A stretch of DNA of 64,000 bases. Origin: Kineobactrum salinum (GTDB lineage Bacteria > Pseudomonadota > Gammaproteobacteria > Pseudomonadales > Halieaceae). Every line of letters begins with the position of its first letter. The stretch's first letter is position 1. The position numbers and the translations under genes were made by a program. The notes under the pieces are model-generated. The model worked only from the letters and a program-made list of their open reading frames with translations. It did not search any database and had not been told where the DNA came from. The stretch is taken from positions 1,426,001 through 1,490,000 of the forward strand of contig NZ_CP048711.1 in assembly GCF_010669285.1 (NCBI RefSeq). The letters are read 5' to 3'. This document shows, in pieces, positions 1-64,000 of the stretch.

Positions 1-562
1 CCAGGAAGGCGCTGAGACCTGCGGTATCCCCGGGCTCACCGGCACTGCGGGCGATCACCACAAACCAGTCCGCCGCAAGCGCGTCCAGTACCAGACACTT
101 CGTGCCATTGAGCACAAAGCCCTCGCCGTCGGCGCGGGCCGTCATGGCAGTATGCTCCGGCGCGTGGTGGGCGCCCTCCTGCAGCGCCAGCGAGACCAGT
201 TGCTCGCCAGCCGCCAGCGCCGGCAGCAGCATCTGCTTCTGGGACTCGCTGCCCAGCTCATTGACCGCTGTCGCGCCCACCAGCACCGACGCCTGCAGCG
301 GGGTGGGACTGAGGTTGCGCCCCACCTGCTCCAGCACCAGACCCAGGCCAGCGTAGCCATAGCCCAGGCCGCCATATTCCTCGGGAATCGCGATACCGGG
401 CCAGCCCAGCTCCGCGATTTCGCGCCAAACCTGGCGCGAAAAGCCCAACTCATCACCCGTGTCGCGCAGTGCCCGCAACTGCGCCACACCTGCCTTCTCC
501 GCCAGCAGTCCGGCAGCGGAATCCCTGAGCATCAGCTGTTCTTCGGTGAGTACCAATGCCAT
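1..562 (-). CDS. Acyl-CoA dehydrogenase, N-terminal part (runs off window)
   Basis: The frame opens with ATG at 562 behind a strong AGAGGAG ribosome site and stays open to the window edge, giving about 187 residues. The product starts MALVLTEEQLMLRDSAAG and continues with the helical N-terminal acyl-CoA dehydrogenase pattern, including a WPGIAIPEEYGGLGYG segment typical of the family. These are soluble FAD enzymes that oxidise acyl-CoA at alpha-beta. It lies 58 bases downstream of a second acyl-CoA dehydrogenase on the same strand, so the pair are probably co-transcribed. Such side-by-side pairs are common in steroid, isoprenoid and branched-chain CoA degradation, where they can form heteromers; that role is inference. 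The FAD-domain C-terminal half is outside the window. Confidence 0.88.
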   Translation of the reverse strand, partial: MALVLTEEQLMLRDSAAGLLAEKAGVAQLRALRDTGDELGFSRQVWREIAELGWPGIAIPEEYGGLGYGYAGLGLVLEQVGRNLSPTPLQASVLVGATAVNELGSESQKQMLLPALAAGEQLVSLALQEGAHHAPEHTAMTARADGEGFVLNGTKCLVLDALAADWFVVIARSAGEPGDTAGLSAFL

Positions 563-620
563 GGTATTTCTCCTCTTGCGGCTGGCCGGCCACACAGAGC
601 CTGCCCCGCCGACCCTGTAG

Positions 621-1799
621 TCAGTCCGGCAGGCCCAGAACCCGCTTGGCGATAATGTTCAGCTGCACTTCGGTGGTGCCGCCCTCGATGGAGTTGCCCC
701 TGGAGCGCAGCCAGTCGCGGCAAATCCTGCCATCGTCGTAGACTTCGCCCTCCCAGCCCAACGCCGGCTCGCCGCCGATGGCCATGTTCAGCTCATTGCG
801 GCGCTTGTTCAGTTCGGTGCCGTAGTACTTGAAGATCGAGGAAGCGGCTCCCAGGCCGTGGCCGGCTTTGGCCTCGTCTCCGACCCGGCTCATGGTGGTT
901 TCGAAGGCCAGCGAATCTAGCTGGTACTGGGCGATGCTGTGGCGCAGGATGCCGTTGGCCAGGCGCCCCGAAGGGTCGGTGCCGAAGGTCTGCAATGCGA
1001 GCTCTCCCAGGGACTTGCCAGTGGCCGCACCAAAACCCGAAATCATCTCGCGCTCGTGGGTGAGCAGGTATTTGGCAATGGTCCAGCCCCTGCCCTCTTC
1101 CCCCACCAGGTTGCGCTTGTCGGCCCTGACATTGTCGAAGAAGGTTTCACAGAAGGGAGATGAACCGCTGATCAGGCGGATCGGGCGGGTGGAGACCCCG
1201 GGACTGGCCATGTCGAACAGCAGAAAGCTGATGCCCTCGTGCTTGCTGCCGGTGTTGTCGGTGCGCACCAGACAGAAAATCCAGTCCGCCTTGTCGGCAT
1301 AGGAGGTCCAGATCTTCTGGCCATTGACAATATAGTGGTCACCACCGTCCTCAGCCCGGGTCTGCAGGCTGGCCAGGTCCGAGCCGGCATTGGGTTCCGA
1401 ATAGCCCTGGCACCAGCGGATTTCGCCGCGCACGATCGGCGGCAAATGTTCTCGCTTCTGCTCCTCGTTGCCGAACTTGAGCAGTGCCGGTCCCAGCATG
1501 GAAATCCCGAAACTGTCCAGTGGCAGGCGGGCGTTGATGCGCGCCATTTCCTGCTGCAGGACCTTCACCTCCTCCCTGGCAAGGCCTCCACCACCGTATT
1601 CCCGCGGCCAGTGGGGCACGGTCCAGCCGCGCTCGGCCATGCGGTCGCACCAGAGCTTCTGGTCCGGATGACTGATCTCGGGCTTGCGTCCACCATTGTA
1701 GAGATCCTCAAAGCCGCGGACCGGTTCGCGCATCGCAGGCGGACAATTCTCCTCCAGCCAGGCGCGGGTCTCGATGCGAAATTGTTGCAGATCACTCAC
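621..1799 (-). CDS. Acyl-CoA dehydrogenase, full length
   Basis: A 392-residue protein, the usual length for the acyl-CoA dehydrogenase family. It shows the N-terminal helical region with an HWPREYGGGG segment near residues 63-72, then the FAD/substrate signature QGYSEPNAGSDLASL at about 131-145, and a C-terminal helical domain ending in EGGTTEVQLNIIAKRVLGL, the usual tail of this class. It would pass electrons from acyl-CoA to ETF. It is the first gene of a minus-strand pair with the partial dehydrogenase downstream. An operator-like palindrome lies about 75 bases upstream of the start. The exact acyl-CoA substrate cannot be read from sequence; the sequence style is closer to the large-substrate FadE group than to short-chain enzymes (inference). 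Confidence 0.92.
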   Translation of the reverse strand: MSDLQQFRIETRAWLEENCPPAMREPVRGFEDLYNGGRKPEISHPDQKLWCDRMAERGWTVPHWPREYGGGGLAREEVKVLQQEMARINARLPLDSFGISMLGPALLKFGNEEQKREHLPPIVRGEIRWCQGYSEPNAGSDLASLQTRAEDGGDHYIVNGQKIWTSYADKADWIFCLVRTDNTGSKHEGISFLLFDMASPGVSTRPIRLISGSSPFCETFFDNVRADKRNLVGEEGRGWTIAKYLLTHEREMISGFGAATGKSLGELALQTFGTDPSGRLANGILRHSIAQYQLDSLAFETTMSRVGDEAKAGHGLGAASSIFKYYGTELNKRRNELNMAIGGEPALGWEGEVYDDGRICRDWLRSRGNSIEGGTTEVQLNIIAKRVLGLPD

Positions 1800-1873
1800 A
1801 GGCTCACCTCATGGGCGCAACTCTGCGCCCTCCAGTTGTCTGCCGCGGCCCGGAGGCCCCAAAACCGGATTTG

Positions 1874-1888
1874 AACATACAGTATGTT
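1874..1888. promoter_or_regulatory. Palindromic operator-like site upstream of the acyl-CoA dehydrogenase pair
   Basis: AACATACAGTATGTT is a perfect 7-base inverted repeat around one central base. It lies in the 333-base gap (1800-2132) between the dehydrogenase pair and the diguanylate cyclase, about 75 bases upstream of the first dehydrogenase start. The size and symmetry fit a TetR-type dimer site, which commonly controls acyl-CoA dehydrogenase operons. No TetR gene is seen nearby. I see nothing else in the gap. Confidence 0.5.
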
Positions 1889-2132
1889 TTACTAACTTTC
1901 AAGAATGCTCGCAGCAAAAGCTGTCGATTCGAACGCTGGCAGGGCAACCTTATTAGCTGTTGACGTCGACCACATTCATCGCCTTCTGTAGATGCAATGA
2001 GAGGCAGATTCTCTGGTCACCGCTTCGAGTCACCTCCCGGAGGGAGACACCCTGAGCAGTTCCCCTGTACAGGCCGGGTGTGGCTGGTAGGTGAAGGGCG
2101 GTGCAGGCGGGAGCGTGTGACTGCAGAATGAT

Positions 2133-3293
2133 TCAGGCGCCGGGATGCCGTCCAGACGGAGGGCGGTCGACGGACTTCTCCGCATACATGTTCCGGTCCG
2201 CGGTGCTCAGCAAGGCATCCACGGAATCCCCGTCCACCGGCCAGATGGCGATACCAGCACTGGCATCGATGGCGACGTCCTGTTGCTGCAACTGCAGGGT
2301 GCCGTTGACAGCGTCACGCAGTCGCTCCAGCGTGCGCATCCCGGTGGACCGGTCAGCGATGCCGTGGACCATGATCAGAAACTCATCACCACCCAGGCGG
2401 CCGGCGAAATCCGTTTTCCGCACGAACTGGCGCAGGCGCCGCGCTACCTCGATCAGCAGCGTGTCACCCGCCTGGTGCCCCAGGGAATCATTCACCGCCT
2501 TGAAGCGATTGAGATCCATTATGAGCACGGCAAACTTTTCATCGTGGCGGCGCGCGCGCAATAAGGTCTGGCGCAGCGTTTCGTCGATACTGCGGCGATT
2601 GGGTAGACCGGTGAGCGCATCCTCCTGTGCAATTTGCAGTGCACGCTGGAACGCCCGGAAGTAGCAGGCCACGGTAATGCTGAAGGTCCAGCCCATCACG
2701 TACAGAAATACGCTGACAAACAACAGCCTGCGGGCCATCTCGAGATCAAAGCCAGGGCTGCCGCCCGCTACCAGAAATGCCAGCCAGCGGATCGCAAAGG
2801 CCAGTGCCAACAGGCCCGCGAACAGCGCGGCGAGGCCGAAGACCTTGCGCTCATAGCGCTCGCGGGTACGCCAGACCATGACCACTGCAGCGGCGCCGAG
2901 CAGCACGGCGGCAACCGCGTCGTGAAACAGGTGGCGCGCCTCATTGGCCCTGAGATACCAGGACAACAGCAAGAACACGGGCAACAGCAGATACATCGGC
3001 ATCCAGTGCCGCACGGTAACAAAGCCGCGAAATCGCAGGGCCCCTTCCAGGGTCAGCATGATGGCCCACAGTCCCAATGTATTGACGATTGCAGTATATT
3101 GCGGGGTATAGGGCAGGCCGAAGAAGGGCGATACGATCAGGAAACCGATGGTGTTAGCGAGGGTCGCCTGGAACCACTGCAGTACGCCGGCCATCTGCCG
3201 GTTGATGCGCCAGATTACCGCCATCACCAAAGTCGAGACCAGACAGGCGATCGCGATGGCGAAAAACAGGGTGGGCATGTGCAACAGGTTCAT
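2133..3293 (-). CDS. Membrane-anchored diguanylate cyclase (GGDEF)
   Basis: A 386-residue protein with about six hydrophobic segments in residues 1-215 followed by a GGDEF domain. The domain begins at DALTGLPNRR (about 225-234) and carries an intact GGDEF active-site loop at about 301-305. An allosteric I-site RKTD lies at about 292-295, exactly five residues before GGDEF. It should therefore make cyclic di-GMP from two GTP and be product-inhibited. The N-terminal membrane part is a probable sensor but resembles no named sensor domain I can identify. The next gene upstream encodes a PilZ domain protein, so synthesis and binding of the same messenger are encoded side by side. Confidence 0.9.
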   Translation of the reverse strand: MNLLHMPTLFFAIAIACLVSTLVMAVIWRINRQMAGVLQWFQATLANTIGFLIVSPFFGLPYTPQYTAIVNTLGLWAIMLTLEGALRFRGFVTVRHWMPMYLLLPVFLLLSWYLRANEARHLFHDAVAAVLLGAAAVVMVWRTRERYERKVFGLAALFAGLLALAFAIRWLAFLVAGGSPGFDLEMARRLLFVSVFLYVMGWTFSITVACYFRAFQRALQIAQEDALTGLPNRRSIDETLRQTLLRARRHDEKFAVLIMDLNRFKAVNDSLGHQAGDTLLIEVARRLRQFVRKTDFAGRLGGDEFLIMVHGIADRSTGMRTLERLRDAVNGTLQLQQQDVAIDASAGIAIWPVDGDSVDALLSTADRNMYAEKSVDRPPSGRHPGA

Positions 3294-3394
3294 GGGAGCT
3301 TTTGATCCCCTGGTCTATTATCGGCGACTTGCGGACGGCACCGCCATCGAGGACAACGGGCTTCAGCGACGCCAGTCAGGCGGCGGAGCAGCGG

Positions 3395-3943
3395 TCAGGC
3401 ACTGCGTGCCCATTGCAGTTGCAGGCAGGAGTCGAGCCACAGGCTTTCCAGCCTGTAAAAAATACTGTGCAGCTCCCGGGACGGACACTGGGCATCCTGG
3501 TACCAGACCGGGGTGAACTGGAAGGCACAGCGGCCCTGCTGGGCTTGCCGGCGAATGACCACTGCCGGCACCCATACGGTCTGGTCGTCGAAGCTGAGTT
3601 GGAGTTTTACTTCGGCACCGGCGCCGCCCAATTCCAGGTAGGTTTCAACCAGCAGGCCCGAGACGCTGAAATCAATGGGCCGCAGGGGCATTGCCTCGCC
3701 GTCGACCTCCACTGCAACACTGAACCGGGCCGCATCCCGCCGCGACAGTTCATCCAGTTGCAGGCGAAATCCGGAGCGGCGGCTGGTGTTGAGCGCTTGC
3801 TGGTGATGCTTCAGAAAATCCAGCAGCCGCGGGATATCCTCACCACCAATTGCCGCGCGCCGCAGACCGCCGGTTTTCAGCTCGAAAACCAGTTTGTCAT
3901 CGTCGCTGATAATTGCGAGGTTGCCACACTGCAGACGATCCAT
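3395..3943 (-). CDS. PilZ domain protein (cyclic di-GMP receptor)
   Basis: A 182-residue protein from the ATG at 3943, chosen because GGAG sits 7 bases upstream. An in-frame ATG at 4102 would run into the upstream antiporter gene and has no ribosome site. The C-terminal half holds the two PilZ ligand motifs: RDAAR (RxxxR) and, about 20 residues later, DFSVSG (DxSxxG). It should bind cyclic di-GMP and act as an effector, and lies beside a GGDEF protein on the same strand. The N-terminal part, about residues 1-75, matches nothing I recognise and may be a YcgR-like N domain (weak inference). Confidence 0.85.
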   Translation of the reverse strand: MDRLQCGNLAIISDDDKLVFELKTGGLRRAAIGGEDIPRLLDFLKHHQQALNTSRRSGFRLQLDELSRRDAARFSVAVEVDGEAMPLRPIDFSVSGLLVETYLELGGAGAEVKLQLSFDDQTVWVPAVVIRRQAQQGRCAFQFTPVWYQDAQCPSRELHSIFYRLESLWLDSCLQLQWARSA

Positions 3944-4085
3944 ATCGTTCTCCAGTACTTTCCGTTGTTGCGAGGCCTTCATTAGACGGGTTAACAGGGG
4001 GCTGGTCAAAAAAGCATCACAATTCTGTGAACAGCGTTGCAGAATCCAGCGCGGAAAGGGCTCAATTCCCGGTGCGCCGGACAAA

Positions 4086-5435
4086 TCACAGCAACCAGCC
4101 ATACAGAGAGAGACTCAAAGCCGTCGCCAGGCCCCAGCCAGCCCACTGCGCAACGGGCGTGGAGCCCACCGCCAGCTGCATGCGCAGCAGCCAGAGGTAG
4201 CGCGCGATCAATGCCAACGTGGCCACCGTCGCCGCGGTCAGCAGATGAGGGTAGGCGGCTGCCAATGGCAGCGCCGGGCCATCAGCCAGCAGCACCCCCT
4301 TCACTGCCGCCTTGGCCAGCTCGCCGCTGGTCCAGGGCAGTCCGGCCAGCGACAGACCCGGCAGCGCGATCAACAACCACAGACCAACGCGCGCAGGACG
4401 CCGCTGCGGCAGACTCAAACCTGTGGCCAGAAACAGAGCGCCCTTGGCAAGACCATGATGCAGAGCGAACAGTGCTGTGGCCGACAGTAGCAGCGCCTGG
4501 CGTCCAGGGTCCCCCAGCCCGGCGGCCACCATGAGCGTGGCCAGCCCCATCTGGCTGATGCTGGAATAGGCAAGCACGGTTTTGGGATCGTGCTGGAATA
4601 CGCCAATCACAGCGGCTCCCAGGGAGGCGGTGAATCCCGCCACCAGCAGCAACAGACTCCAATCCGGCAGCGCCACCACACCCAGCGGCAGGGTCAACAG
4701 CCAGCCCAGCAGGCCGGCCTTGATCATTGCGCCACTGAGCACCGCGCTGGCCGGAGTCGGCGCCACTGGATGGGCCAGCGGCAACCAGAAATGCAGCAGT
4801 GGCAAACCCACCTTGACCCCGAAACCGGTGATCAACAGGCCGCAGATAAGGTCTCGCCAGGGCGCTTGCGCCACCGCCTCCGGAATCCGGTGCAACAGCA
4901 TGCTGTCGGCGGTTTCGGCAGCCAGCAGCAGGCCCGCCAGCAGCACCATCTCCCCCACCAGCGCCATCACCAGGTAGACCCGTCCCGCCCGCAGTGCCCG
5001 CTCTGTTCCCGTGTGAACCACCAGGCCATAGGCCGCGACAGTCATCAGCGAGAAAAAAGTATAGAAACTGGCAATATCCGCCGCCAGCACCAGGCCCAGG
5101 TTGCCCGCCAGCGTCAGGCCCCAGAACACGCAGAAGCGGCGCAGTTGTTCGCTCCCCATATAGGCGGCGGCATACAGGCCCGCCACACCCCACAGCAGCG
5201 CGGTGAGCAACAGAAACATGCAGCGCAGCTCATCCAGCGCCCACTGCCCACCCAGCAACAGCCACGGCAGTTCCAGCTGCCAGTGGCCACCGCTGCACAA
5301 CAGCAGTGCCGGCAGCGGCAACAGCGGCAGGCCGATCCGCAGGGCACGGTGCCAGCCGGCGGGCACCGCCAGCGCCGGATACAGCAACGGCAGCAGCAGA
5401 CTGGCAGTTATCAACAACAGCGGCGGTGCTGTCAT
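4086..5435 (-). CDS. mrpD: Mrp-type proton-conducting subunit (third MrpD/NuoM-like copy)
   Basis: A 449-residue polytopic membrane protein of the NADH-quinone oxidoreductase/Mrp antiporter family. The start is the ATG at 5435, which overlaps the previous gene's stop as ATGA. The frame is open far upstream of this ATG, but that part is a shadow of the neighbouring mrpD. Family features are visible: the GFGVKVGLPLLHFWLP segment (conserved channel Lys), KAGLLGWLLTL, and VLAYSSISQMG. It is the last of three antiporter-like subunits in this cluster and the most divergent. With no separate MrpA present, one of the three must fill the MrpA N-terminal role (inference). Confidence 0.85.
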   Translation of the reverse strand: MTAPPLLLITASLLLPLLYPALAVPAGWHRALRIGLPLLPLPALLLCSGGHWQLELPWLLLGGQWALDELRCMFLLLTALLWGVAGLYAAAYMGSEQLRRFCVFWGLTLAGNLGLVLAADIASFYTFFSLMTVAAYGLVVHTGTERALRAGRVYLVMALVGEMVLLAGLLLAAETADSMLLHRIPEAVAQAPWRDLICGLLITGFGVKVGLPLLHFWLPLAHPVAPTPASAVLSGAMIKAGLLGWLLTLPLGVVALPDWSLLLLVAGFTASLGAAVIGVFQHDPKTVLAYSSISQMGLATLMVAAGLGDPGRQALLLSATALFALHHGLAKGALFLATGLSLPQRRPARVGLWLLIALPGLSLAGLPWTSGELAKAAVKGVLLADGPALPLAAAYPHLLTAATVATLALIARYLWLLRMQLAVGSTPVAQWAGWGLATALSLSLYGWLL

Positions 5436-6928
5436 GGCAAATACATCCTCACCGCCACCAGGCGGGCCCAGGACAGCGGGCTGCCGGGTGCCGCGGCCAG
5501 CAATCCGACCAGCACGGTCAGTGTCACGGTGATCAGCGGCGGCCACAGCAGCCAGGGGTGGGTTTCCAGACGCCCCCAACGGCGCTCCCGGGGCCAGGCC
5601 ATGCGCTGTGGCCGGAACCAGAGCCGATAAACGATCGGCAGAAAATAGCCCGCATTCAGCAGGCTGCTGAGCAGCAGCACCACAATGGCCCATTCCATGT
5701 TCGCCGCCAGCGCGCCCAGACCCAGCGTCCACTTGGTAATGAACCCTGCCAGCGGCGGCAGCCCGATCATGCCCAGCGCCGCCAGGGTGAAAGCCACCGA
5801 GGTCGCCGGCATGCGCGCACCGGCACCATCCAGTTCGTCGATCCGGTGCACCCCCAGGGTTTCCGCATAGTTGCCTGCGCAGAAAAACAGGGTGATCTTC
5901 ATGATGCCCTGATGCAGCAGGTGAACCAGGCCGCCCACCGTCCCCAGCGGCCCGAACAGGGTCGTCCCCAGAATAATGTAGGACACCTGGCTGACGGTGG
6001 AAAAGGCCAGCCGCCGCTTCAGGTCCGACTGGTACAGCGCTCGCAGCGAACCGTAGAGAATGGTGAAGGCAGCCAGCCACGCCAGCGGTTGCAACAGGCC
6101 CAGCACGGCGGAAAACTCTATCCCGTAGATGTCGTAGACGACCCGCACGATCCCGAAGGCGCCGGCCTTGACCACCGCCACTGCGTGCAGCAGGGCGCTG
6201 ACCGGTGCGGGTGCCACCATCGCCCGCGGCAGCCAGCCATGCAGCGGAAACAGCGCCGCCTTGACTCCCAGGCCCGCGATAAGCAGCACGAAAATAATCG
6301 TCAGGGACAGGTGCGTGGCCGGATCCGAATCCTGGAAATGCCCAGTTTCACGAAACGGCAGTTCGCCCATGAGGCCGTGCAGCCAGGCGATGCCCAGCAA
6401 TAACACGGCCCCGCCACCCAGCGTATAGCAGAGATAATTGCTGCCTGCCCGCAGGGATTTGGCCGTACCCCGGTGCACTACCAGCGGATAGGTCGACAGC
6501 GTGAGCATCTCGTAGAACAGAAAAAAGGTGAACAGATTGCCCGCCAGCGCGATGCCCATCGTACTGGCCACACAGAGACTGAAGAAGCCGAAAAAGCGGC
6601 TGCGATTGGGAGAGTCCTCGAGATAGCCCACCGCGTAGACCGTGGTAAACAGCCACAGCAGTGCGGACAGGCCTGCAAACAGCATTGCCAGGGCATCGGC
6701 CCGCAACAGGAAAGTCGCACCGGGCAACATGGTGAAACCGACGCTGAAGGTCATGCCCCGGAATACACCCCAGGTCATGATGACCACGAACAGGAGTTTC
6801 AACAGCGCCGCCAGCAGATTGATAATCGTGCGCGCACGATGACTGGTCTCGGGCAGCGCAAAGATAATCATCGCCGCCAGCAGGGAACTGAGCAAGGCAA
6901 GTATCGGCAGCATCGCGGCGAAGGTCAC
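5432..6928 (-). CDS. mrpD: Mrp-type proton-conducting subunit (second MrpD copy)
   Basis: A 498-residue polytopic protein of the MrpD/NuoM/NuoN family. Translation starts at a GTG at 6928 that overlaps the upstream stop as GTGA, so it is translationally coupled. Conserved features include YEMLTLSTYPLVVHRG, the channel segment GLGVKAALFPLHGWLP, KAGAFGIVRVVYDIYG and the RLAFSTVSQVSYI loop. These proteins form the proton/cation path of multi-subunit Na+/H+ antiporters and complex I. It sits between the other two MrpD-like copies in a nine-gene cluster. Confidence 0.9.
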   Translation of the reverse strand: MTFAAMLPILALLSSLLAAMIIFALPETSHRARTIINLLAALLKLLFVVIMTWGVFRGMTFSVGFTMLPGATFLLRADALAMLFAGLSALLWLFTTVYAVGYLEDSPNRSRFFGFFSLCVASTMGIALAGNLFTFFLFYEMLTLSTYPLVVHRGTAKSLRAGSNYLCYTLGGGAVLLLGIAWLHGLMGELPFRETGHFQDSDPATHLSLTIIFVLLIAGLGVKAALFPLHGWLPRAMVAPAPVSALLHAVAVVKAGAFGIVRVVYDIYGIEFSAVLGLLQPLAWLAAFTILYGSLRALYQSDLKRRLAFSTVSQVSYIILGTTLFGPLGTVGGLVHLLHQGIMKITLFFCAGNYAETLGVHRIDELDGAGARMPATSVAFTLAALGMIGLPPLAGFITKWTLGLGALAANMEWAIVVLLLSSLLNAGYFLPIVYRLWFRPQRMAWPRERRWGRLETHPWLLWPPLITVTLTVLVGLLAAAPGSPLSWARLVAVRMYLP

Positions 6929-8402
6929 GGCACACTCTCCAGCACGGCCGGCACCGCATCAAAGGGGAGTGCCATGATCGACAATACCGGTGCCGCCACC
7001 AGGCCCAGGCCCAGGGCCAGCAACGCCAGGATCATCGGTATCGCCTCCAGAGTGCGGGGCGGATGGTAGAAGTCGTCGTTGTCGCCGGCCTCCTGGAAGG
7101 AGGCGCGATAAATCCGGAACACGTAGCCCGCCGCGAGCAAACCGCCCAGCAACAACACCACCACCCACCACCACTGGCCGCTGGCAAGACTCGCCTGCAG
7201 CAGCAACCATTTGGCGGCGAAGCCTCCCGAGGGTGGCAGGCCCATCAATGACACCCCTGCCAGACCAAAGGAAAACAGGGAAAAAGGCAGGAAACGGCTG
7301 ACCCCGGACAGGGCATCGACGCGTCGGCTGCGCACCGCCAGGATCAGGTTGCCGGCCGCGAGGAACATCGCTGCCTTGGCCAGCGCGTGGCTGATCACCT
7401 GCAGGGTGATGCCCTGCTGGGCCTGCAGCGATACCGGTGCAGCAACCTCGAAGGTGAGTGGAAACAGCAGAAACAGGTAGCCGATCTGGGCGATCGACGA
7501 CCAGGCAACCACCTGCTTCAACTGTTGCTGACGCTGGGCCTGCCAACTGCCCACCATGACCGCGGTCGCACCCGCCGCGCCCACAGCCTGGGCCAGTGCC
7601 AGCGAACCCAGCTCCGCTCCCAGATCCAGCCACAGACGGGCTGCGACATAGAACGAGGCTTTCACCACCAGCGCTGACAACAGCGCACTGACCGGCGACT
7701 TGGCGACCCCGTGTGCGGGTGGCAGCCAGCCATGCAGCGGAAACAGGGCGGTTTTCAGCGCCAGGCCCAGCACCATCAGCAATAATGCGAGACCGGCGCC
7801 CGGCAGCGGGCCCTGTACCAGCGCCGCAATATCCGCCAGCGACAGAGTACCGAACTGGCCGTACAGCAGCGCCACCCCCAGAAGATACAGCAGCGAGCCC
7901 AGCAACGCCGCCAACAGGTAGCGCAGGCTTGCCCGCAGTGCAGGCGCCCGCCCACCCAGCGCTACCAGGCCCACCGCCGCCAGACTGGTCAGCTCCAGCC
8001 CCACATACAGATTGAACAGATCGGCTCCCAGCCAGACCCCGTTAAGGCCAGCCCACAGAAACCAGAACAGCGGCCAGAAGTAGCGCTGCCAGGGCCTGGC
8101 GGCATCCAGGTAGACCCCCGCATGCAGGCCACAGGCGGTGGCTACCGTGGCGGTAAGCAGCACGAAGGTTACCGCCAGGCCGTCCACCCGCAGGGCTATG
8201 CCCAGCGGCGCGTCCCAGCCCCCAGTCCATAGTAGAAACCGCCGTCGCGCGCGACCACCAGCCACAGCGCCAGTGAGAACAGTACCTGCAGGACCATCCC
8301 CAGCCAGCTCAGCCGGCGCCCCGCGGGGAATGCCAGCAGCAGGCACAGGGCCGCCCAGGCCAGGGGAATGAACAACAGTCCCGCCATCAGCCACTGGGTC
8401 AT
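6925..8402 (-). CDS. mrpD: Mrp-type proton-conducting subunit (first MrpD copy), frameshifted as given
   Basis: The N-terminus (MTQWLMAGLLFIPLAWAA) is read from the ATG at 8402, which overlaps the mrpC stop as ATGA. The rest (from about WDAPLGIALRVDGLAV) is read in another frame. The switch falls at five C's at 8219-8223 (G5 on the coding strand). One extra G would give the family-typical junction YYGLGGWDAPLGIALRVD and one frame of about 492 residues. The body carries FNLYVGLELTSLAAVGL, LALKTALFPLHGWLPPAHG and VVAWSSIAQIGYL, all MrpD/NuoN hallmarks. I judge the gene functional and the break a base-calling error, but a genuine lesion cannot be excluded. Confidence 0.82.
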
Positions 8403-8740
8403 TCAGCAGTATTCCCGGAAGGTCCAGCGGTTTGCCCGCCGGCTGCTGGCCCGCCATCCAGAGAGGTGCGGCCAGTCAGGTGGAAATAGCGGCGGATCAA
8501 CACAATAGCCAGCGCAGTCGCTGCGATGGAAACCACAATGCCGGTCAGTACCAGCGCCTGGGGCACCGGGTCCGGGCCGCGGTGATGCTGGGCCAGCCCC
8601 ACCAGGATCAGAAAGCAGCCGGAACCGACCACGTTGAAGGCCAGCAACTGCCGCAACAAGTGCCGCAAGGCGACAAAGCCGGCCAGGCCGATACCACAAA
8701 GGAAGACCCCGGCCAACGCGTACAGCAGGTGAACGCTCAC
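8399..8740 (-). CDS. mrpC: Mrp subunit C (NuoK-like)
   Basis: A 113-residue protein with three transmembrane helices and the NuoK/MrpC pattern (GIGLAGFVALRHLLRQLLAFNVV, then DPVPQALVLTGIVVSIAATALAI, the most recognisable MrpC segment). Start is GTG at 8740, overlapping the mrpB stop as GTGA. The C-terminal 20 residues are a polar Gly/Ala-rich tail. It is a small membrane subunit of the Mrp antiporter complex and lies in the canonical order B-C-D. Confidence 0.92.
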   Translation of the reverse strand: MSVHLLYALAGVFLCGIGLAGFVALRHLLRQLLAFNVVGSGCFLILVGLAQHHRGPDPVPQALVLTGIVVSIAATALAIVLIRRYFHLTGRTSLDGGPAAGGQTAGPSGNTAE

Positions 8741-9429
8741 GACTCGTCCCCCTCTTCCGGCTCCGAGCCCTCGCTCACCGGGGCCGCCACGAACAGCGCC
8801 AGCAGGATCATGCCTATGGACAGGGTCAGCCCAATTTCAATCGTGAAAATCAGCGCTCCGGCGGCATGCTCGGGGTAGGCCAGAAAGGCCGAACCGGACA
8901 CCGCGCCAGTTACCGCGACCAGCAGGAAGACGGCGAAACCCAGCACCAGGCCGCCACGCAGCAACAGCTTGGGACGGATAAAGTCCATCGGCAGGCCACC
9001 GAGCCGCATCAGGACCCCGGTGCCGGCCAGTACCGCCCCGGCCTGGAACGCGCCGCCCGGACGATAGGAACCCGCCCACAGCAAATAGGCCGCGAGCATC
9101 AACATCAGCGGCACGAACCAGCGCAGCAGAGCGTGCAGCAATGCGTCGGAACTGCGCAGCTCGGGATCCTCCAGCGAGGGAGTACTGGCCAGGGAAATAC
9201 CGGCAATGCCGGCGATGACCAGTACCCCGATTTCCAGCAGGGTGTCATAACTGCGAAAATTCAGCAGTACCGCCGTCACCGGATGTGAGACCCCGCTGTC
9301 CTCCAGGCTGGCGCCCAACAGCGCGGGCAGATCCACCGGCGCCGGGGCAGCGGCAATCGACCAGACCGCGGCCCCCAGCAAAGCTGCAAGGCCTGCGCCC
9401 AGCGCCACTCCAAGCACGAGGCGCCGCAT
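8737..9429 (-). CDS. mrpB: Mrp subunit B (MnhB domain)
   Basis: An MnhB-domain membrane protein of about 230 residues starting MRRLVLGVALGAG at 9429. An upstream in-frame ATG at 9465 is possible and would add 12 residues. I prefer 9429 because, if one G is missing from the G5 run at 9449-9453, the DUF4040 gene upstream would end in TGATG exactly at this ATG, matching the coupled junctions of this operon. The MnhB core is clear: NFRSYDTLLEIGVLVIAGIAG and SYRPGGAFQAGAVLAG. It has about six membrane segments and an acidic C-terminal tail. Confidence 0.88.
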   Translation of the reverse strand: MRRLVLGVALGAGLAALLGAAVWSIAAAPAPVDLPALLGASLEDSGVSHPVTAVLLNFRSYDTLLEIGVLVIAGIAGISLASTPSLEDPELRSSDALLHALLRWFVPLMLMLAAYLLWAGSYRPGGAFQAGAVLAGTGVLMRLGGLPMDFIRPKLLLRGGLVLGFAVFLLVAVTGAVSGSAFLAYPEHAAGALIFTIEIGLTLSIGMILLALFVAAPVSEGSEPEEGDES

Positions 9430-9709
9430 CACTCGCTGCGGGGCACTGCCCCCGGGTCCGGCCATTGCCGCCAGTCAGGTGACTGACGGCATCCAGCAAC
9501 AGCACCCCGGTCAGGCCTGCGCTTATCGCCGCCTCCGCCAGCGCGATGTCCGGGGCAGCCAGCCGTATCCAGGCCAGCGTCATCAACAGGCCAAAGGCGA
9601 TGAACATGACTACCCCGCGGAACAGATCCCGCGACACCAGGGCGGCCAGCGCCGTCGCCAGCAGCGCCATCACCAGCAGGCCATCCAGCAGCAAGCCTTC
9701 AGCGCTCAT
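9245..9709 (-). CDS. Mrp DUF4040 subunit (MrpA C-terminal/MbhD-like)
   Basis: The start is the ATG at 9709, overlapping the mrpG stop and preceded by an AGGAGG-type site. The first 75 or so residues are a clear DUF4040 domain: FRGVVMFIAFGLLMTLAWIRL followed by APDIALAEAAISAGLTGVLLLDA. This part corresponds to a C-terminal portion of MrpA in canonical systems and to MbhD in hydrogenase complexes. From about residue 93 the frame as given is unlike a protein (Gly/Arg/Pro/Cys-rich) and overlaps mrpB by about 200 bases. One more G in the run at 9449-9453 would end it at 9429 as a 93-residue protein. I regard the tail as an artefact. Confidence 0.8.
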   Translation of the reverse strand: MSAEGLLLDGLLVMALLATALAALVSRDLFRGVVMFIAFGLLMTLAWIRLAAPDIALAEAAISAGLTGVLLLDAVSHLTGGNGRTRGQCPAASDAAPRAWSGAGRRPCSFAGGRGLVDCRCPGAGGSARAVGRQPGGQRGLTSGDGGTAEFSQL

Positions 9710-10019
9710 CGTCCTCCTCCCGCAAGGCCCTGCCAACATCCACTGCCCGCGCCACCAGATGGGCCGAGGTAGCACTGGCGGCCAGCGCCACCAGCCAGAT
9801 CAACAGCGTCTTCAGGCCGGCGGCCACGGAGAGCAACGGCAACAACCCCAACACGATACAGCCCAGCCCGAGGTTGTCCACTTTGGTCAATGCGTGAATA
9901 CGGGTCAGGGTATCGCTGAATCGAAACAGGCCCAGGGTGCCCACCGCAAAGAACAGGCAGCCACTCAGCAACAATAGCAGTTGCAGGCAAAACAACAGCA
10001 GCGCGGCAATGTCAGGCAT
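9699..10019 (-). CDS. mrpG: Mrp subunit G
   Basis: A 106-residue protein with three transmembrane segments and the MrpG/PhaG motif GTLGLFRFSDTLTRIHALTK followed by DNLG. It overlaps mrpF upstream by eight bases and the DUF4040 gene downstream by eleven. MrpG is an accessory membrane subunit needed for assembly of the multi-subunit Na+/H+ antiporter. Confidence 0.93.
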   Translation of the reverse strand: MPDIAALLLFCLQLLLLLSGCLFFAVGTLGLFRFSDTLTRIHALTKVDNLGLGCIVLGLLPLLSVAAGLKTLLIWLVALAASATSAHLVARAVDVGRALREEDDER

Positions 10020-10314
10020 CGCTGCTCTCCCCCTGTTTGCCCGTCACCGGCGGATCGCGGTCGATCCGCACCCAGCGGGTGACAAAGGCCACCGTCGCCA
10101 GCACTGCCAGCAGCGCCAGGGTCAGTGCCACATCGCGCAACGCCGGCATGTCTTGGGTCTCAGCCAGCACCAGCACCAGGGCCACACCGGTGGTACCGAA
10201 CAACTGGGATGCCAGCATGCGGTCGGCGGCGTTTGGGCCCCACCAGATGCGCAGTAGGCCGGTAAACAGAACCACCAGCAGGAAGCCGGCCACGCCGTGC
10301 AACAGTGCGTTCAT
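10012..10314 (-). CDS. mrpF: Mrp subunit F
   Basis: A 100-residue membrane protein starting MNALLHGVAGFLL at the ATG at 10314, which overlaps the mrpE stop as ATGA; the longer open frame upstream of this ATG is a shadow of mrpE. The motif WWGPNAADRMLASQLFGTTG (RxxxGPxxxDR type) and three hydrophobic helices are typical of MrpF/PhaF. It sits in the usual E-F-G order. Confidence 0.92.
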   Translation of the reverse strand: MNALLHGVAGFLLVVLFTGLLRIWWGPNAADRMLASQLFGTTGVALVLVLAETQDMPALRDVALTLALLAVLATVAFVTRWVRIDRDPPVTGKQGESSDA

Positions 10315-10811
10315 GAGGTGGCAGCCCCAGCCGCTGCCGGGGGCAGTCCGAACAGGCGGGCGATGGCCGCTTCGGTGCGGCGCACAGAGGCCTCCACCGG
10401 ACTGGCCGAGTCCAGACAATGCAGCTTCAACTGCTCCCCGTCGAGGGTCACCGTCAGCGTCCCCGGCAACAGGGAGAGCGTATTGGCCAACAGCCAGCGT
10501 GGACCGCCCGGGGGCAGCGAGGTTATCAGGCTGCAGCAGCCCGGGTTGACAGGCAGCGACGGCGTCAGTAGCCGGCGCGCGACATCCAGCCCTGCCACCA
10601 CCGACAGACCGACAAAATAGCCGGCGAAACGCAGTAGTCTCCAGGGGCGCAGGCTCCAGGCCGAGGCGCCGAAAATACGCAGTGACAGCAGCGCCACCAG
10701 CGCCGCGGCCACGGCCCCGAATACAAACCCGGACCGCTCACCCTCGGCCAGCACCCACCACAGCAGGTACAACGCAAGCGAGCGTGTCAGCACAGTTGGC
10801 AACAACAGCAT
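10311..10811 (-). CDS. mrpE: Mrp subunit E
   Basis: A 166-residue protein of the MrpE/PhaE family, with two or three N-terminal membrane helices and a cytoplasmic domain containing LLANTLSLLPGTLTVTLDGEQL, the family's most conserved stretch (NTISLTPGTLT type). It is the first gene of the cluster; the promoter must lie in the 225 bases up to 11036, where I see no clear consensus. The product is an accessory subunit of the Na+/H+ antiporter. Confidence 0.92.
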   Translation of the reverse strand: MLLLPTVLTRSLALYLLWWVLAEGERSGFVFGAVAAALVALLSLRIFGASAWSLRPWRLLRFAGYFVGLSVVAGLDVARRLLTPSLPVNPGCCSLITSLPPGGPRWLLANTLSLLPGTLTVTLDGEQLKLHCLDSASPVEASVRRTEAAIARLFGLPPAAAGAATS

Positions 10812-11036
10812 CGTTGTGGCAAAACTCCTGTTCCGCTATCGGCTCACTACTATAACAGCTGCGCGCCCCGGTGGCGGCTCCGGGCAAGCCATTTCGCGCA
10901 GCGTGCCGGTACCCTGGCATCTGTGCAGTTCCGTACAGACCGGTCAGAGGCGCTCTGCTGTTATGGCGGCTCGGATCGAAACTGAAGCAGGGCAATTCCG
11001 CTCTGCTGACAGCGGTAGCAAAAGGAGCCAGAGGCT

Positions 11037-11240
11037 ATGAGCAAGAACCAGATTATTGGCATCGTTCTGTTGGTCGTGGGTGTAATCCTGCTGTACTTCG
11101 GCTATGAAGCGTCACAAAGTGTTGGTGAACAGGTCGTCGAAGGCGTCTCGGGCAGCTTCACGGATTCAACCGTCTGGTACCTGGTGCTGGGCGCCGCCGC
11201 GACGATCGGCGGTCTCGCCATGCTGGTATTCAAACGCTGA
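11037..11240 (+). CDS. DUF3185 small membrane protein
   Basis: A 67-residue protein with two transmembrane helices. It begins MSKNQIIGIVLLVVGVILLY and contains the FGYEASQS and GSFTDSTVWY segments of the DUF3185 family. An AAAGGAG-like site precedes the ATG. The function is unknown; members are widespread in marine and aquatic gammaproteobacteria. It is transcribed divergently from the Mrp cluster. Confidence 0.85.
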   Translation: MSKNQIIGIVLLVVGVILLYFGYEASQSVGEQVVEGVSGSFTDSTVWYLVLGAAATIGGLAMLVFKR

Positions 11241-11336
11241 GCCGCGGCTCCCCCGCGGGCAGCGTTACCTGAACTGGCACCGCCGCCCGCCGCATTTGAC
11301 CCACCGCCGACTTCGGGCTAATCTGCCAGCAATTGA

Positions 11337-11410
11337 GCGGGTGTAGTTCAATGGCAGAACTTCAGCTTCCCAAGCTGATAGCGTGGGTTCGATTCCCATC
11401 ACCCGCTCCA
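11337..11410 (+). tRNA. tRNA-Gly (anticodon CCC)
   Basis: A 74-base cloverleaf: acceptor arms GCGGGTG/CACCCGC, D-arm region GTTCAATGGCAGAAC, anticodon arm TCAGC-TTCCCAA-GCTGA with anticodon CCC, T-arm GTGGGTTCGATTCCCAT, then discriminator T and an encoded CCA end. It closely resembles bacterial tRNA-Gly that read GGN codons. No integrase or direct repeat is seen beside it. Confidence 0.95.
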
Positions 11411-11613
11411 GCCGATATCCGGATCACAATCCACCCCCTGTTCACCCCCCACCCACCGGTGAAAATACCTAAAATAATAACACTCCGGGAGCGATTTCCC
11501 GGGACAAACGCCTTCCAGGGATGTCGAAACAGTGGATTGATCCAACGAGGCGCCGTGAGAGCGTCTAGACTTAGACGAGAGTCGAGTCTTTATCTGGTTA
11601 CAGGAGATGAGCG

Positions 11614-13536
11614 ATGTCCATTTTCGCACACTATCAATCTCGCTATGCGTCCACGCAGCAGGAGGAGTACACCCTGCAGGAGTACCTCGACCTGTGTCGG
11701 GAGGACCCTTCTGTCTATGCCACCGCCGCGGAGCGGCTGCTGATGGCCATCGGTGAGCCGACAGTGGTGGATACGGCCAGGGACCCTCGCCTGAGCAGGA
11801 TTTTCTCCAACAAGGTGATCAAGCGCTACGAGGCCTTCAGCGACTTCTACGGCATGGAAGAATGCATCCAGAGCATCGTCAGCTTCTTCCGCCACGCTGC
11901 CCAGGGACTGGAGGAGCGCAAGCAGATCCTCTACCTGCTGGGCCCCGTCGGCGGCGGCAAATCGTCCCTGGCGGAGAAGATCAAGAGCCTGATGGAGAAA
12001 TACCCGGTGTATTGCCTGCAGGGTTCGCCGGTATTCGAATCACCGCTGGGGCTGTTCAATCCGCAGGAAGACGGCCACATCCTGGCCGAGGAGTACGGGA
12101 TTCCCGGCCGCTACCTGAAAGGCATCATGTCGCCCTGGGCCGTGAAACGGCTGCACGAATACGGCGGCGATATCTCCCAGTTCCGGGTGGTCAAGATCTG
12201 GCCCTCAGTCCTGGATCAGGTGGCCATTTCCAAGACCGAACCCGGGGACGAGAACAACCAGGACATCTCCGCGCTGGTGGGCAAGGTGGATATCCGCAAA
12301 CTGGAGGAGTTTCCCCAGAACGACCCCGACGCCTACAGTTTTTCAGGCGGGCTGTGCCGCGCCAACCAGGGGGTGATGGAATTCGTCGAGATGTTCAAGG
12401 CCCCGATCAAGGTGCTGCACCCGCTGCTGACCGCGACCCAGGAGGGCAACTACAACGCCACCGAGGGCATCGGCGCCATTCCCTTCGACGGGATTATCCT
12501 CGCCCACTCCAATGAGGCCGAATGGCATACCTTCAAGAACAACAAGAACAACGAAGCCTTCATTGACCGGGTTTCGATCATCAAGGTGCCCTATTGCCTG
12601 CGGACGCAGGAGGAAGTGGAAATCTACAACAAACTGCTGCACCACAGCTCGCTGGCCGAGGCTCCGTGCGCTCCCGGGACGCTGCCGATGCTGGCACAGT
12701 TTACCGTGCTGTCGCGGATCAAGGACCCCGAAAACTCCAGCATCTATTCCAAAATGCGCGTCTACGATGGCGAAAACCTGAAAGACCGCGACCCCAGGGC
12801 CAAGTCGCTGCAGGAGTACCGCGACGCCGCCGGAGTCAACGAGGGCATGACCGGGCTGTCGACCCGCTTCGCCTTCAAGGTGATCTCCAAGGTGTTCAAC
12901 TTCGACCCCACCGAAGTGGCTGCTAACCCGGTACACCTGCTCTATGTGCTGGAAAAGGAAATCGAGCAGGAGCAGTTTCCGCCGGAAGTCCACGACCGCT
13001 ACCTGCGCCACATCAAGGAGTTCCTGGCGCCCAACTATGTGGAATTCATCGGCAAGGAGATCCAGACCGCCTACCTGGAATCCTACTCCGAATACGGCCA
13101 GAACCTGTTCGACCGCTACGTCACCTACGCCGACCTCTGGGTGCAGGACCAGGAATACCGCGACCCGGATACCGGCGAGATTCTCGATCGCGCAGCACTC
13201 AACGACGAACTGGAGAAGATGGAAAAGCCCTCGGGCATCAGCAATCCCAAGGACTTCCGCAGCGAGATCGTCAATTTCGTGTTGCGTGCCCGCGCCAACA
13301 ACGAGGGCCGCAATCCCAAGTGGACCAGCTATGAAAAGCTGCGCACAGTGATCGAGAAGAAAATATTCGCCAGCACCGAGGATCTGTTGCCGGTGATATC
13401 CTTCAACCCCAAGGCTTCCACCGAGGACAAGCAAAAACACCAGGATTTTGTCCAGCGCATGACCGAACGGGGCTATACCGAGAAACAGGTGCGACTGCTG
13501 TCTGAATGGTATCTGCGTGTGCGGAAGTCACAGTAG
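11614..13536 (+). CDS. prkA: PrkA/YeaG serine protein kinase
   Basis: A 640-residue protein collinear with E. coli YeaG. It has an N-terminal AAA+ PrkA domain with Walker A GPVGGGKSS at about 110-118 and a C-terminal PrkA kinase domain. An AGGAG site precedes the ATG. The family is a cytoplasmic ATPase/kinase tied to stationary phase, nitrogen starvation and stress; in E. coli it works with YeaH. Here it heads a three-gene operon with YeaH (8 bases downstream) and SpoVR/YcgB, the classical arrangement. A long open frame on the opposite strand inside this gene is a codon-bias shadow. Confidence 0.97.
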   Translation: MSIFAHYQSRYASTQQEEYTLQEYLDLCREDPSVYATAAERLLMAIGEPTVVDTARDPRLSRIFSNKVIKRYEAFSDFYGMEECIQSIVSFFRHAAQGLEERKQILYLLGPVGGGKSSLAEKIKSLMEKYPVYCLQGSPVFESPLGLFNPQEDGHILAEEYGIPGRYLKGIMSPWAVKRLHEYGGDISQFRVVKIWPSVLDQVAISKTEPGDENNQDISALVGKVDIRKLEEFPQNDPDAYSFSGGLCRANQGVMEFVEMFKAPIKVLHPLLTATQEGNYNATEGIGAIPFDGIILAHSNEAEWHTFKNNKNNEAFIDRVSIIKVPYCLRTQEEVEIYNKLLHHSSLAEAPCAPGTLPMLAQFTVLSRIKDPENSSIYSKMRVYDGENLKDRDPRAKSLQEYRDAAGVNEGMTGLSTRFAFKVISKVFNFDPTEVAANPVHLLYVLEKEIEQEQFPPEVHDRYLRHIKEFLAPNYVEFIGKEIQTAYLESYSEYGQNLFDRYVTYADLWVQDQEYRDPDTGEILDRAALNDELEKMEKPSGISNPKDFRSEIVNFVLRARANNEGRNPKWTSYEKLRTVIEKKIFASTEDLLPVISFNPKASTEDKQKHQDFVQRMTERGYTEKQVRLLSEWYLRVRKSQ

Positions 13537-13544
13537 GAGACACC

Positions 13545-14801
13545 ATGACCCACCTGGTAGACCGCCGGCTCAATGGCAAGAACAAGAGTGCCGTCAACCG
13601 GCAGCGTTTTATCGAACGTCATCGTGAACAGATCCGCAAGTCGGTGCAGGACAGCCTGCGCAACCGCAGCATTACCAACAGCAGCGGCGAAAAAATCAGC
13701 ATCCCGACCCGGGACACCCGGGAACCCCTTTTCAAGCATGGAGAGGGTGGCAAGACCACTCATGTGCTGTCCGGCAACCGGGAGTTCGTCCCGGGTGATA
13801 CCATTGCCCGACCACCCCCTGGAGCCGGCGGAGGCGGTCGTGACGGCAGTCCCGACGGCGAGGGCCTGGACGATTTCGTGTTCGAGATCAGTCAGCAGGA
13901 ATTTCTCGACTTCCTGTTCGAGGATATGGCCCTGCCCAACCTCACCAAACGCCAATTGACCGGTCTTGAGGAATTCGTCAGCCGCCGTGCCGGCTTCAGC
14001 CCCGCCGGCAATCCCAGCAATATCGACGTGCCCCGGTCGATGCGCGCGGCCACCTCCCGGCGCATTGCACTGACGGCCGGCAAGCGGCGTCAGATCCACG
14101 AACTGCAGGCAGAACTGGAAGCTCTGGGGGATGGCGAAGACAGCTTCACCCGTGAACGGCGCCAGGACCTGGCGGCCCGCATTGTCGAGCTGCAACGACG
14201 CATCGACCGGGTCTCCTTTATCGACGACTTCGATATCCGCTACCGGCGCTTCGAAAGGGTGCCCGTGCCGCGCTCGCGGGCGGTGATGTTCTGCCTGATG
14301 GATGTGTCCGGCTCCATGGACCAGGACACCAAGGACCTGGCCAAACGCTTCTTCATTCTTCTGTACCTGTTCCTGTCGCGCAACTACGACACCATCGATG
14401 TGGTGTTCATACGGCACCACACCAGTGCCAAGGAAGTGGACGAGGAAGAATTCTTCTACTCCCGGGAAACTGGGGGCACAGTAGTGTCCAGCGCGCTGCA
14501 GCTGATGGGCAGTATCATCCGGGCCCGCTATCATCCCGATCAGTGGAATATCTACGGCGCCCAGGCCTCGGATGGCGACAACTGGCCCGAGGACAACAAC
14601 CAGTGCATCGACTTGATGCAGCAGCTGATCCCGCAGCTTCAGTACTACGCCTATATCGAGATAGCGCAAGTGAGCGGTCACCCACTCTGGCAGACCTACG
14701 ATGCCGTGCGCGAGCGCTTCGCCGACCGCTTCGCGATGCAACATATCACCGGGCCGGCCGACATCTACCCGGTGTTTCACGAACTGTTCCGGAAGCAATG
14801 A
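13545..14801 (+). CDS. yeaH: YeaH (UPF0229) VWA-domain protein
   Basis: A 418-residue protein starting MTHLVDRRLNGKNKSAVNRQ at the ATG at 13545, which has a TAGGAG site; the frame is open about 40 bases earlier but lacks a ribosome site. The N-terminal basic region includes a Gly-rich linker, and a von Willebrand A domain begins near residue 250 with a MIDAS motif DVSGSMD. YeaH acts with the PrkA/YeaG kinase in stress adaptation; the precise biochemistry is not known. It is eight bases downstream of prkA and overlaps spoVR by ATGA. Confidence 0.95.
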   Translation: MTHLVDRRLNGKNKSAVNRQRFIERHREQIRKSVQDSLRNRSITNSSGEKISIPTRDTREPLFKHGEGGKTTHVLSGNREFVPGDTIARPPPGAGGGGRDGSPDGEGLDDFVFEISQQEFLDFLFEDMALPNLTKRQLTGLEEFVSRRAGFSPAGNPSNIDVPRSMRAATSRRIALTAGKRRQIHELQAELEALGDGEDSFTRERRQDLAARIVELQRRIDRVSFIDDFDIRYRRFERVPVPRSRAVMFCLMDVSGSMDQDTKDLAKRFFILLYLFLSRNYDTIDVVFIRHHTSAKEVDEEEFFYSRETGGTVVSSALQLMGSIIRARYHPDQWNIYGAQASDGDNWPEDNNQCIDLMQQLIPQLQYYAYIEIAQVSGHPLWQTYDAVRERFADRFAMQHITGPADIYPVFHELFRKQ

Positions 14802-16336
14802 CCATGACTGCAACCCCTACCGGTGCCATGCCGCTGGACCAAGGCTCGGACTGGACCTTTCCCCTGCTCGAAAGCTACGAGCGCGAAATCAGCCGCATCG
14901 CCGCCGATTTCCGGCTCGACACCTATCCCAACCAGATAGAGGTAATCAGCTCGGAGCAGATGATGGATGCCTATGCGTCTTCGGGCATGCCCATCAATTA
15001 CCACCATTGGTCCTTCGGCAAGCGCTTTATCCAGGTTGAGAACCAGTACCGACGCGGCTTCCTCGGGCTCGCCTACGAGATCGTGATCAACTCCAACCCC
15101 TGCATCTCCTACCTGATGGAGGAAAACACCAGCACACTGCAGGCGCTGGTCATCGCCCACGCCTGCTATGGCCACAACTCCTTTTTCAAGAACAACTACC
15201 TGTTTCGTACCTGGACCGACGCCAGCTCGATCATCGATTACCTGGTCTTTGCGCGGAAATTCATCCGCGACTGTGAAGAGCGCCACGGCATCGACACGGT
15301 GGAGCGGGTGCTCGACGCCTGCCACGCCCTGCTGGATCACGGCGTGGACCGCTACAAGCGCCCCTACCCGATCTCCATGGAAGAGGAGGAGCGCCGCCAG
15401 ATAGAGCGGGAGGAGCACTTGCAGCGGCAGATCAACGACCTCTGGCGTACCATCCCGACCTCCGGCGAGGACGACAGCGAACCCGACCAGGAGGCGAGGT
15501 TTCCTGCCGAGCCCCAGGAGAACCTGCTCTACTTCATAGAGAAAAATGCCCCGCTGATGGAATCATGGCAGCGGGAGATCGTGCGCATCGTGCGCAAGTT
15601 TTCCCAGTATCTCTATCCGCAGCGGCAGACCAAGGTGATGAACGAGGGCTGGGCCACCTTCTGGCATTTCACCATCCTCCAGCAGATGTACCTCGAGCAT
15701 CTGGTGAGCGACGGCTTCATGATAGAGTTTCTTCAGCATCACACCAATGTCATCTATCAGCCGCCCTACGACTCGCCGCAGTATTCCGGCATCAACCCCT
15801 ACACCCTCGGGTTCGCGATATTTCAGGATATCCGCCGCATCTGCGAACAGCCCACCGAGGAGGACCGGATCTGGTTTCCCGATCTGGTCAACAGCGACTG
15901 GCTGGAGGCCGTACACTTTGCAATGGAGAATTTCAAGGACGAAAGTTTCATTCTGCAGTACCTGTCGCCGAAGGTGATTCGCGACCTGAAACTGTTCGCC
16001 GTGTTTGACGACGCCGACGACAACGAGCTGGTGATCACCGCCATTCACAACAGCGACGGCTACCAGGCCATCCGTGAGCGGCTGGCTGCACTGTACAATC
16101 TCGGCAGCATCCAGCCCAATATCCAGATCCACCACGTCAACATCCGTGGAGACCGCGCCCTGACCCTTCGCCACGAGATGCACAATGACCGTCCCCTGCA
16201 TCCGGACGAGACCGCGGAAGTGCTAAAACACCTGCGCCAGTTGTGGGGCTTTGACATCCACCTGGAGTCGGTGAAGGATGGCAAGGTCGTCAGCCGCTAC
16301 CATTGCCCGCCCGCCGCTTCCACCAGCGACCGGTAG
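14798..16336 (+). CDS. spoVR: SpoVR family protein (YcgB)
   Basis: A 512-residue protein starting at the ATG at 14798, overlapping the yeaH stop as ATGA; a second ATG lies six bases on. It is collinear with E. coli YcgB/Bacillus SpoVR, with the hallmark segments NYHHWSFGKRF, HACYGHNSFFKNNYLF, NEGWATFWHFTIL and PYTLGFAIFQDI. The histidine/glutamate-rich core suggests a metal site (inference). In proteobacteria it is genetically linked to PrkA and YeaH, as here. Its role is in stationary-phase/stress physiology, without an established reaction. Confidence 0.95.
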   Translation: MTMTATPTGAMPLDQGSDWTFPLLESYEREISRIAADFRLDTYPNQIEVISSEQMMDAYASSGMPINYHHWSFGKRFIQVENQYRRGFLGLAYEIVINSNPCISYLMEENTSTLQALVIAHACYGHNSFFKNNYLFRTWTDASSIIDYLVFARKFIRDCEERHGIDTVERVLDACHALLDHGVDRYKRPYPISMEEEERRQIEREEHLQRQINDLWRTIPTSGEDDSEPDQEARFPAEPQENLLYFIEKNAPLMESWQREIVRIVRKFSQYLYPQRQTKVMNEGWATFWHFTILQQMYLEHLVSDGFMIEFLQHHTNVIYQPPYDSPQYSGINPYTLGFAIFQDIRRICEQPTEEDRIWFPDLVNSDWLEAVHFAMENFKDESFILQYLSPKVIRDLKLFAVFDDADDNELVITAIHNSDGYQAIRERLAALYNLGSIQPNIQIHHVNIRGDRALTLRHEMHNDRPLHPDETAEVLKHLRQLWGFDIHLESVKDGKVVSRYHCPPAASTSDR

Positions 16337-16339
16337 CCG

Positions 16340-19300
16340 TCACTGCAAGGAGCCGCGCTCGCGCAGCCTGTGGCCGAGGGTCTGCAGTGCCACATAGAAC
16401 ACCGGGGTCAGCACCAGGCCGAACAGCGTGACTCCGAGCATGCCGGCGAAGACGGTAATACCCATCGCGTTGCGCACTTCGCTGCCGGCGCCGGTCGCCA
16501 GTACCAGCGGGACCACGCCGGCAATAAATGCCATCGACGTCATCACTATCGGCCGCAAGCGCAAACGGCAGGCAGTGAGGGCAGCCGCTACCGTGGAATG
16601 CCCCGCGGCTTCCAGCTCGCGCGCGAACTCGACAATCAGGATCGCATTCTTGCAGGCCAGGCCCATCAGCACCACCAGCCCCACCTGCACAAAAATGTTG
16701 TTGTCGCCGCCGGCCAGCCAGACCCCCGTCAGTGCGGCCAGCAGGCATACCGGTACAATCAGGATCACCGCCAGCGGCAGCAGCCAACTTTCATACAGCG
16801 ACGCCAGCAGCAGGAATACCAGCAGTATGGCCAGCGGAAACACCACCAGCGCTGCGTTGCCCTGGGTGGCCTGCTGGTAGCTCAGATCCGTCCATTCGAT
16901 GTCCATGCCCGGCGGCAGCAGCGTGGCGGCCATCGCCTGCACCTGCGCCATGGCCTGGGTCGAGGACAGCAGCCGCGGGTCCGACTCGCCGATCAGGTCG
17001 GCGGCAGGATAGCCGTTGTAGCGGATGACCGGGTCGGGGCCGAAGCTCTCGGCAAGGCTCAGCAGTGCGCCGATCGGCACCATCTCCCCGCGTTCGTTGC
17101 GGGTACGCAGCTGGGCGATGTCGCTGAGCTCATCGCGGAAGCTGGCATCCGCCTGGGCAATCACCTGGAAGGTACGGCCAAACTGATTGAAGTCATTCAC
17201 ATAGGTGGAACCGAGATAGGTTTGCAGCGTATCGAACAGCTCCGTAACGGGCACACCCTGGGCCTTGGCCTTGGCCCGGTCGACATCCGCCAGCAGCTGG
17301 GGCACATTGGCCTGGTAGCTGGTAATGGGGTAGGCCAGACCCGGGGTCTGCACGATCGCTGCGGCGAAACCGTCCACCGCCTCCTGCAGCGCCCCGTAGC
17401 CCAGGCCGGCCCGGTCCTGGACAAACAGGGAATAGCCCGAGCCCTGGCCGAGGCCGAGAATCGCCGGCGGCATGAAGGCAAACGCAAAACCTTCCTTGAT
17501 CCCCGCGATCTTGCTGTTGATCTCGGCATTGATCTGCTCGGCACTGCGGCTGCGTTCAGCGAAGGGTTTGAGCGTAAAGAACAGCGTGCCGGTATTGGGG
17601 GTGTTGGTAAACTGCAATACGTTCAGGCCGGGAAAGGCGATCGCGTCCGCCACTCCCTCGGTAGCCAGTGCCAGTTCCGCCATTTCGGCAATGACTGCGC
17701 TGGTGCGCTCCAGCGAGGCACCCTCAGGCAGCTTTACACCACCGATCAGGTACAGTTTGTCCTGGGTAGGGATAAAACCGCCCGGCACTGTGTTGAACAA
17801 TATTCCGGTTCCAGCGAGCAGCAACAGGTAGACCGCCAGCACCGGTCCGCGCCGTCCCAGCGAGCGCGACATCCAATGCTGATAACGATCGGAACTGTGA
17901 TTGAAGAAGCGGTTGAACGGGCGGAACAGCCACCCCAGCAGGTGATCGAGCAGCCGGGTCAGGCCGTCCCGGGGCGCATCGCCACTGCGCAGCAGGCGCG
18001 CCGCCAGCGCGGGTGCCAGCGTCAGCGAGTTGATCGCCGATATCACGGTCGAAATCGCAATGGATGCGGCGAACTGTTTGTAGAACTGGCCGGTCACTCC
18101 CGACAGAAAAGCCATCGGCACGAATACCGCACACAACACCAGCGCAATCGCAATAATCGGACCCGATACTTCGCGCATGGCTTGATGGGCCGCCGCCAGC
18201 GGTTCCAGACCCTGTTCGATATTGCGCTCCACGTTCTCCACCACCACGATGGCGTCGTCCACCACAATGCCGATCGCCAGTACCATGCCGAACAGCGTCA
18301 GCGTATTGATGGAAAAGCCCAGTAACAGCAGCACTGAAAAGCTGCCCACTATCGACACCGGCACCGCCAGCAGCGGAATGATGGAGGCGCGCCAGCTCTG
18401 CAGGAACAGGACAACCACCAGTACTACCAGCAGCACTGCCTCAGCCAGCGTCGTCACCACGGAGCGGATCGAGTCGCGCACAAACACTGTCGGGTCGTAG
18501 GCCACCCGGTATTCCATGCCCTCGGGAAAATTGCGCGCCAGCTCCGCCATGGTATCGCGCACCGAATCGGACAGGCTGATCGCATTGGCACCGGGCGTCT
18601 GGAATATGCCCATGCCCACCGCGTCGCGGTTATTGAGCTGCGAACGCAGGGTATAATTGCCCGCCCCCAGTTCCAGCCGCGCCACGTCAGCCAGGCGCAC
18701 AATTTCGCCATTGCCGCTGCGCTTCACCACAATCTCGCCGAACTCCTGTTCGTTGGCGAGGCGTCCCTGGGCGTTGATGGACAGCAGGAAATCGCTGCCG
18801 GTGGGCATCGGCTCGGCCCCCAGCTGGCCGGCGGAGACCTGCACATTCTGCTCGCGGATCGCGCGCACCGCATCGCCGGCCGTCAGGCCACGACGGGCCA
18901 GCTCGTCCGGGTTCAGCCAGACCCGCATGGCGTAATCGCCGGAACCGAATACGTCGACCGTGCCGACACCGGGGAGCCGCGCCAGGCGGTCCTTGATATT
19001 GAGCACACCGTAGTTGCGCAGGTAGAGCGAATCAAAACGCTCATCGGGTGATACCAGATGCACCACCATCGTCAGGGTGGAGGCCTGCTTCTGGGTGGTG
19101 ACCCCCTGCCGCCGCACCTCTTCCGGCAGCCGTGCCAGCGCCTGGCTGACCCGGTTCTGCACCTGCACCTGGGCCGCGTCCGGGTCGGTCCCCGGGGTGA
19201 AAGTCACGGTGGTCACCAGTACCCCGTCGGAGCCTGCCACCGACTTCATGTACATCATGTTTTCCACACCGGTGATCGCCTCTTCCAGCGGCGAGGCCAC

Positions 19301-19486
19301 GGTCTCGGCGATCACCTTGGGATTGGCGCCGGGAAACACCGCCCGCACCACCACCGAAGGTGGCACCACCTCGGGGTACTCGCTGATCGGCAACTGCGGG
19401 ATGGCCAACAGGCCAAGGACAAAGATGACAATCGACAGCGCCGATGCGAATACCGGCCGGTCGACAAAGAAACGCGATACGTTCAC
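16340..19486 (-). CDS. RND multidrug efflux inner-membrane transporter (HAE1 family)
   Basis: A 1048-residue AcrB/MexB/MexF-type pump, the normal family length. It starts MNVSRFFVDRPVFASALSIV. The proton-relay residues are present: the Asp pair in GIVVDDAIVVVENVERN near residue 410 and Lys in CKNAILIVEFA at about 946. It overlaps the adaptor gene stop by four bases. It should form a tripartite pump with the adaptor and an outer-membrane channel; no TolC-type gene is in the window. The GLACKNAILIVEFARELE segment is most like the MexF/OqxB branch (inference). Confidence 0.95.
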   Translation of the reverse strand: MNVSRFFVDRPVFASALSIVIFVLGLLAIPQLPISEYPEVVPPSVVVRAVFPGANPKVIAETVASPLEEAITGVENMMYMKSVAGSDGVLVTTVTFTPGTDPDAAQVQVQNRVSQALARLPEEVRRQGVTTQKQASTLTMVVHLVSPDERFDSLYLRNYGVLNIKDRLARLPGVGTVDVFGSGDYAMRVWLNPDELARRGLTAGDAVRAIREQNVQVSAGQLGAEPMPTGSDFLLSINAQGRLANEQEFGEIVVKRSGNGEIVRLADVARLELGAGNYTLRSQLNNRDAVGMGIFQTPGANAISLSDSVRDTMAELARNFPEGMEYRVAYDPTVFVRDSIRSVVTTLAEAVLLVVLVVVLFLQSWRASIIPLLAVPVSIVGSFSVLLLLGFSINTLTLFGMVLAIGIVVDDAIVVVENVERNIEQGLEPLAAAHQAMREVSGPIIAIALVLCAVFVPMAFLSGVTGQFYKQFAASIAISTVISAINSLTLAPALAARLLRSGDAPRDGLTRLLDHLLGWLFRPFNRFFNHSSDRYQHWMSRSLGRRGPVLAVYLLLLAGTGILFNTVPGGFIPTQDKLYLIGGVKLPEGASLERTSAVIAEMAELALATEGVADAIAFPGLNVLQFTNTPNTGTLFFTLKPFAERSRSAEQINAEINSKIAGIKEGFAFAFMPPAILGLGQGSGYSLFVQDRAGLGYGALQEAVDGFAAAIVQTPGLAYPITSYQANVPQLLADVDRAKAKAQGVPVTELFDTLQTYLGSTYVNDFNQFGRTFQVIAQADASFRDELSDIAQLRTRNERGEMVPIGALLSLAESFGPDPVIRYNGYPAADLIGESDPRLLSSTQAMAQVQAMAATLLPPGMDIEWTDLSYQQATQGNAALVVFPLAILLVFLLLASLYESWLLPLAVILIVPVCLLAALTGVWLAGGDNNIFVQVGLVVLMGLACKNAILIVEFARELEAAGHSTVAAALTACRLRLRPIVMTSMAFIAGVVPLVLATGAGSEVRNAMGITVFAGMLGVTLFGLVLTPVFYVALQTLGHRLRERGSLQ

Positions 19487-20688
19487 AACTCTACGACTCC
19501 CTGGGTCGGCAGTCCGGCAAGCAGTGGTACGGGCCCGCGCGCATCACGGTCCATGCTGACGAGCTGTGGTGCCACCGCCATGCCCGGCGCCATGACTTTC
19601 TGCACGCCGTTGACGATGACCCGGTCGCCCGTGGCAAGGCCCTGCTCGATCACAACCAGATCCTCGACCTCGCGGCCCGGCACCACCTCCTGACGCGAGA
19701 CCACATTGTCGGCACCCACCAGGTAGACATAGCGCCGATCCTGATCGGTCAGTAGCGCCCGTCGATCCACCAGCAGGGCTCGCGCCAGGTGATCGGTGGG
19801 TACACCCACCCGGGCGAACTGGCCGGGACGCAGGATGCCGTCGGGGTTGGGCAATACAGCCCGGTACTGGATGGTGCCGGTGCCGGCATTCAGCCTGTTG
19901 TCAACAAAGTCCAACTCGCCCTGGTGTGGATGGCCGGTCTCCCCCGCAAGCCCGACCCGCACCGGCAATGCCGGAGCATCGTTGCCGGCATCGGAGCCTG
20001 CGATCAGCTGGCTGCTGTCGCTCTCGAAATAGACATGCACCGGATCCACCGACACCAGCGTGGTCAGCACGGTGGTGTCGGCACTGGCCAGATTGCCCCG
20101 GGTCACATAGGCACGACTGATGCGGCCGCTGATGGGGGCGCGTACCTCGGTGTATTCCAGCTCCAGTTGGGCACTATCCAGCGCGGCCCGGGCCGCCTTG
20201 AGCTCGGCCTCCCTCGATGCCTGTGCGGCGGAGCGCTGCTCGAATAACTCCCGGGAGATGGACTGCGACTCCAGCAGTTGCTGCGCCCGCTCAGCCTCCG
20301 ACCGGGCCAGCGCGAGCTGGCTCTGCGCCTGCTCCAGCTGCGCCCGCGCCGCCCGTTCCCTGGCCGCATAGGGACGCTGGTCAATCACAAACAACACCTC
20401 CCCGCGCTCTACCAGGTCACCCTCCTGGAAACTGATCCGGTCTATATAGCCCGACACCCGCGGACGCAACTCAACCGACTCCACCGCTTCAATCCGGCCG
20501 GTGAAATCCTGCCATAATGTCACTGGCGCTGCGGCCACCGTCGCCACCTCCACCGCCGGCGGCTCGGGCTGCTCCTCGGCGGTAGTCGTCGATGTTCGGC
20601 AACCGGCGAGCACTGCCAGTAACGCCACCAGCACTGCAGCGAGGATTGCCGTGGCGCGGTAAGTGCGGCAAAAACGGATTACTGACAC
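19483..20688 (-). CDS. RND efflux periplasmic adaptor lipoprotein
   Basis: A membrane-fusion protein of about 401 residues. I chose the GTG at 20688 because GGGAG lies about eight bases upstream; the ATG at 20709 has no ribosome site and would add seven residues. A short basic N-terminus, a hydrophobic helix and the lipobox LAGC indicate an outer-leaflet lipoprotein of the inner membrane. Then come the lipoyl/barrel-sandwich segment (SGYIDRISFQEGDLVERGEVLF), a long coiled-coil hairpin rich in Ala/Glu/Gln, and the second lipoyl half (EVRAPISGRISRAYVTRGNL). It is coupled to the RND gene. Confidence 0.92.
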   Translation of the reverse strand: MSVIRFCRTYRATAILAAVLVALLAVLAGCRTSTTTAEEQPEPPAVEVATVAAAPVTLWQDFTGRIEAVESVELRPRVSGYIDRISFQEGDLVERGEVLFVIDQRPYAARERAARAQLEQAQSQLALARSEAERAQQLLESQSISRELFEQRSAAQASREAELKAARAALDSAQLELEYTEVRAPISGRISRAYVTRGNLASADTTVLTTLVSVDPVHVYFESDSSQLIAGSDAGNDAPALPVRVGLAGETGHPHQGELDFVDNRLNAGTGTIQYRAVLPNPDGILRPGQFARVGVPTDHLARALLVDRRALLTDQDRRYVYLVGADNVVSRQEVVPGREVEDLVVIEQGLATGDRVIVNGVQKVMAPGMAVAPQLVSMDRDARGPVPLLAGLPTQGVVEL

Positions 20689-20892
20689 GGCGGGTACTCC
20701 CTGTTCCATTGATAAGGTCCAGAATATCGCCTGAAGCTCGACAGCCGGTATCCGGTTCCGGGGAACAGATTGCCCAATTCTGCAAACTATACGAGAGCCA
20801 GCCCATGCAAGGCCCATGGCGAAGGCATTTTAATCCTATACAATACAGGGTATTTTTAGAGTCACAGGAAAAATACACTTGCCCACTTGCGC

Positions 20893-20924
20893 ATTCCTGC
20901 ACAGTCATTGCCTATTCCTGCACA
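20893..20924 (+). promoter_or_regulatory. Direct repeat, candidate AraC-type operator
   Basis: ATTCCTGCACA occurs at 20893-20903 and again at 20914-20924, a 21-base period that places both copies on the same helix face. The site lies between the efflux pair and the divergent AraC gene, about 46 bases upstream of that regulator's start. Tandem half-sites two helical turns apart are typical for AraC/XylS monomers. Confidence 0.5.
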
Positions 20925-20969
20925 AGAGCTGCTACGCTCTTAAATCCAGCGGACGCCGGCGTATACTGA

Positions 20970-21950
20970 ATGGACAGCCCCAGCGAGAATCTCACCGTGA
21001 ATGCAGAGACCATGACTGTCGTCGGCAATGACCAAAACACTGAGCGGCTGCGGCAGACCCTCGCCCGCCAGATACTGAAATGGAGCCCCGATGAAGGTGT
21101 ACAGCCCTCGGGGCTGGCCGGATTGGAATTGACCCGCGCGAACACGCCCAGCACTTCCTATTGCACCGTATATGAGCCGTCATTGTGCCTGTTGGTCCAG
21201 GGCGGCAAGACGATCTGGCTGGGGGACCGGAAGATCGCCTACGGCCCGCTTACCTACGTCGTCTCATCGGTTCACCTGCCGGTGACCGGACAGGTGACCA
21301 CCGCCTCCGCCGAGGAGCCCTACCTGGCAGTGAAGCTGACGGTCAATCCGCAGACCGTGACCGATCTGGTGCTCGAGTTGGACGGGGAACTGCCGCAGGT
21401 TGCCTGCCCCGAAGCCACCTGTGGCATGTACACCACCCATGCCGACTACCCGCTGCTGGACGCGATGACGCGGCTGGTCGGCCTGCTGGATTCACCGGCA
21501 GAAGCCCGCATCCTGGCGCCGCTGACCCTGCGCGAAATCCTCTACCGGACGCTCATCGGCGAGATGGGTCCATCGATGCGCAAATTCGCGGCCAGCAATA
21601 GTCAGTCCAACCGGATCTCCCGGGCCATCATGCTGCTGCAGGAGCGCTTTGCCGAACCGCTGCGGATTCGCGATCTCGCCGACGAGGTCAACATGAGCGA
21701 ATCATCGCTGTTTCATAGTTTCAAACAGGTCACCCGCATGTCGCCGCTGCAGTTCCAGAAAAAACTGCGGCTGTACGAGGCCCGCCGGCTGATGCTGAGC
21801 GAGGGTCTGGAGGCCGCCACCGCGAGCTACCGGGTCGGCTATGAAAGCCCGTCTCACTTCAGTCGCGAGTACAGCCGCCAGTTCGGTGAATCGCCACGCG
21901 CCAACGTGTCGCGGCTGCGGGGCCAAACCACAGTACAGGTACAGGCCTGA
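20970..21950 (+). CDS. AraC family transcriptional regulator (AraC_N type)
   Basis: A 326-residue regulator. The N-terminal half has the AraC_N pattern (CTVYEPSLCLLVQGGKTIWLG) seen in YqhC-like proteins. The C-terminal 100 residues hold two helix-turn-helix motifs (IRDLADEVNMSESSLFHSFKQ and the VGYESPSHFSREYSRQFGESP signature). It is divergent from the RND pump operon, so it probably controls that pump, perhaps with the direct repeat just upstream. The ribosome site is weak and the start could be one of two later ATGs. Confidence 0.88.
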   Translation: MDSPSENLTVNAETMTVVGNDQNTERLRQTLARQILKWSPDEGVQPSGLAGLELTRANTPSTSYCTVYEPSLCLLVQGGKTIWLGDRKIAYGPLTYVVSSVHLPVTGQVTTASAEEPYLAVKLTVNPQTVTDLVLELDGELPQVACPEATCGMYTTHADYPLLDAMTRLVGLLDSPAEARILAPLTLREILYRTLIGEMGPSMRKFAASNSQSNRISRAIMLLQERFAEPLRIRDLADEVNMSESSLFHSFKQVTRMSPLQFQKKLRLYEARRLMLSEGLEAATASYRVGYESPSHFSREYSRQFGESPRANVSRLRGQTTVQVQA

Positions 21951-21974
21951 ATACGGGACTGGACATTGTGCAGT

Positions 21975-22023
21975 GACCTACCCGTCCTCAAAGATCGTGG
22001 GTTAAGCTGAGGATGGGTAGGTC
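21975..22023. repeat. Imperfect inverted repeat at a compositional boundary
   Basis: Arms GACCTACCCGTCCTCA (21975-21990) and TGAGGATGGGTAGGTC (22008-22023) pair over 16 bases with one mismatch around a 17-base loop, 24 bases after the AraC stop. No T-run follows, so a standard rho-independent terminator is not supported. It could be a rho-assisted terminator or the paired ends of a vanished insertion sequence. The sequence becomes AT-richer directly after it. The rest of the 393-base gap (21951-22343) shows nothing I can name. Confidence 0.5.
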
Positions 22024-22343
22024 AACGTATAATAATATCCAGGCGCATCAATACACGCATGTCGACGCCGGACTCTCCCTTCAGCCTATTCCAACTAATC
22101 ATGACATCCATCAAACCAGAATATTGGTCTCATGAGCTTTACCTTTGCTAGACTCGCCAACGCCTCGGACGGTCAATCCCGGAGTAAACGTCATTGGGGT
22201 AGAGAGACAGTTCTCAAACTGATATTCCTGCTGTCATATCGAAGCGATTGTTCTTGAGAACGAAACACATTCAATTCACATATGGTCCAGCGCCACGCGA
22301 TTTAGATCCGGCGAGCGCTTAGACAAAATCAGAAGGTTATAAC

Positions 22344-23159
22344 TTGAGCGCAGGAGAGATAATTCCCTTCATCGCGGTGCTCTGCGCTACAGGTCTGATT
22401 GCGGGTGTCCTGGCAGGGCTTCTCGGCGTAGGCGGCGGCATCGTTATCGTGCCGGTACTCTATACCTTATTTGGTCTTATTGGCATCAACGATGAGATCC
22501 GAATGCATATGGCTGTCGGTACCTCGCTATCAACCATTATACTGACATCTCTATCTTCCATGTGGGCACATCTAAAAAGAAAATCACTGGATACGGTGAT
22601 TTTACGATCCTGGGGAATCTGGATCGTAGTCGGGGCGATTGCAGGTACGGTTTTAGCCGGCAATGTCAGCGGACACTTCCTATCCACCGTGTTCGCTATA
22701 ATTGCCTTCTTGATGTCCATGTACATGCTCTTCACCTCACCCGATTTTCGGGTTACGGAGAAGGCTCCAACGGGAGCAGCGAAAGCAGTCTGTGGAATAA
22801 CCATAAGTGGTGCATCGGCAATCATGGGAATAGGCGGGGGAACCATGTTCGTTCCCTTCTTCAATGCGTTCGGCGTCCCGGTTCATAAGTCTGTCGGCAC
22901 CGCAGCCGGCATCGGCTTGCTTATTGCGCTACCGGCCACTACAGGATTCATCGTAGCAGGACTCTCTGTCAATGGCTTACCGATAGGCAGTTTGGGATAT
23001 GTGAGTCTCATCGGCATGATACTACTTGTGCCGTTCACTATGATTGCGGCTCCCCTGGGTGCGAAGATTGCGCATTTGCTGTCTCCGATAATACTCAAAC
23101 GCGCATTTGGGTGCTTCCTGTTGATTACTTCGCTCCGTATGGCAGTGAGCTTAATCTGA
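22344..23159 (+). CDS. TauE/SafE family sulfite/organic-acid exporter
   Basis: A 271-residue polytopic protein starting at a TTG with AGAAGG about 8 bases upstream. The two-fold internal repeat diagnostic of TauE/SafE (DUF81) is visible: GVLAGLLGVGGGIVIVPVL near residue 22-40 and SAIMGIGGGTMFVPFF in the middle. About eight helices are predicted by eye. Members export sulfite, sulfoacetate or related anions after C2-sulfonate breakdown, but many are unassigned. It opens an AT-richer block whose other genes are on the opposite strand, so the substrate is not suggested by context. Confidence 0.88.
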   Translation: MSAGEIIPFIAVLCATGLIAGVLAGLLGVGGGIVIVPVLYTLFGLIGINDEIRMHMAVGTSLSTIILTSLSSMWAHLKRKSLDTVILRSWGIWIVVGAIAGTVLAGNVSGHFLSTVFAIIAFLMSMYMLFTSPDFRVTEKAPTGAAKAVCGITISGASAIMGIGGGTMFVPFFNAFGVPVHKSVGTAAGIGLLIALPATTGFIVAGLSVNGLPIGSLGYVSLIGMILLVPFTMIAAPLGAKIAHLLSPIILKRAFGCFLLITSLRMAVSLI

Positions 23160-23181
23160 CAGGCTGTTGAAAAACGGCCTG
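23160..23181. repeat. Solitary IS5-like terminal repeat / weak hairpin
   Basis: CAGGCTGTTGAAAAA at 23160-23174, directly after the TauE/SafE stop codon, matches the terminal repeat of the IS5-like element at 58.1 kb (CAGGCTGCTGAAAAA) at 14 of 15 bases. No transposase is nearby. CAGGC...GCCTG at 23160-23181 can also form a short stem, so a terminator role is possible. Confidence 0.45.
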
Positions 23182-23212
23182 CCAAGAAAGATTACTGTAA
23201 TTCACCATACCA

Positions 23213-24016
23213 TTAAGCATTCAGGAAGTCCGCGATCATTGATGCCAGCTCACCTGGATACTGTCTCGCTGCCAAATGCCCGGCACCCTTGAGTACCTTG
23301 AATTCCGACAAGGGAATTTTAGAAGCAAGCTGCCGAGTAACATCGACAGGCACCATCTGATCGTCCTCCCCACCGATAACCAAAGTCTTGTGAGGTATAG
23401 AGCCAGGATCTGCGAGGGAAGGGACCGATAAAGCCGCCATTCGGCGCTCTCGGGCCTCGGCTTCTTGCCCGGAACTCAGCTCTGCTAACTCTTTGAGAAT
23501 TTCAGGGTGGGCCGAAACATAATCAGCACTGGACATAAGCTCGGCCATTGGACGCAGCCCTGCTTCGCCCATTGCTGAATATTCCGCCCGTTTTGCGAGG
23601 CCCTCCGGATTGAGATCCGGCAATCTTTCATCCGCCGGCCAAGTGAGGCCAAGAACCAGTCGGTCAACACGCTCTGGCCAATGACAAGCCATTAGCTGCG
23701 CCAGTATACCACCTATGGAATTTCCCAATACATGGGCCTTCCGATACCCAAGCACATCCATCAAACGAACAGCATCGTAGGCCACATCCTTGAGGGTATA
23801 GGGCTGGGCCAACCCCGTGTACTCGGTACGGCCACAGTCTCGCTGATCGAAGGAAACTGCGGTAACCGAAGAGCCGAGTGCGTCTTGTAGATTATCATAA
23901 ATACGATGGTCACCCTCTGCACCATGAAACATAATCAGTGGCGGACCTATTCCAACAAGCCTCACAGCGATATCAAGCGGAGGGACTTTGTAATGCTCAA
24001 GTTGATCATTGTTCAT
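23213..24016 (-). CDS. Alpha/beta hydrolase
   Basis: A 267-residue single-domain alpha/beta hydrolase. Visible features are the oxyanion region MFHGAEGDHRIYDNL, the nucleophile elbow GNSIGG (Ser), an acid in the GGEDDQMVP loop and the C-terminal His in GAGHLAARQYP, giving a complete catalytic triad. It resembles the ester/lactone/C-C hydrolase and haloperoxidase-like group. It is 92 bases downstream of the gamma-glutamyltransferase-like gene on the same strand. The substrate is unknown. Confidence 0.9.
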   Translation of the reverse strand: MNNDQLEHYKVPPLDIAVRLVGIGPPLIMFHGAEGDHRIYDNLQDALGSSVTAVSFDQRDCGRTEYTGLAQPYTLKDVAYDAVRLMDVLGYRKAHVLGNSIGGILAQLMACHWPERVDRLVLGLTWPADERLPDLNPEGLAKRAEYSAMGEAGLRPMAELMSSADYVSAHPEILKELAELSSGQEAEARERRMAALSVPSLADPGSIPHKTLVIGGEDDQMVPVDVTRQLASKIPLSEFKVLKGAGHLAARQYPGELASMIADFLNA

Positions 24017-24108
24017 AGTAATTTCTTTCGCCTCCGATAAACATTATAGGACTATACTTGGTATCGTACATGCTCCCTACACCGTGATTCACTGGCCAGT
24101 CCGCATCC

Positions 24109-25944
24109 TCATCGCGCGACAGCGTATCCTTGCATTCCACGAGGATTGGCGCCTGCGCGCAGTATGGCACCGCCATTGGTACGCTCGAATGAGCAGGCTG
24201 ACAGTCTTCCCTCAGACCAGGAATCGCCGACAGTGACATCGTGACCACGTCGACGAAGTTGTTCAATCGTAGAGGCAGGGAAACGGTCTTCCAGAATGAG
24301 CGAACCGCGCGAGATTTGCCGTGGCCAGAAACTCGCAATCAAATGCCCGGTGTGAAACGCGGGGGTCTCGATAGAGCGCTGCAGAGGCCGCCCGTAGATA
24401 GTATGAGTAAGCCAGAGTAACAATGACCACTGCTCCTGCTGATCGCCACCGGGCGTACCGAATGCCAGATATGGCTTGCCGTGCTTGAATGCCATTGTAG
24501 GCGTCAGGGTCGTTCGCGGCCGCTTACCTGGCTTTAGAGAGTTGGCAAGACCCGGCTCCAACCAGAACATCTGCATACGAGTACCTAGCGCAAACCCTAG
24601 CTCAGGAATGATCGGGCTCGACTGCAGCCAGCCGCCAGACGGCGTTGCGGACACCATATTTCCCCAGCGATCAACCACGTCAACATGACAGGTATCCCCT
24701 TGTAGTGACGGATCTTGCGAAGCCTCCCTGGAAGAGCTCAGTGGGCTCGAGGTCGTCGCCATTGTTGGCTCCCCGCCGCCTGCGATGCCCGAAGCTGACC
24801 AACTTTTTTCTAAATCCTGAATCGACGGCAACCGCGCACTCCGGCCATCGGGATCACCCGGGCGCAAATCCATACTGGCTACCGGACCAATCAGCTGACG
24901 ACGCTGCTGTGCGTATTCTCTACTCAGCAGCTCTTCCAATGGTACGTCGCTCTCGTCACCATACCAGGCCTCGCGGTCCGCCATTACCAGCTTCATAGTC
25001 TCTGTGACCAGATGGACAAATTCCGGAGACTCTGGTGTATGAGTTGGAAGATCGCACCCTTCCAGTATCCGCAGCGCTTGAAGCAATGAAGGCCCTTGGC
25101 TCCATGCGCCGCACTTAAACACGGCGAACTCCTGAAGATCCACCCCGAGCGGATATTCAATGGGCGGACGCCAGCCGGACATATCACTAGCCGACAGAAG
25201 GCCACTGTGGCGCCGCCCACTGACATCCAGAGCCTCAGTCCCGAGACAAAACCGATTTATCGTCTCAGCGACCTCCCCGTCATACCAATGCGCGAGTGCC
25301 GCTTCGATTTGTACTTTACGTGCACTTCCGGCTGATTCAGCTTGCTTGAGAACACGCTCGTAAAAATCTCCAAGAACCGGATTTCTGAACAAACTCCCAG
25401 GCTCAGGGACTGATCCATTGGGCAGGAAAACATCGGCAGATGTTTTCCATTCATCCGTAAACAAGGTGCGCACCGCCTTGATCGTATCGACAGTACTACT
25501 CATGATTGGATACCCGTTCTTGGCATAATGTATTGCGGGCTCCAATACATCGCGCAGAGATACGGTACCGTAGTCACGGAGCATCGTCAGCCAAGCACCA
25601 AAAGCGCCGGGCACGCATGCGGCAAGCAGCCCCGTACCGGGGATCAAATCAAGATCCAGCGACCGAAACCGATCAATCGAAGCGCTTGCAGGCGCAGTCC
25701 CTTGACCACATATAACAGTTGGCTGTTCATCCTCAGCTCGCGCGACCAGAATCGGGGCGTCACCACCCGGGCCATTAAGGTGTGGCTCCACAATCTGCAA
25801 TGTGAAACCTGCAGCGGCGGCGGCATCAAAAGCATTCCCACCAGCTTCCAGAAGCCTCATGCCAACAGAAGACGCAATCCAGTGCGTGGAGGCCACTGCT
25901 CCAAACGTGCCGCACAATTCAGGACGCGCGGTAAACTCCTCCAT
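24109..25944 (-). CDS. Gamma-glutamyltransferase family protein
   Basis: A 611-residue Ntn-hydrolase of the gamma-glutamyltranspeptidase family, near the usual length. N-terminal STHWIASSVGMRLLEAGGNAFDAAAAA is typical. The self-processing nucleophile is Thr of DTCHVDVVDRWGN at about residue 418, aligning with the TTHxSVVD motif, with Cys replacing the second Thr. A GTPGGDQQEQW segment provides the C-terminal glycine loop. There is no obvious signal peptide, so it may be cytoplasmic, unlike classical periplasmic GGT. It could hydrolyse a gamma-glutamyl or related amide in the pathway encoded around it (inference). GGAG lies about ten bases before the ATG. Confidence 0.9.
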   Translation of the reverse strand: MEEFTARPELCGTFGAVASTHWIASSVGMRLLEAGGNAFDAAAAAGFTLQIVEPHLNGPGGDAPILVARAEDEQPTVICGQGTAPASASIDRFRSLDLDLIPGTGLLAACVPGAFGAWLTMLRDYGTVSLRDVLEPAIHYAKNGYPIMSSTVDTIKAVRTLFTDEWKTSADVFLPNGSVPEPGSLFRNPVLGDFYERVLKQAESAGSARKVQIEAALAHWYDGEVAETINRFCLGTEALDVSGRRHSGLLSASDMSGWRPPIEYPLGVDLQEFAVFKCGAWSQGPSLLQALRILEGCDLPTHTPESPEFVHLVTETMKLVMADREAWYGDESDVPLEELLSREYAQQRRQLIGPVASMDLRPGDPDGRSARLPSIQDLEKSWSASGIAGGGEPTMATTSSPLSSSREASQDPSLQGDTCHVDVVDRWGNMVSATPSGGWLQSSPIIPELGFALGTRMQMFWLEPGLANSLKPGKRPRTTLTPTMAFKHGKPYLAFGTPGGDQQEQWSLLLWLTHTIYGRPLQRSIETPAFHTGHLIASFWPRQISRGSLILEDRFPASTIEQLRRRGHDVTVGDSWSEGRLSACSFERTNGGAILRAGANPRGMQGYAVAR

Positions 25945-25982
25945 ATATATTCACTCCAAATAAAACTATGCGAGAAAAACTC

Positions 25983-26237
25983 ACTATTGGTAGTTATGAT
26001 TAGCAGCCTTGGACTGAACTTATCTGGCAGCTAAGCCATTGGGAATGCCGCGAGTGTATAGACCAGGCCGAAGGCTGCATCTTGAAGAATGCTGAACTCC
26101 ACATCGCTTATACCTGTATCAATACGGCTCCGTCTGACAAGTATATTCAGAAGTTGTCGCTCCAGGACTGCGAACACTGAGGCGAAGAACAACGCAAAGA
26201 GGATAAGACCTTTCTTCGTGAAAAAATAACTTTGGCC
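25983..26237 (-). pseudogene. MFS transporter remnant (N-terminal fragment)
   Basis: Reading the minus strand from 26237 gives an open stretch without a start codon. It contains FALFFASVFAVLERQLLNIL and, further on, FSILQDAAFGLVYTLAAFPMA. This matches the first helix, the DRQxxNIL-type segment and the second helix of Spinster-like major facilitator proteins. A TAG at 26033-26031 interrupts it, after which LPDKFSPRLLII continues in the same frame like the loop and third helix. Nothing else of the transporter remains before the gamma-glutamyltransferase start at 25944. It is a decayed gene; the rest of the gap (26238-26422) shows nothing. Confidence 0.65.
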
Positions 26238-26422
26238 TCATTCCTGAATCCTGGGATCTCGTTGCAACGTTGCCGCATAGGGTATTACTGAAGGAGCGAC
26301 GCTATCCCGCACAATAACAACACATCCGAAAGCAGTGCTGCTTGTATAGCAAATTCAGCTAGCTCCCTCAAAGACCGAAGATTCATGGCACTCATTCACA
26401 GCCAGTATTGACTGCGAACAAC

Positions 26423-27424
26423 TTACAGATCCGCCGTAGTCCCCAGACCGTTCCGGCAGGCCGCCACATAAACGGCATGAGCCGTGGCCACGTCCTGGGC
26501 AGCGTTCCCCAGAGACTTGTATATCGTTATTTCATTGTTACTCGTTCTTCCTGTACAACGACCAAGATGGACCTCGCCAATCTCACCAACTATATGGTCA
26601 GAATCAACGGCGCCGGCGTCCAGGGCGCATTTGAACTCACCAGCCTGCGCCATAGCCGATGGTCGGGAATCAACATAGAACTTTGCAATCCTGACACCTT
26701 CGACATCTATTTCACGGGAAGTAGCAACACTTGCTCCCACCAGGTTGATGTGCGTACCTGGACTGATCCAGTCTCCCTCCAACACCGGTTCGGCTGACGC
26801 GGTTGTCGTACATACAAGATCCGCCCCATTGACTGCCTCCTTTGCAGAAGCGCATATCTCTATGGGCACGGGAGAAAGCAATTGTGCGATACAGGAGAAG
26901 TGCTCAGCCTTGGCGCGGTTGCGGCTCCAGATCCGGATGCGTTTGACTTCGTGGACGAGGACCATGGCCTCCAGGTGGCCCAGAGCCTGCTCGCCGGCGC
27001 CTAGAATTGCAAGATCACCGGCACCCTCGCGAGCAAGAATCTTACTGGCAGCCGCTGTCGCAGCGGGCGTCCGTAAAGCCGTGATTGCCGCGGCATCGAG
27101 AAGCGCCTGGATTTGTCCCGTATCCGGATCAAACAACAGCACTACACCAGTATGAGAAGACAGACCCCGGGTTGAATTCTCCGGAAAAACACAAACGAGT
27201 TTTGCGCCGAGTCGTTCAGGCTCGGCAAGATAGCCCGGCATGACACCCATGAGTTTCGCGCTTTCCGGCACAGGCATGACGGTACGCAACGGGATCTGGG
27301 ATCTACCTTGCGAAACCGCCATCATCGTTTCCACCATCAAATCTACGCACTCTTGCATTGGTAAAGCAGCACGCACTGTGGTTCCGTTGAGAATACGGAA
27401 ACTCGCCGGACGCTCGGAACTCAT
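26423..27424 (-). CDS. Ornithine cyclodeaminase/mu-crystallin family protein (EutC/BhcD-like)
   Basis: A 333-residue protein from the ATG at 27424, which overlaps the upstream dehydratase stop as ATGA. The NAD-binding motif LGAGEQALGH lies at about 141-150, with the conserved Lys of GAKLV near residue 75. The family includes ornithine cyclodeaminase, ketimine reductases and iminosuccinate reductases. The tight pairing with a serine/threonine-dehydratase-like gene matches EutB-EutC of hydroxyectoine breakdown and BhcB-BhcD of the beta-hydroxyaspartate cycle, where the pair turns a beta-hydroxy amino acid into an imine and reduces it. That role here is inference. Confidence 0.9.
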   Translation of the reverse strand: MSSERPASFRILNGTTVRAALPMQECVDLMVETMMAVSQGRSQIPLRTVMPVPESAKLMGVMPGYLAEPERLGAKLVCVFPENSTRGLSSHTGVVLLFDPDTGQIQALLDAAAITALRTPAATAAASKILAREGAGDLAILGAGEQALGHLEAMVLVHEVKRIRIWSRNRAKAEHFSCIAQLLSPVPIEICASAKEAVNGADLVCTTTASAEPVLEGDWISPGTHINLVGASVATSREIDVEGVRIAKFYVDSRPSAMAQAGEFKCALDAGAVDSDHIVGEIGEVHLGRCTGRTSNNEITIYKSLGNAAQDVATAHAVYVAACRNGLGTTADL

Positions 27425-28374
27425 GGGGTTTGTCCGCTCAGAATCGTTATAAGATGATCGAAATCCAGGTGTCCCCCGGACACGATACAAACCGTCGGAC
27501 CATCGCGATTCTCAAGCATTGCAGCAGCGACGGCGGCGGCTCCAGCGCCTTCTGCAACAATATGATGATGGTCAACCAGTATACGTACCGCATCCGCTAC
27601 CTGTTCGATTGAAACGAGCGCTGTTCCCGAGATATATGTTTTGGCCAGCGGCCACATTTGCTGAAGAACATTGCGCCCTCCCATGCCTGTGATAAATGTA
27701 TTTGGATCAAAGTCTACTTCGACGGGCTTACCGGCTGAAAAAGCGGCTGTCAACGGAGCCCCCGCCTCTGTTTCACAAGCGACAACCCGCGCTTTCGATC
27801 CAGCTGCCTTTAATGCAGATGCGATGCCGACAGACAAGCCACCGCCACCGTAAGGCGCTATCACAGTGGCCACTTCCGGCAAGTCCTCAAGGACTTCCAG
27901 AGCGATTGTCCCATTGCCAGCAAGAACATCAGGATCAACCACAGGATGGATAAAGCAAGGATCATCGGACGATTCCTTCAGAATCGCCCACCAGTCGGCA
28001 TACGGAACTGTGATTATCTTGGTGCCAAATCGTCGCAATGCCTCTATTTTGCTGGCTGCAGCGGTTTCTGGAACGTACGTGGTAACAGCGACACCCAGAG
28101 CACGCCCCGCATAAGCAAGACCCTGGGCGAAATTTCCCGCGCTTGCTGTCCACACCCCGCCTTCGGCTATGTCGCGGCGACGTATCAATGCATTCGCAGC
28201 GCAACGAACCTTGAATGAACCGACCGGCTGCAGGTTCTCAAGTTTGAGGAAGGTATCAGGACAACCTTCGATTTCCAGGCGGATAAGTGGAGTCCTGAAA
28301 GAAAGATCCCGGATTCGTTCCTGGGCTTCAACAAAATCAATCAGCTCAAGCTTCAATGCCTCTGTACTGAACAT
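27421..28374 (-). CDS. PLP-dependent threonine/serine dehydratase family protein (EutB/BhcB-like)
   Basis: A 317-residue fold-type II PLP enzyme. The cofactor Lys is K55 in PVGSFKVRCA, the asparagine/Ser loop TASAGNFAQGLAYAGR follows, and the phosphate-binding glycine loop is YGGGGLSVGIA. There is no regulatory ACT domain, so it is of the catabolic type (threonine, serine or 3-hydroxyaspartate dehydratase). It is coupled by ATGA to the cyclodeaminase-family gene and begins 18 bases after the flavin monooxygenase stop, so all three likely form one transcript. The substrate is not fixed by sequence. Confidence 0.9.
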   Translation of the reverse strand: MFSTEALKLELIDFVEAQERIRDLSFRTPLIRLEIEGCPDTFLKLENLQPVGSFKVRCAANALIRRRDIAEGGVWTASAGNFAQGLAYAGRALGVAVTTYVPETAAASKIEALRRFGTKIITVPYADWWAILKESSDDPCFIHPVVDPDVLAGNGTIALEVLEDLPEVATVIAPYGGGGLSVGIASALKAAGSKARVVACETEAGAPLTAAFSAGKPVEVDFDPNTFITGMGGRNVLQQMWPLAKTYISGTALVSIEQVADAVRILVDHHHIVAEGAGAAAVAAAMLENRDGPTVCIVSGGHLDFDHLITILSGQTP

Positions 28375-28392
28375 AGCTGCTGTATTCCCGTA

Positions 28393-29616
28393 TCAAGAAT
28401 GCTCTCGTTGCGGACCTTCGTAGTCGGGCAAAGTTAACGCAGTATAAGCTTTCCGGGGACCCCGACTGATGAGCCCAAACCGGTTTAATAATGGCGCCAG
28501 CTGAATCATCCGGTTTCTCAACCACAGCTTCAGGGCACTATCAGGCACCATGGTTTCCCCTCCGTCCTTGGCGACGGCCTGATTCTTTTCGACAAACGGA
28601 CGAACTGTCCTTTCATACGCTTGAAAAGCCTCGCTATGATTGTCGTGTCTTGCAAGCTCACCAGCCAGCATATAGGCCCCTACCAGGGCGAGACTGGTTC
28701 CCTGCCCTGAGAAAAACGACGGCGCATACGCTGCATCGCCGACGACAGCCACACGCCCGGAAGACCAGCTCGGCATCCGAATCTGCATCATGGTATCGAA
28801 ATAGAAGCCCTCATCCTCTACCAGAGCGGGAATGAGCTTCGATACCATATTACTATCACCAGATATTGAACTCGCCATGAATTCACGCTGTTGCTCTATG
28901 TCTTCCAGTTCTTCGCGTGTGGGCGCTGGCCGCTTCACAACGATTACGCCGCCCAATGGAGGTGCTTCACCCGCCGCATAAAGCATCGCCAACTTGCCCG
29001 GCTTGTTGTATAGGACCGCTTCACGACTCAAGCCGTGTAGATCAGGTAGTGTACATATCGCAAAACAGAAGCCGAGGTAGCGACTAAACAAACTTTCCGG
29101 CCCGAACACCATCTCACGCGTAGCAGAATGCAGGCCATCGGCGGCTACAACAACATCAAACCTTTCTTTACTGCCGCTTTTGAACTCAACATCAACACCT
29201 GAATCCCCGTCGGAGATCGAGCAAATACAGTCACCAAAGATATACTTCACTTTGTCGCGGGTAAGGTCATACAGCAGAGAGGTAAGGTGCCCGCGAGGCA
29301 GTTCAATGTCTCTGCCCTCTTCCGCACCCATCAGATCTACAGGTTTAATACTGCCCACCTTCCTTCCCGAAGGGGACAGGAATGTAAATTTACGTGTACG
29401 TATATGAGCCTCCCTCAACGGAGGCAAAATACCCATGCGTTCAACTACATCTACCGCGGGCCCGCGGATATCAATTGCATAGCCACCAGCCCTGACCGCA
29501 TCAGAACGTTCCACGAGCGTTACATCGAAACCAGATTTTTCCAACCAATACCCCAAAGTTGGCCCGGCTATACTGGCGCCTGAAATGAGTATTTTTCGAG
29601 CTTGGGAACTTGTCAT
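28393..29616 (-). CDS. FAD-dependent monooxygenase (group A, PHBH fold)
   Basis: A 407-residue flavoprotein hydroxylase. It shows the N-terminal dinucleotide fold ISGASIAGPTLGYWLEKSG, the DG motif AADGLHSATR and the GD motif GDAAYAPSFFSGQGTSLALV that contacts FAD ribose. Such soluble enzymes use NAD(P)H and O2 to hydroxylate aromatic or other activated rings. An AGAAGG site precedes the ATG. It is the first gene of a likely operon with the dehydratase and cyclodeaminase genes, and a LysR gene lies 236 bases upstream on the same strand. The substrate is unknown. Confidence 0.9.
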   Translation of the reverse strand: MTSSQARKILISGASIAGPTLGYWLEKSGFDVTLVERSDAVRAGGYAIDIRGPAVDVVERMGILPPLREAHIRTRKFTFLSPSGRKVGSIKPVDLMGAEEGRDIELPRGHLTSLLYDLTRDKVKYIFGDCICSISDGDSGVDVEFKSGSKERFDVVVAADGLHSATREMVFGPESLFSRYLGFCFAICTLPDLHGLSREAVLYNKPGKLAMLYAAGEAPPLGGVIVVKRPAPTREELEDIEQQREFMASSISGDSNMVSKLIPALVEDEGFYFDTMMQIRMPSWSSGRVAVVGDAAYAPSFFSGQGTSLALVGAYMLAGELARHDNHSEAFQAYERTVRPFVEKNQAVAKDGGETMVPDSALKLWLRNRMIQLAPLLNRFGLISRGPRKAYTALTLPDYEGPQREHS

Positions 29617-29852
29617 AGAAACCTTCTTTATATATATCGTCAGGCATTAACGTGCTTACAACTATGCTGCAGCAGCGGATGCATTTTTCAATAAACTGGA
29701 GGTATCATAGTGTTGGGCATGAGCTTTCGTCACTTAGAACTTACTCATGTCTTGAATGACTTATCGATATACAGGAAGCGAGGCTTGGCGCATTGCTTCG
29801 CCTGGCAGAATACGAGGCCGCTACCGACCAATTCTTTTGTAGCCGCGGCTGT

Positions 29853-30767
29853 TCAACAGGACATTTTTGCCGTTGGCCAGTCGTCATTCTCGATGAACTC
29901 CCGAACCTGTCTTAACATCAGTCCCTCCAGCTCTTCTACCGCCCGCAATCCGCGGCGGTTCCAGTTTGTCGCAACAGCCCAGGAAACCTGAAGGTCGCGA
30001 ATAGGGACGCATGACAGTTCGGATTTTTCGCGCAGTGCAGCCACACAACAAGGCGCTATTCCATAACCTGCTCCTCGCATAACGAGATCCACGAGAAGAG
30101 ATGAACTGTTTACCTCGCTGCGGACCTTCAACGCCTCGCTCTGATGGGGGTACACGCGGTCTATGTACAGCCGTAAGCTATCCGGATAGCCGGTAATTAC
30201 CAACGGAAGCTCAACCAGCTTATCGAAGTCGACGATATCATCAAAAGACGGCCTCTCCTCTGTTCGGCATATCAGGCAGATACTCTCAAGAAGTAGTGGT
30301 GTGAAATGCATGCCACTCTCGCCGGTGTCTGGAAGTATTGCAATATCAATTGATCCATCAACCACCTTATCTCTGAGTCTCGCGCTTGAATCAACGATTA
30401 GATTGAGTCCGCAAGAAGGAAAAGCTGCGAGAAACTCGGCAGCCACCGGAGCGATGAGTTTCGATAGAATGGATTGAGGCGCCCCAAGGGTCACCGTTCC
30501 GTGAGGTACGCCATCTTTGGCCATACCCTCGATGAGGTGCTGAACACTTTCCAACACTTGGGTCGCATGGTCATAAAGACGGACACCTGCGTTGGTCAGC
30601 GACACGCCCGTACTATGTCGGAGAAAGAGACTGTGCCCTATCTCCTCCTCCAGCTTGGCGATAGACCGGCTGAGTGCGGGTTGCGCGACAAACAGGGCTT
30701 CGGCGCCACGCGCAAAACTCCCTGCATCGGCAATGACCCTGAAATATCGAAGTTGGCGTAGCTCCAT
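29853..30767 (-). CDS. LysR family transcriptional regulator
   Basis: A 304-residue LTTR of standard length. The winged helix-turn-helix occupies the first 60 residues (MELRQLRYFRVIADAGSFAR, then AQPALSRSIAKLEEEIG). A periplasmic-binding-like effector domain follows. It is upstream of, and collinear with, the flavin monooxygenase operon and is the only regulator in the 22-31 kb block, so it is the obvious candidate to control it. Confidence 0.92.
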   Translation of the reverse strand: MELRQLRYFRVIADAGSFARGAEALFVAQPALSRSIAKLEEEIGHSLFLRHSTGVSLTNAGVRLYDHATQVLESVQHLIEGMAKDGVPHGTVTLGAPQSILSKLIAPVAAEFLAAFPSCGLNLIVDSSARLRDKVVDGSIDIAILPDTGESGMHFTPLLLESICLICRTEERPSFDDIVDFDKLVELPLVITGYPDSLRLYIDRVYPHQSEALKVRSEVNSSSLLVDLVMRGAGYGIAPCCVAALREKSELSCVPIRDLQVSWAVATNWNRRGLRAVEELEGLMLRQVREFIENDDWPTAKMSC

Positions 30768-31069
30768 CTTGCTATCCCCGGCAAAGCACCCAGTTCAGGT
30801 GACAGAAAAGTTATAGTCTCATACTAGACCCATTCGATGGTCACGTCCCGTCGAAGGCGCAGGTTTTATGCCATGACCTTGCCCAGCACAACATAGTAAT
30901 GTCAAGTATTACTTTTTGGTATGCAAAGAGTGTAGTTCCGGGCTTCCCAGGCTCAGGGGAGAGACCTACAATAGCTCGAAAATGCAATGGCTTCTTTGAT
31001 TCGGGATCCCCTTTGACTTTTAGCCAGAATAGTCCTGGCATCTCGACTTGAGCGCCAACGGAGGTACTT
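30768..31069. other. Gene-free stretch between LysR and VOC genes
   Basis: About 300 bases between two divergently oriented genes. It presumably carries both promoters. I see no convincing operator, repeat or small gene. A GGAGG ribosome site for the VOC gene lies at its end. Confidence 0.5.
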
Positions 31070-31522
31070 ATGCCTATAAATATTCTGGAGATTCATCATT
31101 GTGCAATTCGCATCAGGCCGGGAGCTGACAACATAGAGAAGGAGCGGAAGTTCTATTCCGACGTTCTCGGCTTGCAGCCTGATGTAGCACGCCCGGATTT
31201 TCCCGATCTCGGAGGGTATTGGATGAATGTTGGAGATAACGCTCAACTCCATCTTATGGCATTCGAAGGTGAACATCCGCGAGCGGTGGCACCGGGTCAG
31301 GACCCCAGTCTCCCTCATGTGGCCTTCGCTGTTGAGAACATTGCCGAGACTGAGCAGGAACTCATTCGAATGAATGTGCCTTACTGGACACTGGATGTAT
31401 TGGGAGCAGCGGAACACAAACAGATATTTCTATCCGATCACAGCGGAAACTTACTGGAGCTTCATCAAGTGGACACCTGCCGCTGTATTTTGCGAAATCG
31501 AACCAGCGCCAGTGCCCTGTGA
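31070..31522 (+). CDS. VOC (glyoxalase/bleomycin resistance/dioxygenase) family protein
   Basis: A 150-residue single VOC module with GGAGG before the ATG. Two beta-alpha-beta-beta-beta halves are visible, with candidate metal ligands at His of EIHHCAIRI near residue 9, His of PHVAFAVEN in the middle and Glu of NLLELHQ near residue 134. Family members are glyoxalases, epimerases, extradiol dioxygenases or resistance proteins. The last 17 residues (after LELHQ) are Cys/Arg-rich and unlike the family, so the end may be altered. It is the only plus-strand gene next to the LysR block. Confidence 0.8.
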   Translation: MPINILEIHHCAIRIRPGADNIEKERKFYSDVLGLQPDVARPDFPDLGGYWMNVGDNAQLHLMAFEGEHPRAVAPGQDPSLPHVAFAVENIAETEQELIRMNVPYWTLDVLGAAEHKQIFLSDHSGNLLELHQVDTCRCILRNRTSASAL

Positions 31523-31621
31523 TCTATCCACAACCGCTCCGGGAAGTTTTAATAGCTCACAGGGTGTCCTCGGCGGGATTGCATCACCAGTGTTCTTCGT
31601 TCGCGTGGGTACTTTATGTAG

Positions 31622-32764
31622 CTAGCCGTCGAGCACCGACTTGGCGATAATCAACTTCATAATCTCCGAGGTGCCAGCGAAGATACGGGTAATGCGGGCG
31701 TCCGCGTAGAGGCGGGCGATCGGATATTCCATCATGTAGCCGGCGCCACCGTGCAGTTGTACGCCCTCGTCTACCACGTCGCCCAGCAGCTCGCTGCTCA
31801 GCAATTTTATTTCGGAGGCCGCCACGCTATCGCGTTCACCGCGGTTGTATCCCTCTACCAAAGTATCGCCGAAGGCTTGCATCATATCTATGCGGGCGCG
31901 CAGCTGCGCCAGCTTGAAGCGTGTGTTCTGTTGCTGGGCCAGCGGTTTGCCGAAGACCTTGCGCTCGCAAACGAAGTCGCGGGTGAGCTCGAAGGCGTAC
32001 TCGGCGACACCGACGTTCCACAGCCCGCAGATCAAACGCTCTTCCACGAGGCCGCCCATCAGGTATTTGAAGCCCTGGTTCACTTCGCCCAGCAAGTGGC
32101 TCTTGGGCACCTTGACGTTGTCGAAGAACAGCTCGGCGGTATCCTGCGACTTGAAGCCCAGTTTTTTAAGGTTGGCGCCTCGTTCGAAGCCTTCCCAGCC
32201 TGCCTCCACCACGAACAGACTGATGCCGTGAGGCAGTTGGGCGTCGGTGCGTGCGGCAACAACAAATACATCGCCATTGATGCCGTTGGAGATGTAGGTT
32301 TTGTTGCCGTTGAGCAGGTAGTGGTCGCCCCGGTCGATGGCGCTGCTACGCATGCCTGCCAGATCGCTGCCGGCATCCGGCTCGGTCATGGCCACGCCGA
32401 GAATGACTTCACCGCTGACGGCTCTGGGGATATAGCTCTCATTCAGGAAGTCGCTACCGTGCTTGAGAATATAGGGGGCGATGATACTGCTGTGCAGGAA
32501 GGGTATGAAACCGCTCTCACCGCAGCGCCCGAGTTCCTCGGCACCAATCTGCTGAAAGCGGAAGTCGTCGATGCCGAGTCCGCCCAGGGATTCAGGGGCC
32601 TGGGGAATCAGGAAACCTTGAGCACCGGCCTTCAGGTAAAGCTCGCGGGGGGTGATGCCAGTCTCGCTCCAGACCTCGCGGTGGGGGACCACTTCCCGCT
32701 GCAGGAAGGTGCGAAAGGATTCGCGGAACAGATTGTGCTCTTCGTTGTAGCAATAGCGCTTCAT
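31622..32764 (-). CDS. Acyl-CoA dehydrogenase
   Basis: A 380-residue enzyme of standard acyl-CoA dehydrogenase length and layout. The signature AMTEPDAGSDLAGM is followed by the second signature-like region QLHGGAGYMMEYPIARLYADAR and IFAGTSEIMKLIIAKSVL near the end. This makes it a typical short/medium-chain type with the usual catalytic region. It is the last gene of a minus-strand operon (CoA ligase, SDR, thiolase, two MaoC proteins) and supplies the first oxidation step of that beta-oxidation set. Confidence 0.93.
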   Translation of the reverse strand: MKRYCYNEEHNLFRESFRTFLQREVVPHREVWSETGITPRELYLKAGAQGFLIPQAPESLGGLGIDDFRFQQIGAEELGRCGESGFIPFLHSSIIAPYILKHGSDFLNESYIPRAVSGEVILGVAMTEPDAGSDLAGMRSSAIDRGDHYLLNGNKTYISNGINGDVFVVAARTDAQLPHGISLFVVEAGWEGFERGANLKKLGFKSQDTAELFFDNVKVPKSHLLGEVNQGFKYLMGGLVEERLICGLWNVGVAEYAFELTRDFVCERKVFGKPLAQQQNTRFKLAQLRARIDMMQAFGDTLVEGYNRGERDSVAASEIKLLSSELLGDVVDEGVQLHGGAGYMMEYPIARLYADARITRIFAGTSEIMKLIIAKSVLDG

Positions 32765-32848
32765 GGTCGATTTCGCTGCTGTGGGTTGTTTGCGGCGCGA
32801 CCGTACTGCGGTCCCGCCGCCAGGGGAGGCGCCCGGCGGCGCCGCGTT

Positions 32849-33241
32849 TTACACCGTAACGATGGCCTCGCCCACCAGGGTCTGGGTGCCGTCCTGTCTG
32901 CTCGCGCTGATAGCCACCCGCGCGCACGGTCCGGTCTCATCTTCAAACAGCTCCACCACCTGGCCGCTGCAGTGAATTACGTCGTAGAGCTGGGTGATGG
33001 CGGCAAACCGACAGCTGAACTTGCGCAGCCGGCTCTGGGGCTGCCAATCGGTAAGCATGCGGCCCAGCCAGGCCATGGACAGCATACCGTGGACAAAGAC
33101 GTCCGGCATGCCGGCCTTCCTGGCAAAATCGCTGTCGATGTGAATCGGATTGTGGTCGCCGGAGGCCCCCGCATACAGCGCCAGAGTAGCGCGGGATACG
33201 CTCGGCAGGGTCAGCGACGGAATTTCGGTGCCAATGTTCAT
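32849..33241 (-). CDS. MaoC-like (R)-hydratase domain protein
   Basis: A 130-residue hot-dog protein from the ATG at 33241 with AGAGGA nine bases upstream. The catalytic hydratase motif is intact: ASGDHNPIHIDSDFARKAG (Asp and His, with the downstream VFVHGMLSMAWLGRML). It hydrates trans-2-enoyl-CoA to the (R)-3-hydroxyacyl-CoA, in keeping with an SDR partner of the MFE-2 type. It is paired with a MaoC N-domain protein directly upstream, as in heterodimeric two-gene hydratases of steroid degraders. Confidence 0.92.
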   Translation of the reverse strand: MNIGTEIPSLTLPSVSRATLALYAGASGDHNPIHIDSDFARKAGMPDVFVHGMLSMAWLGRMLTDWQPQSRLRKFSCRFAAITQLYDVIHCSGQVVELFEDETGPCARVAISASRQDGTQTLVGEAIVTV

Positions 33242-33257
33242 CGGGATTGTCCTCTGC

Positions 33258-33701
33258 TCAGGCATTGCGGTAGATCAGGGTGTTGGTGGCCGTGGACACC
33301 AGTTCGTCGTGCTGGTTGGTGTAGCGGTTTTCCTGCACCACAAATTCCAGCGCACCGCCCTTCTTGTCATAGATGTCGGCGATCCTGCTACTGACAGTGA
33401 TATGATCGCCGGCATAGATCATGCCGAAATATTCGAATTCCTGGCTGCCGTGCAGTACGCGGCCGAGATCCAGCTGCAGTACTCTGACGATGGGCAGGAA
33501 CTCCGGACTTTCCAGATCCAGTGAGAACGGAAAGGTAGGAGGCGCAGGAATTGTCCGGTAGCCGGCCGCGCGCGCCGCAGCTTCGTCGGTATACACCGGA
33601 TTGGTCTCGCCGATGGCCTTGGCGAAGAATTTCAGGCGGCCTTTTTCGACCTCGGTGGTAAAGCTGTTGAATTCGTGGCCGATCTTGCTGCGATCCAGCA
33701 T
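33258..33701 (-). CDS. MaoC N-terminal-type dehydratase (hot-dog) protein
   Basis: A 147-residue protein from the ATG at 33701 (MLDRSKIGHEFNSFTTEVEK) with AGAGGAA-type spacing. It has the N-terminal-domain pattern of FAS1-type and MaoC_dehydrat_N proteins: KFFAKAIGETNPVYTDEAAA and RVLHGSQEFEYFGMIYAGD. The hydratase Asp/His pair is not obvious, so it is probably the non-catalytic or substrate-binding partner of the MaoC protein downstream (inference from known ChsH1/ChsH2-like pairs). The frame is open further upstream, but that is a shadow of the thiolase. Confidence 0.9.
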   Translation of the reverse strand: MLDRSKIGHEFNSFTTEVEKGRLKFFAKAIGETNPVYTDEAAARAAGYRTIPAPPTFPFSLDLESPEFLPIVRVLQLDLGRVLHGSQEFEYFGMIYAGDHITVSSRIADIYDKKGGALEFVVQENRYTNQHDELVSTATNTLIYRNA

Positions 33702-33730
33702 TGCTGATTCCTCTTCAAAATTTTTTGGTT

Positions 33731-34906
33731 TCACACCTTTTGGTACAGGGTCACCACGGCGGCACCGCCCAGGCCGAGGTTGTGCTGCAGGGCAGCGCGA
33801 GCACCATCCACTTGCCGTTCGCCAGCCATGCCGCGCAGCTGCCACACCAGCTCGGTGCACTGCGCCAGGCCGGTGGCACCCAGCGGATGGCCCTTGGACA
33901 TCAGTCCGCCGGAGGGATTGATCACGTATTTACCGCCGTAGGTATTGTCGCCGTCGTGAATGAATTTCTCGGCTTCGCCTTCTCCGCACAGACCCAGGCC
34001 CTCATAGGTGATCACTTCGTTCGTAGTGAAACAGTCGTGCAGCTCCACCACTTGCACCGCCTCGGGACCCAGGCCGGCCTGTTCGTACACATTCTGCGCG
34101 GCCTTGATGGTCATCTGCGCACCGACAAGGTTGATCGGATCGGTCCAGCTGTCTTCCAGGTCGGTGACCATGGCCTGGCCGGCGATCTCGACGCCGGCAT
34201 CGATACCGTGCTTGCGGGCGAAGGCGGCGCTGCACACCACAGCGGCGGCGGCGCCGCAGCTGGGCGGGCAGGCCATCAAGCGGGTGAGATACGGAGGGAA
34301 GATCGTGGGCGCCGTCATCACCTCCTCCAGCGTCAGGGGCGCGGTGAACATTGAATACGGGTTTTTCACCGCGTGGCTGCGGGTTTTCACTGCGACCCGG
34401 CCGAAGATGTCAGAGCTGGCGCCGGTCTTGTCAATATAGGCTGTGCCCGCCTGGCCAAAGCAGCGCAGTGCAAGCGGCGCCTCGGGGGCCTCAGAGACCT
34501 CGTCGAGTCTGCGCATCATCGGCCCGAAGGGCGATTCGCGGTCCTGCCATCCCGCACCCAGTGCACCTTTCTGCATCTCCTCGAAGCCGAAGGCGAGGGC
34601 GCAATCCAACGCCCCGGAGGCCACCGCCTGGCGCGCCAGAAACAGGGCCGTGGAACCGGAGGAACAATTGTTGTTGACGTTGATCACCGGAATGCCGCTC
34701 ATGCCCACGTCATAGAGCGCGTGCTGGGCGCAGCAGCTGTCACCGTAGACATAACTGCCGTAGGCCTGTTGCACCAGGCGGTAGTCGATGCCGGCGTCAT
34801 TCAGGGCCTCGCGAATGGCTTTCGATGCCATGACCCGGTACGGCTCCTGTTGGCCGGGCTTGGCAAACTTGACCATGCCAACCCCGGCGATACGTGCGTT
34901 TGTCAT
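33731..34906 (-). CDS. SCP2/SCP-X-type thiolase (lipid-transfer protein family)
   Basis: A 391-residue thiolase of the SCP-X branch. The nucleophile is Cys of NNNCSSGSTALF near residue 80, with ELHDCFTTNE carrying the catalytic His and GGLMSKGHPLGATGLAQ the second His loop. It cleaves 3-ketoacyl-CoA, typically of branched or steroid side chains. The ATG has a strong GGAGG site and overlaps the SDR stop as ATGA. Lacking the separate SCP2 domain and an OB-fold partner, it may act alone. Confidence 0.94.
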   Translation of the reverse strand: MTNARIAGVGMVKFAKPGQQEPYRVMASKAIREALNDAGIDYRLVQQAYGSYVYGDSCCAQHALYDVGMSGIPVINVNNNCSSGSTALFLARQAVASGALDCALAFGFEEMQKGALGAGWQDRESPFGPMMRRLDEVSEAPEAPLALRCFGQAGTAYIDKTGASSDIFGRVAVKTRSHAVKNPYSMFTAPLTLEEVMTAPTIFPPYLTRLMACPPSCGAAAAVVCSAAFARKHGIDAGVEIAGQAMVTDLEDSWTDPINLVGAQMTIKAAQNVYEQAGLGPEAVQVVELHDCFTTNEVITYEGLGLCGEGEAEKFIHDGDNTYGGKYVINPSGGLMSKGHPLGATGLAQCTELVWQLRGMAGERQVDGARAALQHNLGLGGAAVVTLYQKV

Positions 34907-35825
34907 CCCTTGCCTCCTGTGAGCAGGTCGATGCCAGTGGCCTCACTCACGACCTTGAGGCTATCGTGCAGGCTGTCCACCTGTTCGGCGTCCTTGAAGT
35001 CGCAGATTTGACCCCACTGTTGGGCTACCTGTTCCGCGCTGATGGGCGCATCGATGCCCAGCGAGACGCCCCTGGTGCGCAGGAGGCCAAGCTTGGCAAA
35101 CCAGCCTGCGCCCACTTCAAACACACCCCCATTTTCGAGGCTGTCCTCGCTGCAGAGCTTGACCACCAGAGGTACCACAAACTCCGGGCTGGTGGCCTTG
35201 ACGAATTCGGGCGGAAAAGCAGTCTCGGTCAGGCGCGAGCCCGCCACCGGGGCAATGACGTTGCTGAGCACATTCTTGCGGCCTCCCTCCAGAGCCAGTG
35301 TGCGGCCCAGGCCGAGCAGTGCCGATTTGGCCGAGCTGTAATTGGACTGACCAAAGTTGCCGTAGATGCCTGCCGCCGAGGAGGTGAAGATGATGCGGCC
35401 GAAACCCTGCGCCAACATCAGCGGCCAGGCGGCCCTGGTAACCTGGTACGCGCCGTTCACATGTACCTTGTATATCAGCTCCCAATCGGTGTCGCTCATT
35501 TTGGCAAAGCTGGTGTCGCGCAGGATGCCCGCGTTGTTGACCACCACGTCGACGCGATCGAAATTGTCCAGCGCGCTCTGCACGATCTTGCCCCCTTCCT
35601 CTACCGAGTCGTAGTTGGCCACCGCCTCGCCGCCGGCAGCGCGGATCTCCTCCACCACCTGGTCGGCCGGTGTGGCACTGGCCCCCTCGCCGTGACTGCT
35701 GCCCCCAGATCATTGACCACCACGCGGGCACCGCGGCGGGCGAACTCCAGCGCGTAGGCACGGCCCAGGCCGTTCCCGGCGCCGGTGACGAGAACAACTT
35801 TCCCATCAAAACGAATTTCACTCAT
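34903..35825 (-). CDS. SDR 3-hydroxyacyl-CoA dehydrogenase (HSD17B4/MFE-2-like), frameshifted as given
   Basis: The protein starts [20 protein letters not shown] at the ATG at 35825, behind GAGGAAG. Its N-terminal [20 protein letters not shown] cofactor site is in one frame. The remainder, with [10 protein letters not shown] and the catalytic Ser-Tyr-Lys ([19 protein letters not shown]), is in another. The break lies at five C's at 35702-35706. A sixth would give [26 protein letters not shown], exactly the MFE-2-type SDR pattern, and a protein of about 307 residues. It would oxidise the (R)-3-hydroxyacyl-CoA made by the MaoC hydratase. I treat the break as a probable base-calling error. Confidence 0.85.
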
Positions 35826-35936
35826 GGTTTCTTCCTCTGTTGGCAGGGTATTGAAGTTCAGCCCAGGCGGTCTCTCAGCTGTCACCAATATGGAGAGCCA
35901 GCGAGCGCAGGCGGGAGCTTCGAACACATATTGTGG

Positions 35937-37498
35937 TCATTGGATACGGCGATCTTTGCTCTGCCAGTGGGGCTCGCGCAGCGCGTTCTTCTGGATCTTA
36001 CCGGCGCCGGTCATCGGGAGAGGGTCCTCGCGGAACTCCACCGATTTGGGCAGCTTGTAGCCGGCAATCGCTTCACGGCAGAATTCGACGATGTCCTGTG
36101 CGCTGCAACTGTGGCCCGGGCGCAGGCGCACAATAGCGTGAACCGCCTCGCCCCACTGTTCGCTGGGAACGCCGATCACCGCCACCTCTTGCACAGCGGG
36201 GTACCGGGAAATGACGCTTTCCACTTCGGCCGAGAACACGTTTTCGCCGCCGGACACGATCATATCCTTGACCCGGTCCATCAGAAACAGGAAGCCGCCT
36301 TCATCCATGTAACCGGCATCACCAGTGAGCACCCATCCGTCCACCAGAGTGCTGGCAGTCTGCTCCGGCTTGTTCCAGTAACCCATCATGGTATTGGGGC
36401 CCTTGACCGTGATTTCCCCAATTTCACCAGACGGTAGCGCCCGGCCGTCGGCATCGCGGATTTCGACTGTCGAGCAGTAAGTGGGTCGTCCGGCGGAGCG
36501 CAGCTTGCCGGCCAGGGGCCATCCAGCACGTGGTACTCGGGCCCGAGTATCGAACACAGGGGAGCCAGTTCGGTCTGGCCATAGGCCTGACGAAAATTCA
36601 CGCCGGGCAATTTCTCCATGGCGGCTCTCAGGGTGCCTTCAGGCATGGGCGAGGCGCCGTAGATGATGGCCCGCAACGAACCGAGATCGGTGTCGCCCAG
36701 CGCGTCGGAGGCCAGCAGCAGGGCGATCATTGTAGGCACCAGCACCGTGTCGGTCACAGCACAGCGCTGCATTTCAGCCAACACATGGTCGGCGTCGAAG
36801 CCAGGAACAATGACCTGGCGGGCACCGGCCAAGGTGGACATCCACATTGGCATGGCGCAGGCCAGGTGAAACATGGGCGCCGCGTGTAGCGTGCAGGTGC
36901 CATTGCGCGCCAGCTCTGTCTCTACCAGTCCCGACATGGAGCTGGTCCAGATGTTGCGGTGTGACAGCATCACGCCTTTGGGAAAACCAGTGGTGCCGCC
37001 GGTGTAGAAAATGCCGGCCATCGATTCGCAGTTGCCGTCGTGGGCTGCAATCGGCTCTGCATCCGCCACCAGCTGTTCGTAAGCCAGCGTGCCCGTTGGC
37101 GCTTCACGCTCGCCAGTGTAAATGGCGAGGCGAATGCGGTTGCTTCGGGACATCAGTGTCTGACCCATTTCGCCAAAGGCATCATCGATAAACAATACCG
37201 CGGCCCCGGAGTCGTCCAGCGAGTACAGAAGCTCCTGCAGCGACCAGCGAATGTTCAGCGGCACCAGAACGGCGCCAGCCCAGGGTATCGCATAGTAATA
37301 TTCGTAGTAGCGGTCCGAATTCAGCCCCAGCATGGCCACACGATCGCCGGGCTTGACGCCGTGGCTACGCAGGGCACCGGCTAGTTTGGCTACGCGCTCG
37401 GCGATCTCGCGCCAGCTACGAGATCGCTCGCCGAACTGCAGGGCTGTCGTGTCGGGGCTGACCTGCGCATTGCGTTGGATGGCCTGGATCAGGTGCAT
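35937..37498 (-). CDS. AMP-dependent acyl-CoA ligase, frameshifted as given
   Basis: The N-terminal two thirds run from the ATG at 37498 and include the P-loop YTGGTTGFPKGVMLSHRN and the adenylate-binding IYGASPMPEG and RQAYGQTE motifs. The C-terminal third (TGDAGYMDEGGFLFLMDRVKDM and the catalytic Lys in GKIQKNALR) is in another frame. The change is at GGGG 36515-36518 (C4 on the coding strand). One more C would give YHVLDGPLAGKLRSAGRPT and a continuous protein of about 520 residues. It would activate the acid substrate of this operon with CoA and is the first gene of the minus-strand set. Confidence 0.86.
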
Positions 37499-37788
37499 GG
37501 CAATTGTCGCGCTCCTCAGTTAAATTCCAAAATCATGTCCATGGAGTCCGGCCTCAGCCTCAGTGAGATTTAATACTAGGAGAGACGACCTCCAGGGACA
37601 ATGTTCAAAAAATACCTTCTTATTGACAATTGTTGGCCGACAAATCGATTTTAACTACTGGCAGACTGTCCGCTGCCTGAGACAAGATGTCCTCACCAAT
37701 CATGGACTGATATACTTTATTTTTCCAAGCTGGCCGTCTGCAGTGTTTCAGGGACGGACGGCTCACATGTGTGGGACAATAACAATTT

Positions 37789-38805
37789 ATGAAAGACCGG
37801 ACGGTTGCCTGCCACTATGTACAGGCACTGATAGCTCCTGTTGAGCGCCGCGGCATTGCCAGCGCACCGCTGTTGAAAGCCGCAGGTATTGCCGGCGAGG
37901 TGGTGCGGGACGCCAGGGCAAGGGTGCCGCACACGAGTTACGTCAGGCTGGTCAGGAAGATTTGGGCCTGCCTCAATGATGAAAATATTGGCCTGGCCGA
38001 ACCCCCGTTGCCGCTTGGCGCATTCTATTACGCCAGCCATCTGATGGTGAATGCGCCAACCCTGCGCAAGGCGTTGATGCTGGGCACCGGCCTCTATCGT
38101 TACGTCAATCCCGCGTGGAGTGTGGAGCTGCTGGAGCATGATGGCGCCGCTGAAATCCGCGCCAAACTCCAGTTCCCTGAACTGGATCCGGACCATCTGC
38201 TGGCGGAATTTATCCTCTCTGGCTGGCACGGTTTTGCTTCCTGGTTGATCGGCAGCAATATGGTACTCAAGCAGGTGGGATTTGATTTTCCGGTGCAGCC
38301 CCACGAAGAGGAGTATCGCCACCTGTTCCCCTGGCCCCGCGCATACGGGCAGCCCTATCTGAGCCTGCGTTTCAGCGCCAGGTATCTGGATCGGCCGGTG
38401 GTGCAGAATATTCCCAGTCTGGAGCAATATATCGGTACCACACCGTTGTACCTGCTGCTTAACCCGGTAAATGACAACAGTTATGACGCACGCATTCGCC
38501 GTATTCTCGATGCCGCCGATAGCGGGCATTTTCCACCCTTCGACGAGGTGGCCGACAAGCTGCACATGACGACCAAGACTCTGCGCCAGAAGCTGAAAGA
38601 AGAGGGTATCAGCTACCAGAAAATCAAGGATGTGATCCGGCGCGATCGCGCCATTCATTACCTCAGCGTTTCCGCCTGCTCCGTAGCCGAGGTGGCACAG
38701 AAGGTCGGCTTTGCAGAGCCGGGCGCCTTTATTCGAGCGTTCAAGAGCTGGACCGGGCTGACTCCCGGCGCCTACCGTAGCCAGCGGGAGCGCGACCTCC
38801 CCTGA
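37789..38805 (+). CDS. AraC family transcriptional regulator (Arabinose_bd-type N domain)
   Basis: A 338-residue regulator. The N-terminal 200 residues follow the OruR/ArgR-like substrate-binding region (LLKAAGIAGEVVRDARARVP, YRYVNPAWSVELLEHDG), and the C-terminal AraC DNA-binding domain contains FDEVADKLHMTTKTLRQKLK and VAQKVGFAEPGAFIRAFKSW. It is divergent from the CoA ligase operon across 290 bases and is the natural candidate to regulate it. The ribosome site is weak. The same family often controls fatty-acid and aromatic catabolism. Confidence 0.9.
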   Translation: MKDRTVACHYVQALIAPVERRGIASAPLLKAAGIAGEVVRDARARVPHTSYVRLVRKIWACLNDENIGLAEPPLPLGAFYYASHLMVNAPTLRKALMLGTGLYRYVNPAWSVELLEHDGAAEIRAKLQFPELDPDHLLAEFILSGWHGFASWLIGSNMVLKQVGFDFPVQPHEEEYRHLFPWPRAYGQPYLSLRFSARYLDRPVVQNIPSLEQYIGTTPLYLLLNPVNDNSYDARIRRILDAADSGHFPPFDEVADKLHMTTKTLRQKLKEEGISYQKIKDVIRRDRAIHYLSVSACSVAEVAQKVGFAEPGAFIRAFKSWTGLTPGAYRSQRERDLP

Positions 38806-38995
38806 GTGGCTCCTGGCGACCACAAGATGGCGACATGCTTGCCATCCAGTCCCAGATTCTAACAGTTAATCAAAGACTATATGGTTCGCATTTACTTTAC
38901 CCTTGGCCCTTGTCACGCACCCCCACGGGCAACTGTATCAGCTAGTCCGACTGTATTGCTGCGCCGCTTCCCATTGTATTCAGCCAAATAGCGAT

Positions 38996-39026
38996 TGGCG
39001 CATTTGCGATAAAAGCTGGCGCATTT
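38996..39026 (+). promoter_or_regulatory. Direct repeat, candidate AraC-type operator before the catabolic island
   Basis: TGGCGCATTT occurs at 38996-39005 and 39017-39026, again a 21-base period, about 220 bases upstream of the first island gene. AraC/XylS regulators typically bind such same-face tandem sites. The 440-base gap (38806-39245) otherwise holds only AT-rich sequence with no gene I can support. Confidence 0.5.
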
Positions 39027-39245
39027 TTGGCAGGCCTGTAAGTTGAAAACGATTAAGCTACTAATTGGTATCAAAAACGGCAATTAAGATGATAATGAGG
39101 AATCCAAGAAAAGTAAATCGGAACACGTCGATTTAATCTGATCAGTATAGCGACAGCTAATGCTAGAAGTAACGCGCAGCCAAATTCACAGAATGAAAAT
39201 AGTTTGATTCGCGATTCAGCACTATTGGGTGCTGAGGAGATAGCT

Positions 39246-39998
39246 TTGGACCTTGAAGGTAAAACTGCATTCATCACAGGTGCAGCCAGCGGTATTGGGC
39301 GTGCAACGGCCTGTGCGTTCGCTCGCGCTGGCGCCAATGTCATGATGGTAGATCGGGAAAAAGGTGGCCTCGAAGAAACTGCCGATATGGTTCGGAAGAA
39401 CGGTGTGGCTGTTGGAACGGTGGTAGCCGATGTAACTGATAGAGTACAGATCAGTGAAGCGGTGAAGGCAACGATAGAGCAATTCGGTACTTTGGATTGT
39501 GCGCATAATAGTGCCGGATTCTATCCCGCCCCCATGGACATCGTTGATGTATCAGAAGACATTGCACGGCGTACTCTGGAGGTCAACTATTGGGCTACCT
39601 ATTATTGCATGCAGGCACAGATAAAGGTCATGTTGGAACGAGGAGGCGGCACAATAGTAAACACCTCTTCAGTCGCCGGTCTTGTCGGAGCGCCGAATGA
39701 TGCTGTGTACTCTGCGTCCAAACATGCAGTCGTTGGACTCACGAAATCGGTGGCGCTGGCATATGCTGCTCGAGGCGTTCGCATTAACGTAGTATGCCCG
39801 GGCGTGATTGAGACGCCGATGGTTGAAAAAATCATTGGTACCGATGAAGGACGTTCTGTAGTAACCGCAATGCATCCGATTGGCAGGCTCGGTGCGCCAG
39901 AAGAAATCGCTAATGCCGTGGTCTGGCTGAGTTCGCCCGCGGCAAGCTTTGTGGTTGCGACGAGCTTCGCTGTCGATGGCGGATTCACCGCCGACTGA
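39246..39998 (+). CDS. Short-chain dehydrogenase/reductase
   Basis: A 250-residue classical SDR. I chose the TTG at 39246 because GAGGAG lies seven bases upstream; an in-frame TTG at 39204 lacks such a site. Features are FITGAASGIGRATACAFARA (cofactor loop), AHNSAGFYPAP (the usual NNAG is HNSAG), and the Ser/Tyr/Lys triad in NTSSVAGLVGAPNDAVYSAS followed by KHAVVG. The acidic residue in MMVDRE at the end of beta-2 suggests NAD rather than NADP. It is the first gene of the plus-strand catabolic island and would oxidise a secondary alcohol (inference). Confidence 0.92.
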   Translation: MDLEGKTAFITGAASGIGRATACAFARAGANVMMVDREKGGLEETADMVRKNGVAVGTVVADVTDRVQISEAVKATIEQFGTLDCAHNSAGFYPAPMDIVDVSEDIARRTLEVNYWATYYCMQAQIKVMLERGGGTIVNTSSVAGLVGAPNDAVYSASKHAVVGLTKSVALAYAARGVRINVVCPGVIETPMVEKIIGTDEGRSVVTAMHPIGRLGAPEEIANAVVWLSSPAASFVVATSFAVDGGFTAD

Positions 39999-40109
39999 AT
40001 TTCGATAGTAAAACAAGCGGTAAGTGAATGAAAATATTATGCTATGAGAGAAAAACATATTACAGAAACGCTTTGATAGCTGCGCTGTTGTGCCCGTCAG
40101 GCGGCCTGA

Positions 40110-41201
40110 ATGACAGATAGCATGATGTTTGACGCGGTGGCTCGCGTTTTCCGCGACATTTGCAGTCCCAATGCAATTAGACGCGGGTCGGCCGGTGAAT
40201 GGTTGGCCGATGAGTGGCGCAACGTGATCGATCTGGGATTGACAAATTCCATGGTCGATGAAGACGTCGGCGGGCTGGGTATGCGCCCTCGGGAAATTGG
40301 CGATATTTTACGACTCGTTGGCTATTGGGCGCCGCCATTGCCGATCGGCGAGAATGTGTTGGCCACGGCTGTGCTCTCCCGCGCTGGTCTGGACATTCCG
40401 GATGGTGTGATTTCGATTGCGCCGCCGGCCGAAATGTCGCTCGCATTAACTCCACACCAGGCGGACTGGTCGATATCCGGGAAGGCCCATGGCGTTCCAT
40501 GGGCGCGCTATTCAGACGCAGTGGTTGTGCAGTTGATTGACGAGGACCGCCGATATATTGCCGCTGTGCCCCAGTCTGGTTGCTCAGTAACGCCCGGCGA
40601 TAATCTTGCCGGAGAGCCTCGGGATGATGTTGTGATTGACTGCGTGTTGCCCCAATCGTGTGTCGCAGAAACGTCGCTCAAACGTTTTGATGTCAATGCT
40701 TTAGGGGCTGCGTTACGCACTGTGATGCTGGCCGGCGCTGCAGAGCGAATACTGGAAATGAGCCTGGCGTTCGCAAGCGAGCATGAACAATTCGGCCGCC
40801 CGATCGCGGCGTTTCAAGCAGTTCAGCACAATCTTGCCGTCATGGGCGAGCAGGTCGCAATTTGTCGCGGTGCAGCAAATATTGCCAGCGATGCAATGTT
40901 TGTTCCGGGCGGAGATCTGGCGATCGCAGTGTCGAAAGCACAAGCCGGTGAAGCTGGCACAAAACTATGCAGTTTAGCTCACCAGGTTCATGGAGCCATG
41001 GGTTTTTCAGAAGAATACGACCTGCATCTTTACACAAAGCGAATTTGGGCCTGGCGTGAAGAATTCGGAAGCGAGAGTTTCTGGAACAGGCGTGTCGGTG
41101 ATGCAGCGCTCGCTCATGATTCAGATCTATGGTCGCTTATCTCCAGTGAACTCAGAAGCACAGATTCTATTTATGACACACAGGCGGGGGAGTCACTATG
41201 A
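40110..41201 (+). CDS. Acyl-CoA dehydrogenase (FadE-like, divergent)
   Basis: A 363-residue acyl-CoA dehydrogenase-like protein. The C-terminal helical domain is clear (FASEHEQFGRPIAAFQAVQHN, and SLAHQVHGAMGFSEEYDLHLYTKR). The N-terminal and middle parts are short and lack the canonical xxEPxAGSD signature; where it should be there is ALTPHQADWSISGKAHGV. This is the look of the smaller, often non-catalytic-Glu partner in heteromeric steroid-type enzymes, so it may pair with the dehydrogenase at 45.6 kb (inference). Confidence 0.88.
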   Translation: MTDSMMFDAVARVFRDICSPNAIRRGSAGEWLADEWRNVIDLGLTNSMVDEDVGGLGMRPREIGDILRLVGYWAPPLPIGENVLATAVLSRAGLDIPDGVISIAPPAEMSLALTPHQADWSISGKAHGVPWARYSDAVVVQLIDEDRRYIAAVPQSGCSVTPGDNLAGEPRDDVVIDCVLPQSCVAETSLKRFDVNALGAALRTVMLAGAAERILEMSLAFASEHEQFGRPIAAFQAVQHNLAVMGEQVAICRGAANIASDAMFVPGGDLAIAVSKAQAGEAGTKLCSLAHQVHGAMGFSEEYDLHLYTKRIWAWREEFGSESFWNRRVGDAALAHDSDLWSLISSELRSTDSIYDTQAGESL

Positions 41202-41277
41202 GCCCCGTCACACCCGGTTCGAGACGAATGAATTCATTCGATATTTTTCAAGATGAAAGCTAGAAAGAGGAGTAAAG

Positions 41278-42762
41278 ATGGCTTCTGCAACGACTGATGA
41301 TCCAATTGCCTACCCGAACCATTTCTTTATCGACGGCGACTGGGTCTCGCCTTCCAGTGATTCGGTCATTGACGTAATTAATCCTACTACTGAAGAGCTC
41401 TATTGTCGCATTGCAGAAGCGCAGGAAGCGGATATGGTAAAGGCAATCGCTGCTGCAAGAGAAGCTTTCGACAATGGGCCCTGGCCTCGCATGACGCATG
41501 CTGAGCGTGCGCAATATTTGGAAGCGATCGCCGCTGGAATCAACAAGCGTATCGAAGCGCTTGGCGACATTTGGACAAGCCAGGTGGGCGTTCTCCGCCG
41601 GGCCGCGAAATATGCGGTTCCGGGAATTGCGTCGACGTGGGAGTATTATGCGGGTCTCGCGGAGAGCTATGCGTGGCAGGAACAACGCAAGCCCAGTGCC
41701 GGCGGCGAAATAGCCCTGGTTGTCCGAGAGCCTGTTGGCGTCGTCGGCGCGATCATCCCTTGGAACGCTCCGCTTGCCATGATTGCGAACAAACTGGCGC
41801 CGGCCTTGATCGCAGGGTGCACCGTAATTCTTAAAGCATCGCCGGAAGCGCCGGGCGAAGCGTATATTATGGCGGAAATTGCCAAAGAAATCGGATTGCC
41901 GCCTGGCGTAATCAATGTTCTGACCGCTGATCGTCACGTGTCGGAGTCATTGGTGCGCAGTGGCGATGTCGATAAAATTACGTTTACGGGGTCCACCGCC
42001 GCGGGCCGACGCATCGGATCACTGTGCGGCGAGCGAATTGCGCGCTGTACGCTTGAGCTTGGTGGAAAATCAGCGGCCGTGATTCTCGATGATTACGATA
42101 TTCAGACTGCTGCCAATACGATCACAGGAGCCGCCTGTTTCCTGACGGGCCAGGTTTGTTCATCTTTGACCCGCATCATTGTAAGCCGCAGCCGTCACGA
42201 CGATATGGTTGAGGCTCTTGGGGCGGCTTTCGCAAAGATTAGCATTGGGGATCCCTTTGACAAGGCAACGATGATGGGGCCGCTGGCTACCAGCCGTCAG
42301 CGTGATCGTGTGGAAGGCTTCATCGACAGTGGTGTCGCGGATGGGGCAACACTGGCGGCAGGCGGTAAACGGCCTTCCAATCTCGATCGGGGGTTTTTTA
42401 TTGAGCCAACTGTCTTCGGCAACGTAGACAATAATATGACAATCGCTCGCGAGGAGATCTTTGGGCCAGTATTGAGCGTTATCCCCGCTGATGATGAAGA
42501 ACATGCAATTGAGATCGCCAACGATTCGATTTACGGACTGAATTCTTCGGTATTTACCAACGATGTCGACAGAGCAGATAGTGTCGCGCGCGTTCTTCGC
42601 GCCGGAACAGTTGGGCACAATTCATTTAGAACCGATTCATCGGTTTTATTTGGAGGCTTCAAGCGATCTGGCATTGGACGCGAAGGCAATATTGAAGGTC
42701 TTCAGCCCTATCTCGAATTGAAGGCGATTATTTACGACAAACAGCCGAGTAGCCTTGGATAA
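41278..42762 (+). CDS. NAD(P)-dependent aldehyde dehydrogenase
   Basis: A 494-residue aldehyde dehydrogenase of normal length with AGAGGAG before the ATG. It shows the IIPWNAPLAM cofactor segment, the catalytic Glu region LELGGKSAAVILDD and the catalytic Cys at about 294 in GQVCSSLTR, then the EEIFGPVLSVIPADDEE region. It converts an aldehyde to an acid with NAD(P)+. Placed between the acyl-CoA dehydrogenase and the zinc alcohol dehydrogenase, it fits an alcohol-aldehyde-acid-CoA sequence encoded by the following genes. Confidence 0.94.
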   Translation: MASATTDDPIAYPNHFFIDGDWVSPSSDSVIDVINPTTEELYCRIAEAQEADMVKAIAAAREAFDNGPWPRMTHAERAQYLEAIAAGINKRIEALGDIWTSQVGVLRRAAKYAVPGIASTWEYYAGLAESYAWQEQRKPSAGGEIALVVREPVGVVGAIIPWNAPLAMIANKLAPALIAGCTVILKASPEAPGEAYIMAEIAKEIGLPPGVINVLTADRHVSESLVRSGDVDKITFTGSTAAGRRIGSLCGERIARCTLELGGKSAAVILDDYDIQTAANTITGAACFLTGQVCSSLTRIIVSRSRHDDMVEALGAAFAKISIGDPFDKATMMGPLATSRQRDRVEGFIDSGVADGATLAAGGKRPSNLDRGFFIEPTVFGNVDNNMTIAREEIFGPVLSVIPADDEEHAIEIANDSIYGLNSSVFTNDVDRADSVARVLRAGTVGHNSFRTDSSVLFGGFKRSGIGREGNIEGLQPYLELKAIIYDKQPSSLG

Positions 42763-42847
42763 TTGAAAAACTATTGGACCTCGTTTGGAAACAACGCGCT
42801 GGGGAAAGAATTTTCAGGCATCTGGCAAAAAATTCAGGAGTTACACA

Positions 42848-43942
42848 ATGAAGGCAGCCGTCTTGCGCGAGGTCAATTCGCCTCTGACCATCGAAGATGT
42901 CAAGATCGACAAACCGGGTCCCAAAGAAGTACTTATTCGTACTTGTGCGACTGGTGTCTGCCATTCCGATCTGCATCTGGCGAACGGATCCTGGCGCACA
43001 CCATTGCCCGTGATTCTCGGGCATGAATCATCCGGAATAGTCGAACAAATTGGTTCCGACGTGCGTCATGTAAAGCCCGGCGACCATGTGATTACCTGCA
43101 TCTCGTCGCATTGCGGTCACTGCGAAGAGTGCTTGACCGGCCATATGTACATGTGCCTAAGCCCTGAGGATTCAAGACCGGAAGCTGATGGTGCACGTTT
43201 GTGGAAGGACGACAGTGCCGATTCCATCATTCACCAGCAGGCCAATCTTTCCGGCTATGCCGAACAGATGTTGGTTCCGCATAGTACAGTCACAGCGATT
43301 CGAAGGGATATGCCGTTAGATGTTGCCGCATTGATTGGTTGCGCGGTTACAACAGGAGCTGGCGCGGTGCTGAACACGGCGCAGGTCGGCTTTGGAGACA
43401 CCGTCGCGGTGATCGGGTGTGGTGGCATCGGCCTGTGTGCAATTAACGCCGCATACATCGCAGGCGCAAGTCGTATCATCGCCATCGACACGCGAAAATC
43501 GAAGCTTTCCCTGGCCAGGGAGTTCGGTGCGACAGATGTAGTGGATTCAGCGACAGATGATCCGGTAGAGCAGGTGCGCGAGTTGACCGGAGGGGGAGTG
43601 AATTACAGTTTCGAGGCGGTCGGCCTCAAAGAGACTGCCGAACAAGCATTCAAGATGCTCCGTTCGAGGGGCGTAGCGACAATTATCGGCATGATTAAAC
43701 CGTCGGTTCGCCTGGAGCTGCGCGGCGCTGACTTCCTCAACGAACGTTGCCTGCAGGGAAGCGCCATGGGATCAAATCGATTCCCCGTCGACATGCAGCG
43801 ATTCGTCGAATTCTATATGCAGGGTAGATTACACCTCGATAAACTCATCTCCCGCCGTATCAAATTGGATCAGATAAACGAAGCCTTCGATGATCTAGAA
43901 AGCGGGAACGTTGCCCGCAGCATAATTGTCTTTGACACGTAA
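42848..43942 (+). CDS. Zinc-dependent alcohol dehydrogenase (MDR family)
   Basis: A 364-residue medium-chain dehydrogenase from the ATG at 42848 with AGGAG seven bases upstream; the open frame before it lacks a ribosome site. Catalytic zinc ligands are seen in ATGVCHSDLH and GHESSG, with the structural zinc cluster CGHCEECLTGHMYMC (four Cys). The Rossmann motif is VIGCGGIGLCAINAAYIAGA, with Asp after IIAI favouring NAD. It belongs to the class III/aryl-alcohol-like branch. It would oxidise the primary or secondary alcohol in this pathway. Confidence 0.94.
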   Translation: MKAAVLREVNSPLTIEDVKIDKPGPKEVLIRTCATGVCHSDLHLANGSWRTPLPVILGHESSGIVEQIGSDVRHVKPGDHVITCISSHCGHCEECLTGHMYMCLSPEDSRPEADGARLWKDDSADSIIHQQANLSGYAEQMLVPHSTVTAIRRDMPLDVAALIGCAVTTGAGAVLNTAQVGFGDTVAVIGCGGIGLCAINAAYIAGASRIIAIDTRKSKLSLAREFGATDVVDSATDDPVEQVRELTGGGVNYSFEAVGLKETAEQAFKMLRSRGVATIIGMIKPSVRLELRGADFLNERCLQGSAMGSNRFPVDMQRFVEFYMQGRLHLDKLISRRIKLDQINEAFDDLESGNVARSIIVFDT

Positions 43943-44048
43943 TGAGGAGCGGTTTGCGGAATTAGGGAGGTTAACTCTGATTTTTGTAGCCAATCAATTC
44001 GTTTTAGAGAGATAAATATAAAGTTTTCGATTACATGAGGAGATGAGC

Positions 44049-45626
44049 GTGCAGGATGAGTTGACAGTTGCTTATCACGCAAAAAGAAACCCGGAAAAAG
44101 CCGCAGTCATTATGGGCGGCAGTGGTGAAATATTAAACTATCTAGCTCTGGAAAACGGATCTAATCAAGGCGCACACCTGTTACGGGATTGCGGTCTCGA
44201 AGTGGGCGACGCAATCGCTATTTGCGTGGCGAATTCCACAAAGTTTTTTTATGTGGCGTGGGCGGCGCTGCGTTCTGGGCTTAGGATCGTCCCAGTATCG
44301 ACGAAGCTGACAGCAAAGGAGATTGCGTATATCGTTAATGACTGCGCCGCTAAAGTACTGGTCACCGCACCAAACATAGGCGATACGTTTTGCAACCTTC
44401 CGAACGAGATAAAAGGCGCAGTGCTCTTTAGCTTGGGTCAAGCGGCGCCGGGATACCGCGTCTGGGACACCGAAGTCGATAGATTTCCTGTGACTCCAAT
44501 TGACGATGAGGAGGAGGGGCTTGAATTCCTTTATACATCCGGGACCACAGGTCTTCCCAAGGGAATCGTTTATCATTCTTCGCCGACCGGGAAAATTGGC
44601 GCGCGAGCTGCCGTATTGGATGCGCTTGACCGTCTCAACCTGGGCGCTGAATCTGTCTATCTATGCCCTGCTCCGCTTTATCATTCGGCACCGTTCGCCT
44701 ATTCGCTTGCATTTATTCAAAAAGGCGCCACGGTCGTGGTAATGGAGAGCTTCGATGCGGAGAAGGCGCTTCATCTGATTGACCGGTATAAGGTGACGAT
44801 CAGCCAGTGGGTTCCCACGCATTTCGTCCGATTGGTCAATCTGCCGGAAGAAGTCCGTAGTAAATACGATATTTCATCATTGCAGTTAGCCCTACACTCA
44901 GCTGCGTCGTGTCCAGTGTCAGTCAAGAAAGAAATGATCGATTGGTGGGGACCGATCCTGTATGAGCATTACGGGAGCAGTGAGCAGACCACTCTGACGT
45001 TTATTGATTCCAAAGACTGGCTGGCGCATCCCGGGTCGGTCGGTAAATGCATTTTGGGAAAAATACACATCTGCGATGACAATGGAGAAGAGCTACCGGT
45101 CGGGTCGGTTGGCCAAATTTACTCCGAGGGTAGCGCCTCATACACATATCACAATTCCCCTGAAAGTACCCTCAAGAGTAAAAATCAACATGGGTGGACT
45201 ACAGTAGGCGACATGGGTCGTTTAGATGAAGATGGCTATCTCTATCTCTCCGATCGTAAGGACTTCATGATCATAACCGGTGGCGTGAACGTTTACCCTC
45301 AGGAAATTGAAAATCTTCTCGTCACCCACCCCAGGATTCTAGACGCTGCGGTGATCGGAACACCAGATCAGGATTTCGGTGAAATCGTGACGGCTTTCAT
45401 TCATCCGCAAGATATGAACGATGCCACCCCGGAATTCGCTGAAGAGATCAGAGATTGGTGCCGTGATCATCTATCAAGCGTTAAAGTTCCAAAACGGATT
45501 GAGTTTCGTGACAGCCTTCCCAGGCTTCCGACGGGGAAAATGGTCAAAGGTAAATTGAAAAAGGAATACCTGCGTGATCAAACTAGTCAAGTTTCTGGTC
45601 GAATCGTCGACACAAAGGAAAGCTGA
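44049..45626 (+). CDS. AMP-dependent acyl-CoA ligase
   Basis: An intact ligase of about 525 residues. An ATG at 44043 is placed directly against AGGAG; the GTG at 44049 has the proper six-base spacing, so I prefer it. The P-loop YTSGTTGLPKGIVYHSS, the LYEHYGSSEQTTLT motif, TTVGDMGRLDEDGYLYLSDR hinge and catalytic Lys in RLPTGKMVKGKL are all present. It activates a carboxylic acid with ATP and CoA. The gene is followed three bases later by an acyl-CoA dehydrogenase, so they are co-translated. Confidence 0.93.
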   Translation: MQDELTVAYHAKRNPEKAAVIMGGSGEILNYLALENGSNQGAHLLRDCGLEVGDAIAICVANSTKFFYVAWAALRSGLRIVPVSTKLTAKEIAYIVNDCAAKVLVTAPNIGDTFCNLPNEIKGAVLFSLGQAAPGYRVWDTEVDRFPVTPIDDEEEGLEFLYTSGTTGLPKGIVYHSSPTGKIGARAAVLDALDRLNLGAESVYLCPAPLYHSAPFAYSLAFIQKGATVVVMESFDAEKALHLIDRYKVTISQWVPTHFVRLVNLPEEVRSKYDISSLQLALHSAASCPVSVKKEMIDWWGPILYEHYGSSEQTTLTFIDSKDWLAHPGSVGKCILGKIHICDDNGEELPVGSVGQIYSEGSASYTYHNSPESTLKSKNQHGWTTVGDMGRLDEDGYLYLSDRKDFMIITGGVNVYPQEIENLLVTHPRILDAAVIGTPDQDFGEIVTAFIHPQDMNDATPEFAEEIRDWCRDHLSSVKVPKRIEFRDSLPRLPTGKMVKGKLKKEYLRDQTSQVSGRIVDTKES

Positions 45627-45629
45627 ATT

Positions 45630-46778
45630 TTGATCGCTGCACTCGACTTTCCGGCTCCGAGCAGATTGCCTAATGAGCAGGCCCTGCGAAATGAAGTACG
45701 TGACTTCTTGAAACAGGAACAGGAACTGGTGCGTGCCGGCGCCCTCGGTAGCTGGAGCCGCTGCTGTCCTGAATTTAGCCGGCGGTTGGGAGAACGCGGC
45801 TGGATAGGCATGGCGTGGCCCAGGAAATATGGCGGGCAAGAGCGCTCGGCGCTTGAACGGTATATTGTGATTGAGGAACTGTTGGCTGCGAACGCTCCTG
45901 TCGGCGCGCATTGGACTGCGGATCGGCAATGTGGTCCGCTGCTCCTGTACTGCGGTTCTGAAGAACAACGACTTGATATTCTGCCGCGAATTGCCGCCGG
46001 GAAATGCTATATCGCCATTGGTCTTAGCGAACCCGGAGTAGGTTCTGACCTGGCTTCCCTGAAGACACGCGCTGCCCCCGTTGACGGCGGCTACTGTCTA
46101 CGTGGTACCAAGCTTTGGACAACGCAGGCGCACATCAGCCATTATATGACTGTACTTTGCCGCACGGATGGGGAGCACAGTCATCGTCATGAAGGGCTAA
46201 GCCAACTCATTGTCGATATGGCATCGCCCGGAATTGAAGTTCGTCCAATCATTGATATGACTGGGTCGCATAGTCTCAACGAAGTTCAGTTTGATGACGT
46301 ATTCGTTCCTGATAATGCTCTGATTGGGACGCGGGGCGATGGATGGAAACAAGTCTTGAATGAGCTTTCCAACGAACGCAGCGCGCCGGACCGCATCCTT
46401 TCATCGTTCAAACTGCTGGATCAACTTGTAGCGTCGGTACGCTCCGAACCCACGGAGGAAGGTAAACGCGAGGTTGGACGTTTGATAGGTCGCACTGCAT
46501 TACTGACAAGCCTTTCTGCGTCAATAGTGGAAATGCAACGGCTGGGTCGGGACCCCGGTGCCTCGGCGGCAATTGTCAAGGACCTGGGCGCCGAGCTCGA
46601 GCAGGAAACGCCCGAAATTGCTCGAAAACTGTTTCCGCTGGAACTGTCGCGGGGCTCCGACGATTATCTTCAAACACTGATCGGAGCCATTTTACTCATG
46701 TCACCATCATTCAGCGTGCGTGGTGGCACGCGCGAGATTCTGCGGGGAATTATTGCCCGCAGTTTAGGAGCGAGATAA
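45630..46778 (+). CDS. Acyl-CoA dehydrogenase
   Basis: A 382-residue acyl-CoA dehydrogenase starting at a TTG at 45630 with AAGGAA about ten bases upstream. It has the WPRKYGGQERSALERYIVIEE N-terminal segment and the family signature IGLSEPGVGSDLASLKTRA. The tail FSVRGGTREILRGIIARSLG is the usual end. It resembles the larger-substrate FadE type. With the divergent 363-residue relative at 40.1 kb it gives the island two such subunits, a common heteromer arrangement. Confidence 0.92.
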   Translation: MIAALDFPAPSRLPNEQALRNEVRDFLKQEQELVRAGALGSWSRCCPEFSRRLGERGWIGMAWPRKYGGQERSALERYIVIEELLAANAPVGAHWTADRQCGPLLLYCGSEEQRLDILPRIAAGKCYIAIGLSEPGVGSDLASLKTRAAPVDGGYCLRGTKLWTTQAHISHYMTVLCRTDGEHSHRHEGLSQLIVDMASPGIEVRPIIDMTGSHSLNEVQFDDVFVPDNALIGTRGDGWKQVLNELSNERSAPDRILSSFKLLDQLVASVRSEPTEEGKREVGRLIGRTALLTSLSASIVEMQRLGRDPGASAAIVKDLGAELEQETPEIARKLFPLELSRGSDDYLQTLIGAILLMSPSFSVRGGTREILRGIIARSLGAR

Positions 46779-46783
46779 ATCGG

Positions 46784-47587
46784 ATGACGAACTCCACCGT
46801 AGTATGCGAGCGTCTCGAAGATGGCATTGCTTGTTTGACGCTAAACAGCCCAAAAACACGAAACGCTCTTTCCGATGGAGGTTCCGTGAATTCCTTGTTG
46901 GAATGGTTGGGTTTGCTCGATGCGGACCATTCGGTTCGGGTTATCATACTGACAGGCGCCGGAACGGCGTTTTCGGCAGGTGGAGACCTCAAGACAATGG
47001 TTGCTGGCGAAGGGCCCATCAGCACTAAACCAGATATAACGCGAACTAACTACCGGACAGGTATTCAACGCCTTCCGATCGCTTTCGAAACACTGAATGT
47101 GCCGGTTATTGCGGCCGTGAACGGTCCTGCCATTGGCGCCGGTTGCGATCTCGCATGCATGTGCGATTTAAGGATCGCCGCAGAATCCGCTGTTTTTGCA
47201 GAAAGTTTTGTCAAGCTCGGACTCATCCCAGGGGACGGCGGCGCTTGGCTGTTGCCACGCATTGTAGGTTTTGCCAAGGCAAGTGAAATGGCGCTAACTG
47301 GAGATCGGCTCAATTCATCTGACGCGCTTGCTTGCGGTCTCGTCTCCCAGGTCGTCCCCGGCGAGAAGCTTATTGAAGCGGCGGTGGCTCTTGCCCGACG
47401 TATTGCAGCAAATCCGCCAGGTGCGGTGCGAATGACGCGCCGCCTTTTGCGGGAAGCTCAATCAGCCCGCCTTGAAACTGTTTTGGAGCTTTCTTCGGCA
47501 ATGCAGGCGCTAGCCCACACGACGACTGAGCACAAGGAAAGTTTGGCGGCGGCGCTGCGCAAGGTTGGAAAGACTGATCATAAATAG
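46784..47587 (+). CDS. Enoyl-CoA hydratase/isomerase (crotonase) family protein with non-canonical active site
   Basis: A 267-residue crotonase. The CoA-binding loop AGTAFSAGGDLKTM and NGPAIGAGCDLACMCDLRIA are typical. In rat enoyl-CoA hydratase the catalytic residues are Glu144 (GGGCELAM) and Glu164 (QPE); here the first is Asp (GAGCDLAC) and the second falls on Phe in FAESFVKLGLIPGDGG. An Asp in PGDGGAW could replace them, as in some isomerases and dehalogenases. So it may be an isomerase or C-C hydrolase rather than a hydratase (inference). It follows the acyl-CoA dehydrogenase by five bases. Confidence 0.9.
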   Translation: MTNSTVVCERLEDGIACLTLNSPKTRNALSDGGSVNSLLEWLGLLDADHSVRVIILTGAGTAFSAGGDLKTMVAGEGPISTKPDITRTNYRTGIQRLPIAFETLNVPVIAAVNGPAIGAGCDLACMCDLRIAAESAVFAESFVKLGLIPGDGGAWLLPRIVGFAKASEMALTGDRLNSSDALACGLVSQVVPGEKLIEAAVALARRIAANPPGAVRMTRRLLREAQSARLETVLELSSAMQALAHTTTEHKESLAAALRKVGKTDHK

Positions 47588-47613
47588 GGCGATTAGCCAT
47601 GGGAGAACATGTG

Positions 47614-48174
47614 ATGTCTGAAAGGATTGTACGGCGCAGGGTTGTGACGGGCCACAATGCAGAAAACCGATCCTGTGTTGCCTCCGATACTGCGCTTTTC
47701 GGAGAGGATGTTCCGGGGATGCCCGGGAATGTAGTCATCCGATTCTGGGGCGCTGACAAGGAAATGGTTTATCCTGATAGCGGCGATGAACCACAATACG
47801 CTGGATTTTATCCGAATCGAGGCGGCTTTCGTTGCCTTGAGTGCTCGATCCCTCCAGATACCGTTGCTGAGACGGCGTTAGTCAATGACGCGGGAGCCGA
47901 CGAAACGGCACTGGGCGAGCTAGAAACGAAGATGCCTGGCCTGGCAACCGTCATGTCCGGAGAGGATCCCGGCATGCACCGAACGGCGACAGTAGACATG
48001 GTGTTAATCGTCGATGGTCAATGCATTCTGAGACTGGATGAGGAAGAGGTTGCGCTCGGGGTCGGCGATCTGGTGATTCAAAGCGGGACCAGGCACGCCT
48101 GGGGAAATCCTTACGATAGACCGTGCCGTTTCCTGGCAGTTACGATTGGCGCCAAGAACGACTTGTGTGAGTGA
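47614..48174 (+). CDS. Cupin-domain protein
   Basis: A 186-residue protein from the ATG at 47614, chosen for GGGAG eight bases upstream (an ATG at 47599 is also in frame). The C-terminal half is a cupin: HRTATVDMVLIVDGQ as the first motif (only one His, Asp where Glu is usual) and GDLVIQSGTRHAWGN as the second (G-x-L..H-x3-N). It belongs to an uncharacterised type that recurs in catabolic clusters. A metal site would be incomplete, so a binding or isomerase role is possible. No reaction can be assigned. Confidence 0.85.
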   Translation: MSERIVRRRVVTGHNAENRSCVASDTALFGEDVPGMPGNVVIRFWGADKEMVYPDSGDEPQYAGFYPNRGGFRCLECSIPPDTVAETALVNDAGADETALGELETKMPGLATVMSGEDPGMHRTATVDMVLIVDGQCILRLDEEEVALGVGDLVIQSGTRHAWGNPYDRPCRFLAVTIGAKNDLCE

Positions 48175-48225
48175 GCCTCATGATCGGGATTCATTTTTAT
48201 ATTTCTGAAGACAAGCGAGGATAAC

Positions 48226-48657
48226 ATGCCGAGAGACAAGGAATCAGAATCTGAAATTGAACGCATTGAAAGAACGTTCAACGATCCAAACTTTAATCTT
48301 GAGGAGTGTTATCAATATATTGATCCTGATGATTTTGTAGCTTTTCGCTTCATGCCTCCGACTGTTGTAGGCCGGGAGGAATGGAAGAGGATCATTGGCG
48401 AAATGGCAGAAAATGTGGCGAGGGTGGATGGAGAAATTATCAAGATGGAGATAAGCGCGGGAAGCGATCACGGCTTCGCCAATAGCATCCTGAAGGTCAC
48501 AACTTACGATGAAGATGGCAATGCAACTTTTTCCGGAAATTTACGCACCACGGTGTGTTACCGCAAAAAGGACGATAAATGGTTTCAGGTGGCTCAACAC
48601 GCATCGGTGCCCATCAATTTTGCGACGGGTCAACCAGACTTCGACAGTGAGTGGTAA
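48226..48657 (+). CDS. SnoaL/NTF2-like small protein
   Basis: A 143-residue protein with the cone-shaped NTF2-like pattern: an N-terminal helical part, then strands with GREEWKRIIGEMAENV, FANSILKVTTYDEDGN and TTVCYRKKDDKWFQVAQHAS. Family members include isomerases, dehydratases and polyketide cyclases such as ketosteroid isomerase and SnoaL. AGGATAAC precedes the ATG. It follows the cupin gene by about 50 bases and likely acts on the same intermediate (inference). Confidence 0.78.
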   Translation: MPRDKESESEIERIERTFNDPNFNLEECYQYIDPDDFVAFRFMPPTVVGREEWKRIIGEMAENVARVDGEIIKMEISAGSDHGFANSILKVTTYDEDGNATFSGNLRTTVCYRKKDDKWFQVAQHASVPINFATGQPDFDSEW

Positions 48658-48856
48658 AAATACCATGTTGCCCAGCAACGTCGGCTTACCCCGAGAATCA
48701 TGAATTTTTCACTTGGCCTTAGCTGGTCGCCATACCGTCAGATCATAGTCTACATGACAACTTGGTGTTGGACGACATTTCGGGCAACGACTTAGACTTG
48801 GCTCATTGCCAGTAATATTCGGGCAGTCAAATCCGTTGGGGGCACAACGTGACTTT

Positions 48857-48890
48857 TGCCAAAATAGCACCAAAAACTATGATTTTGGCA
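48857..48890. promoter_or_regulatory. Inverted repeat upstream of the TonB-dependent receptor
   Basis: TGCCAAAA (48857-48864) and TTTTGGCA (48883-48890) form an 8-base inverted repeat with an 18-base spacer, about 105 bases before the receptor start. This is a plausible operator or promoter region. It lies in the 336-base gap 48658-48993, which otherwise shows only AT-rich sequence typical of promoters. Confidence 0.35.
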
Positions 48891-48993
48891 GATAGAACTA
48901 ATAAGGTTTGTAGAAATATCTTGACATCGGACATCCGGTACTTACATCTCTAATAGAATTTACTGGTCATTTTCAGTTTAGAGGGAGAATAAA

Positions 48994-51285
48994 ATGAAAT
49001 TCAATCTTAAATGTAATACTAAATTGCTTGTATCGGTAAACTTGGCAATGCTTGTATCGGCAGGCGGGGCGATTGCGCAAATTGAAGAGATCGTCGTCAC
49101 TGCGCAGAAACGGGAGCAAAAACTCAGTGATGTTCCAATTTCAATTCAGACTTTGTCCGGGGACTATATTCAGCGTCAGCAAATTAATAATGTTGCTGAT
49201 CTTACCCAGGTTGTTCCGAGTTTTAACGCGCTGAACGTGTTTCGTGACCAGCTATCTCCTGCATTGCGCGGCGCGGGGTCGATAAATGATAATCCGGGTG
49301 TGGATCAAACGGTTGCGATTTTTCTCGATGGTATTTATATGGGTCAAACCAGCCACATAAGTGCGAACCTGTTTGATGTAGAGCGGATTGAGGTCCTGCG
49401 CGGTCCTCAGGGTACGCTGCAGGGGCGCAACGTGACTGGTGGAGCGCTTATGCTCGTTACAAGCGATCCGTCAGATGAGTTCCGCGCAAAAGGCGATATC
49501 AGTGTTGGCTCTTTCAATACGAGAAGCTTTCAAGGTTTAATCTCTGGTCCCCTTGTTGAGGACCTTCTAGCAGGTCAAATCTCCGCGTCTTATCGCAAGA
49601 GTGACGGCTATCTAGACAATAAAGCTACCGGCAACGACCTTGAAGCGGACGATGTATGGGCATACCGCGGTAAGCTTAAATTCACCCCAAATGATAAAGT
49701 AGATGCAGTTATCTCTGCTTCGTATGTAAAAGATACAGGTTTGGGATCTGAATCGAATATTGTAGGTAATTCCGGGCTGTCGGGCGATCCAACCAACGGA
49801 GCAACCTTAACTGACCTGGATCGCGATGTTTATCAAGACATTGATGGTGAGCGCGACAGGGAGTTTTGGGATATTACAAGCAATATCGATTTCCATACAT
49901 CAATAGGGACCATAACCTCAGTAACCGGATATCTTGAGTCCCATTCGCTCTCAGAAGTAGATATAGACGGTACATCTTTGCCGAGCGCTGCGGTGCTCGA
50001 TCAGGACGATGAGCTGGAACAGTTTTCCCAAGAGCTTCGATTGAATGCTGAATGGGAGCGTGTGAATTTCACATTAGGCGCGTACTATCTCTGGTCAGAT
50101 CAAGAGAAATCCGAGGATCTTGCGGCCAATTTTACCGAAGGTCACCTCCTTGCTGTATTGGCAGGCAATCCTGATGCTCCGCTTTTCGGTCCAGGCCTAG
50201 GGCCGGTAGATATCACTGGTCTTCACGGTTACAACAATACTTTCAAGAACGAAACCACATCCTGGGCAATTTTTGGGGATGCGAGCATCACATTGACCGA
50301 TAATTGGTCTTTCGTTGGCGGTCTCCGCTATTCTGACGAATCCAAAGATTATTCATCTTCTTGTGAGGACACAGGAAGTAATGCAGCATTCCCATTTATC
50401 TCGCCGTGTTTCGTAGCACCTGTTGTAATCGAGGATGAAGAAAGCTGGGACGCTGTAAGCTGGCGTGGCATTCTCCAGTATAGCCTTGATGGTGGGGGCA
50501 TGATGTACGGTGGCATATCGCGTGGTTTCAAGTCAGGTGGGTTTTCCATTGATGACGTTACAACCGTAGTTGTTAGAGATGACTATATCGTTGATCCAGA
50601 ATACGCCACAAACTATGAAATCGGCGCTAAACTAGCGCTTGCAGATCGCAGATTGATATTTAATCCAACCATCTTCTTCACAGAATATGATGACTTGCAG
50701 GTGACGACGTTCACACATGGCGCAGCCGTCCCACGGCCAATTGTCGATAATGCCGCAACAGCCGAAGTCTTCGGTGTCGAAGCTGAAATTATGGCCAACC
50801 CTGTTGAAGGGCTGGATATTTCGGTGAGCTATAGTTACATCGACTCGGAATATAAAGAGTATCTGGATGCTGAGGGAAACAATTTCTCCGGGAATAGTAC
50901 GACGTTTTCACCTAAACATGCGGTCAACGCCGGTGTTAGTTATACGGTTAACTTGCCACGTGATAATGGATTACTCCGATTTGACGCGAACGTTCAATGG
51001 AAAGACAAGTATCGCGTTCAGCCCCAGGATGATGAGCAGAGTACTGTAGAGTATCAGCCATTGTTCAATGCAAGTGTCGAGTACCAGCTGCCAGGAGACA
51101 GCCTGTTTTCAGTTCTCTTGTGGGGCAAGAATCTGACAGATGAAAGGTTCTCACTTGGGGCGGCGGACCGGGCGACATTCAATGCCAGTTTCGCCGACGC
51201 CATCGGTGGTGTGGATACCACTAGTCTAGTGATGCGGGGTAACGCGCCGCGCACGGTGGGCATAACTCTCCGATTCGGGTACTGA
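48994..51285 (+). CDS. TonB-dependent outer-membrane receptor
   Basis: A 763-residue receptor with a signal peptide (MKFNLKCNTKLLVSVNLAML, cleavage near AIAQ) and a TonB box-like EEIVVTAQKREQ right after it. A plug domain follows with FLDGIYMGQTSHISANLFDVE and the RIEVLRGPQGTLQGRN signature, then a 22-strand beta barrel ending in an aromatic-type residue (LRFGY). GGGAG lies seven bases before the ATG. It belongs to the IPR/iron-type family that in Sphingomonad- and marine-type bacteria often imports hydrophobic substrates. Inside a catabolic island it probably imports the pathway substrate (inference). Confidence 0.95.
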   Translation: MKFNLKCNTKLLVSVNLAMLVSAGGAIAQIEEIVVTAQKREQKLSDVPISIQTLSGDYIQRQQINNVADLTQVVPSFNALNVFRDQLSPALRGAGSINDNPGVDQTVAIFLDGIYMGQTSHISANLFDVERIEVLRGPQGTLQGRNVTGGALMLVTSDPSDEFRAKGDISVGSFNTRSFQGLISGPLVEDLLAGQISASYRKSDGYLDNKATGNDLEADDVWAYRGKLKFTPNDKVDAVISASYVKDTGLGSESNIVGNSGLSGDPTNGATLTDLDRDVYQDIDGERDREFWDITSNIDFHTSIGTITSVTGYLESHSLSEVDIDGTSLPSAAVLDQDDELEQFSQELRLNAEWERVNFTLGAYYLWSDQEKSEDLAANFTEGHLLAVLAGNPDAPLFGPGLGPVDITGLHGYNNTFKNETTSWAIFGDASITLTDNWSFVGGLRYSDESKDYSSSCEDTGSNAAFPFISPCFVAPVVIEDEESWDAVSWRGILQYSLDGGGMMYGGISRGFKSGGFSIDDVTTVVVRDDYIVDPEYATNYEIGAKLALADRRLIFNPTIFFTEYDDLQVTTFTHGAAVPRPIVDNAATAEVFGVEAEIMANPVEGLDISVSYSYIDSEYKEYLDAEGNNFSGNSTTFSPKHAVNAGVSYTVNLPRDNGLLRFDANVQWKDKYRVQPQDDEQSTVEYQPLFNASVEYQLPGDSLFSVLLWGKNLTDERFSLGAADRATFNASFADAIGGVDTTSLVMRGNAPRTVGITLRFGY

Positions 51286-51316
51286 GCCAGAGGAATTATT
51301 AGATCCTGTTATTTTG

Positions 51317-51371
51317 CAAGCAATGCAATCCCAGTCGTCTTGAATTAGGGATTGTATTGCTTGTCTTTTTT
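51317..51371 (+). terminator. Rho-independent terminator after the TonB receptor
   Basis: CAAGCAATGCAATCCC and GGGATTGTATTGCTTG pair over 16 bases with one mismatch around a 15-base loop. The stem is followed by TCTTTTTT. It lies 32 bases after the receptor stop and should end the transcript before the monooxygenase. Confidence 0.85.
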
Positions 51372-51532
51372 GTGTGTATGAACGCTACCCGTCTGAGGGT
51401 AGATGAAATATTGTAACCGCCCGAAACACGAAGCTACGCGCAGGGTAATCAGGGCCTACTTACTGAAAACTCTTGAATCAATTGCAGGTCTCTGTAGTCC
51501 CCAAAAACTCTCCTGAACTTCTACGCTTCACA

Positions 51533-51580
51533 ACTGATATTTTTTGGCGCCATCAATATACTGGATGGCGAGATATCAGT
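51533..51580. repeat. Interrupted inverted repeat in the receptor-monooxygenase gap
   Basis: ACTGATAT and CGCCATC on one side pair with GATGGCG and ATATCAGT on the other, with a bulge of TTTTTTGG against AG. A direct repeat TCTGTAGTCC occurs at 51491-51500 and 51582-51591, flanking the hairpin. This could be a small mobile or structured RNA element. Apart from this and the terminator, the 513-base gap 51286-51798 holds no gene I can support. Confidence 0.35.
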
Positions 51581-51798
51581 ATCTGTAGTCCAAGTCTTCG
51601 CGCATGATACTACTTGAATACAGCCTTCGACCGCAGGCGATAGCTGACCAGTCTACCGATGAGTATTTTTTCGATTGATCGTATTGCTGAAGATACAGCT
51701 GTTCCAAGAGTACTATTAATTTATCAGTTGTTACGCGGCAAAAACCGTAGGCTAGATGAACAAACCAAGATGTAATACAACAGAGTTTGGAGTGATAG

Positions 51799-53652
51799 AT
51801 GCAGAACGATACCCCGCCTGATGACACTACCAGTGATATAAATATTGAAACCTGGCGTAAAAAGTTTCTTGAGGAGCGAGACCGGCGCTTACGCGCCGAC
51901 GGCGAACACCAATACATCAAGGCTGCGGGATCTTTTGCTCGCTATCTTGAGGAAGATCCGTACGCAAGTGAGAGCGTGCAGCGCTCACCAATAGTCGACG
52001 AAGTCGAGGTCGTTATAATTGGCGGTGGCTTTAGCGGCATTATGGCCGGCGCCTACCTGAGAAAGGCCGGTATTGATGACTTTCGTATTCTTGAGACTGC
52101 CAGTGATTTTGGCGGTTCGTGGTATTGGAACCGTTATCCAGGTGCGCAATGCGATATTGAGGGGTATATTTACTTACCCCTATTGGAGGAAACAGGATAT
52201 GTTCCCAAGGTAAAATACCCTTTTGCTGGTGAGATATTTCAGCACTGCCAAAGAGTGGGAACGCATTTCAATTTATATGAGAACGCCTGCTTTCAAACCA
52301 AAGTCAACGGCCTGAACTGGGACGAGTCTCTCAAGCGGTGGATTGTGCGCACAAACCGCGATGATGCAATCAAAGCCCGATTTGTCATTTTGTCTGTGGG
52401 CGTGGGCGGAAAAGCCAAGTTGCCGGGGATACCTGGGATCGAAGATTTCGAGGGTGTAAGTTTTCATTCAAGCCATTGGGATTACGATTACACAGGCGGT
52501 GAACCAAATGCGGAACGCTGGGACGCGTCAGACGAAGGGGATGGCGGGACGCCCAAATTGGACAAACTGGGTGACAAGACGGTTGCCGTTATTGGCACCG
52601 GCGCGAGCGCCATTCAGTGCATTCCTTATCTGGCGCGCGACGCGAAGCAAGTTTATGTCTTTCAGCGGACGCCCAATATGGTTTCCGAGCGTGGCGGGAA
52701 CCCGAAAACGGATCCCAAATGGGCTGAAACGTTAAAACCGGGTTGGCAAAAGGAGAGACGCGAGAATTTTGAAGACATTGTCACAGGTAAGCCGCTTGAG
52801 AAAGATTTGGTTGACGATTGCTGGACCCACATGTTGAAGAAGTCCAAGGCGATGATAATGAAGCCTGGCTTGAACACTGAGGAAATGAAGCTCGCAGCTG
52901 AAATAGGCGATATCAAGTTAGTTCAGGATGTGCATAAAGAGGTTGAAAGCATCGTCAGGGATAAAGAGGTGGCTGAAGCTTTAAAGCCCTGGTTCCGTCC
53001 GGGCTGTAAACGACCAGGCTATAATGATGAATATCTTGCCGCATTCAATCGCCCCAATCTGGAGTTAGTAGATGTCAGCGACTCCAAAGGCGTTGAAAAA
53101 ATAACTCAGACAGGCGTTGTGGCCGATGGAAAAGAATATCAAGTAGATTGCATAGTCTTTGCAACTGGTTTTGAAATTGCGATCACGGATTTCAAATCTT
53201 TTATTGGTTTTGACATTGTCGGTAGAAATTCGCAGTCGCTGTACGAGCATTGGGGGAACGGCATACGGTCACTCCATGGATATGGTGCTCACGGTTTTCC
53301 AAACTGGTTCTATATTGGTTTTTCGCAAAACGGGTTTGGCTTTAATCAAGGTTATATGTTGGATGAACAAGTCCGACATGTAACCTATATAATCGACCAG
53401 GTCCGCAAGCGCGGGGCAACGGTCGCTGAGGTCAGCCGTGAAGCCGAAGAGAAGTGGGACGCAACTGTTCGAGAGATGTCTCGCACAAACACCGAGTTTC
53501 TAGAAGCTTGCACGCCTGGTTTCTATAACAACGAGGGACAATCGCGAGGTGGCATTGCATCGCAAGCTTATTCGGCCGGCGTTAGGGCATTCAACGATAT
53601 CTTGGAACAATGGCGGAACGACGATAAACTCGAAGGATTGGATCTGTCATAG
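51799..53652 (+). CDS. Baeyer-Villiger monooxygenase (class B flavoprotein)
   Basis: A 617-residue class B monooxygenase. After an N-terminal extension of about 65 residues comes the FAD motif GGGFSGIMAGAYLRKAG at about 75-91. Then come the WYWNRYPGAQCDIEGYIYLP segment, the Baeyer-Villiger fingerprint FEGVSFHSSHWD at about 217-228 (F-x-G-x3-H-x3-W-D) and the second nucleotide fold VIGTGASAIQ near 264-273. These enzymes insert oxygen next to a ketone to make an ester or lactone with NADPH and O2. The extension is similar to that of 4-hydroxyacetophenone-type enzymes (inference). GGAG precedes the ATG. Confidence 0.94.
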   Translation: MQNDTPPDDTTSDINIETWRKKFLEERDRRLRADGEHQYIKAAGSFARYLEEDPYASESVQRSPIVDEVEVVIIGGGFSGIMAGAYLRKAGIDDFRILETASDFGGSWYWNRYPGAQCDIEGYIYLPLLEETGYVPKVKYPFAGEIFQHCQRVGTHFNLYENACFQTKVNGLNWDESLKRWIVRTNRDDAIKARFVILSVGVGGKAKLPGIPGIEDFEGVSFHSSHWDYDYTGGEPNAERWDASDEGDGGTPKLDKLGDKTVAVIGTGASAIQCIPYLARDAKQVYVFQRTPNMVSERGGNPKTDPKWAETLKPGWQKERRENFEDIVTGKPLEKDLVDDCWTHMLKKSKAMIMKPGLNTEEMKLAAEIGDIKLVQDVHKEVESIVRDKEVAEALKPWFRPGCKRPGYNDEYLAAFNRPNLELVDVSDSKGVEKITQTGVVADGKEYQVDCIVFATGFEIAITDFKSFIGFDIVGRNSQSLYEHWGNGIRSLHGYGAHGFPNWFYIGFSQNGFGFNQGYMLDEQVRHVTYIIDQVRKRGATVAEVSREAEEKWDATVREMSRTNTEFLEACTPGFYNNEGQSRGGIASQAYSAGVRAFNDILEQWRNDDKLEGLDLS

Positions 53653-53953
53653 TGCTGGGTATAATGCCTGCTCCGTTCGGATGGACTATCATTTCCCGCA
53701 GGTTCTGTTGAATGGCTGATTTAGCGCGATTTTATGTGCAGTCGAAATTTGGCAAACTGGCCCTGCCAATCGAACGGGTTCTGTTACGCCTTCGGCATAT
53801 ATGCGGCATTGTTTGGCCCTAAAGCAATATTTTCCTGGCTTTGGAGAAGGTATTCTACGTCCGTTACAAATGCGTGAGCAGTATATGAGCCGAATTAGAT
53901 CTGTAGTTTCGAAGAGCAATCATCCGGCCTTTTGCGGGTAGACAGGGTTCAGA
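53653..53953. other. Gene-free stretch between the monooxygenase and the membrane-protein operon
   Basis: About 300 bases. I see no terminator stem with a T-run, no repeat and no open frame with a ribosome site. An AGGG-type ribosome site for the next gene is at its end. Confidence 0.5.
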
Positions 53954-54403
53954 ATGTCAAAAAATATCTGGCTCTTTTCATTGTTGTGGTGGGCTCACCA
54001 GATTGTTGCGATTGTTTCCGTCTTTTTTTTGCCGGAAAGTACGTTTTTAACCGACCATGATATTGGCCCTGAGGCACAATTGATCATGGGGTCAGTCGGT
54101 AAAATCCTGGTCGCTTTGGTCTTGCTTCCATTTTTTCTAGCCATTGTTTTGTGGCGGCAAAAATGGGCGAGGTGGGTTTTGCTTGTTTCATTCATTCTAT
54201 CGATCGCCAATTTATTACTTGATCCAGCAGGCCTGCAAGCTGCAAATCTTCCATCTACATTTATCCAGTACCTTTCGGTCCTGATCGGAGCCGTGGCATT
54301 TTTCTTTCTATTCTCCTCAAGTACACGAATGTGGTTTTACAAGAGTCCTGGTAGTAACGAAGGGAGTTATACATCAGGTGCGATGTCTGGAGGCGCACAA
54401 TGA
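53954..54403 (+). CDS. Four-helix membrane protein of unknown function
   Basis: A 149-residue protein with four clear hydrophobic helices (LLWWAHQIVAIVSVFFLP, VALVLLPFFLAIVLW, WVLLVSFILSIANLL, YLSVLIGAVAFFFLF) and a Gly/Ser-rich tail. I recognise no family. It overlaps the cytochrome b gene as ATGA, so the two are translated together and it may be a subunit or assembly partner of the Mo-cytochrome module (inference). Confidence 0.75.
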   Translation: MSKNIWLFSLLWWAHQIVAIVSVFFLPESTFLTDHDIGPEAQLIMGSVGKILVALVLLPFFLAIVLWRQKWARWVLLVSFILSIANLLLDPAGLQAANLPSTFIQYLSVLIGAVAFFFLFSSSTRMWFYKSPGSNEGSYTSGAMSGGAQ

Positions 54404-55125
54404 ATCCTGCAACCAATATAGCATCGGACGTACAGAGCCCTGAAGAGGTCTTTCGTCACCCTTCGTTTGTTCGGGTTACACATTGGTTCACAGCAGCAGC
54501 CATGTTGGTCCTTATCCCAAGCGGACTTTTAATTTTGTGGGCGCACCCGGAACTCTATTGGGGCGAAACAGGCTATTTTGGCGATCCAGCTTGGCTACGT
54601 TTTCCTATAGAGCCCAACTTTCTCGGATCTCTATTGGGCCGGCCATTCCATTTTTTTGCTGCCTGGGTATTAGTGCTCAGTTATCTGGTATATCTGGTAT
54701 GGGGTTTTTTAAGCGGCCATTTCTGGAAACGTATGCTTCCCACTCGCGCACAATTGCATTGGCGTCACATCAGACATGAAATTGTGGAACATGCTCTTTT
54801 TCGCAGAGCGACTGGCAAAGCTGCGCTTGAGTTTAATCTGTTTCAAAAACTGGCCTATATTTCCGTTATATTTGTGCTGATACCGCTGATGCTACTTAGT
54901 GGACTGACGATGTCGCCAGGGTTTACTGCTGCCATTCCCGAGCTGTTTTGGTTGTGGGGCCGACAAACCGCTCGTAGTGTTCACTTTATAGGTGCAGGTG
55001 CGCTTGTTCTGTTCCTTATAATTCATGTGATTCAGTTGTTTGTCGTTGGCTTCAAAAACGAAGTTCGCTCGATGACAACCGGCCGCTTTGTCGTGCCTCA
55101 AACTCGAAAGAGAGGTAAACAGTGA
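54400..55125 (+). CDS. Cytochrome b561-type integral membrane protein
   Basis: A 241-residue membrane protein of the dihaem cytochrome b type (Ni-Fe hydrogenase/thiosulfate-reductase b subunit-like). There are four or five helices. His residues positioned as haem ligands occur in VRVTHWFTAAAM, RPFHFFAAWVLV and SVHFIGAGALVLFLIIHVIQ. It overlaps the small membrane protein upstream (ATGA) and the molybdopterin protein downstream (GTGA), so all three form one unit. It would carry electrons between the quinone pool and the periplasmic Mo enzyme. Confidence 0.88.
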   Translation: MNPATNIASDVQSPEEVFRHPSFVRVTHWFTAAAMLVLIPSGLLILWAHPELYWGETGYFGDPAWLRFPIEPNFLGSLLGRPFHFFAAWVLVLSYLVYLVWGFLSGHFWKRMLPTRAQLHWRHIRHEIVEHALFRRATGKAALEFNLFQKLAYISVIFVLIPLMLLSGLTMSPGFTAAIPELFWLWGRQTARSVHFIGAGALVLFLIIHVIQLFVVGFKNEVRSMTTGRFVVPQTRKRGKQ

Positions 55126-55994
55126 CCATACTAACGCGCAGACAAGCCCTTTTGGGAGCATTAAGCGTTGCCGGTATATCGCTTACCGGCTGTAATAGCG
55201 AAAAAGTCTATCTCCCACCTAACGCCGGAAAGTTGCTGGGAATAAGCTTTGGAGCCAGTGATGCAATGACGCTAGCTTCGCAAAGGCTATTGCTCGATAA
55301 CGATTCTATGGCGCGTGAACTTCCTGAAAATATGATATCAGAAAACTTTCCCGCCATCGGCACTACAGATCCGGGAGAAGAAAACAGGGACTATCGTGCC
55401 GATCAGAACAATGGTTTCCCAAAATGGCGGTTATCTGTCTCTGGACTTGTGGAGCGACCACTTGTTTTGTCCCTTGCGGATATCCGAAGTATGCCATTTC
55501 ACAGTCAAATCACTCTACAAAGTTGTGAACGGGGATGGTCTGCCATTGCCAAGTGGACCGGCGTTCGCCTTGCTCATGTGCTCGACCTTGCGCGCCTTAA
55601 GCCCAATGCCCGCTGGATCATGTTTCAGGCAATTGACGGTTGGTGGGATTGTTTGGATCTGTTTGATGCCGTCCACCCGCAAACAATACTTGCATATGGA
55701 ATGAATGATGGAGCGTTGCCTGTACCAAATGGTGCCCCCGTTCGTTTGCGAGTCGAACGCGCGCTTGGTTGGAAAAGCATGAAATACATAAATGCTATTA
55801 CGGTTTTGGATTCTGTTGAAAAAATGCCCGAAGGAAAGGCCTCAATGGGAATTCCTGTAGGGTTTCCCTGGTACGGGGCATCTAGGTCCAGAAGGGATGG
55901 GAAAAAATCAGAACGACACAACAAATCGTTCGCCACTTCTGATTCCAGTATTGGCTTTTGCGATTATTCTGGGATTGCATGCGTCTCATGTTAG
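55122..55994 (+). CDS. Periplasmic molybdopterin-dependent oxidoreductase (sulfite-oxidase fold), C-terminus frameshifted as given
   Basis: Starts at a GTG coupled to the cytochrome b stop. The N-terminus has a twin-arginine motif LTRRQALLGALS and a lipobox-like LTGC, indicating Tat export as a lipoprotein. The Mo-cofactor domain shows FPKWRLSVSGLVERPLVLSL and LQSCERGWSAIAKWTGVRL with the Mo-ligating Cys. It resembles YedY/MsrP-type proteins but has a b561 partner rather than MsrQ. The last 36 residues as given are unlike the family. One more G at 55875-55878 would end the protein with WYGGI at 55885, the usual kind of ending for this family. Confidence 0.87.
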   Translation: MTILTRRQALLGALSVAGISLTGCNSEKVYLPPNAGKLLGISFGASDAMTLASQRLLLDNDSMARELPENMISENFPAIGTTDPGEENRDYRADQNNGFPKWRLSVSGLVERPLVLSLADIRSMPFHSQITLQSCERGWSAIAKWTGVRLAHVLDLARLKPNARWIMFQAIDGWWDCLDLFDAVHPQTILAYGMNDGALPVPNGAPVRLRVERALGWKSMKYINAITVLDSVEKMPEGKASMGIPVGFPWYGASRSRRDGKKSERHNKSFATSDSSIGFCDYSGIACVSC

Positions 55995-56946
55995 CTCGGA
56001 TCAAGCAAGCGAAACATCGGATCAGAAGAATGCAGGTGTTCGACTGGTTCTTTTAGGAACAGCTGGCGGACCAATTATTCAAACTTCACGTGCGCAGCCG
56101 GCTACATTGTTGCTGGTAGACGATTGGGCGTATCTGATAGATGCGGGCGAAAGTGTGAATACGCAATTGGCGAAGGCCGGATATTCAGCCCTGGACTTGA
56201 AATCTGTCTTCATCACGCACCATCATTTGGATCACATAGCGGGGCTGGGAAATGTTCTCGCGTTTCGCTGGATGGCGTCGGTGCATCGACCGGGCTTACC
56301 CATTTTGCAGATTGTTGGACCGCTCGGAACCGACAGGCTGGTCCAGGCTGCAGCAGAATATATGAGTACAGCTGAAAATATCTTCAGGGCTCAATTTCCT
56401 ATGGCACCTGAGCTTGATAGATCATTTGTTCCTTCTGAGATTGAAGCAGGTTTGGTCTACAAAGATGACAAAGTTCGGGTGAGAGCTGTCGAAAATACGC
56501 ATTTTAATCAGCTTGTATTTGGGAATAAAATCGATGAAAGTACTTACAAATCATTTTCCTACAGATTTGAAACGGCATATGGGTCTGTCGTCTTTTCTGG
56601 CGATACAGGCCCCAGCGAAGACCTGCTTGAATTGAGTGAAGATGCCGACATACTCGTGGCTGAAGTGATAAATGTCCCCAAGTTGAAAGCAATGATAGGC
56701 GCATCTGCCAATATTCCACCGGCATTACAGCAAGAGCAGATTCAAATCGTTCGGCGTAAGCATTTGACACCTCAAGATGTTGGGACGTTGGCCGCAACTG
56801 CAAATGTCAAGAAAGTTGTTTTGACCCATTTCTCTTCAATTGATGACAATAAGAGTGATGAATCCTATTACCTGGATGGGATCGCTCAAAAGTATTCGGG
56901 ACATGTGGTTGTTGGTAGAGATCTTCTTGTTGTGCCAGTAGAGTAG
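55897..56946 (+). CDS. Secreted metallo-beta-lactamase-fold hydrolase
   Basis: A 349-residue protein with an N-terminal signal-type helix (LLIPVLAFAIILGLHAS). The MBL motif THHHLDHIAG (HxHxDH) lies at about 107-116, with further ligands in VENTHFNQLV and FSGDTGPSED (Asp) and LTHFSSIDDN near the end. The overall style is that of tRNase Z/arylsulfatase-like MBL proteins. It begins just after the corrected end of the Mo oxidoreductase. In a pathway with a Baeyer-Villiger enzyme it could open a lactone or ester, but the predicted export speaks for a periplasmic substrate (inference). Confidence 0.88.
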   Translation: MGKNQNDTTNRSPLLIPVLAFAIILGLHASHVSSDQASETSDQKNAGVRLVLLGTAGGPIIQTSRAQPATLLLVDDWAYLIDAGESVNTQLAKAGYSALDLKSVFITHHHLDHIAGLGNVLAFRWMASVHRPGLPILQIVGPLGTDRLVQAAAEYMSTAENIFRAQFPMAPELDRSFVPSEIEAGLVYKDDKVRVRAVENTHFNQLVFGNKIDESTYKSFSYRFETAYGSVVFSGDTGPSEDLLELSEDADILVAEVINVPKLKAMIGASANIPPALQQEQIQIVRRKHLTPQDVGTLAATANVKKVVLTHFSSIDDNKSDESYYLDGIAQKYSGHVVVGRDLLVVPVE

Positions 56947-57038
56947 TCCTGCGCAACCGTTCTTAACTGATAGGCAGTCCATATCCAATCTCCACTGCAA
57001 TAGCCATCAAAATGATTATTCTTGACTGAGGAAGATGG

Positions 57039-57818
57039 CTATATGCAACCGCGATAGGCCGATGGCGTTTCACCAAAAGTCCGCTTGAACAAGCTGATAA
57101 AAGCACTGGCACTAGAGTAGCCAAGATCGAAGGCAATTGTTGTAATTGGCGTGTTCGTCGCCAACATTTCTAAAGATCGCAGTAACCGAACGCGTTGGCG
57201 CCATTCTGTGAAAGTAAAACCGGTTTCATCAACAAACCGGCGACTTATAGTACGCTTGCTTACGGCTGCCCAGTCTGCCCAACCTTGAAGGTCTCTTTCG
57301 CTTGCGGGATCTTCGATGAGGGCGCGTGCTATGCGCATCAGCCGTGTATCTACGGGTAAGGGCAATCCAAACGGTTCCTCGGGAAGGCGTCTAATTTCGT
57401 CAAGGATTATTTCGGCGATACGGTTGCTCGGTGCATCCGGCGGAGGGCCCAAGGGCCATTCTGCCGCACGGTAGACCGCCTCCAACAATAGGCCAGAAGT
57501 CCGGATCGTCTTGGGCTGTTTTGGCAAGTCGTCGCACCGATTTTCAGAAATGGACACCAACCATCCTTCGAAAGCTCCGTGTGAGCGCGCCGAGTGAGGG
57601 TGGTTCGGCGGAATCCATACAGCGTGGATTAGAGGGACCACCCATTCGGCATCTTTAAAGCCAACGGATAACAAGCCCTTCGTGGATCCAAACAAGCCGC
57701 CGCGGCTGTACTGATGGGTGTCCGTACGGCGACCTTCAGCGAGATAGCCGACGGCTGCAATGAGTGGTGGGGCTTGCGGTGATAAAAATAGAGACGGATC
57801 TGTCTTGATGTCTGCCAT
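57039..57818 (-). CDS. AraC family transcriptional regulator
   Basis: A 259-residue regulator with an N-terminal cupin-like sensing part (YSRGGLFGSTKGLLSVGFKD, VWIPPNHPHSARSHG) and a C-terminal AraC domain (LQGWADWAAVSKRTISRRF and LGYSSASAFISLFKRTFGETP). It faces the end of the catabolic island in convergent orientation. It may regulate the island or itself; an inverted repeat lies directly upstream of its start. Confidence 0.9.
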   Translation of the reverse strand: MADIKTDPSLFLSPQAPPLIAAVGYLAEGRRTDTHQYSRGGLFGSTKGLLSVGFKDAEWVVPLIHAVWIPPNHPHSARSHGAFEGWLVSISENRCDDLPKQPKTIRTSGLLLEAVYRAAEWPLGPPPDAPSNRIAEIILDEIRRLPEEPFGLPLPVDTRLMRIARALIEDPASERDLQGWADWAAVSKRTISRRFVDETGFTFTEWRQRVRLLRSLEMLATNTPITTIAFDLGYSSASAFISLFKRTFGETPSAYRGCI

Positions 57819-57835
57819 GGTAGTATCGCGATATT

Positions 57836-57853
57836 TATAGTATTTTTACTATA
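57836..57853. promoter_or_regulatory. Inverted repeat upstream of the AraC gene
   Basis: TATAGTA (57836-57842) and TACTATA (57847-57853) form a perfect 7-base inverted repeat around TTTT, 18 bases before the AraC start codon. It overlaps the likely promoter and could be an autoregulatory site. Confidence 0.35.
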
Positions 57854-58105
57854 ATAACGCCAAGGCGATTTTGCAATAGAAATGGAACCCAGGGTCGCTA
57901 CATGAGCCAGGAGACGCTGGCGCGCCTGGCTGAGCGACGAGGATCAGGCGAACCTGCTGGCACAGCCTGAGGCTGCCTGAAAGATGAATCTGGAGACCGG
58001 AGTTACACCACTTGACGGGAGACTACCGAATTACTCCTCGACCCAGAGCTTGTAAATCGATCCCCCACCCACCCCCGCAACCATCAGTATTCGTATAAAC
58101 CCTAG
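57854..58105. other. Mosaic remnant DNA before the IS5-like element
   Basis: The stretch switches to GC-rich sequence. On the plus strand it ends an open stretch reading WRAWLSDEDQANLLAQPEAA before a stop; on the minus strand it reads RILMVAGVGGGSIYKLWVEE before a stop. Both look like C-terminal ends of genes whose bodies are gone. I cannot assign families. Confidence 0.3.
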
Positions 58106-58120
58106 CAGGCTGCTGAAAAA
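58106..58120. repeat. IS5-like left terminal inverted repeat
   Basis: CAGGCTGCTGAAAAA, preceded by the CTAG target copy at 58102-58105. Confidence 0.85.
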
Positions 58121-58306
58121 GGCATGATTTTGACGCACTCAACTTCCTCGTCGTTCCGTGTCCCAAGTTTGGTCAACGGCGAGTCGGATTCGTGGCAACT
58201 TCACCGGATTGGGGATTCGGGGCCGATTTCCGCTGTGACAAGGTCCTTCATAGCCTCTATCGCCTCCATAAGCCGCTCATGGGCGCTATCGATTCCCCGT
58301 ATCCCC

Positions 58307-59395
58307 TCACCACGCCGCCTCGGGCAGCAGATTTCTGATACGTATGAGATTGTAGGCAGCCATCACCCTCAGGAAGTCCTGTCTTACCCGAGTCAGACCT
58401 CTGAACTTTGTCTGCCTGAGCCCGCCGATCTGCTTGGCCCAGCCAAAAGGTTCCTCCACCCGTTTGCGCACCCGTTGGCTGATTTCGTAGCCCAGATGAC
58501 GGGTCGTTCTACCGTCAATCGCAGACCCGCCTGCACGCTTCAGGTTTTGGGCAACGTGCGGGGTAACATCCAGAAATCTCAACACGTCGACAAACTCCCG
58601 TGTGTCGTACCCTTTGTCAGCTCCCAGTGTTGCGCCACTTTTCAATACCGTCGCCATGTCGATCGCTGCATCGCGCTCGGCAGTGCCAGTGGCCGAGGTA
58701 AGATCGGCATTGACCAGCAGGCCATTGCGGTTCTCCATCAGGGTGTGTCCGGTGTAGCTGGGGCGCGCTCCCATACCCTGGCCCTTGGACGCAAGCAGAG
58801 CCTCGGGATCCGTGCGCGAGGCATGGGTCTTGTTGCTGCGCTTCTCGCCATGGAAGTTGCGGCCCGCATTGCGGCCGACGCCATCAGGGTTGTCATCGTC
58901 CGAGCCATCCTTGCGGCGAACACTCTTGTGAGACGCCCAGGCAGCTATCAAAGTGCCATCAACGCTGAAATGGTCGTTGGACGTGAGACTACGTCGGCGG
59001 GCCATCTCGACGATTTCTTCGAAAAGGCGGCGCCCGATGTCGGCCTGCGCCAGTCGATCCCGATTCTTGGAAAAGGTCGAGGGGTTCCACACGGGATCGT
59101 CAACACTCAAGCCAACGAACCAGCGAAACATCAGGTTGTAGTCCAACTGCTCCATCAACTGCCGCTCACTGCGAATCGAATAGAACACCTGCAACAAGGA
59201 AGCGCGGATCAGACGCTCAGGCGGGATGGACGGCCGGCCGCAGTCTGCGTAGATCTCATTAAAAATAGAGTCCAGGTTGGTCAACGCTTCATCGACCAGT
59301 TTACGCATCTTGCGGATCGGGTGGCGCTTGGGAATGCGCTGTTCCAGCGAAACATAACTGAACAAGTCACCGCCTTCCTGGTAATCACCGCGCAT
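58307..59395 (-). CDS. IS5-family transposase (DDE)
   Basis: A 362-residue transposase. The N-terminal DUF772-type region contains VFYSIRSERQLMEQLDYNL and FRWFVGLSVDDPVW. The DDE residues are in FSVDGTLIAAWASHKS, LGADKGYDTREFV and RVEEPFGWAKQIGG. No frameshift is visible, so the element could be active. Confidence 0.95.
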   Translation of the reverse strand: MRGDYQEGGDLFSYVSLEQRIPKRHPIRKMRKLVDEALTNLDSIFNEIYADCGRPSIPPERLIRASLLQVFYSIRSERQLMEQLDYNLMFRWFVGLSVDDPVWNPSTFSKNRDRLAQADIGRRLFEEIVEMARRRSLTSNDHFSVDGTLIAAWASHKSVRRKDGSDDDNPDGVGRNAGRNFHGEKRSNKTHASRTDPEALLASKGQGMGARPSYTGHTLMENRNGLLVNADLTSATGTAERDAAIDMATVLKSGATLGADKGYDTREFVDVLRFLDVTPHVAQNLKRAGGSAIDGRTTRHLGYEISQRVRKRVEEPFGWAKQIGGLRQTKFRGLTRVRQDFLRVMAAYNLIRIRNLLPEAAW

Positions 59396-59444
59396 TGTTT
59401 GGTCTCCAACCTGCGATTGCGCTATTTTCCCTCATTCGAGGGAG

Positions 59445-59459
59445 TTTTTCAGCAACCTG
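59445..59459. repeat. IS5-like right terminal inverted repeat
   Basis: TTTTTCAGCAACCTG, followed by the CTAG target copy at 59460-59463. Confidence 0.85.
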
Positions 59460-59849
59460 CTAGCGGGGGATATGCGCAATCGAAGCAATTTCGATCAGGC
59501 AATCCGGTGGAACCAAATCCGCGCGAATACAGTATCGCGCAGGTGGAGCATCATTAAAATATTCGCCATACACCTCATTCATGCCGGCATAATCTTCAAG
59601 ATTACGAATAAAGATCGAATTAAATGTAATATCCTTCAGCGTTCCGCCGGCTTCTTCAACGATTTTTTTAATCGTTTCGATCACTTCACGGGTCTGTACA
59701 CGAATATCTCCTATTCCCACAGTTGTTTTCATATCTTCGGCAAGTGGCAATATCCCAGCAACATAAAGCACGTTGTCAGCCAATATGCCCGGAGAATAGG
59801 GAACAGGTGGTTTAGGCAAGGAAGCCGGCACTATCGGTGTTCGTGACAT
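59460..59849 (-). CDS. RidA family protein
   Basis: A 129-residue RidA/YjgF-type protein. It starts MSRTPIVPASLPKPPVPYSP and has the active-site region NDAPPARYCIRADLVPPDC with the conserved Arg, followed by LIEI. RidA proteins hydrolyse reactive imines or enamines; other members are specialised deaminases in catabolic operons. Its stop codon TAG is contained in the CTAG target site of the IS5-like element, which lies immediately downstream. It is 54 bases downstream of the original end of the IS66-interrupted VOC gene and was probably in the same operon. Confidence 0.9.
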   Translation of the reverse strand: MSRTPIVPASLPKPPVPYSPGILADNVLYVAGILPLAEDMKTTVGIGDIRVQTREVIETIKKIVEEAGGTLKDITFNSIFIRNLEDYAGMNEVYGEYFNDAPPARYCIRADLVPPDCLIEIASIAHIPR

Positions 59850-59963
59850 TTGATTACTCTCCCATCTTGTAGGTTGAATCGGTAAGCCTGATCAACTCCC
59901 GCCTTAGTCTGCTGTATGCAGGTCGGTTCGTATCACATTATCGACGCCAAATGAAAGCTCGAT

Positions 59964-59978
59964 GTAACCGTCCGGTAA
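59964..59978. repeat. IS66 left terminal inverted repeat
   Basis: GTAACCGTCCGGTAA, preceded by the 8-base duplication AGCTCGAT. Confidence 0.92.
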
Positions 59979-60046
59979 ACCCATCTTTTCGAACCCCGCG
60001 AACTGCGTAAGCTAGGTGCCCACCTAATGATAAGTGGGCACCTGAT

Positions 60047-60412
60047 ATGGATGACGAAGCGTCTCTTCCAAGGATCATCAAGCGGCGGCGGCGCTATTCG
60101 CCGAGGTTCAAACAGCGAGTGTTGGCCGAGTGCCATCAGCCAAACACCTCCGTGGCCGAGGTCGCGCTGCGGCATGGCCTCAACCTCAACCTGGTACACA
60201 AGTGGCGCCGGTCACGGGCGGTTGATGGCACGGGAGAATTTGTGCGGCTACCCGTGCCCACCAAAGACTCATCCAACCCTGGCCAGAGCGTAGCGCGAGT
60301 TCAGCCCACTGTCAGCATCCGGCTGGATGCGCCGCTCGGCCAGGTCACCGTGGAGTGGCCATTGAGCGAGATCGACCGTTCGGTCTCCTGGCTCAGGTCC
60401 ATCCTGCAGTGA
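60047..60412 (+). CDS. tnpA: IS66 TnpA
   Basis: A 121-residue IS66 accessory protein with a basic N-terminus (IIKRRRRYSPRFKQRVLAEC) and a helix-turn-helix (TSVAEVALRHGLNLNLVHKW), typical of IS66 OrfA. The stop overlaps the tnpB start as GTGA. Confidence 0.93.
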   Translation: MDDEASLPRIIKRRRRYSPRFKQRVLAECHQPNTSVAEVALRHGLNLNLVHKWRRSRAVDGTGEFVRLPVPTKDSSNPGQSVARVQPTVSIRLDAPLGQVTVEWPLSEIDRSVSWLRSILQ

Positions 60413-60744
60413 TACAGATTGACGAGATTTGGCTCGCGCGTGAACCCCTCGATATGCGGGCAGGCCCCGATACGGCGCTGGCCCGAGTCATCAACAGCTT
60501 CGGTGAAGCCCGGCACCACTGTGCCTACGTATTTGCCAACAAGCGCGCCAACCGGATGAAGGTGCTGGTGTGTGATGGCTTCGGTATCTGGCTCGCCGCG
60601 CGCCGGTTACATCAGGGCAAGTTCACCTGGAGCCCCCTGCGCACGGGCGGCGTGGTCACACTCGACAGCGCGCAGCTACAGGCCCTCGTGGTCGGCTTGC
60701 CCTGGCAATACGCGGCGGCCAATCACGTGATTGACCGGCAGTAG
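60409..60744 (+). CDS. tnpB: IS66 TnpB
   Basis: A 111-residue IS66 OrfB from the GTG at 60409 coupled to tnpA. It carries the family core REPLDMRAGPDTALARV and the KRANRMKVLVCDGFGIWLA segment. It is required for IS66 transposition in known elements. Confidence 0.93.
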   Translation: MIQIDEIWLAREPLDMRAGPDTALARVINSFGEARHHCAYVFANKRANRMKVLVCDGFGIWLAARRLHQGKFTWSPLRTGGVVTLDSAQLQALVVGLPWQYAAANHVIDRQ

Positions 60745-60824
60745 CGCAGAGCAAAAAAGGGCACCGTAGTCTACGCAAATAGTTGATCTGGTGCCGTGCT
60801 CGATTCTTTGGCACAGTATCGGTC

Positions 60825-62393
60825 ATGGAATTGCGCACCGATCTCACACACCTCTCAGACGATCAGCTCCGCCAGATGGCAGCGCAGTTGATCACCCAGC
60901 TGGGTGATCAACAGGCGCAGCATGCCGCCGAACTCCTCCAGCGCGACAAGACCCTGCAGCATTACAAAATCCGTAACGAACAACTGACTCACGAGCTGGC
61001 CATACTGAAACGTCACCGCTTTGGCCAGCGCAGTGAAGCGGGTGGCAGCACGCAATACCGCCTGCTCGATGACATCGTTGAGGAGGACCTCGCCGCGGTA
61101 GAGTCGGAGCTGGCGCAGCTCACCGACACACCCAGGTCAACGCGGACGCCACGTAAGCCGGCACGGCAATCCTTGCCTGCAGAATTGCCCCGCACGGATA
61201 TCCACCACGATCCCGAGTCGACCATGTGCACCTGCGGCTGCCAGCTAGCCTGCATTGGCGAAGATATCAGTGAGAAGCTCGACTACGAGCCCGGTCAGTT
61301 CTCGGTAGAACGCCATATCCGTAGCAAATGGGCCTGTAAGCAGTGCGAGACCCTCGTGCAGGCGCCCGTGGCGCCCCACGTCATTGACAAGGGCATTCCG
61401 ACGACCAACCTGCTGGCTCAGGTGCTGATCAGCAAATACGCGGATCACCTGCCGCTGTATCGGCAACAGCAGATCTATGCCCGCGCGGGTGTTGAGCTCT
61501 CCCGCTCAACACTGGCTGACTGGGTGGGCCGCTGCGGGGTGGAGCTGGCCCCGCTGGTCGATGCGCTGCGTCGTGAACTGCTGGCACAGGACATTCTGCA
61601 CGCCGATGAAACACCGGTGGCGATGCTGGATCCCGGCAAGAAGAAAACGCAGCGAGCCTATGTGTGGGCCTATGCGACACCGCGGACCTTGCCGATACAG
61701 GGCGTGGTGTACGACTTCCAACCCACGCGATCCGGCCAGGTGTCTCGCGAGTTCCTGGCCGGTTGGCAGGGGAGCCTCATCTGTGATGATTACGCAGGCT
61801 ACAAAGCGGGCTTTGTACAGGGCATTCACGAAGTGGGTTGCTGGGCCCATGCGAGACGCAAGTTCCATGAGTTACTGGAGCACAACCAGAGCCCGATTGC
61901 GGAGCGAGCCCTTGCCACCATCGGTGCGCTTTATGAGATTGAGCGCGCAACGGCTGAAGCCATGCCGGAACACAGACAACAGGTTCGCGAGCAACAGGCG
62001 CGGCCCATCATCACCGCATTCCATGGCTGGTTAACCGGACAGCGATCCAAGCTGACGAGCGGCACACGTACCGCCAAAGCGATCGATTATGCTTTGAAAC
62101 GCTGGGAGGCCCTGGTTCGTTATCTGGATGATGGGCGAATCCCCATCGACAACAACTGGGTGGAAAACCAGATCAGGCCGTGGGCCCTGGGGCGGAAGAA
62201 CTGGCTGTTTGCAGGCTCTGTGCGCAGCGGCCAGCGCGCGGCCAACGTGATGACGCTGATCCAGTCGGCTAAGATCAATGGGCTTGATGCCCAGGCCTAT
62301 CTGCGGCATGTGCTGGAGCGTATCCCCACCGCCAGGCAATCTGACCTGACAGCTCTGCTGCCGCACAACTGGGAGCCGCCCATCAAGGTGTGA
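60825..62393 (+). CDS. tnpC: IS66 TnpC transposase
   Basis: A 522-residue transposase starting MELRTDLTHLSDDQL at 60825. An N-terminal coiled coil is followed by a Cys-rich zinc-finger-like region (MCTCGCQLAC, WACKQCETLV). The DDE catalytic residues are in HADETPVAMLD, ICDDYAGYKAG and NNWVENQIRPW. It is of full family length. Confidence 0.96.
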   Translation: MELRTDLTHLSDDQLRQMAAQLITQLGDQQAQHAAELLQRDKTLQHYKIRNEQLTHELAILKRHRFGQRSEAGGSTQYRLLDDIVEEDLAAVESELAQLTDTPRSTRTPRKPARQSLPAELPRTDIHHDPESTMCTCGCQLACIGEDISEKLDYEPGQFSVERHIRSKWACKQCETLVQAPVAPHVIDKGIPTTNLLAQVLISKYADHLPLYRQQQIYARAGVELSRSTLADWVGRCGVELAPLVDALRRELLAQDILHADETPVAMLDPGKKKTQRAYVWAYATPRTLPIQGVVYDFQPTRSGQVSREFLAGWQGSLICDDYAGYKAGFVQGIHEVGCWAHARRKFHELLEHNQSPIAERALATIGALYEIERATAEAMPEHRQQVREQQARPIITAFHGWLTGQRSKLTSGTRTAKAIDYALKRWEALVRYLDDGRIPIDNNWVENQIRPWALGRKNWLFAGSVRSGQRAANVMTLIQSAKINGLDAQAYLRHVLERIPTARQSDLTALLPHNWEPPIKV

Positions 62394-62408
62394 TTACCGG
62401 ACGGTTAC
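62394..62408. repeat. IS66 right terminal inverted repeat
   Basis: TTACCGGACGGTTAC, followed by the duplication AGCTCGAT; its TAA on the minus strand now ends the VOC gene. Confidence 0.92.
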
Positions 62409-62785
62409 AGCTCGATCACAATATTGTTGATCGGATCCTTGGTAACGACAAGAAATAATCCTTCAGCTTTAGTCTCGTATCGAGTGTGCTCCAAACCCAA
62501 TGAATCCATCCGCTCAATCGCCTGATCATAATCCCGACAATCGAAGGCAACATGATTCAATCGTCCCGTACTAACACCATCGGGTTCCACATCACCACCC
62601 TCTTCGACAGAATTAACATGGACGATAGCCCGCCCGCTATCGGCAAAGAGCCAGATATTATCTGGGCCAGGTGTTGCCATGGAATCAGCACGTTTCAGCC
62701 CCAACAACTTTTCATAAAACGTGAGCGTCTCTTCGAAGTGCTTTTCTGTAGTACGAATATTGATATGACCTATACGATCTATCAT
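62405..62785 (-). CDS. VOC family protein, C-terminally truncated by IS66
   Basis: A 126-residue VOC protein from the ATG at 62785 with AGGTGG five bases upstream. Metal-type ligands are His in IGHINIRTT, His in LNHVAFDCRD and Glu in NNIVIEL. The stop TAA is supplied by the IS66 end. Joining the flanks across the element and removing one target copy restores IELSFGVDNVIRTDLHTAD and a stop at 59904, a 142-residue ancestor. So 16 residues were lost while the catalytic Glu was kept, and the protein may still work. It lies 56 bases downstream of the aldehyde dehydrogenase. Confidence 0.9.
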   Translation of the reverse strand: MIDRIGHINIRTTEKHFEETLTFYEKLLGLKRADSMATPGPDNIWLFADSGRAIVHVNSVEEGGDVEPDGVSTGRLNHVAFDCRDYDQAIERMDSLGLEHTRYETKAEGLFLVVTKDPINNIVIEL

Positions 62786-62841
62786 CTTAACCACCTATCA
62801 CTAGCGAACCAAATAACTTTATTCATCTCGACACAGACTCT

Positions 62842-64000
62842 TTAGCGTGTCACGAATTCCATCGTAACATCGCTCTTCACAATGGGTTCAAGTGTTCGAT
62901 TAGTCACAGTTTTAGTCCGTGTTAGAAAGTCGATCGCATCACGACCGTGCATCTTGGTCTCTGTGAAAGCACTATCTTTCCAACCTGCAAAACCATGAAA
63001 ATATACCGGGGAGGGAATAGGCACATTTATACCAATTTGACCGGCTTGCGCATCATCAGTAAAACGTGTTGCTATCGATCCGTCTCGTGTAAAAATAGCA
63101 GCTCCATTTCCAAAGTCGCTGGCGGAGATGATTTCAATAGCCTCTTCATATGTGTCTACACGCACGATTGAAAGAACCGGACCGAATATCTCATCTCTAT
63201 GGGCAGCCATGTCCGGAGATACATGGTCTATGATCGTCGGTCCGATATACCATCCCTCGCCTTCCTTTGAAAATTCCGCCCTGCCATCAAGAACGATCTC
63301 AGCACCCTCGTTAGCAGCCGTTTCAATGCAATCAGCTATACGCCGTTTGCTCTGTTCACTAATCACTGGACCCAACTGCGCCGAAGCATCGTCAATACCA
63401 CCTACCGGAATTGACGCAGCACGACTCTTTATGGCCTCCACCAGAAAATCTCCGATTTCACCCACCGCCACTACGACCGAAACTGCCATGCAACGCTGTC
63501 CCGCCGCGCCAAAAGCTGAGGAAACTGCCGCATTCGCAGCAAAATCAATATCTGTGTCGGGCATAATGACCAGATGATTCTTGCCGCCGCCAAACGCCTG
63601 GACCCGTTTTTTCCGGGCAACGCCTCTTTCTCTGACTTCTCGCGCAACGGGAGTGGAACCTACGAAAGTGATGGCTGCCACGTCAGGGTGCTCTATAATT
63701 CGGTCTACGACCAACCGATCACCCATAACGACATTAAAAACTCCATCAGGAAGACCAGCTTCAGTGAACAATTCCGCTATCCGCAGTAACGCAGCAGGAT
63801 TTCGTTCGCTCGGCTTGAGAACAACAGTATTACCACAAGCAATCGCCATCATGCTCTGCAGGAGAGGTATCATGACTGGAAAGTTGAAAGGACTAATCGC
63901 CGCCACGACACCCACGGGATAGCGGACCTCATAGGTGTTGATGCCGGTAGCCACACCGCGCGTATATGGAGTCGCCGAAAGAACCGTTGTTGCCGTCGCA
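62842..64000 (-). CDS. mmsA: Methylmalonate-semialdehyde dehydrogenase-type (CoA-acylating) aldehyde dehydrogenase, partial
   Basis: About 386 residues are visible; the N-terminus lies beyond the window. The body follows MmsA/IolA closely: VATGINTYEVRYPVGVVAAI, ISPFNFPVMIPL, FVGSTPVAREV, the catalytic Cys in FGAAGQRCMAVSVVV, and FFEIFGP-type EIFGPVLSIVRVDTYEEAI. A C-terminal MEFVTR-type tail ends it. MmsA oxidises methylmalonate semialdehyde or malonate semialdehyde to propionyl- or acetyl-CoA. It heads a minus-strand operon with VOC and RidA genes. Confidence 0.92.
   Translation of the reverse strand, partial: ATATTVLSATPYTRGVATGINTYEVRYPVGVVAAISPFNFPVMIPLLQSMMAIACGNTVVLKPSERNPAALLRIAELFTEAGLPDGVFNVVMGDRLVVDRIIEHPDVAAITFVGSTPVAREVRERGVARKKRVQAFGGGKNHLVIMPDTDIDFAANAAVSSAFGAAGQRCMAVSVVVAVGEIGDFLVEAIKSRAASIPVGGIDDASAQLGPVISEQSKRRIADCIETAANEGAEIVLDGRAEFSKEGEGWYIGPTIIDHVSPDMAAHRDEIFGPVLSIVRVDTYEEAIEIISASDFGNGAAIFTRDGSIATRFTDDAQAGQIGINVPIPSPVYFHGFAGWKDSAFTETKMHGRDAIDFLTRTKTVTNRTLEPIVKSDVTMEFVTR

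What the first reader, a model, noticed from the sequence alone, without database searches (positions are those of the whole stretch)
39246..57818. One-direction catabolic island: receptor, BVMO, Zn-ADH, CoA ligase, crotonase, cupin, NTF2-like and Mo-cytochrome b module
All genes from 39.2 to 56.9 kb are on the plus strand with short gaps. They include outer-membrane import, alcohol and aldehyde oxidation, oxygen insertion next to a ketone, CoA activation and two acyl-CoA dehydrogenases with a non-canonical crotonase. The set fits ring opening of a cyclic alcohol/ketone (terpenoid, steroid ring or alicyclic) but matches no described pathway I know as a whole. The two small proteins of unknown reaction (cupin and NTF2-like) sit in the middle. 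This is the best candidate in the window for an undescribed system.
Basis: inference. Interest (0 to 1): 0.78.

Follow-up and report, generated by a model that had tools for sequence, protein, structure and literature searches.

The report
Acquired ring-ketone degradation island
A low-GC run of fifteen same-strand genes is predicted to let this bacterium take up and break open an unidentified ring-shaped alcohol or ketone; five gene families of the run and its right flank meet again in a second, diverged cluster of the same genome, which suggests a reusable and likely undescribed degradation module.

Summary
In detail: 15 plus-strand genes (39,246-56,946) encode the named families, with motifs intact where checked. 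"Short gaps" fits the first nine genes only; gaps of 336, 513 and 301 bp precede receptor, BVMO and membrane/Mo block. The stretch is a low-GC island (0.473-0.527; genome sample mean 0.603). (1) A second, rearranged cluster in the same genome (3.787-3.800 Mb) holds the closest own-genome paralogs of the SDR (55%), BVMO (66%), NTF2-like (53%) and cupin (32%), and a broken copy of an esterase whose intact copy lies 1.1 kb beyond the window. CoA ligase and large acyl-CoA dehydrogenase do not pair this way. (2) The NTF2-like family is rare (11 hits in 5.8 billion proteins); both foreign members on contigs over 3 kb share the contig length of a BVMO from the window's clade; one cupin does too. Best reading: alcohol to ketone (SDR), ketone to lactone/ester (BVMO), hydrolysis (esterase), oxidation (ADH/ALDH), CoA activation, beta-oxidation by a steroid-type split acyl-CoA dehydrogenase. 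Gene order is not conserved elsewhere; substrate and the NTF2/cupin reactions are unknown. New variant of a known kind.

The parts
39246..39998 (+). SDR-family alcohol dehydrogenase (core gene; predicted to oxidise a secondary alcohol to the ketone)
   Evidence: Pfam adh_short_C2; TGxxxGxG and YxxxK motifs; closest own-genome paralog is in the second cluster, 55%, 285 bits against 130 for the next
40110..41201 (+). acyl-CoA dehydrogenase, small (beta-type) subunit without the catalytic glutamate
   Evidence: best PDB match 4x28 chain D; a gap at the catalytic Glu column of the alignment
41278..42762 (+). aldehyde dehydrogenase
   Evidence: Pfam Aldedh 526 bits; motifs ELGGK and GQVC present
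42848..43942 (+). zinc alcohol dehydrogenase (start placed at the ATG inside the ORF listed from 42785)
   Evidence: Pfam ADH_N and ADH_zinc_N; GHE and CGHCEEC motifs
44043..45626 (+). acyl-CoA ligase (FadD4-like)
   Evidence: Pfam AMP-binding; NCBIfam FadD4 577 bits, below the cut-off of 850; best own-genome paralog 43% at 3.686 Mb, not in the second cluster
45630..46778 (+). acyl-CoA dehydrogenase, large (alpha-type) subunit with the catalytic glutamate
   Evidence: best PDB match 4x28 chain A; NERSA motif at residue 248
46784..47587 (+). crotonase-family hydratase/isomerase
   Evidence: NCBIfam NF006699 above cut-off; PDB 7mcm 243 bits
47614..48174 (+). cupin (core gene)
   Evidence: Pfam Cupin_2; His, Asp and His positions kept in 10 of 10 aligned sequences; paralog in second cluster
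48226..48657 (+). SnoaL/NTF2-like protein of a rare family (core gene)
48994..51285 (+). TonB-dependent outer-membrane receptor
   Evidence: Pfam Plug and barrel
51799..53652 (+). type I Baeyer-Villiger monooxygenase (core gene)
   Evidence: fingerprint FEGVSFHSSHWD; best PDB 5mq6, 382 bits; 66% paralog in second cluster
53954..54403 (+). 149-aa protein, predicted membrane protein
   Evidence: no Pfam or NCBIfam match; hydrophobic by reading of the sequence
54400..55125 (+). cytochrome b561-type membrane subunit
   Evidence: Pfam Ni_hydr_CYTB
55122..55994 (+). molybdopterin oxidoreductase of the sulfite-oxidase/YedY fold, twin-arginine lipoprotein-like start
   Evidence: Pfam Oxidored_molyb; RRQALL, LTGC and SCERGW motifs; PDB 1xdq
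55897..56946 (+). MBL-fold hydrolase with signal-like start
   Evidence: Pfam Lactamase_B_2; best PDB 8gyg, named arylsulfatase, 142 bits; HHLDH motif
57039..57818 (-). AraC-type regulator, candidate controller
   Evidence: Pfam HTH_18
37789..38805 (+). AraC-type regulator just left of the island, candidate controller of either flank
   Evidence: Pfam Arabinose_bd and HTH_18; GC3 0.70, against 0.50 in the first island gene

Best explanation
This is a low-GC, likely horizontally acquired gene island that is predicted to degrade a ring-shaped, likely polycyclic, alcohol or ketone by a lactone (Baeyer-Villiger) route followed by CoA-dependent beta-oxidation. Shown: gene content, signature motifs intact where checked, low GC, no close BVMO in a sister species, and co-occurrence of the SDR, BVMO, cupin, NTF2-like and esterase families in a second cluster of the same genome. 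Inferred, step by step: the TonB receptor imports the substrate; the SDR oxidises the ring alcohol to a ketone; the BVMO inserts oxygen next to the carbonyl; the esterase 1.1 kb right of the window opens the lactone or ester; Zn-ADH and ALDH oxidise the freed alcohol to an acid; the FadD4-like ligase makes the CoA ester; the split acyl-CoA dehydrogenase and the crotonase start beta-oxidation. The NTF2-like protein and the cupin likely act on or bind the ring intermediate (dehydration, isomerisation or carrier role, not resolved). The Mo-cytochrome b-MBL block is probably an accessory periplasmic redox/hydrolase unit.
For: Families and motifs. BVMO closest to the polycyclic-ketone enzyme 5mq6 (382 bits, next 229) and to the PtlE model (655 bits, below the cut-off of 1100). 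The PntE/PockeMO-related clade is described as able to hold relatively large substrates (PMC6058054, passages). The acyl-CoA dehydrogenases best match the two different subunits of 4x28, and in both clusters only one of the pair shows the catalytic Glu in the alignment, the pattern described for steroid alpha2beta2 enzymes (PMC8399759, passages). Closest own-genome paralogs in one 12.7-kb stretch for 5 of 7 families tested, not for CoA ligase or large acyl-CoA dehydrogenase. The esterase has island-like GC (0.466), and the 2-kb window after it has 0.67. Contig-length linkage on 3 foreign contigs; all five linked BVMOs lie in one clade of 12 (96/90). A designed E. coli cascade of ADH, BVMO, lactonase, ADH and ALDH turns ring alcohols into dicarboxylic acids (PMC7542165, passages). 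Low GC; best-scoring BVMO match of the sister species is 34%.
Against: No substrate evidence. The second cluster shows no Zn-ADH, ALDH or Mo-module match, and the nearest receptor match is about 7 kb beyond its right end at 27%, so those steps are not part of the recurrent core. The gene order is not shared. Two clade members on long contigs (136,983 and 1,318,391 bp) have no NTF2-like or cupin partner in the listings. On the BVMO tree the linked label needs 4 changes, and 59 of 500 shuffles do as well, so it is not shown to be clustered. The two acyl-CoA dehydrogenase genes are separated by three genes. The same chemistry could serve an open-chain or side-chain ketone, giving an ester instead of a lactone. 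Same-contig linkage is inferred from equal contig lengths, positions not seen.
Confidence: 0.55

Rival explanations
1. The island degrades a side-chain ketone of a steroid or terpenoid: the BVMO forms an ester (as in acetyl side-chain removal), the esterase releases an alcohol and a short acid, and no ring is opened at this step.
For: Type I BVMOs also act on open-chain ketones (general knowledge); the esterase matches BD-FAE/Abhydrolase_3 families and a lipase/esterase set rather than a dedicated lactonase; the steroid-like acyl-CoA dehydrogenase architecture is described for side-chain degradation.
Against: The presence of both Zn-ADH and ALDH beside the acid-activating ligase suits an omega-hydroxy acid from an opened lactone; BVMO is nearer to the polycyclic-ketone enzyme than to steroid monooxygenase 4ap3 (382 against 203 bits).
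Confidence: 0.2
2. A patchwork of unrelated catabolic units brought together by insertion sequences: the nine-gene operon, the receptor, the BVMO and the Mo/MBL block serve different substrates.
For: Three gaps above 300 bp; two insertion elements at the right side; GC falls further from 0.527 to 0.473 at the receptor; CoA ligase and large acyl-CoA dehydrogenase have their closest own-genome paralogs elsewhere.
Against: SDR, cupin and NTF2-like (operon) and BVMO and esterase (outside it) recur together in a second cluster, so at least these units belong together.
Confidence: 0.2
3. The island makes or modifies a lactone natural product instead of degrading a substrate (the BVMO model with the best score is a pentalenolactone synthase).
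For: NCBIfam PtlE is the top model (655 bits); cupin and SnoaL-like proteins are common in biosynthetic clusters (general knowledge).
Against: PtlE cut-off 1100 not reached; no terpene synthase, PKS or NRPS match among the 15 genes, whereas the PtlE locus of a Streptomyces plasmid has pentalenene synthase and tailoring enzymes; receptor, CoA ligase, acyl-CoA dehydrogenases and ALDH point to breakdown.
Confidence: 0.05

Closest known systems
Cycloalkanol/cycloalkanone lactone route (chn of Acinetobacter NCIMB 9871; cdd of Rhodococcus ruber SC1, gene details recalled; designed cascade seen in passages of PMC7542165)
   Same: Enzyme classes in sequence: alcohol dehydrogenase, BVMO, ester/lactone hydrolase, second alcohol dehydrogenase, aldehyde dehydrogenase
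   Different: Adds CoA ligase, split acyl-CoA dehydrogenase, crotonase, TonB receptor, cupin and NTF2-like protein; the BVMO is of the large-ketone type; esterase lies about 11.5 kb from the BVMO, past two insertion elements; homology to the chn proteins was not tested
Polycyclic-ketone BVMO clade (PockeMO 5mq6, PtlE/PntE, CPDMO)
   Same: Best PDB and NCBIfam matches; about 600 residues, with the match to 5mq6 starting at residue 10 and that to PAMO only at 62
   Different: 42-49% to the 20 listed plasmid homologs, Streptomyces PtlE among them; own clade of 12 sequences; catabolic, not biosynthetic, setting
Steroid alpha2beta2 acyl-CoA dehydrogenases (4x28, recalled as FadE26-FadE27; Tcur3483-Tcur3481 6wy8)
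   Same: Two unequal subunits, each best matching the corresponding chain; one keeps the catalytic Glu
   Different: Remote (141 and 52 bits); genes not adjacent; NCBIfam IpdE2 (61 of 450) and PimC (167 of 624) far below cut-off
SnoaL/NTF2-like small enzymes (ketosteroid isomerase, LinA, scytalone dehydratase, bile-acid 7-alpha-dehydratase)

Membership tests
Type I Baeyer-Villiger monooxygenase | FxGxxxHxxxW(P/D) fingerprint, the GGxWxxxx(F/Y)P motif and two Rossmann motifs (rules recalled) | tested here: met
   FEGVSFHSSHWD at 217, GGSWYWNRYPGAQCD at 105, GGGFSG at 75, GTGASA at 266
Neopentalenolactone/pentalenolactone D synthase (NF045818) | score at or above the curated cut-off 1100 | tested here: not met
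   655 bits
Polycyclic-ketone (PockeMO-like) BVMO group | closer to 5mq6 than to PAMO, CHMO or steroid monooxygenase in solved structures | tested here: met
   382 bits against 229 or less
Polycyclic-ketone (PockeMO-like) BVMO group | oxidises bulky ketones | not testable with these tools
   needs assay
alpha2beta2 steroid acyl-CoA dehydrogenase | two unequal subunits matching alpha and beta chains of one known complex | tested here: met
   4x28 chain A and chain D are the best hits
alpha2beta2 steroid acyl-CoA dehydrogenase | only one subunit has the catalytic glutamate | tested here: met
   present in the large subunit; a gap (window) or another residue (second cluster) in the small one
alpha2beta2 steroid acyl-CoA dehydrogenase | adjacent genes | tested here: not met
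   ALDH, Zn-ADH and CoA ligase lie between them in the window; the second cluster's pair is adjacent
alpha2beta2 steroid acyl-CoA dehydrogenase | steroid-CoA substrate and heterotetramer | not testable with these tools
   needs purification
chn-type lactone route | the five enzyme classes (alcohol dehydrogenase, BVMO, ester/lactone hydrolase, second alcohol dehydrogenase, aldehyde dehydrogenase) within one region | tested here: met
   all five classes within 27 kb; the hydrolase is at 1,491,140-1,492,030 (L193), beyond the window and past two insertion elements, and is an esterase-type, not a shown lactonase
chn-type lactone route | orthology of the proteins to ChnA-E | not tested
   no chn sequence was fetched
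SnoaL/NTF2-like superfamily | SnoaL_3 profile above cut-off and NTF2 fold | tested here: met
Ketosteroid isomerase | catalytic Tyr/Asp set | not tested
   residues were not superposed
Aerobic steroid degradation regulon | ring-cleavage genes (kshA, kstD, hsaC type) in the genome | not tested

The most novel reading that the evidence does not exclude
SDR, BVMO, esterase, NTF2-like protein and cupin form an undescribed five-protein ring-opening module for polycyclic isoprenoid ketones, in which the rare NTF2-like protein is a dedicated catalyst (dehydratase or isomerase) acting on the BVMO product or substrate; the module travels as a unit and is fitted with different CoA-ligase and acyl-CoA dehydrogenase sets for different substrates.
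Probability: 0.25. Interest if true: 0.65.

Novelty: new variant of a known kind. Interest (0 to 1): 0.42.

Why it matters
Many BVMO genes in environmental genomes have no known substrate (general knowledge). A recurring gene core tied to a rare NTF2-like family gives a small, testable handle on one such pathway, and could lead to enzymes that open bulky ring ketones.

Tried and rejected
Conserved synteny of the whole block: rejected as far as seen. A first GTDB scan with the cupin alone confirmed no relative (34 stretches matched a pattern, none passed tblastn).

Cupin as a specific marker: weakened. The wider cupin family is common on plasmids (49 of 72,556 records at E<=1e-15); cupin relatives occur in 6 of 368 other genomes of the class. 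NTF2-like: no plasmid match, none in viral contigs, weak matches (about 33% or less) in 3 of 389 other genomes of the order.

Sphingomonas-genus BVMOs (genus of L123's genome): 9 of 295 genomes have a BVMO at E<=1e-240, but one 20-kb stretch and nine loci with 1.5-kb flanks show no cupin or NTF2-like match.
Full report
OBSERVATION. The window is G000:C1:1,426,001-1,490,000 of a single-contig 4.65-Mb genome, not named by the tools. Gaps are 3-111 bp inside the first nine genes; 336, 513 and 301 bp precede the receptor, the BVMO and the membrane/Mo block. Signature motifs of SDR, ALDH, Zn-ADH, CoA ligase, BVMO, Mo-oxidoreductase and MBL protein are intact (the motif rules are recalled).

ISLAND. 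GC is 0.527 (39,246-48,700) and 0.473 (48,700-57,000), against 0.603 (sd 0.039) in 80 5-kb pieces sampled from 20 stretches of the same genome; 0 of 80 reach 0.475 or lower, 2 of 80 reach 0.525 or lower. Another part of the window, 22.0-31.5 kb, is also low (0.526), so low GC alone is not unique to this run. The AraC at 37,789 has GC3 0.70, the first island gene 0.50. To the right lie a DDE transposase (58,307-59,395) and an IS66-like element with inverted ends (59,963-62,409; the IS66 label rests on likeness to the Pfam-scanned copies, this copy's own scan was not run). Beyond the window end, at 1,491,140-1,492,030, is an esterase (BD-FAE) with GC 0.466; the next 2 kb have GC 0.67. I take that as the island's right edge (inference). 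In the same-genus genome G1063 (99% complete) the best-scoring BVMO match is 34%, and in three further family genomes the matches are weaker still, although G1063 keeps the left operon ACAD-MaoC-thiolase-SDR at 45-73%. The other island genes were not searched in G1063's whole genome. None of the 6 family members listed in the order search had a BVMO at E<=1e-60 and none of the 17 listed had the NTF2-like gene.

SECOND CLUSTER. At 3,787,348-3,800,084 the genome carries NTF2-like, two CoA ligases, SDR, two acyl-CoA dehydrogenases, crotonase, BVMO, cupin, SDR and a broken esterase, followed by a TetR regulator, with transposase genes on both sides. GC there is 0.46-0.50. For five families the closest own-genome paralog of the island gene is in this cluster: BVMO 66% (next 44%), NTF2-like 53% (no third copy at E<=1e-10), cupin 32% (a third copy elsewhere scores less), SDR 55% (285 bits, next 130), esterase 62%. 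Two families tested as contrast do not: the CoA ligase's best paralog is at 3.686 Mb (43%; the second-cluster copy ranks third among paralogs), and the large acyl-CoA dehydrogenase's at 1.427 Mb (34%; the second-cluster copy ranks fifth). The other families were not tested genome-wide. So the recurrent core is SDR-BVMO-esterase-NTF2-cupin, with replaceable beta-oxidation genes around it. Gene order differs between the two clusters.

LINKAGE ELSEWHERE. A profile search of 5.77 billion proteins found 11 NTF2-like members at E<=1e-10 (of 62 candidates), two of them from this genome. Of the nine foreign ones, seven sit on contigs of 2,586 bp or less. The other two have longest contigs of 11,571 bp (jgi, lgn) and 927,818 bp (ena). 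BVMO homologs P0014 (69%) and P0023 (57%) have exactly these contig lengths and sources. One of seven foreign cupins (P0138) shares 9,187 bp with BVMO P0019 (66%). Among the 120 listed BVMO rows (of 1,154 hits) only the own-genome pair shares a length (1 of 7,140 pairs), so chance equality is unlikely. Positions on these contigs were not seen, and no foreign NTF2-like and cupin share a length. Against: BVMO clade members on contigs of 136,983 and 1,318,391 bp have no partner in the NTF2 or cupin listings, though those searches are of limited sensitivity. In a tree of 48 BVMOs all five linked sequences fall in one clade of 12 (96/90), but they are not an exclusive group within it: the label needs 4 changes, shuffles need 4.9 on average and 59 of 500 do as well (several long branches elsewhere in the tree).

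MECHANISM. Inferred chain: import, alcohol to ketone (SDR), ketone to lactone or ester (BVMO), hydrolysis (esterase), oxidation of the freed alcohol (Zn-ADH, ALDH), CoA activation, beta-oxidation. The order alcohol dehydrogenase-BVMO-lactonase-ADH-ALDH was built as a working cascade in E. coli (PMC7542165, passages). The steroid-type acyl-CoA dehydrogenase and the large-ketone BVMO together favour a polycyclic isoprenoid over cyclohexanol; this is an inference and the substrate is not known.

NOVELTY. The components are known kinds; the combination is not one I could find in print. Searches. Searches returned no paper, for strict term combinations; from the other listings I opened five papers and read passages only. 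PMC8371827 mentions BVMOs in marine Gammaproteobacteria in general terms. Subscription papers are mostly not held, so this is weak evidence of absence. I score it as a new variant of a known kind.

Noticed in passing
window 35937-37498 (-): A CoA ligase gene is split over two reading frames (36386-37498 and 35937-36557), beside SDR, SCP2-type thiolase, MaoC-like hydratase and acyl-CoA dehydrogenase genes whose order is kept in a sister species and another family member.
   Followed up: partly
L193:1140-2030 (1.14 kb beyond the window's right end): Intact esterase whose only other own-genome relative at E<=1e-6 is a broken copy in the second BVMO cluster; taken as part of the island though outside the window.
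   Followed up: yes
L189:16133-18223 (sister species G1063): A different flavoprotein, 34% identical to the window BVMO, lies close to the sister species' copy of the left operon; in the window the unrelated island with its own BVMO lies on the other side of that operon's AraC gene.
   Followed up: no
L044 (own genome, 1.279-1.299 Mb): Third cupin copy, beside amidohydrolase, CoA ligase, SCP2-type thiolase and TonB receptor genes: apparently another catabolic cluster.
   Followed up: partly
window 55897-56946: MBL-fold protein most like a solved enzyme named arylsulfatase, beside a sulfite-oxidase-fold molybdenum enzyme; a link to a sulfated substrate is possible but untested.
   Followed up: partly
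window 59963-62409: IS66-like element with 25-bp inverted ends (88%) between RidA-like and glyoxalase/ALDH genes, inside the stretch between the island's last gene and the esterase.
   Followed up: no
window 22000-31500: A second low-GC stretch (0.526) left of the native-looking operon, with a gamma-glutamyltransferase-like gene, FAD monooxygenase, threonine dehydratase-like and ornithine cyclodeaminase-like genes (named by reading; only the FAD and alpha/beta hydrolase genes were scanned).
   Followed up: no
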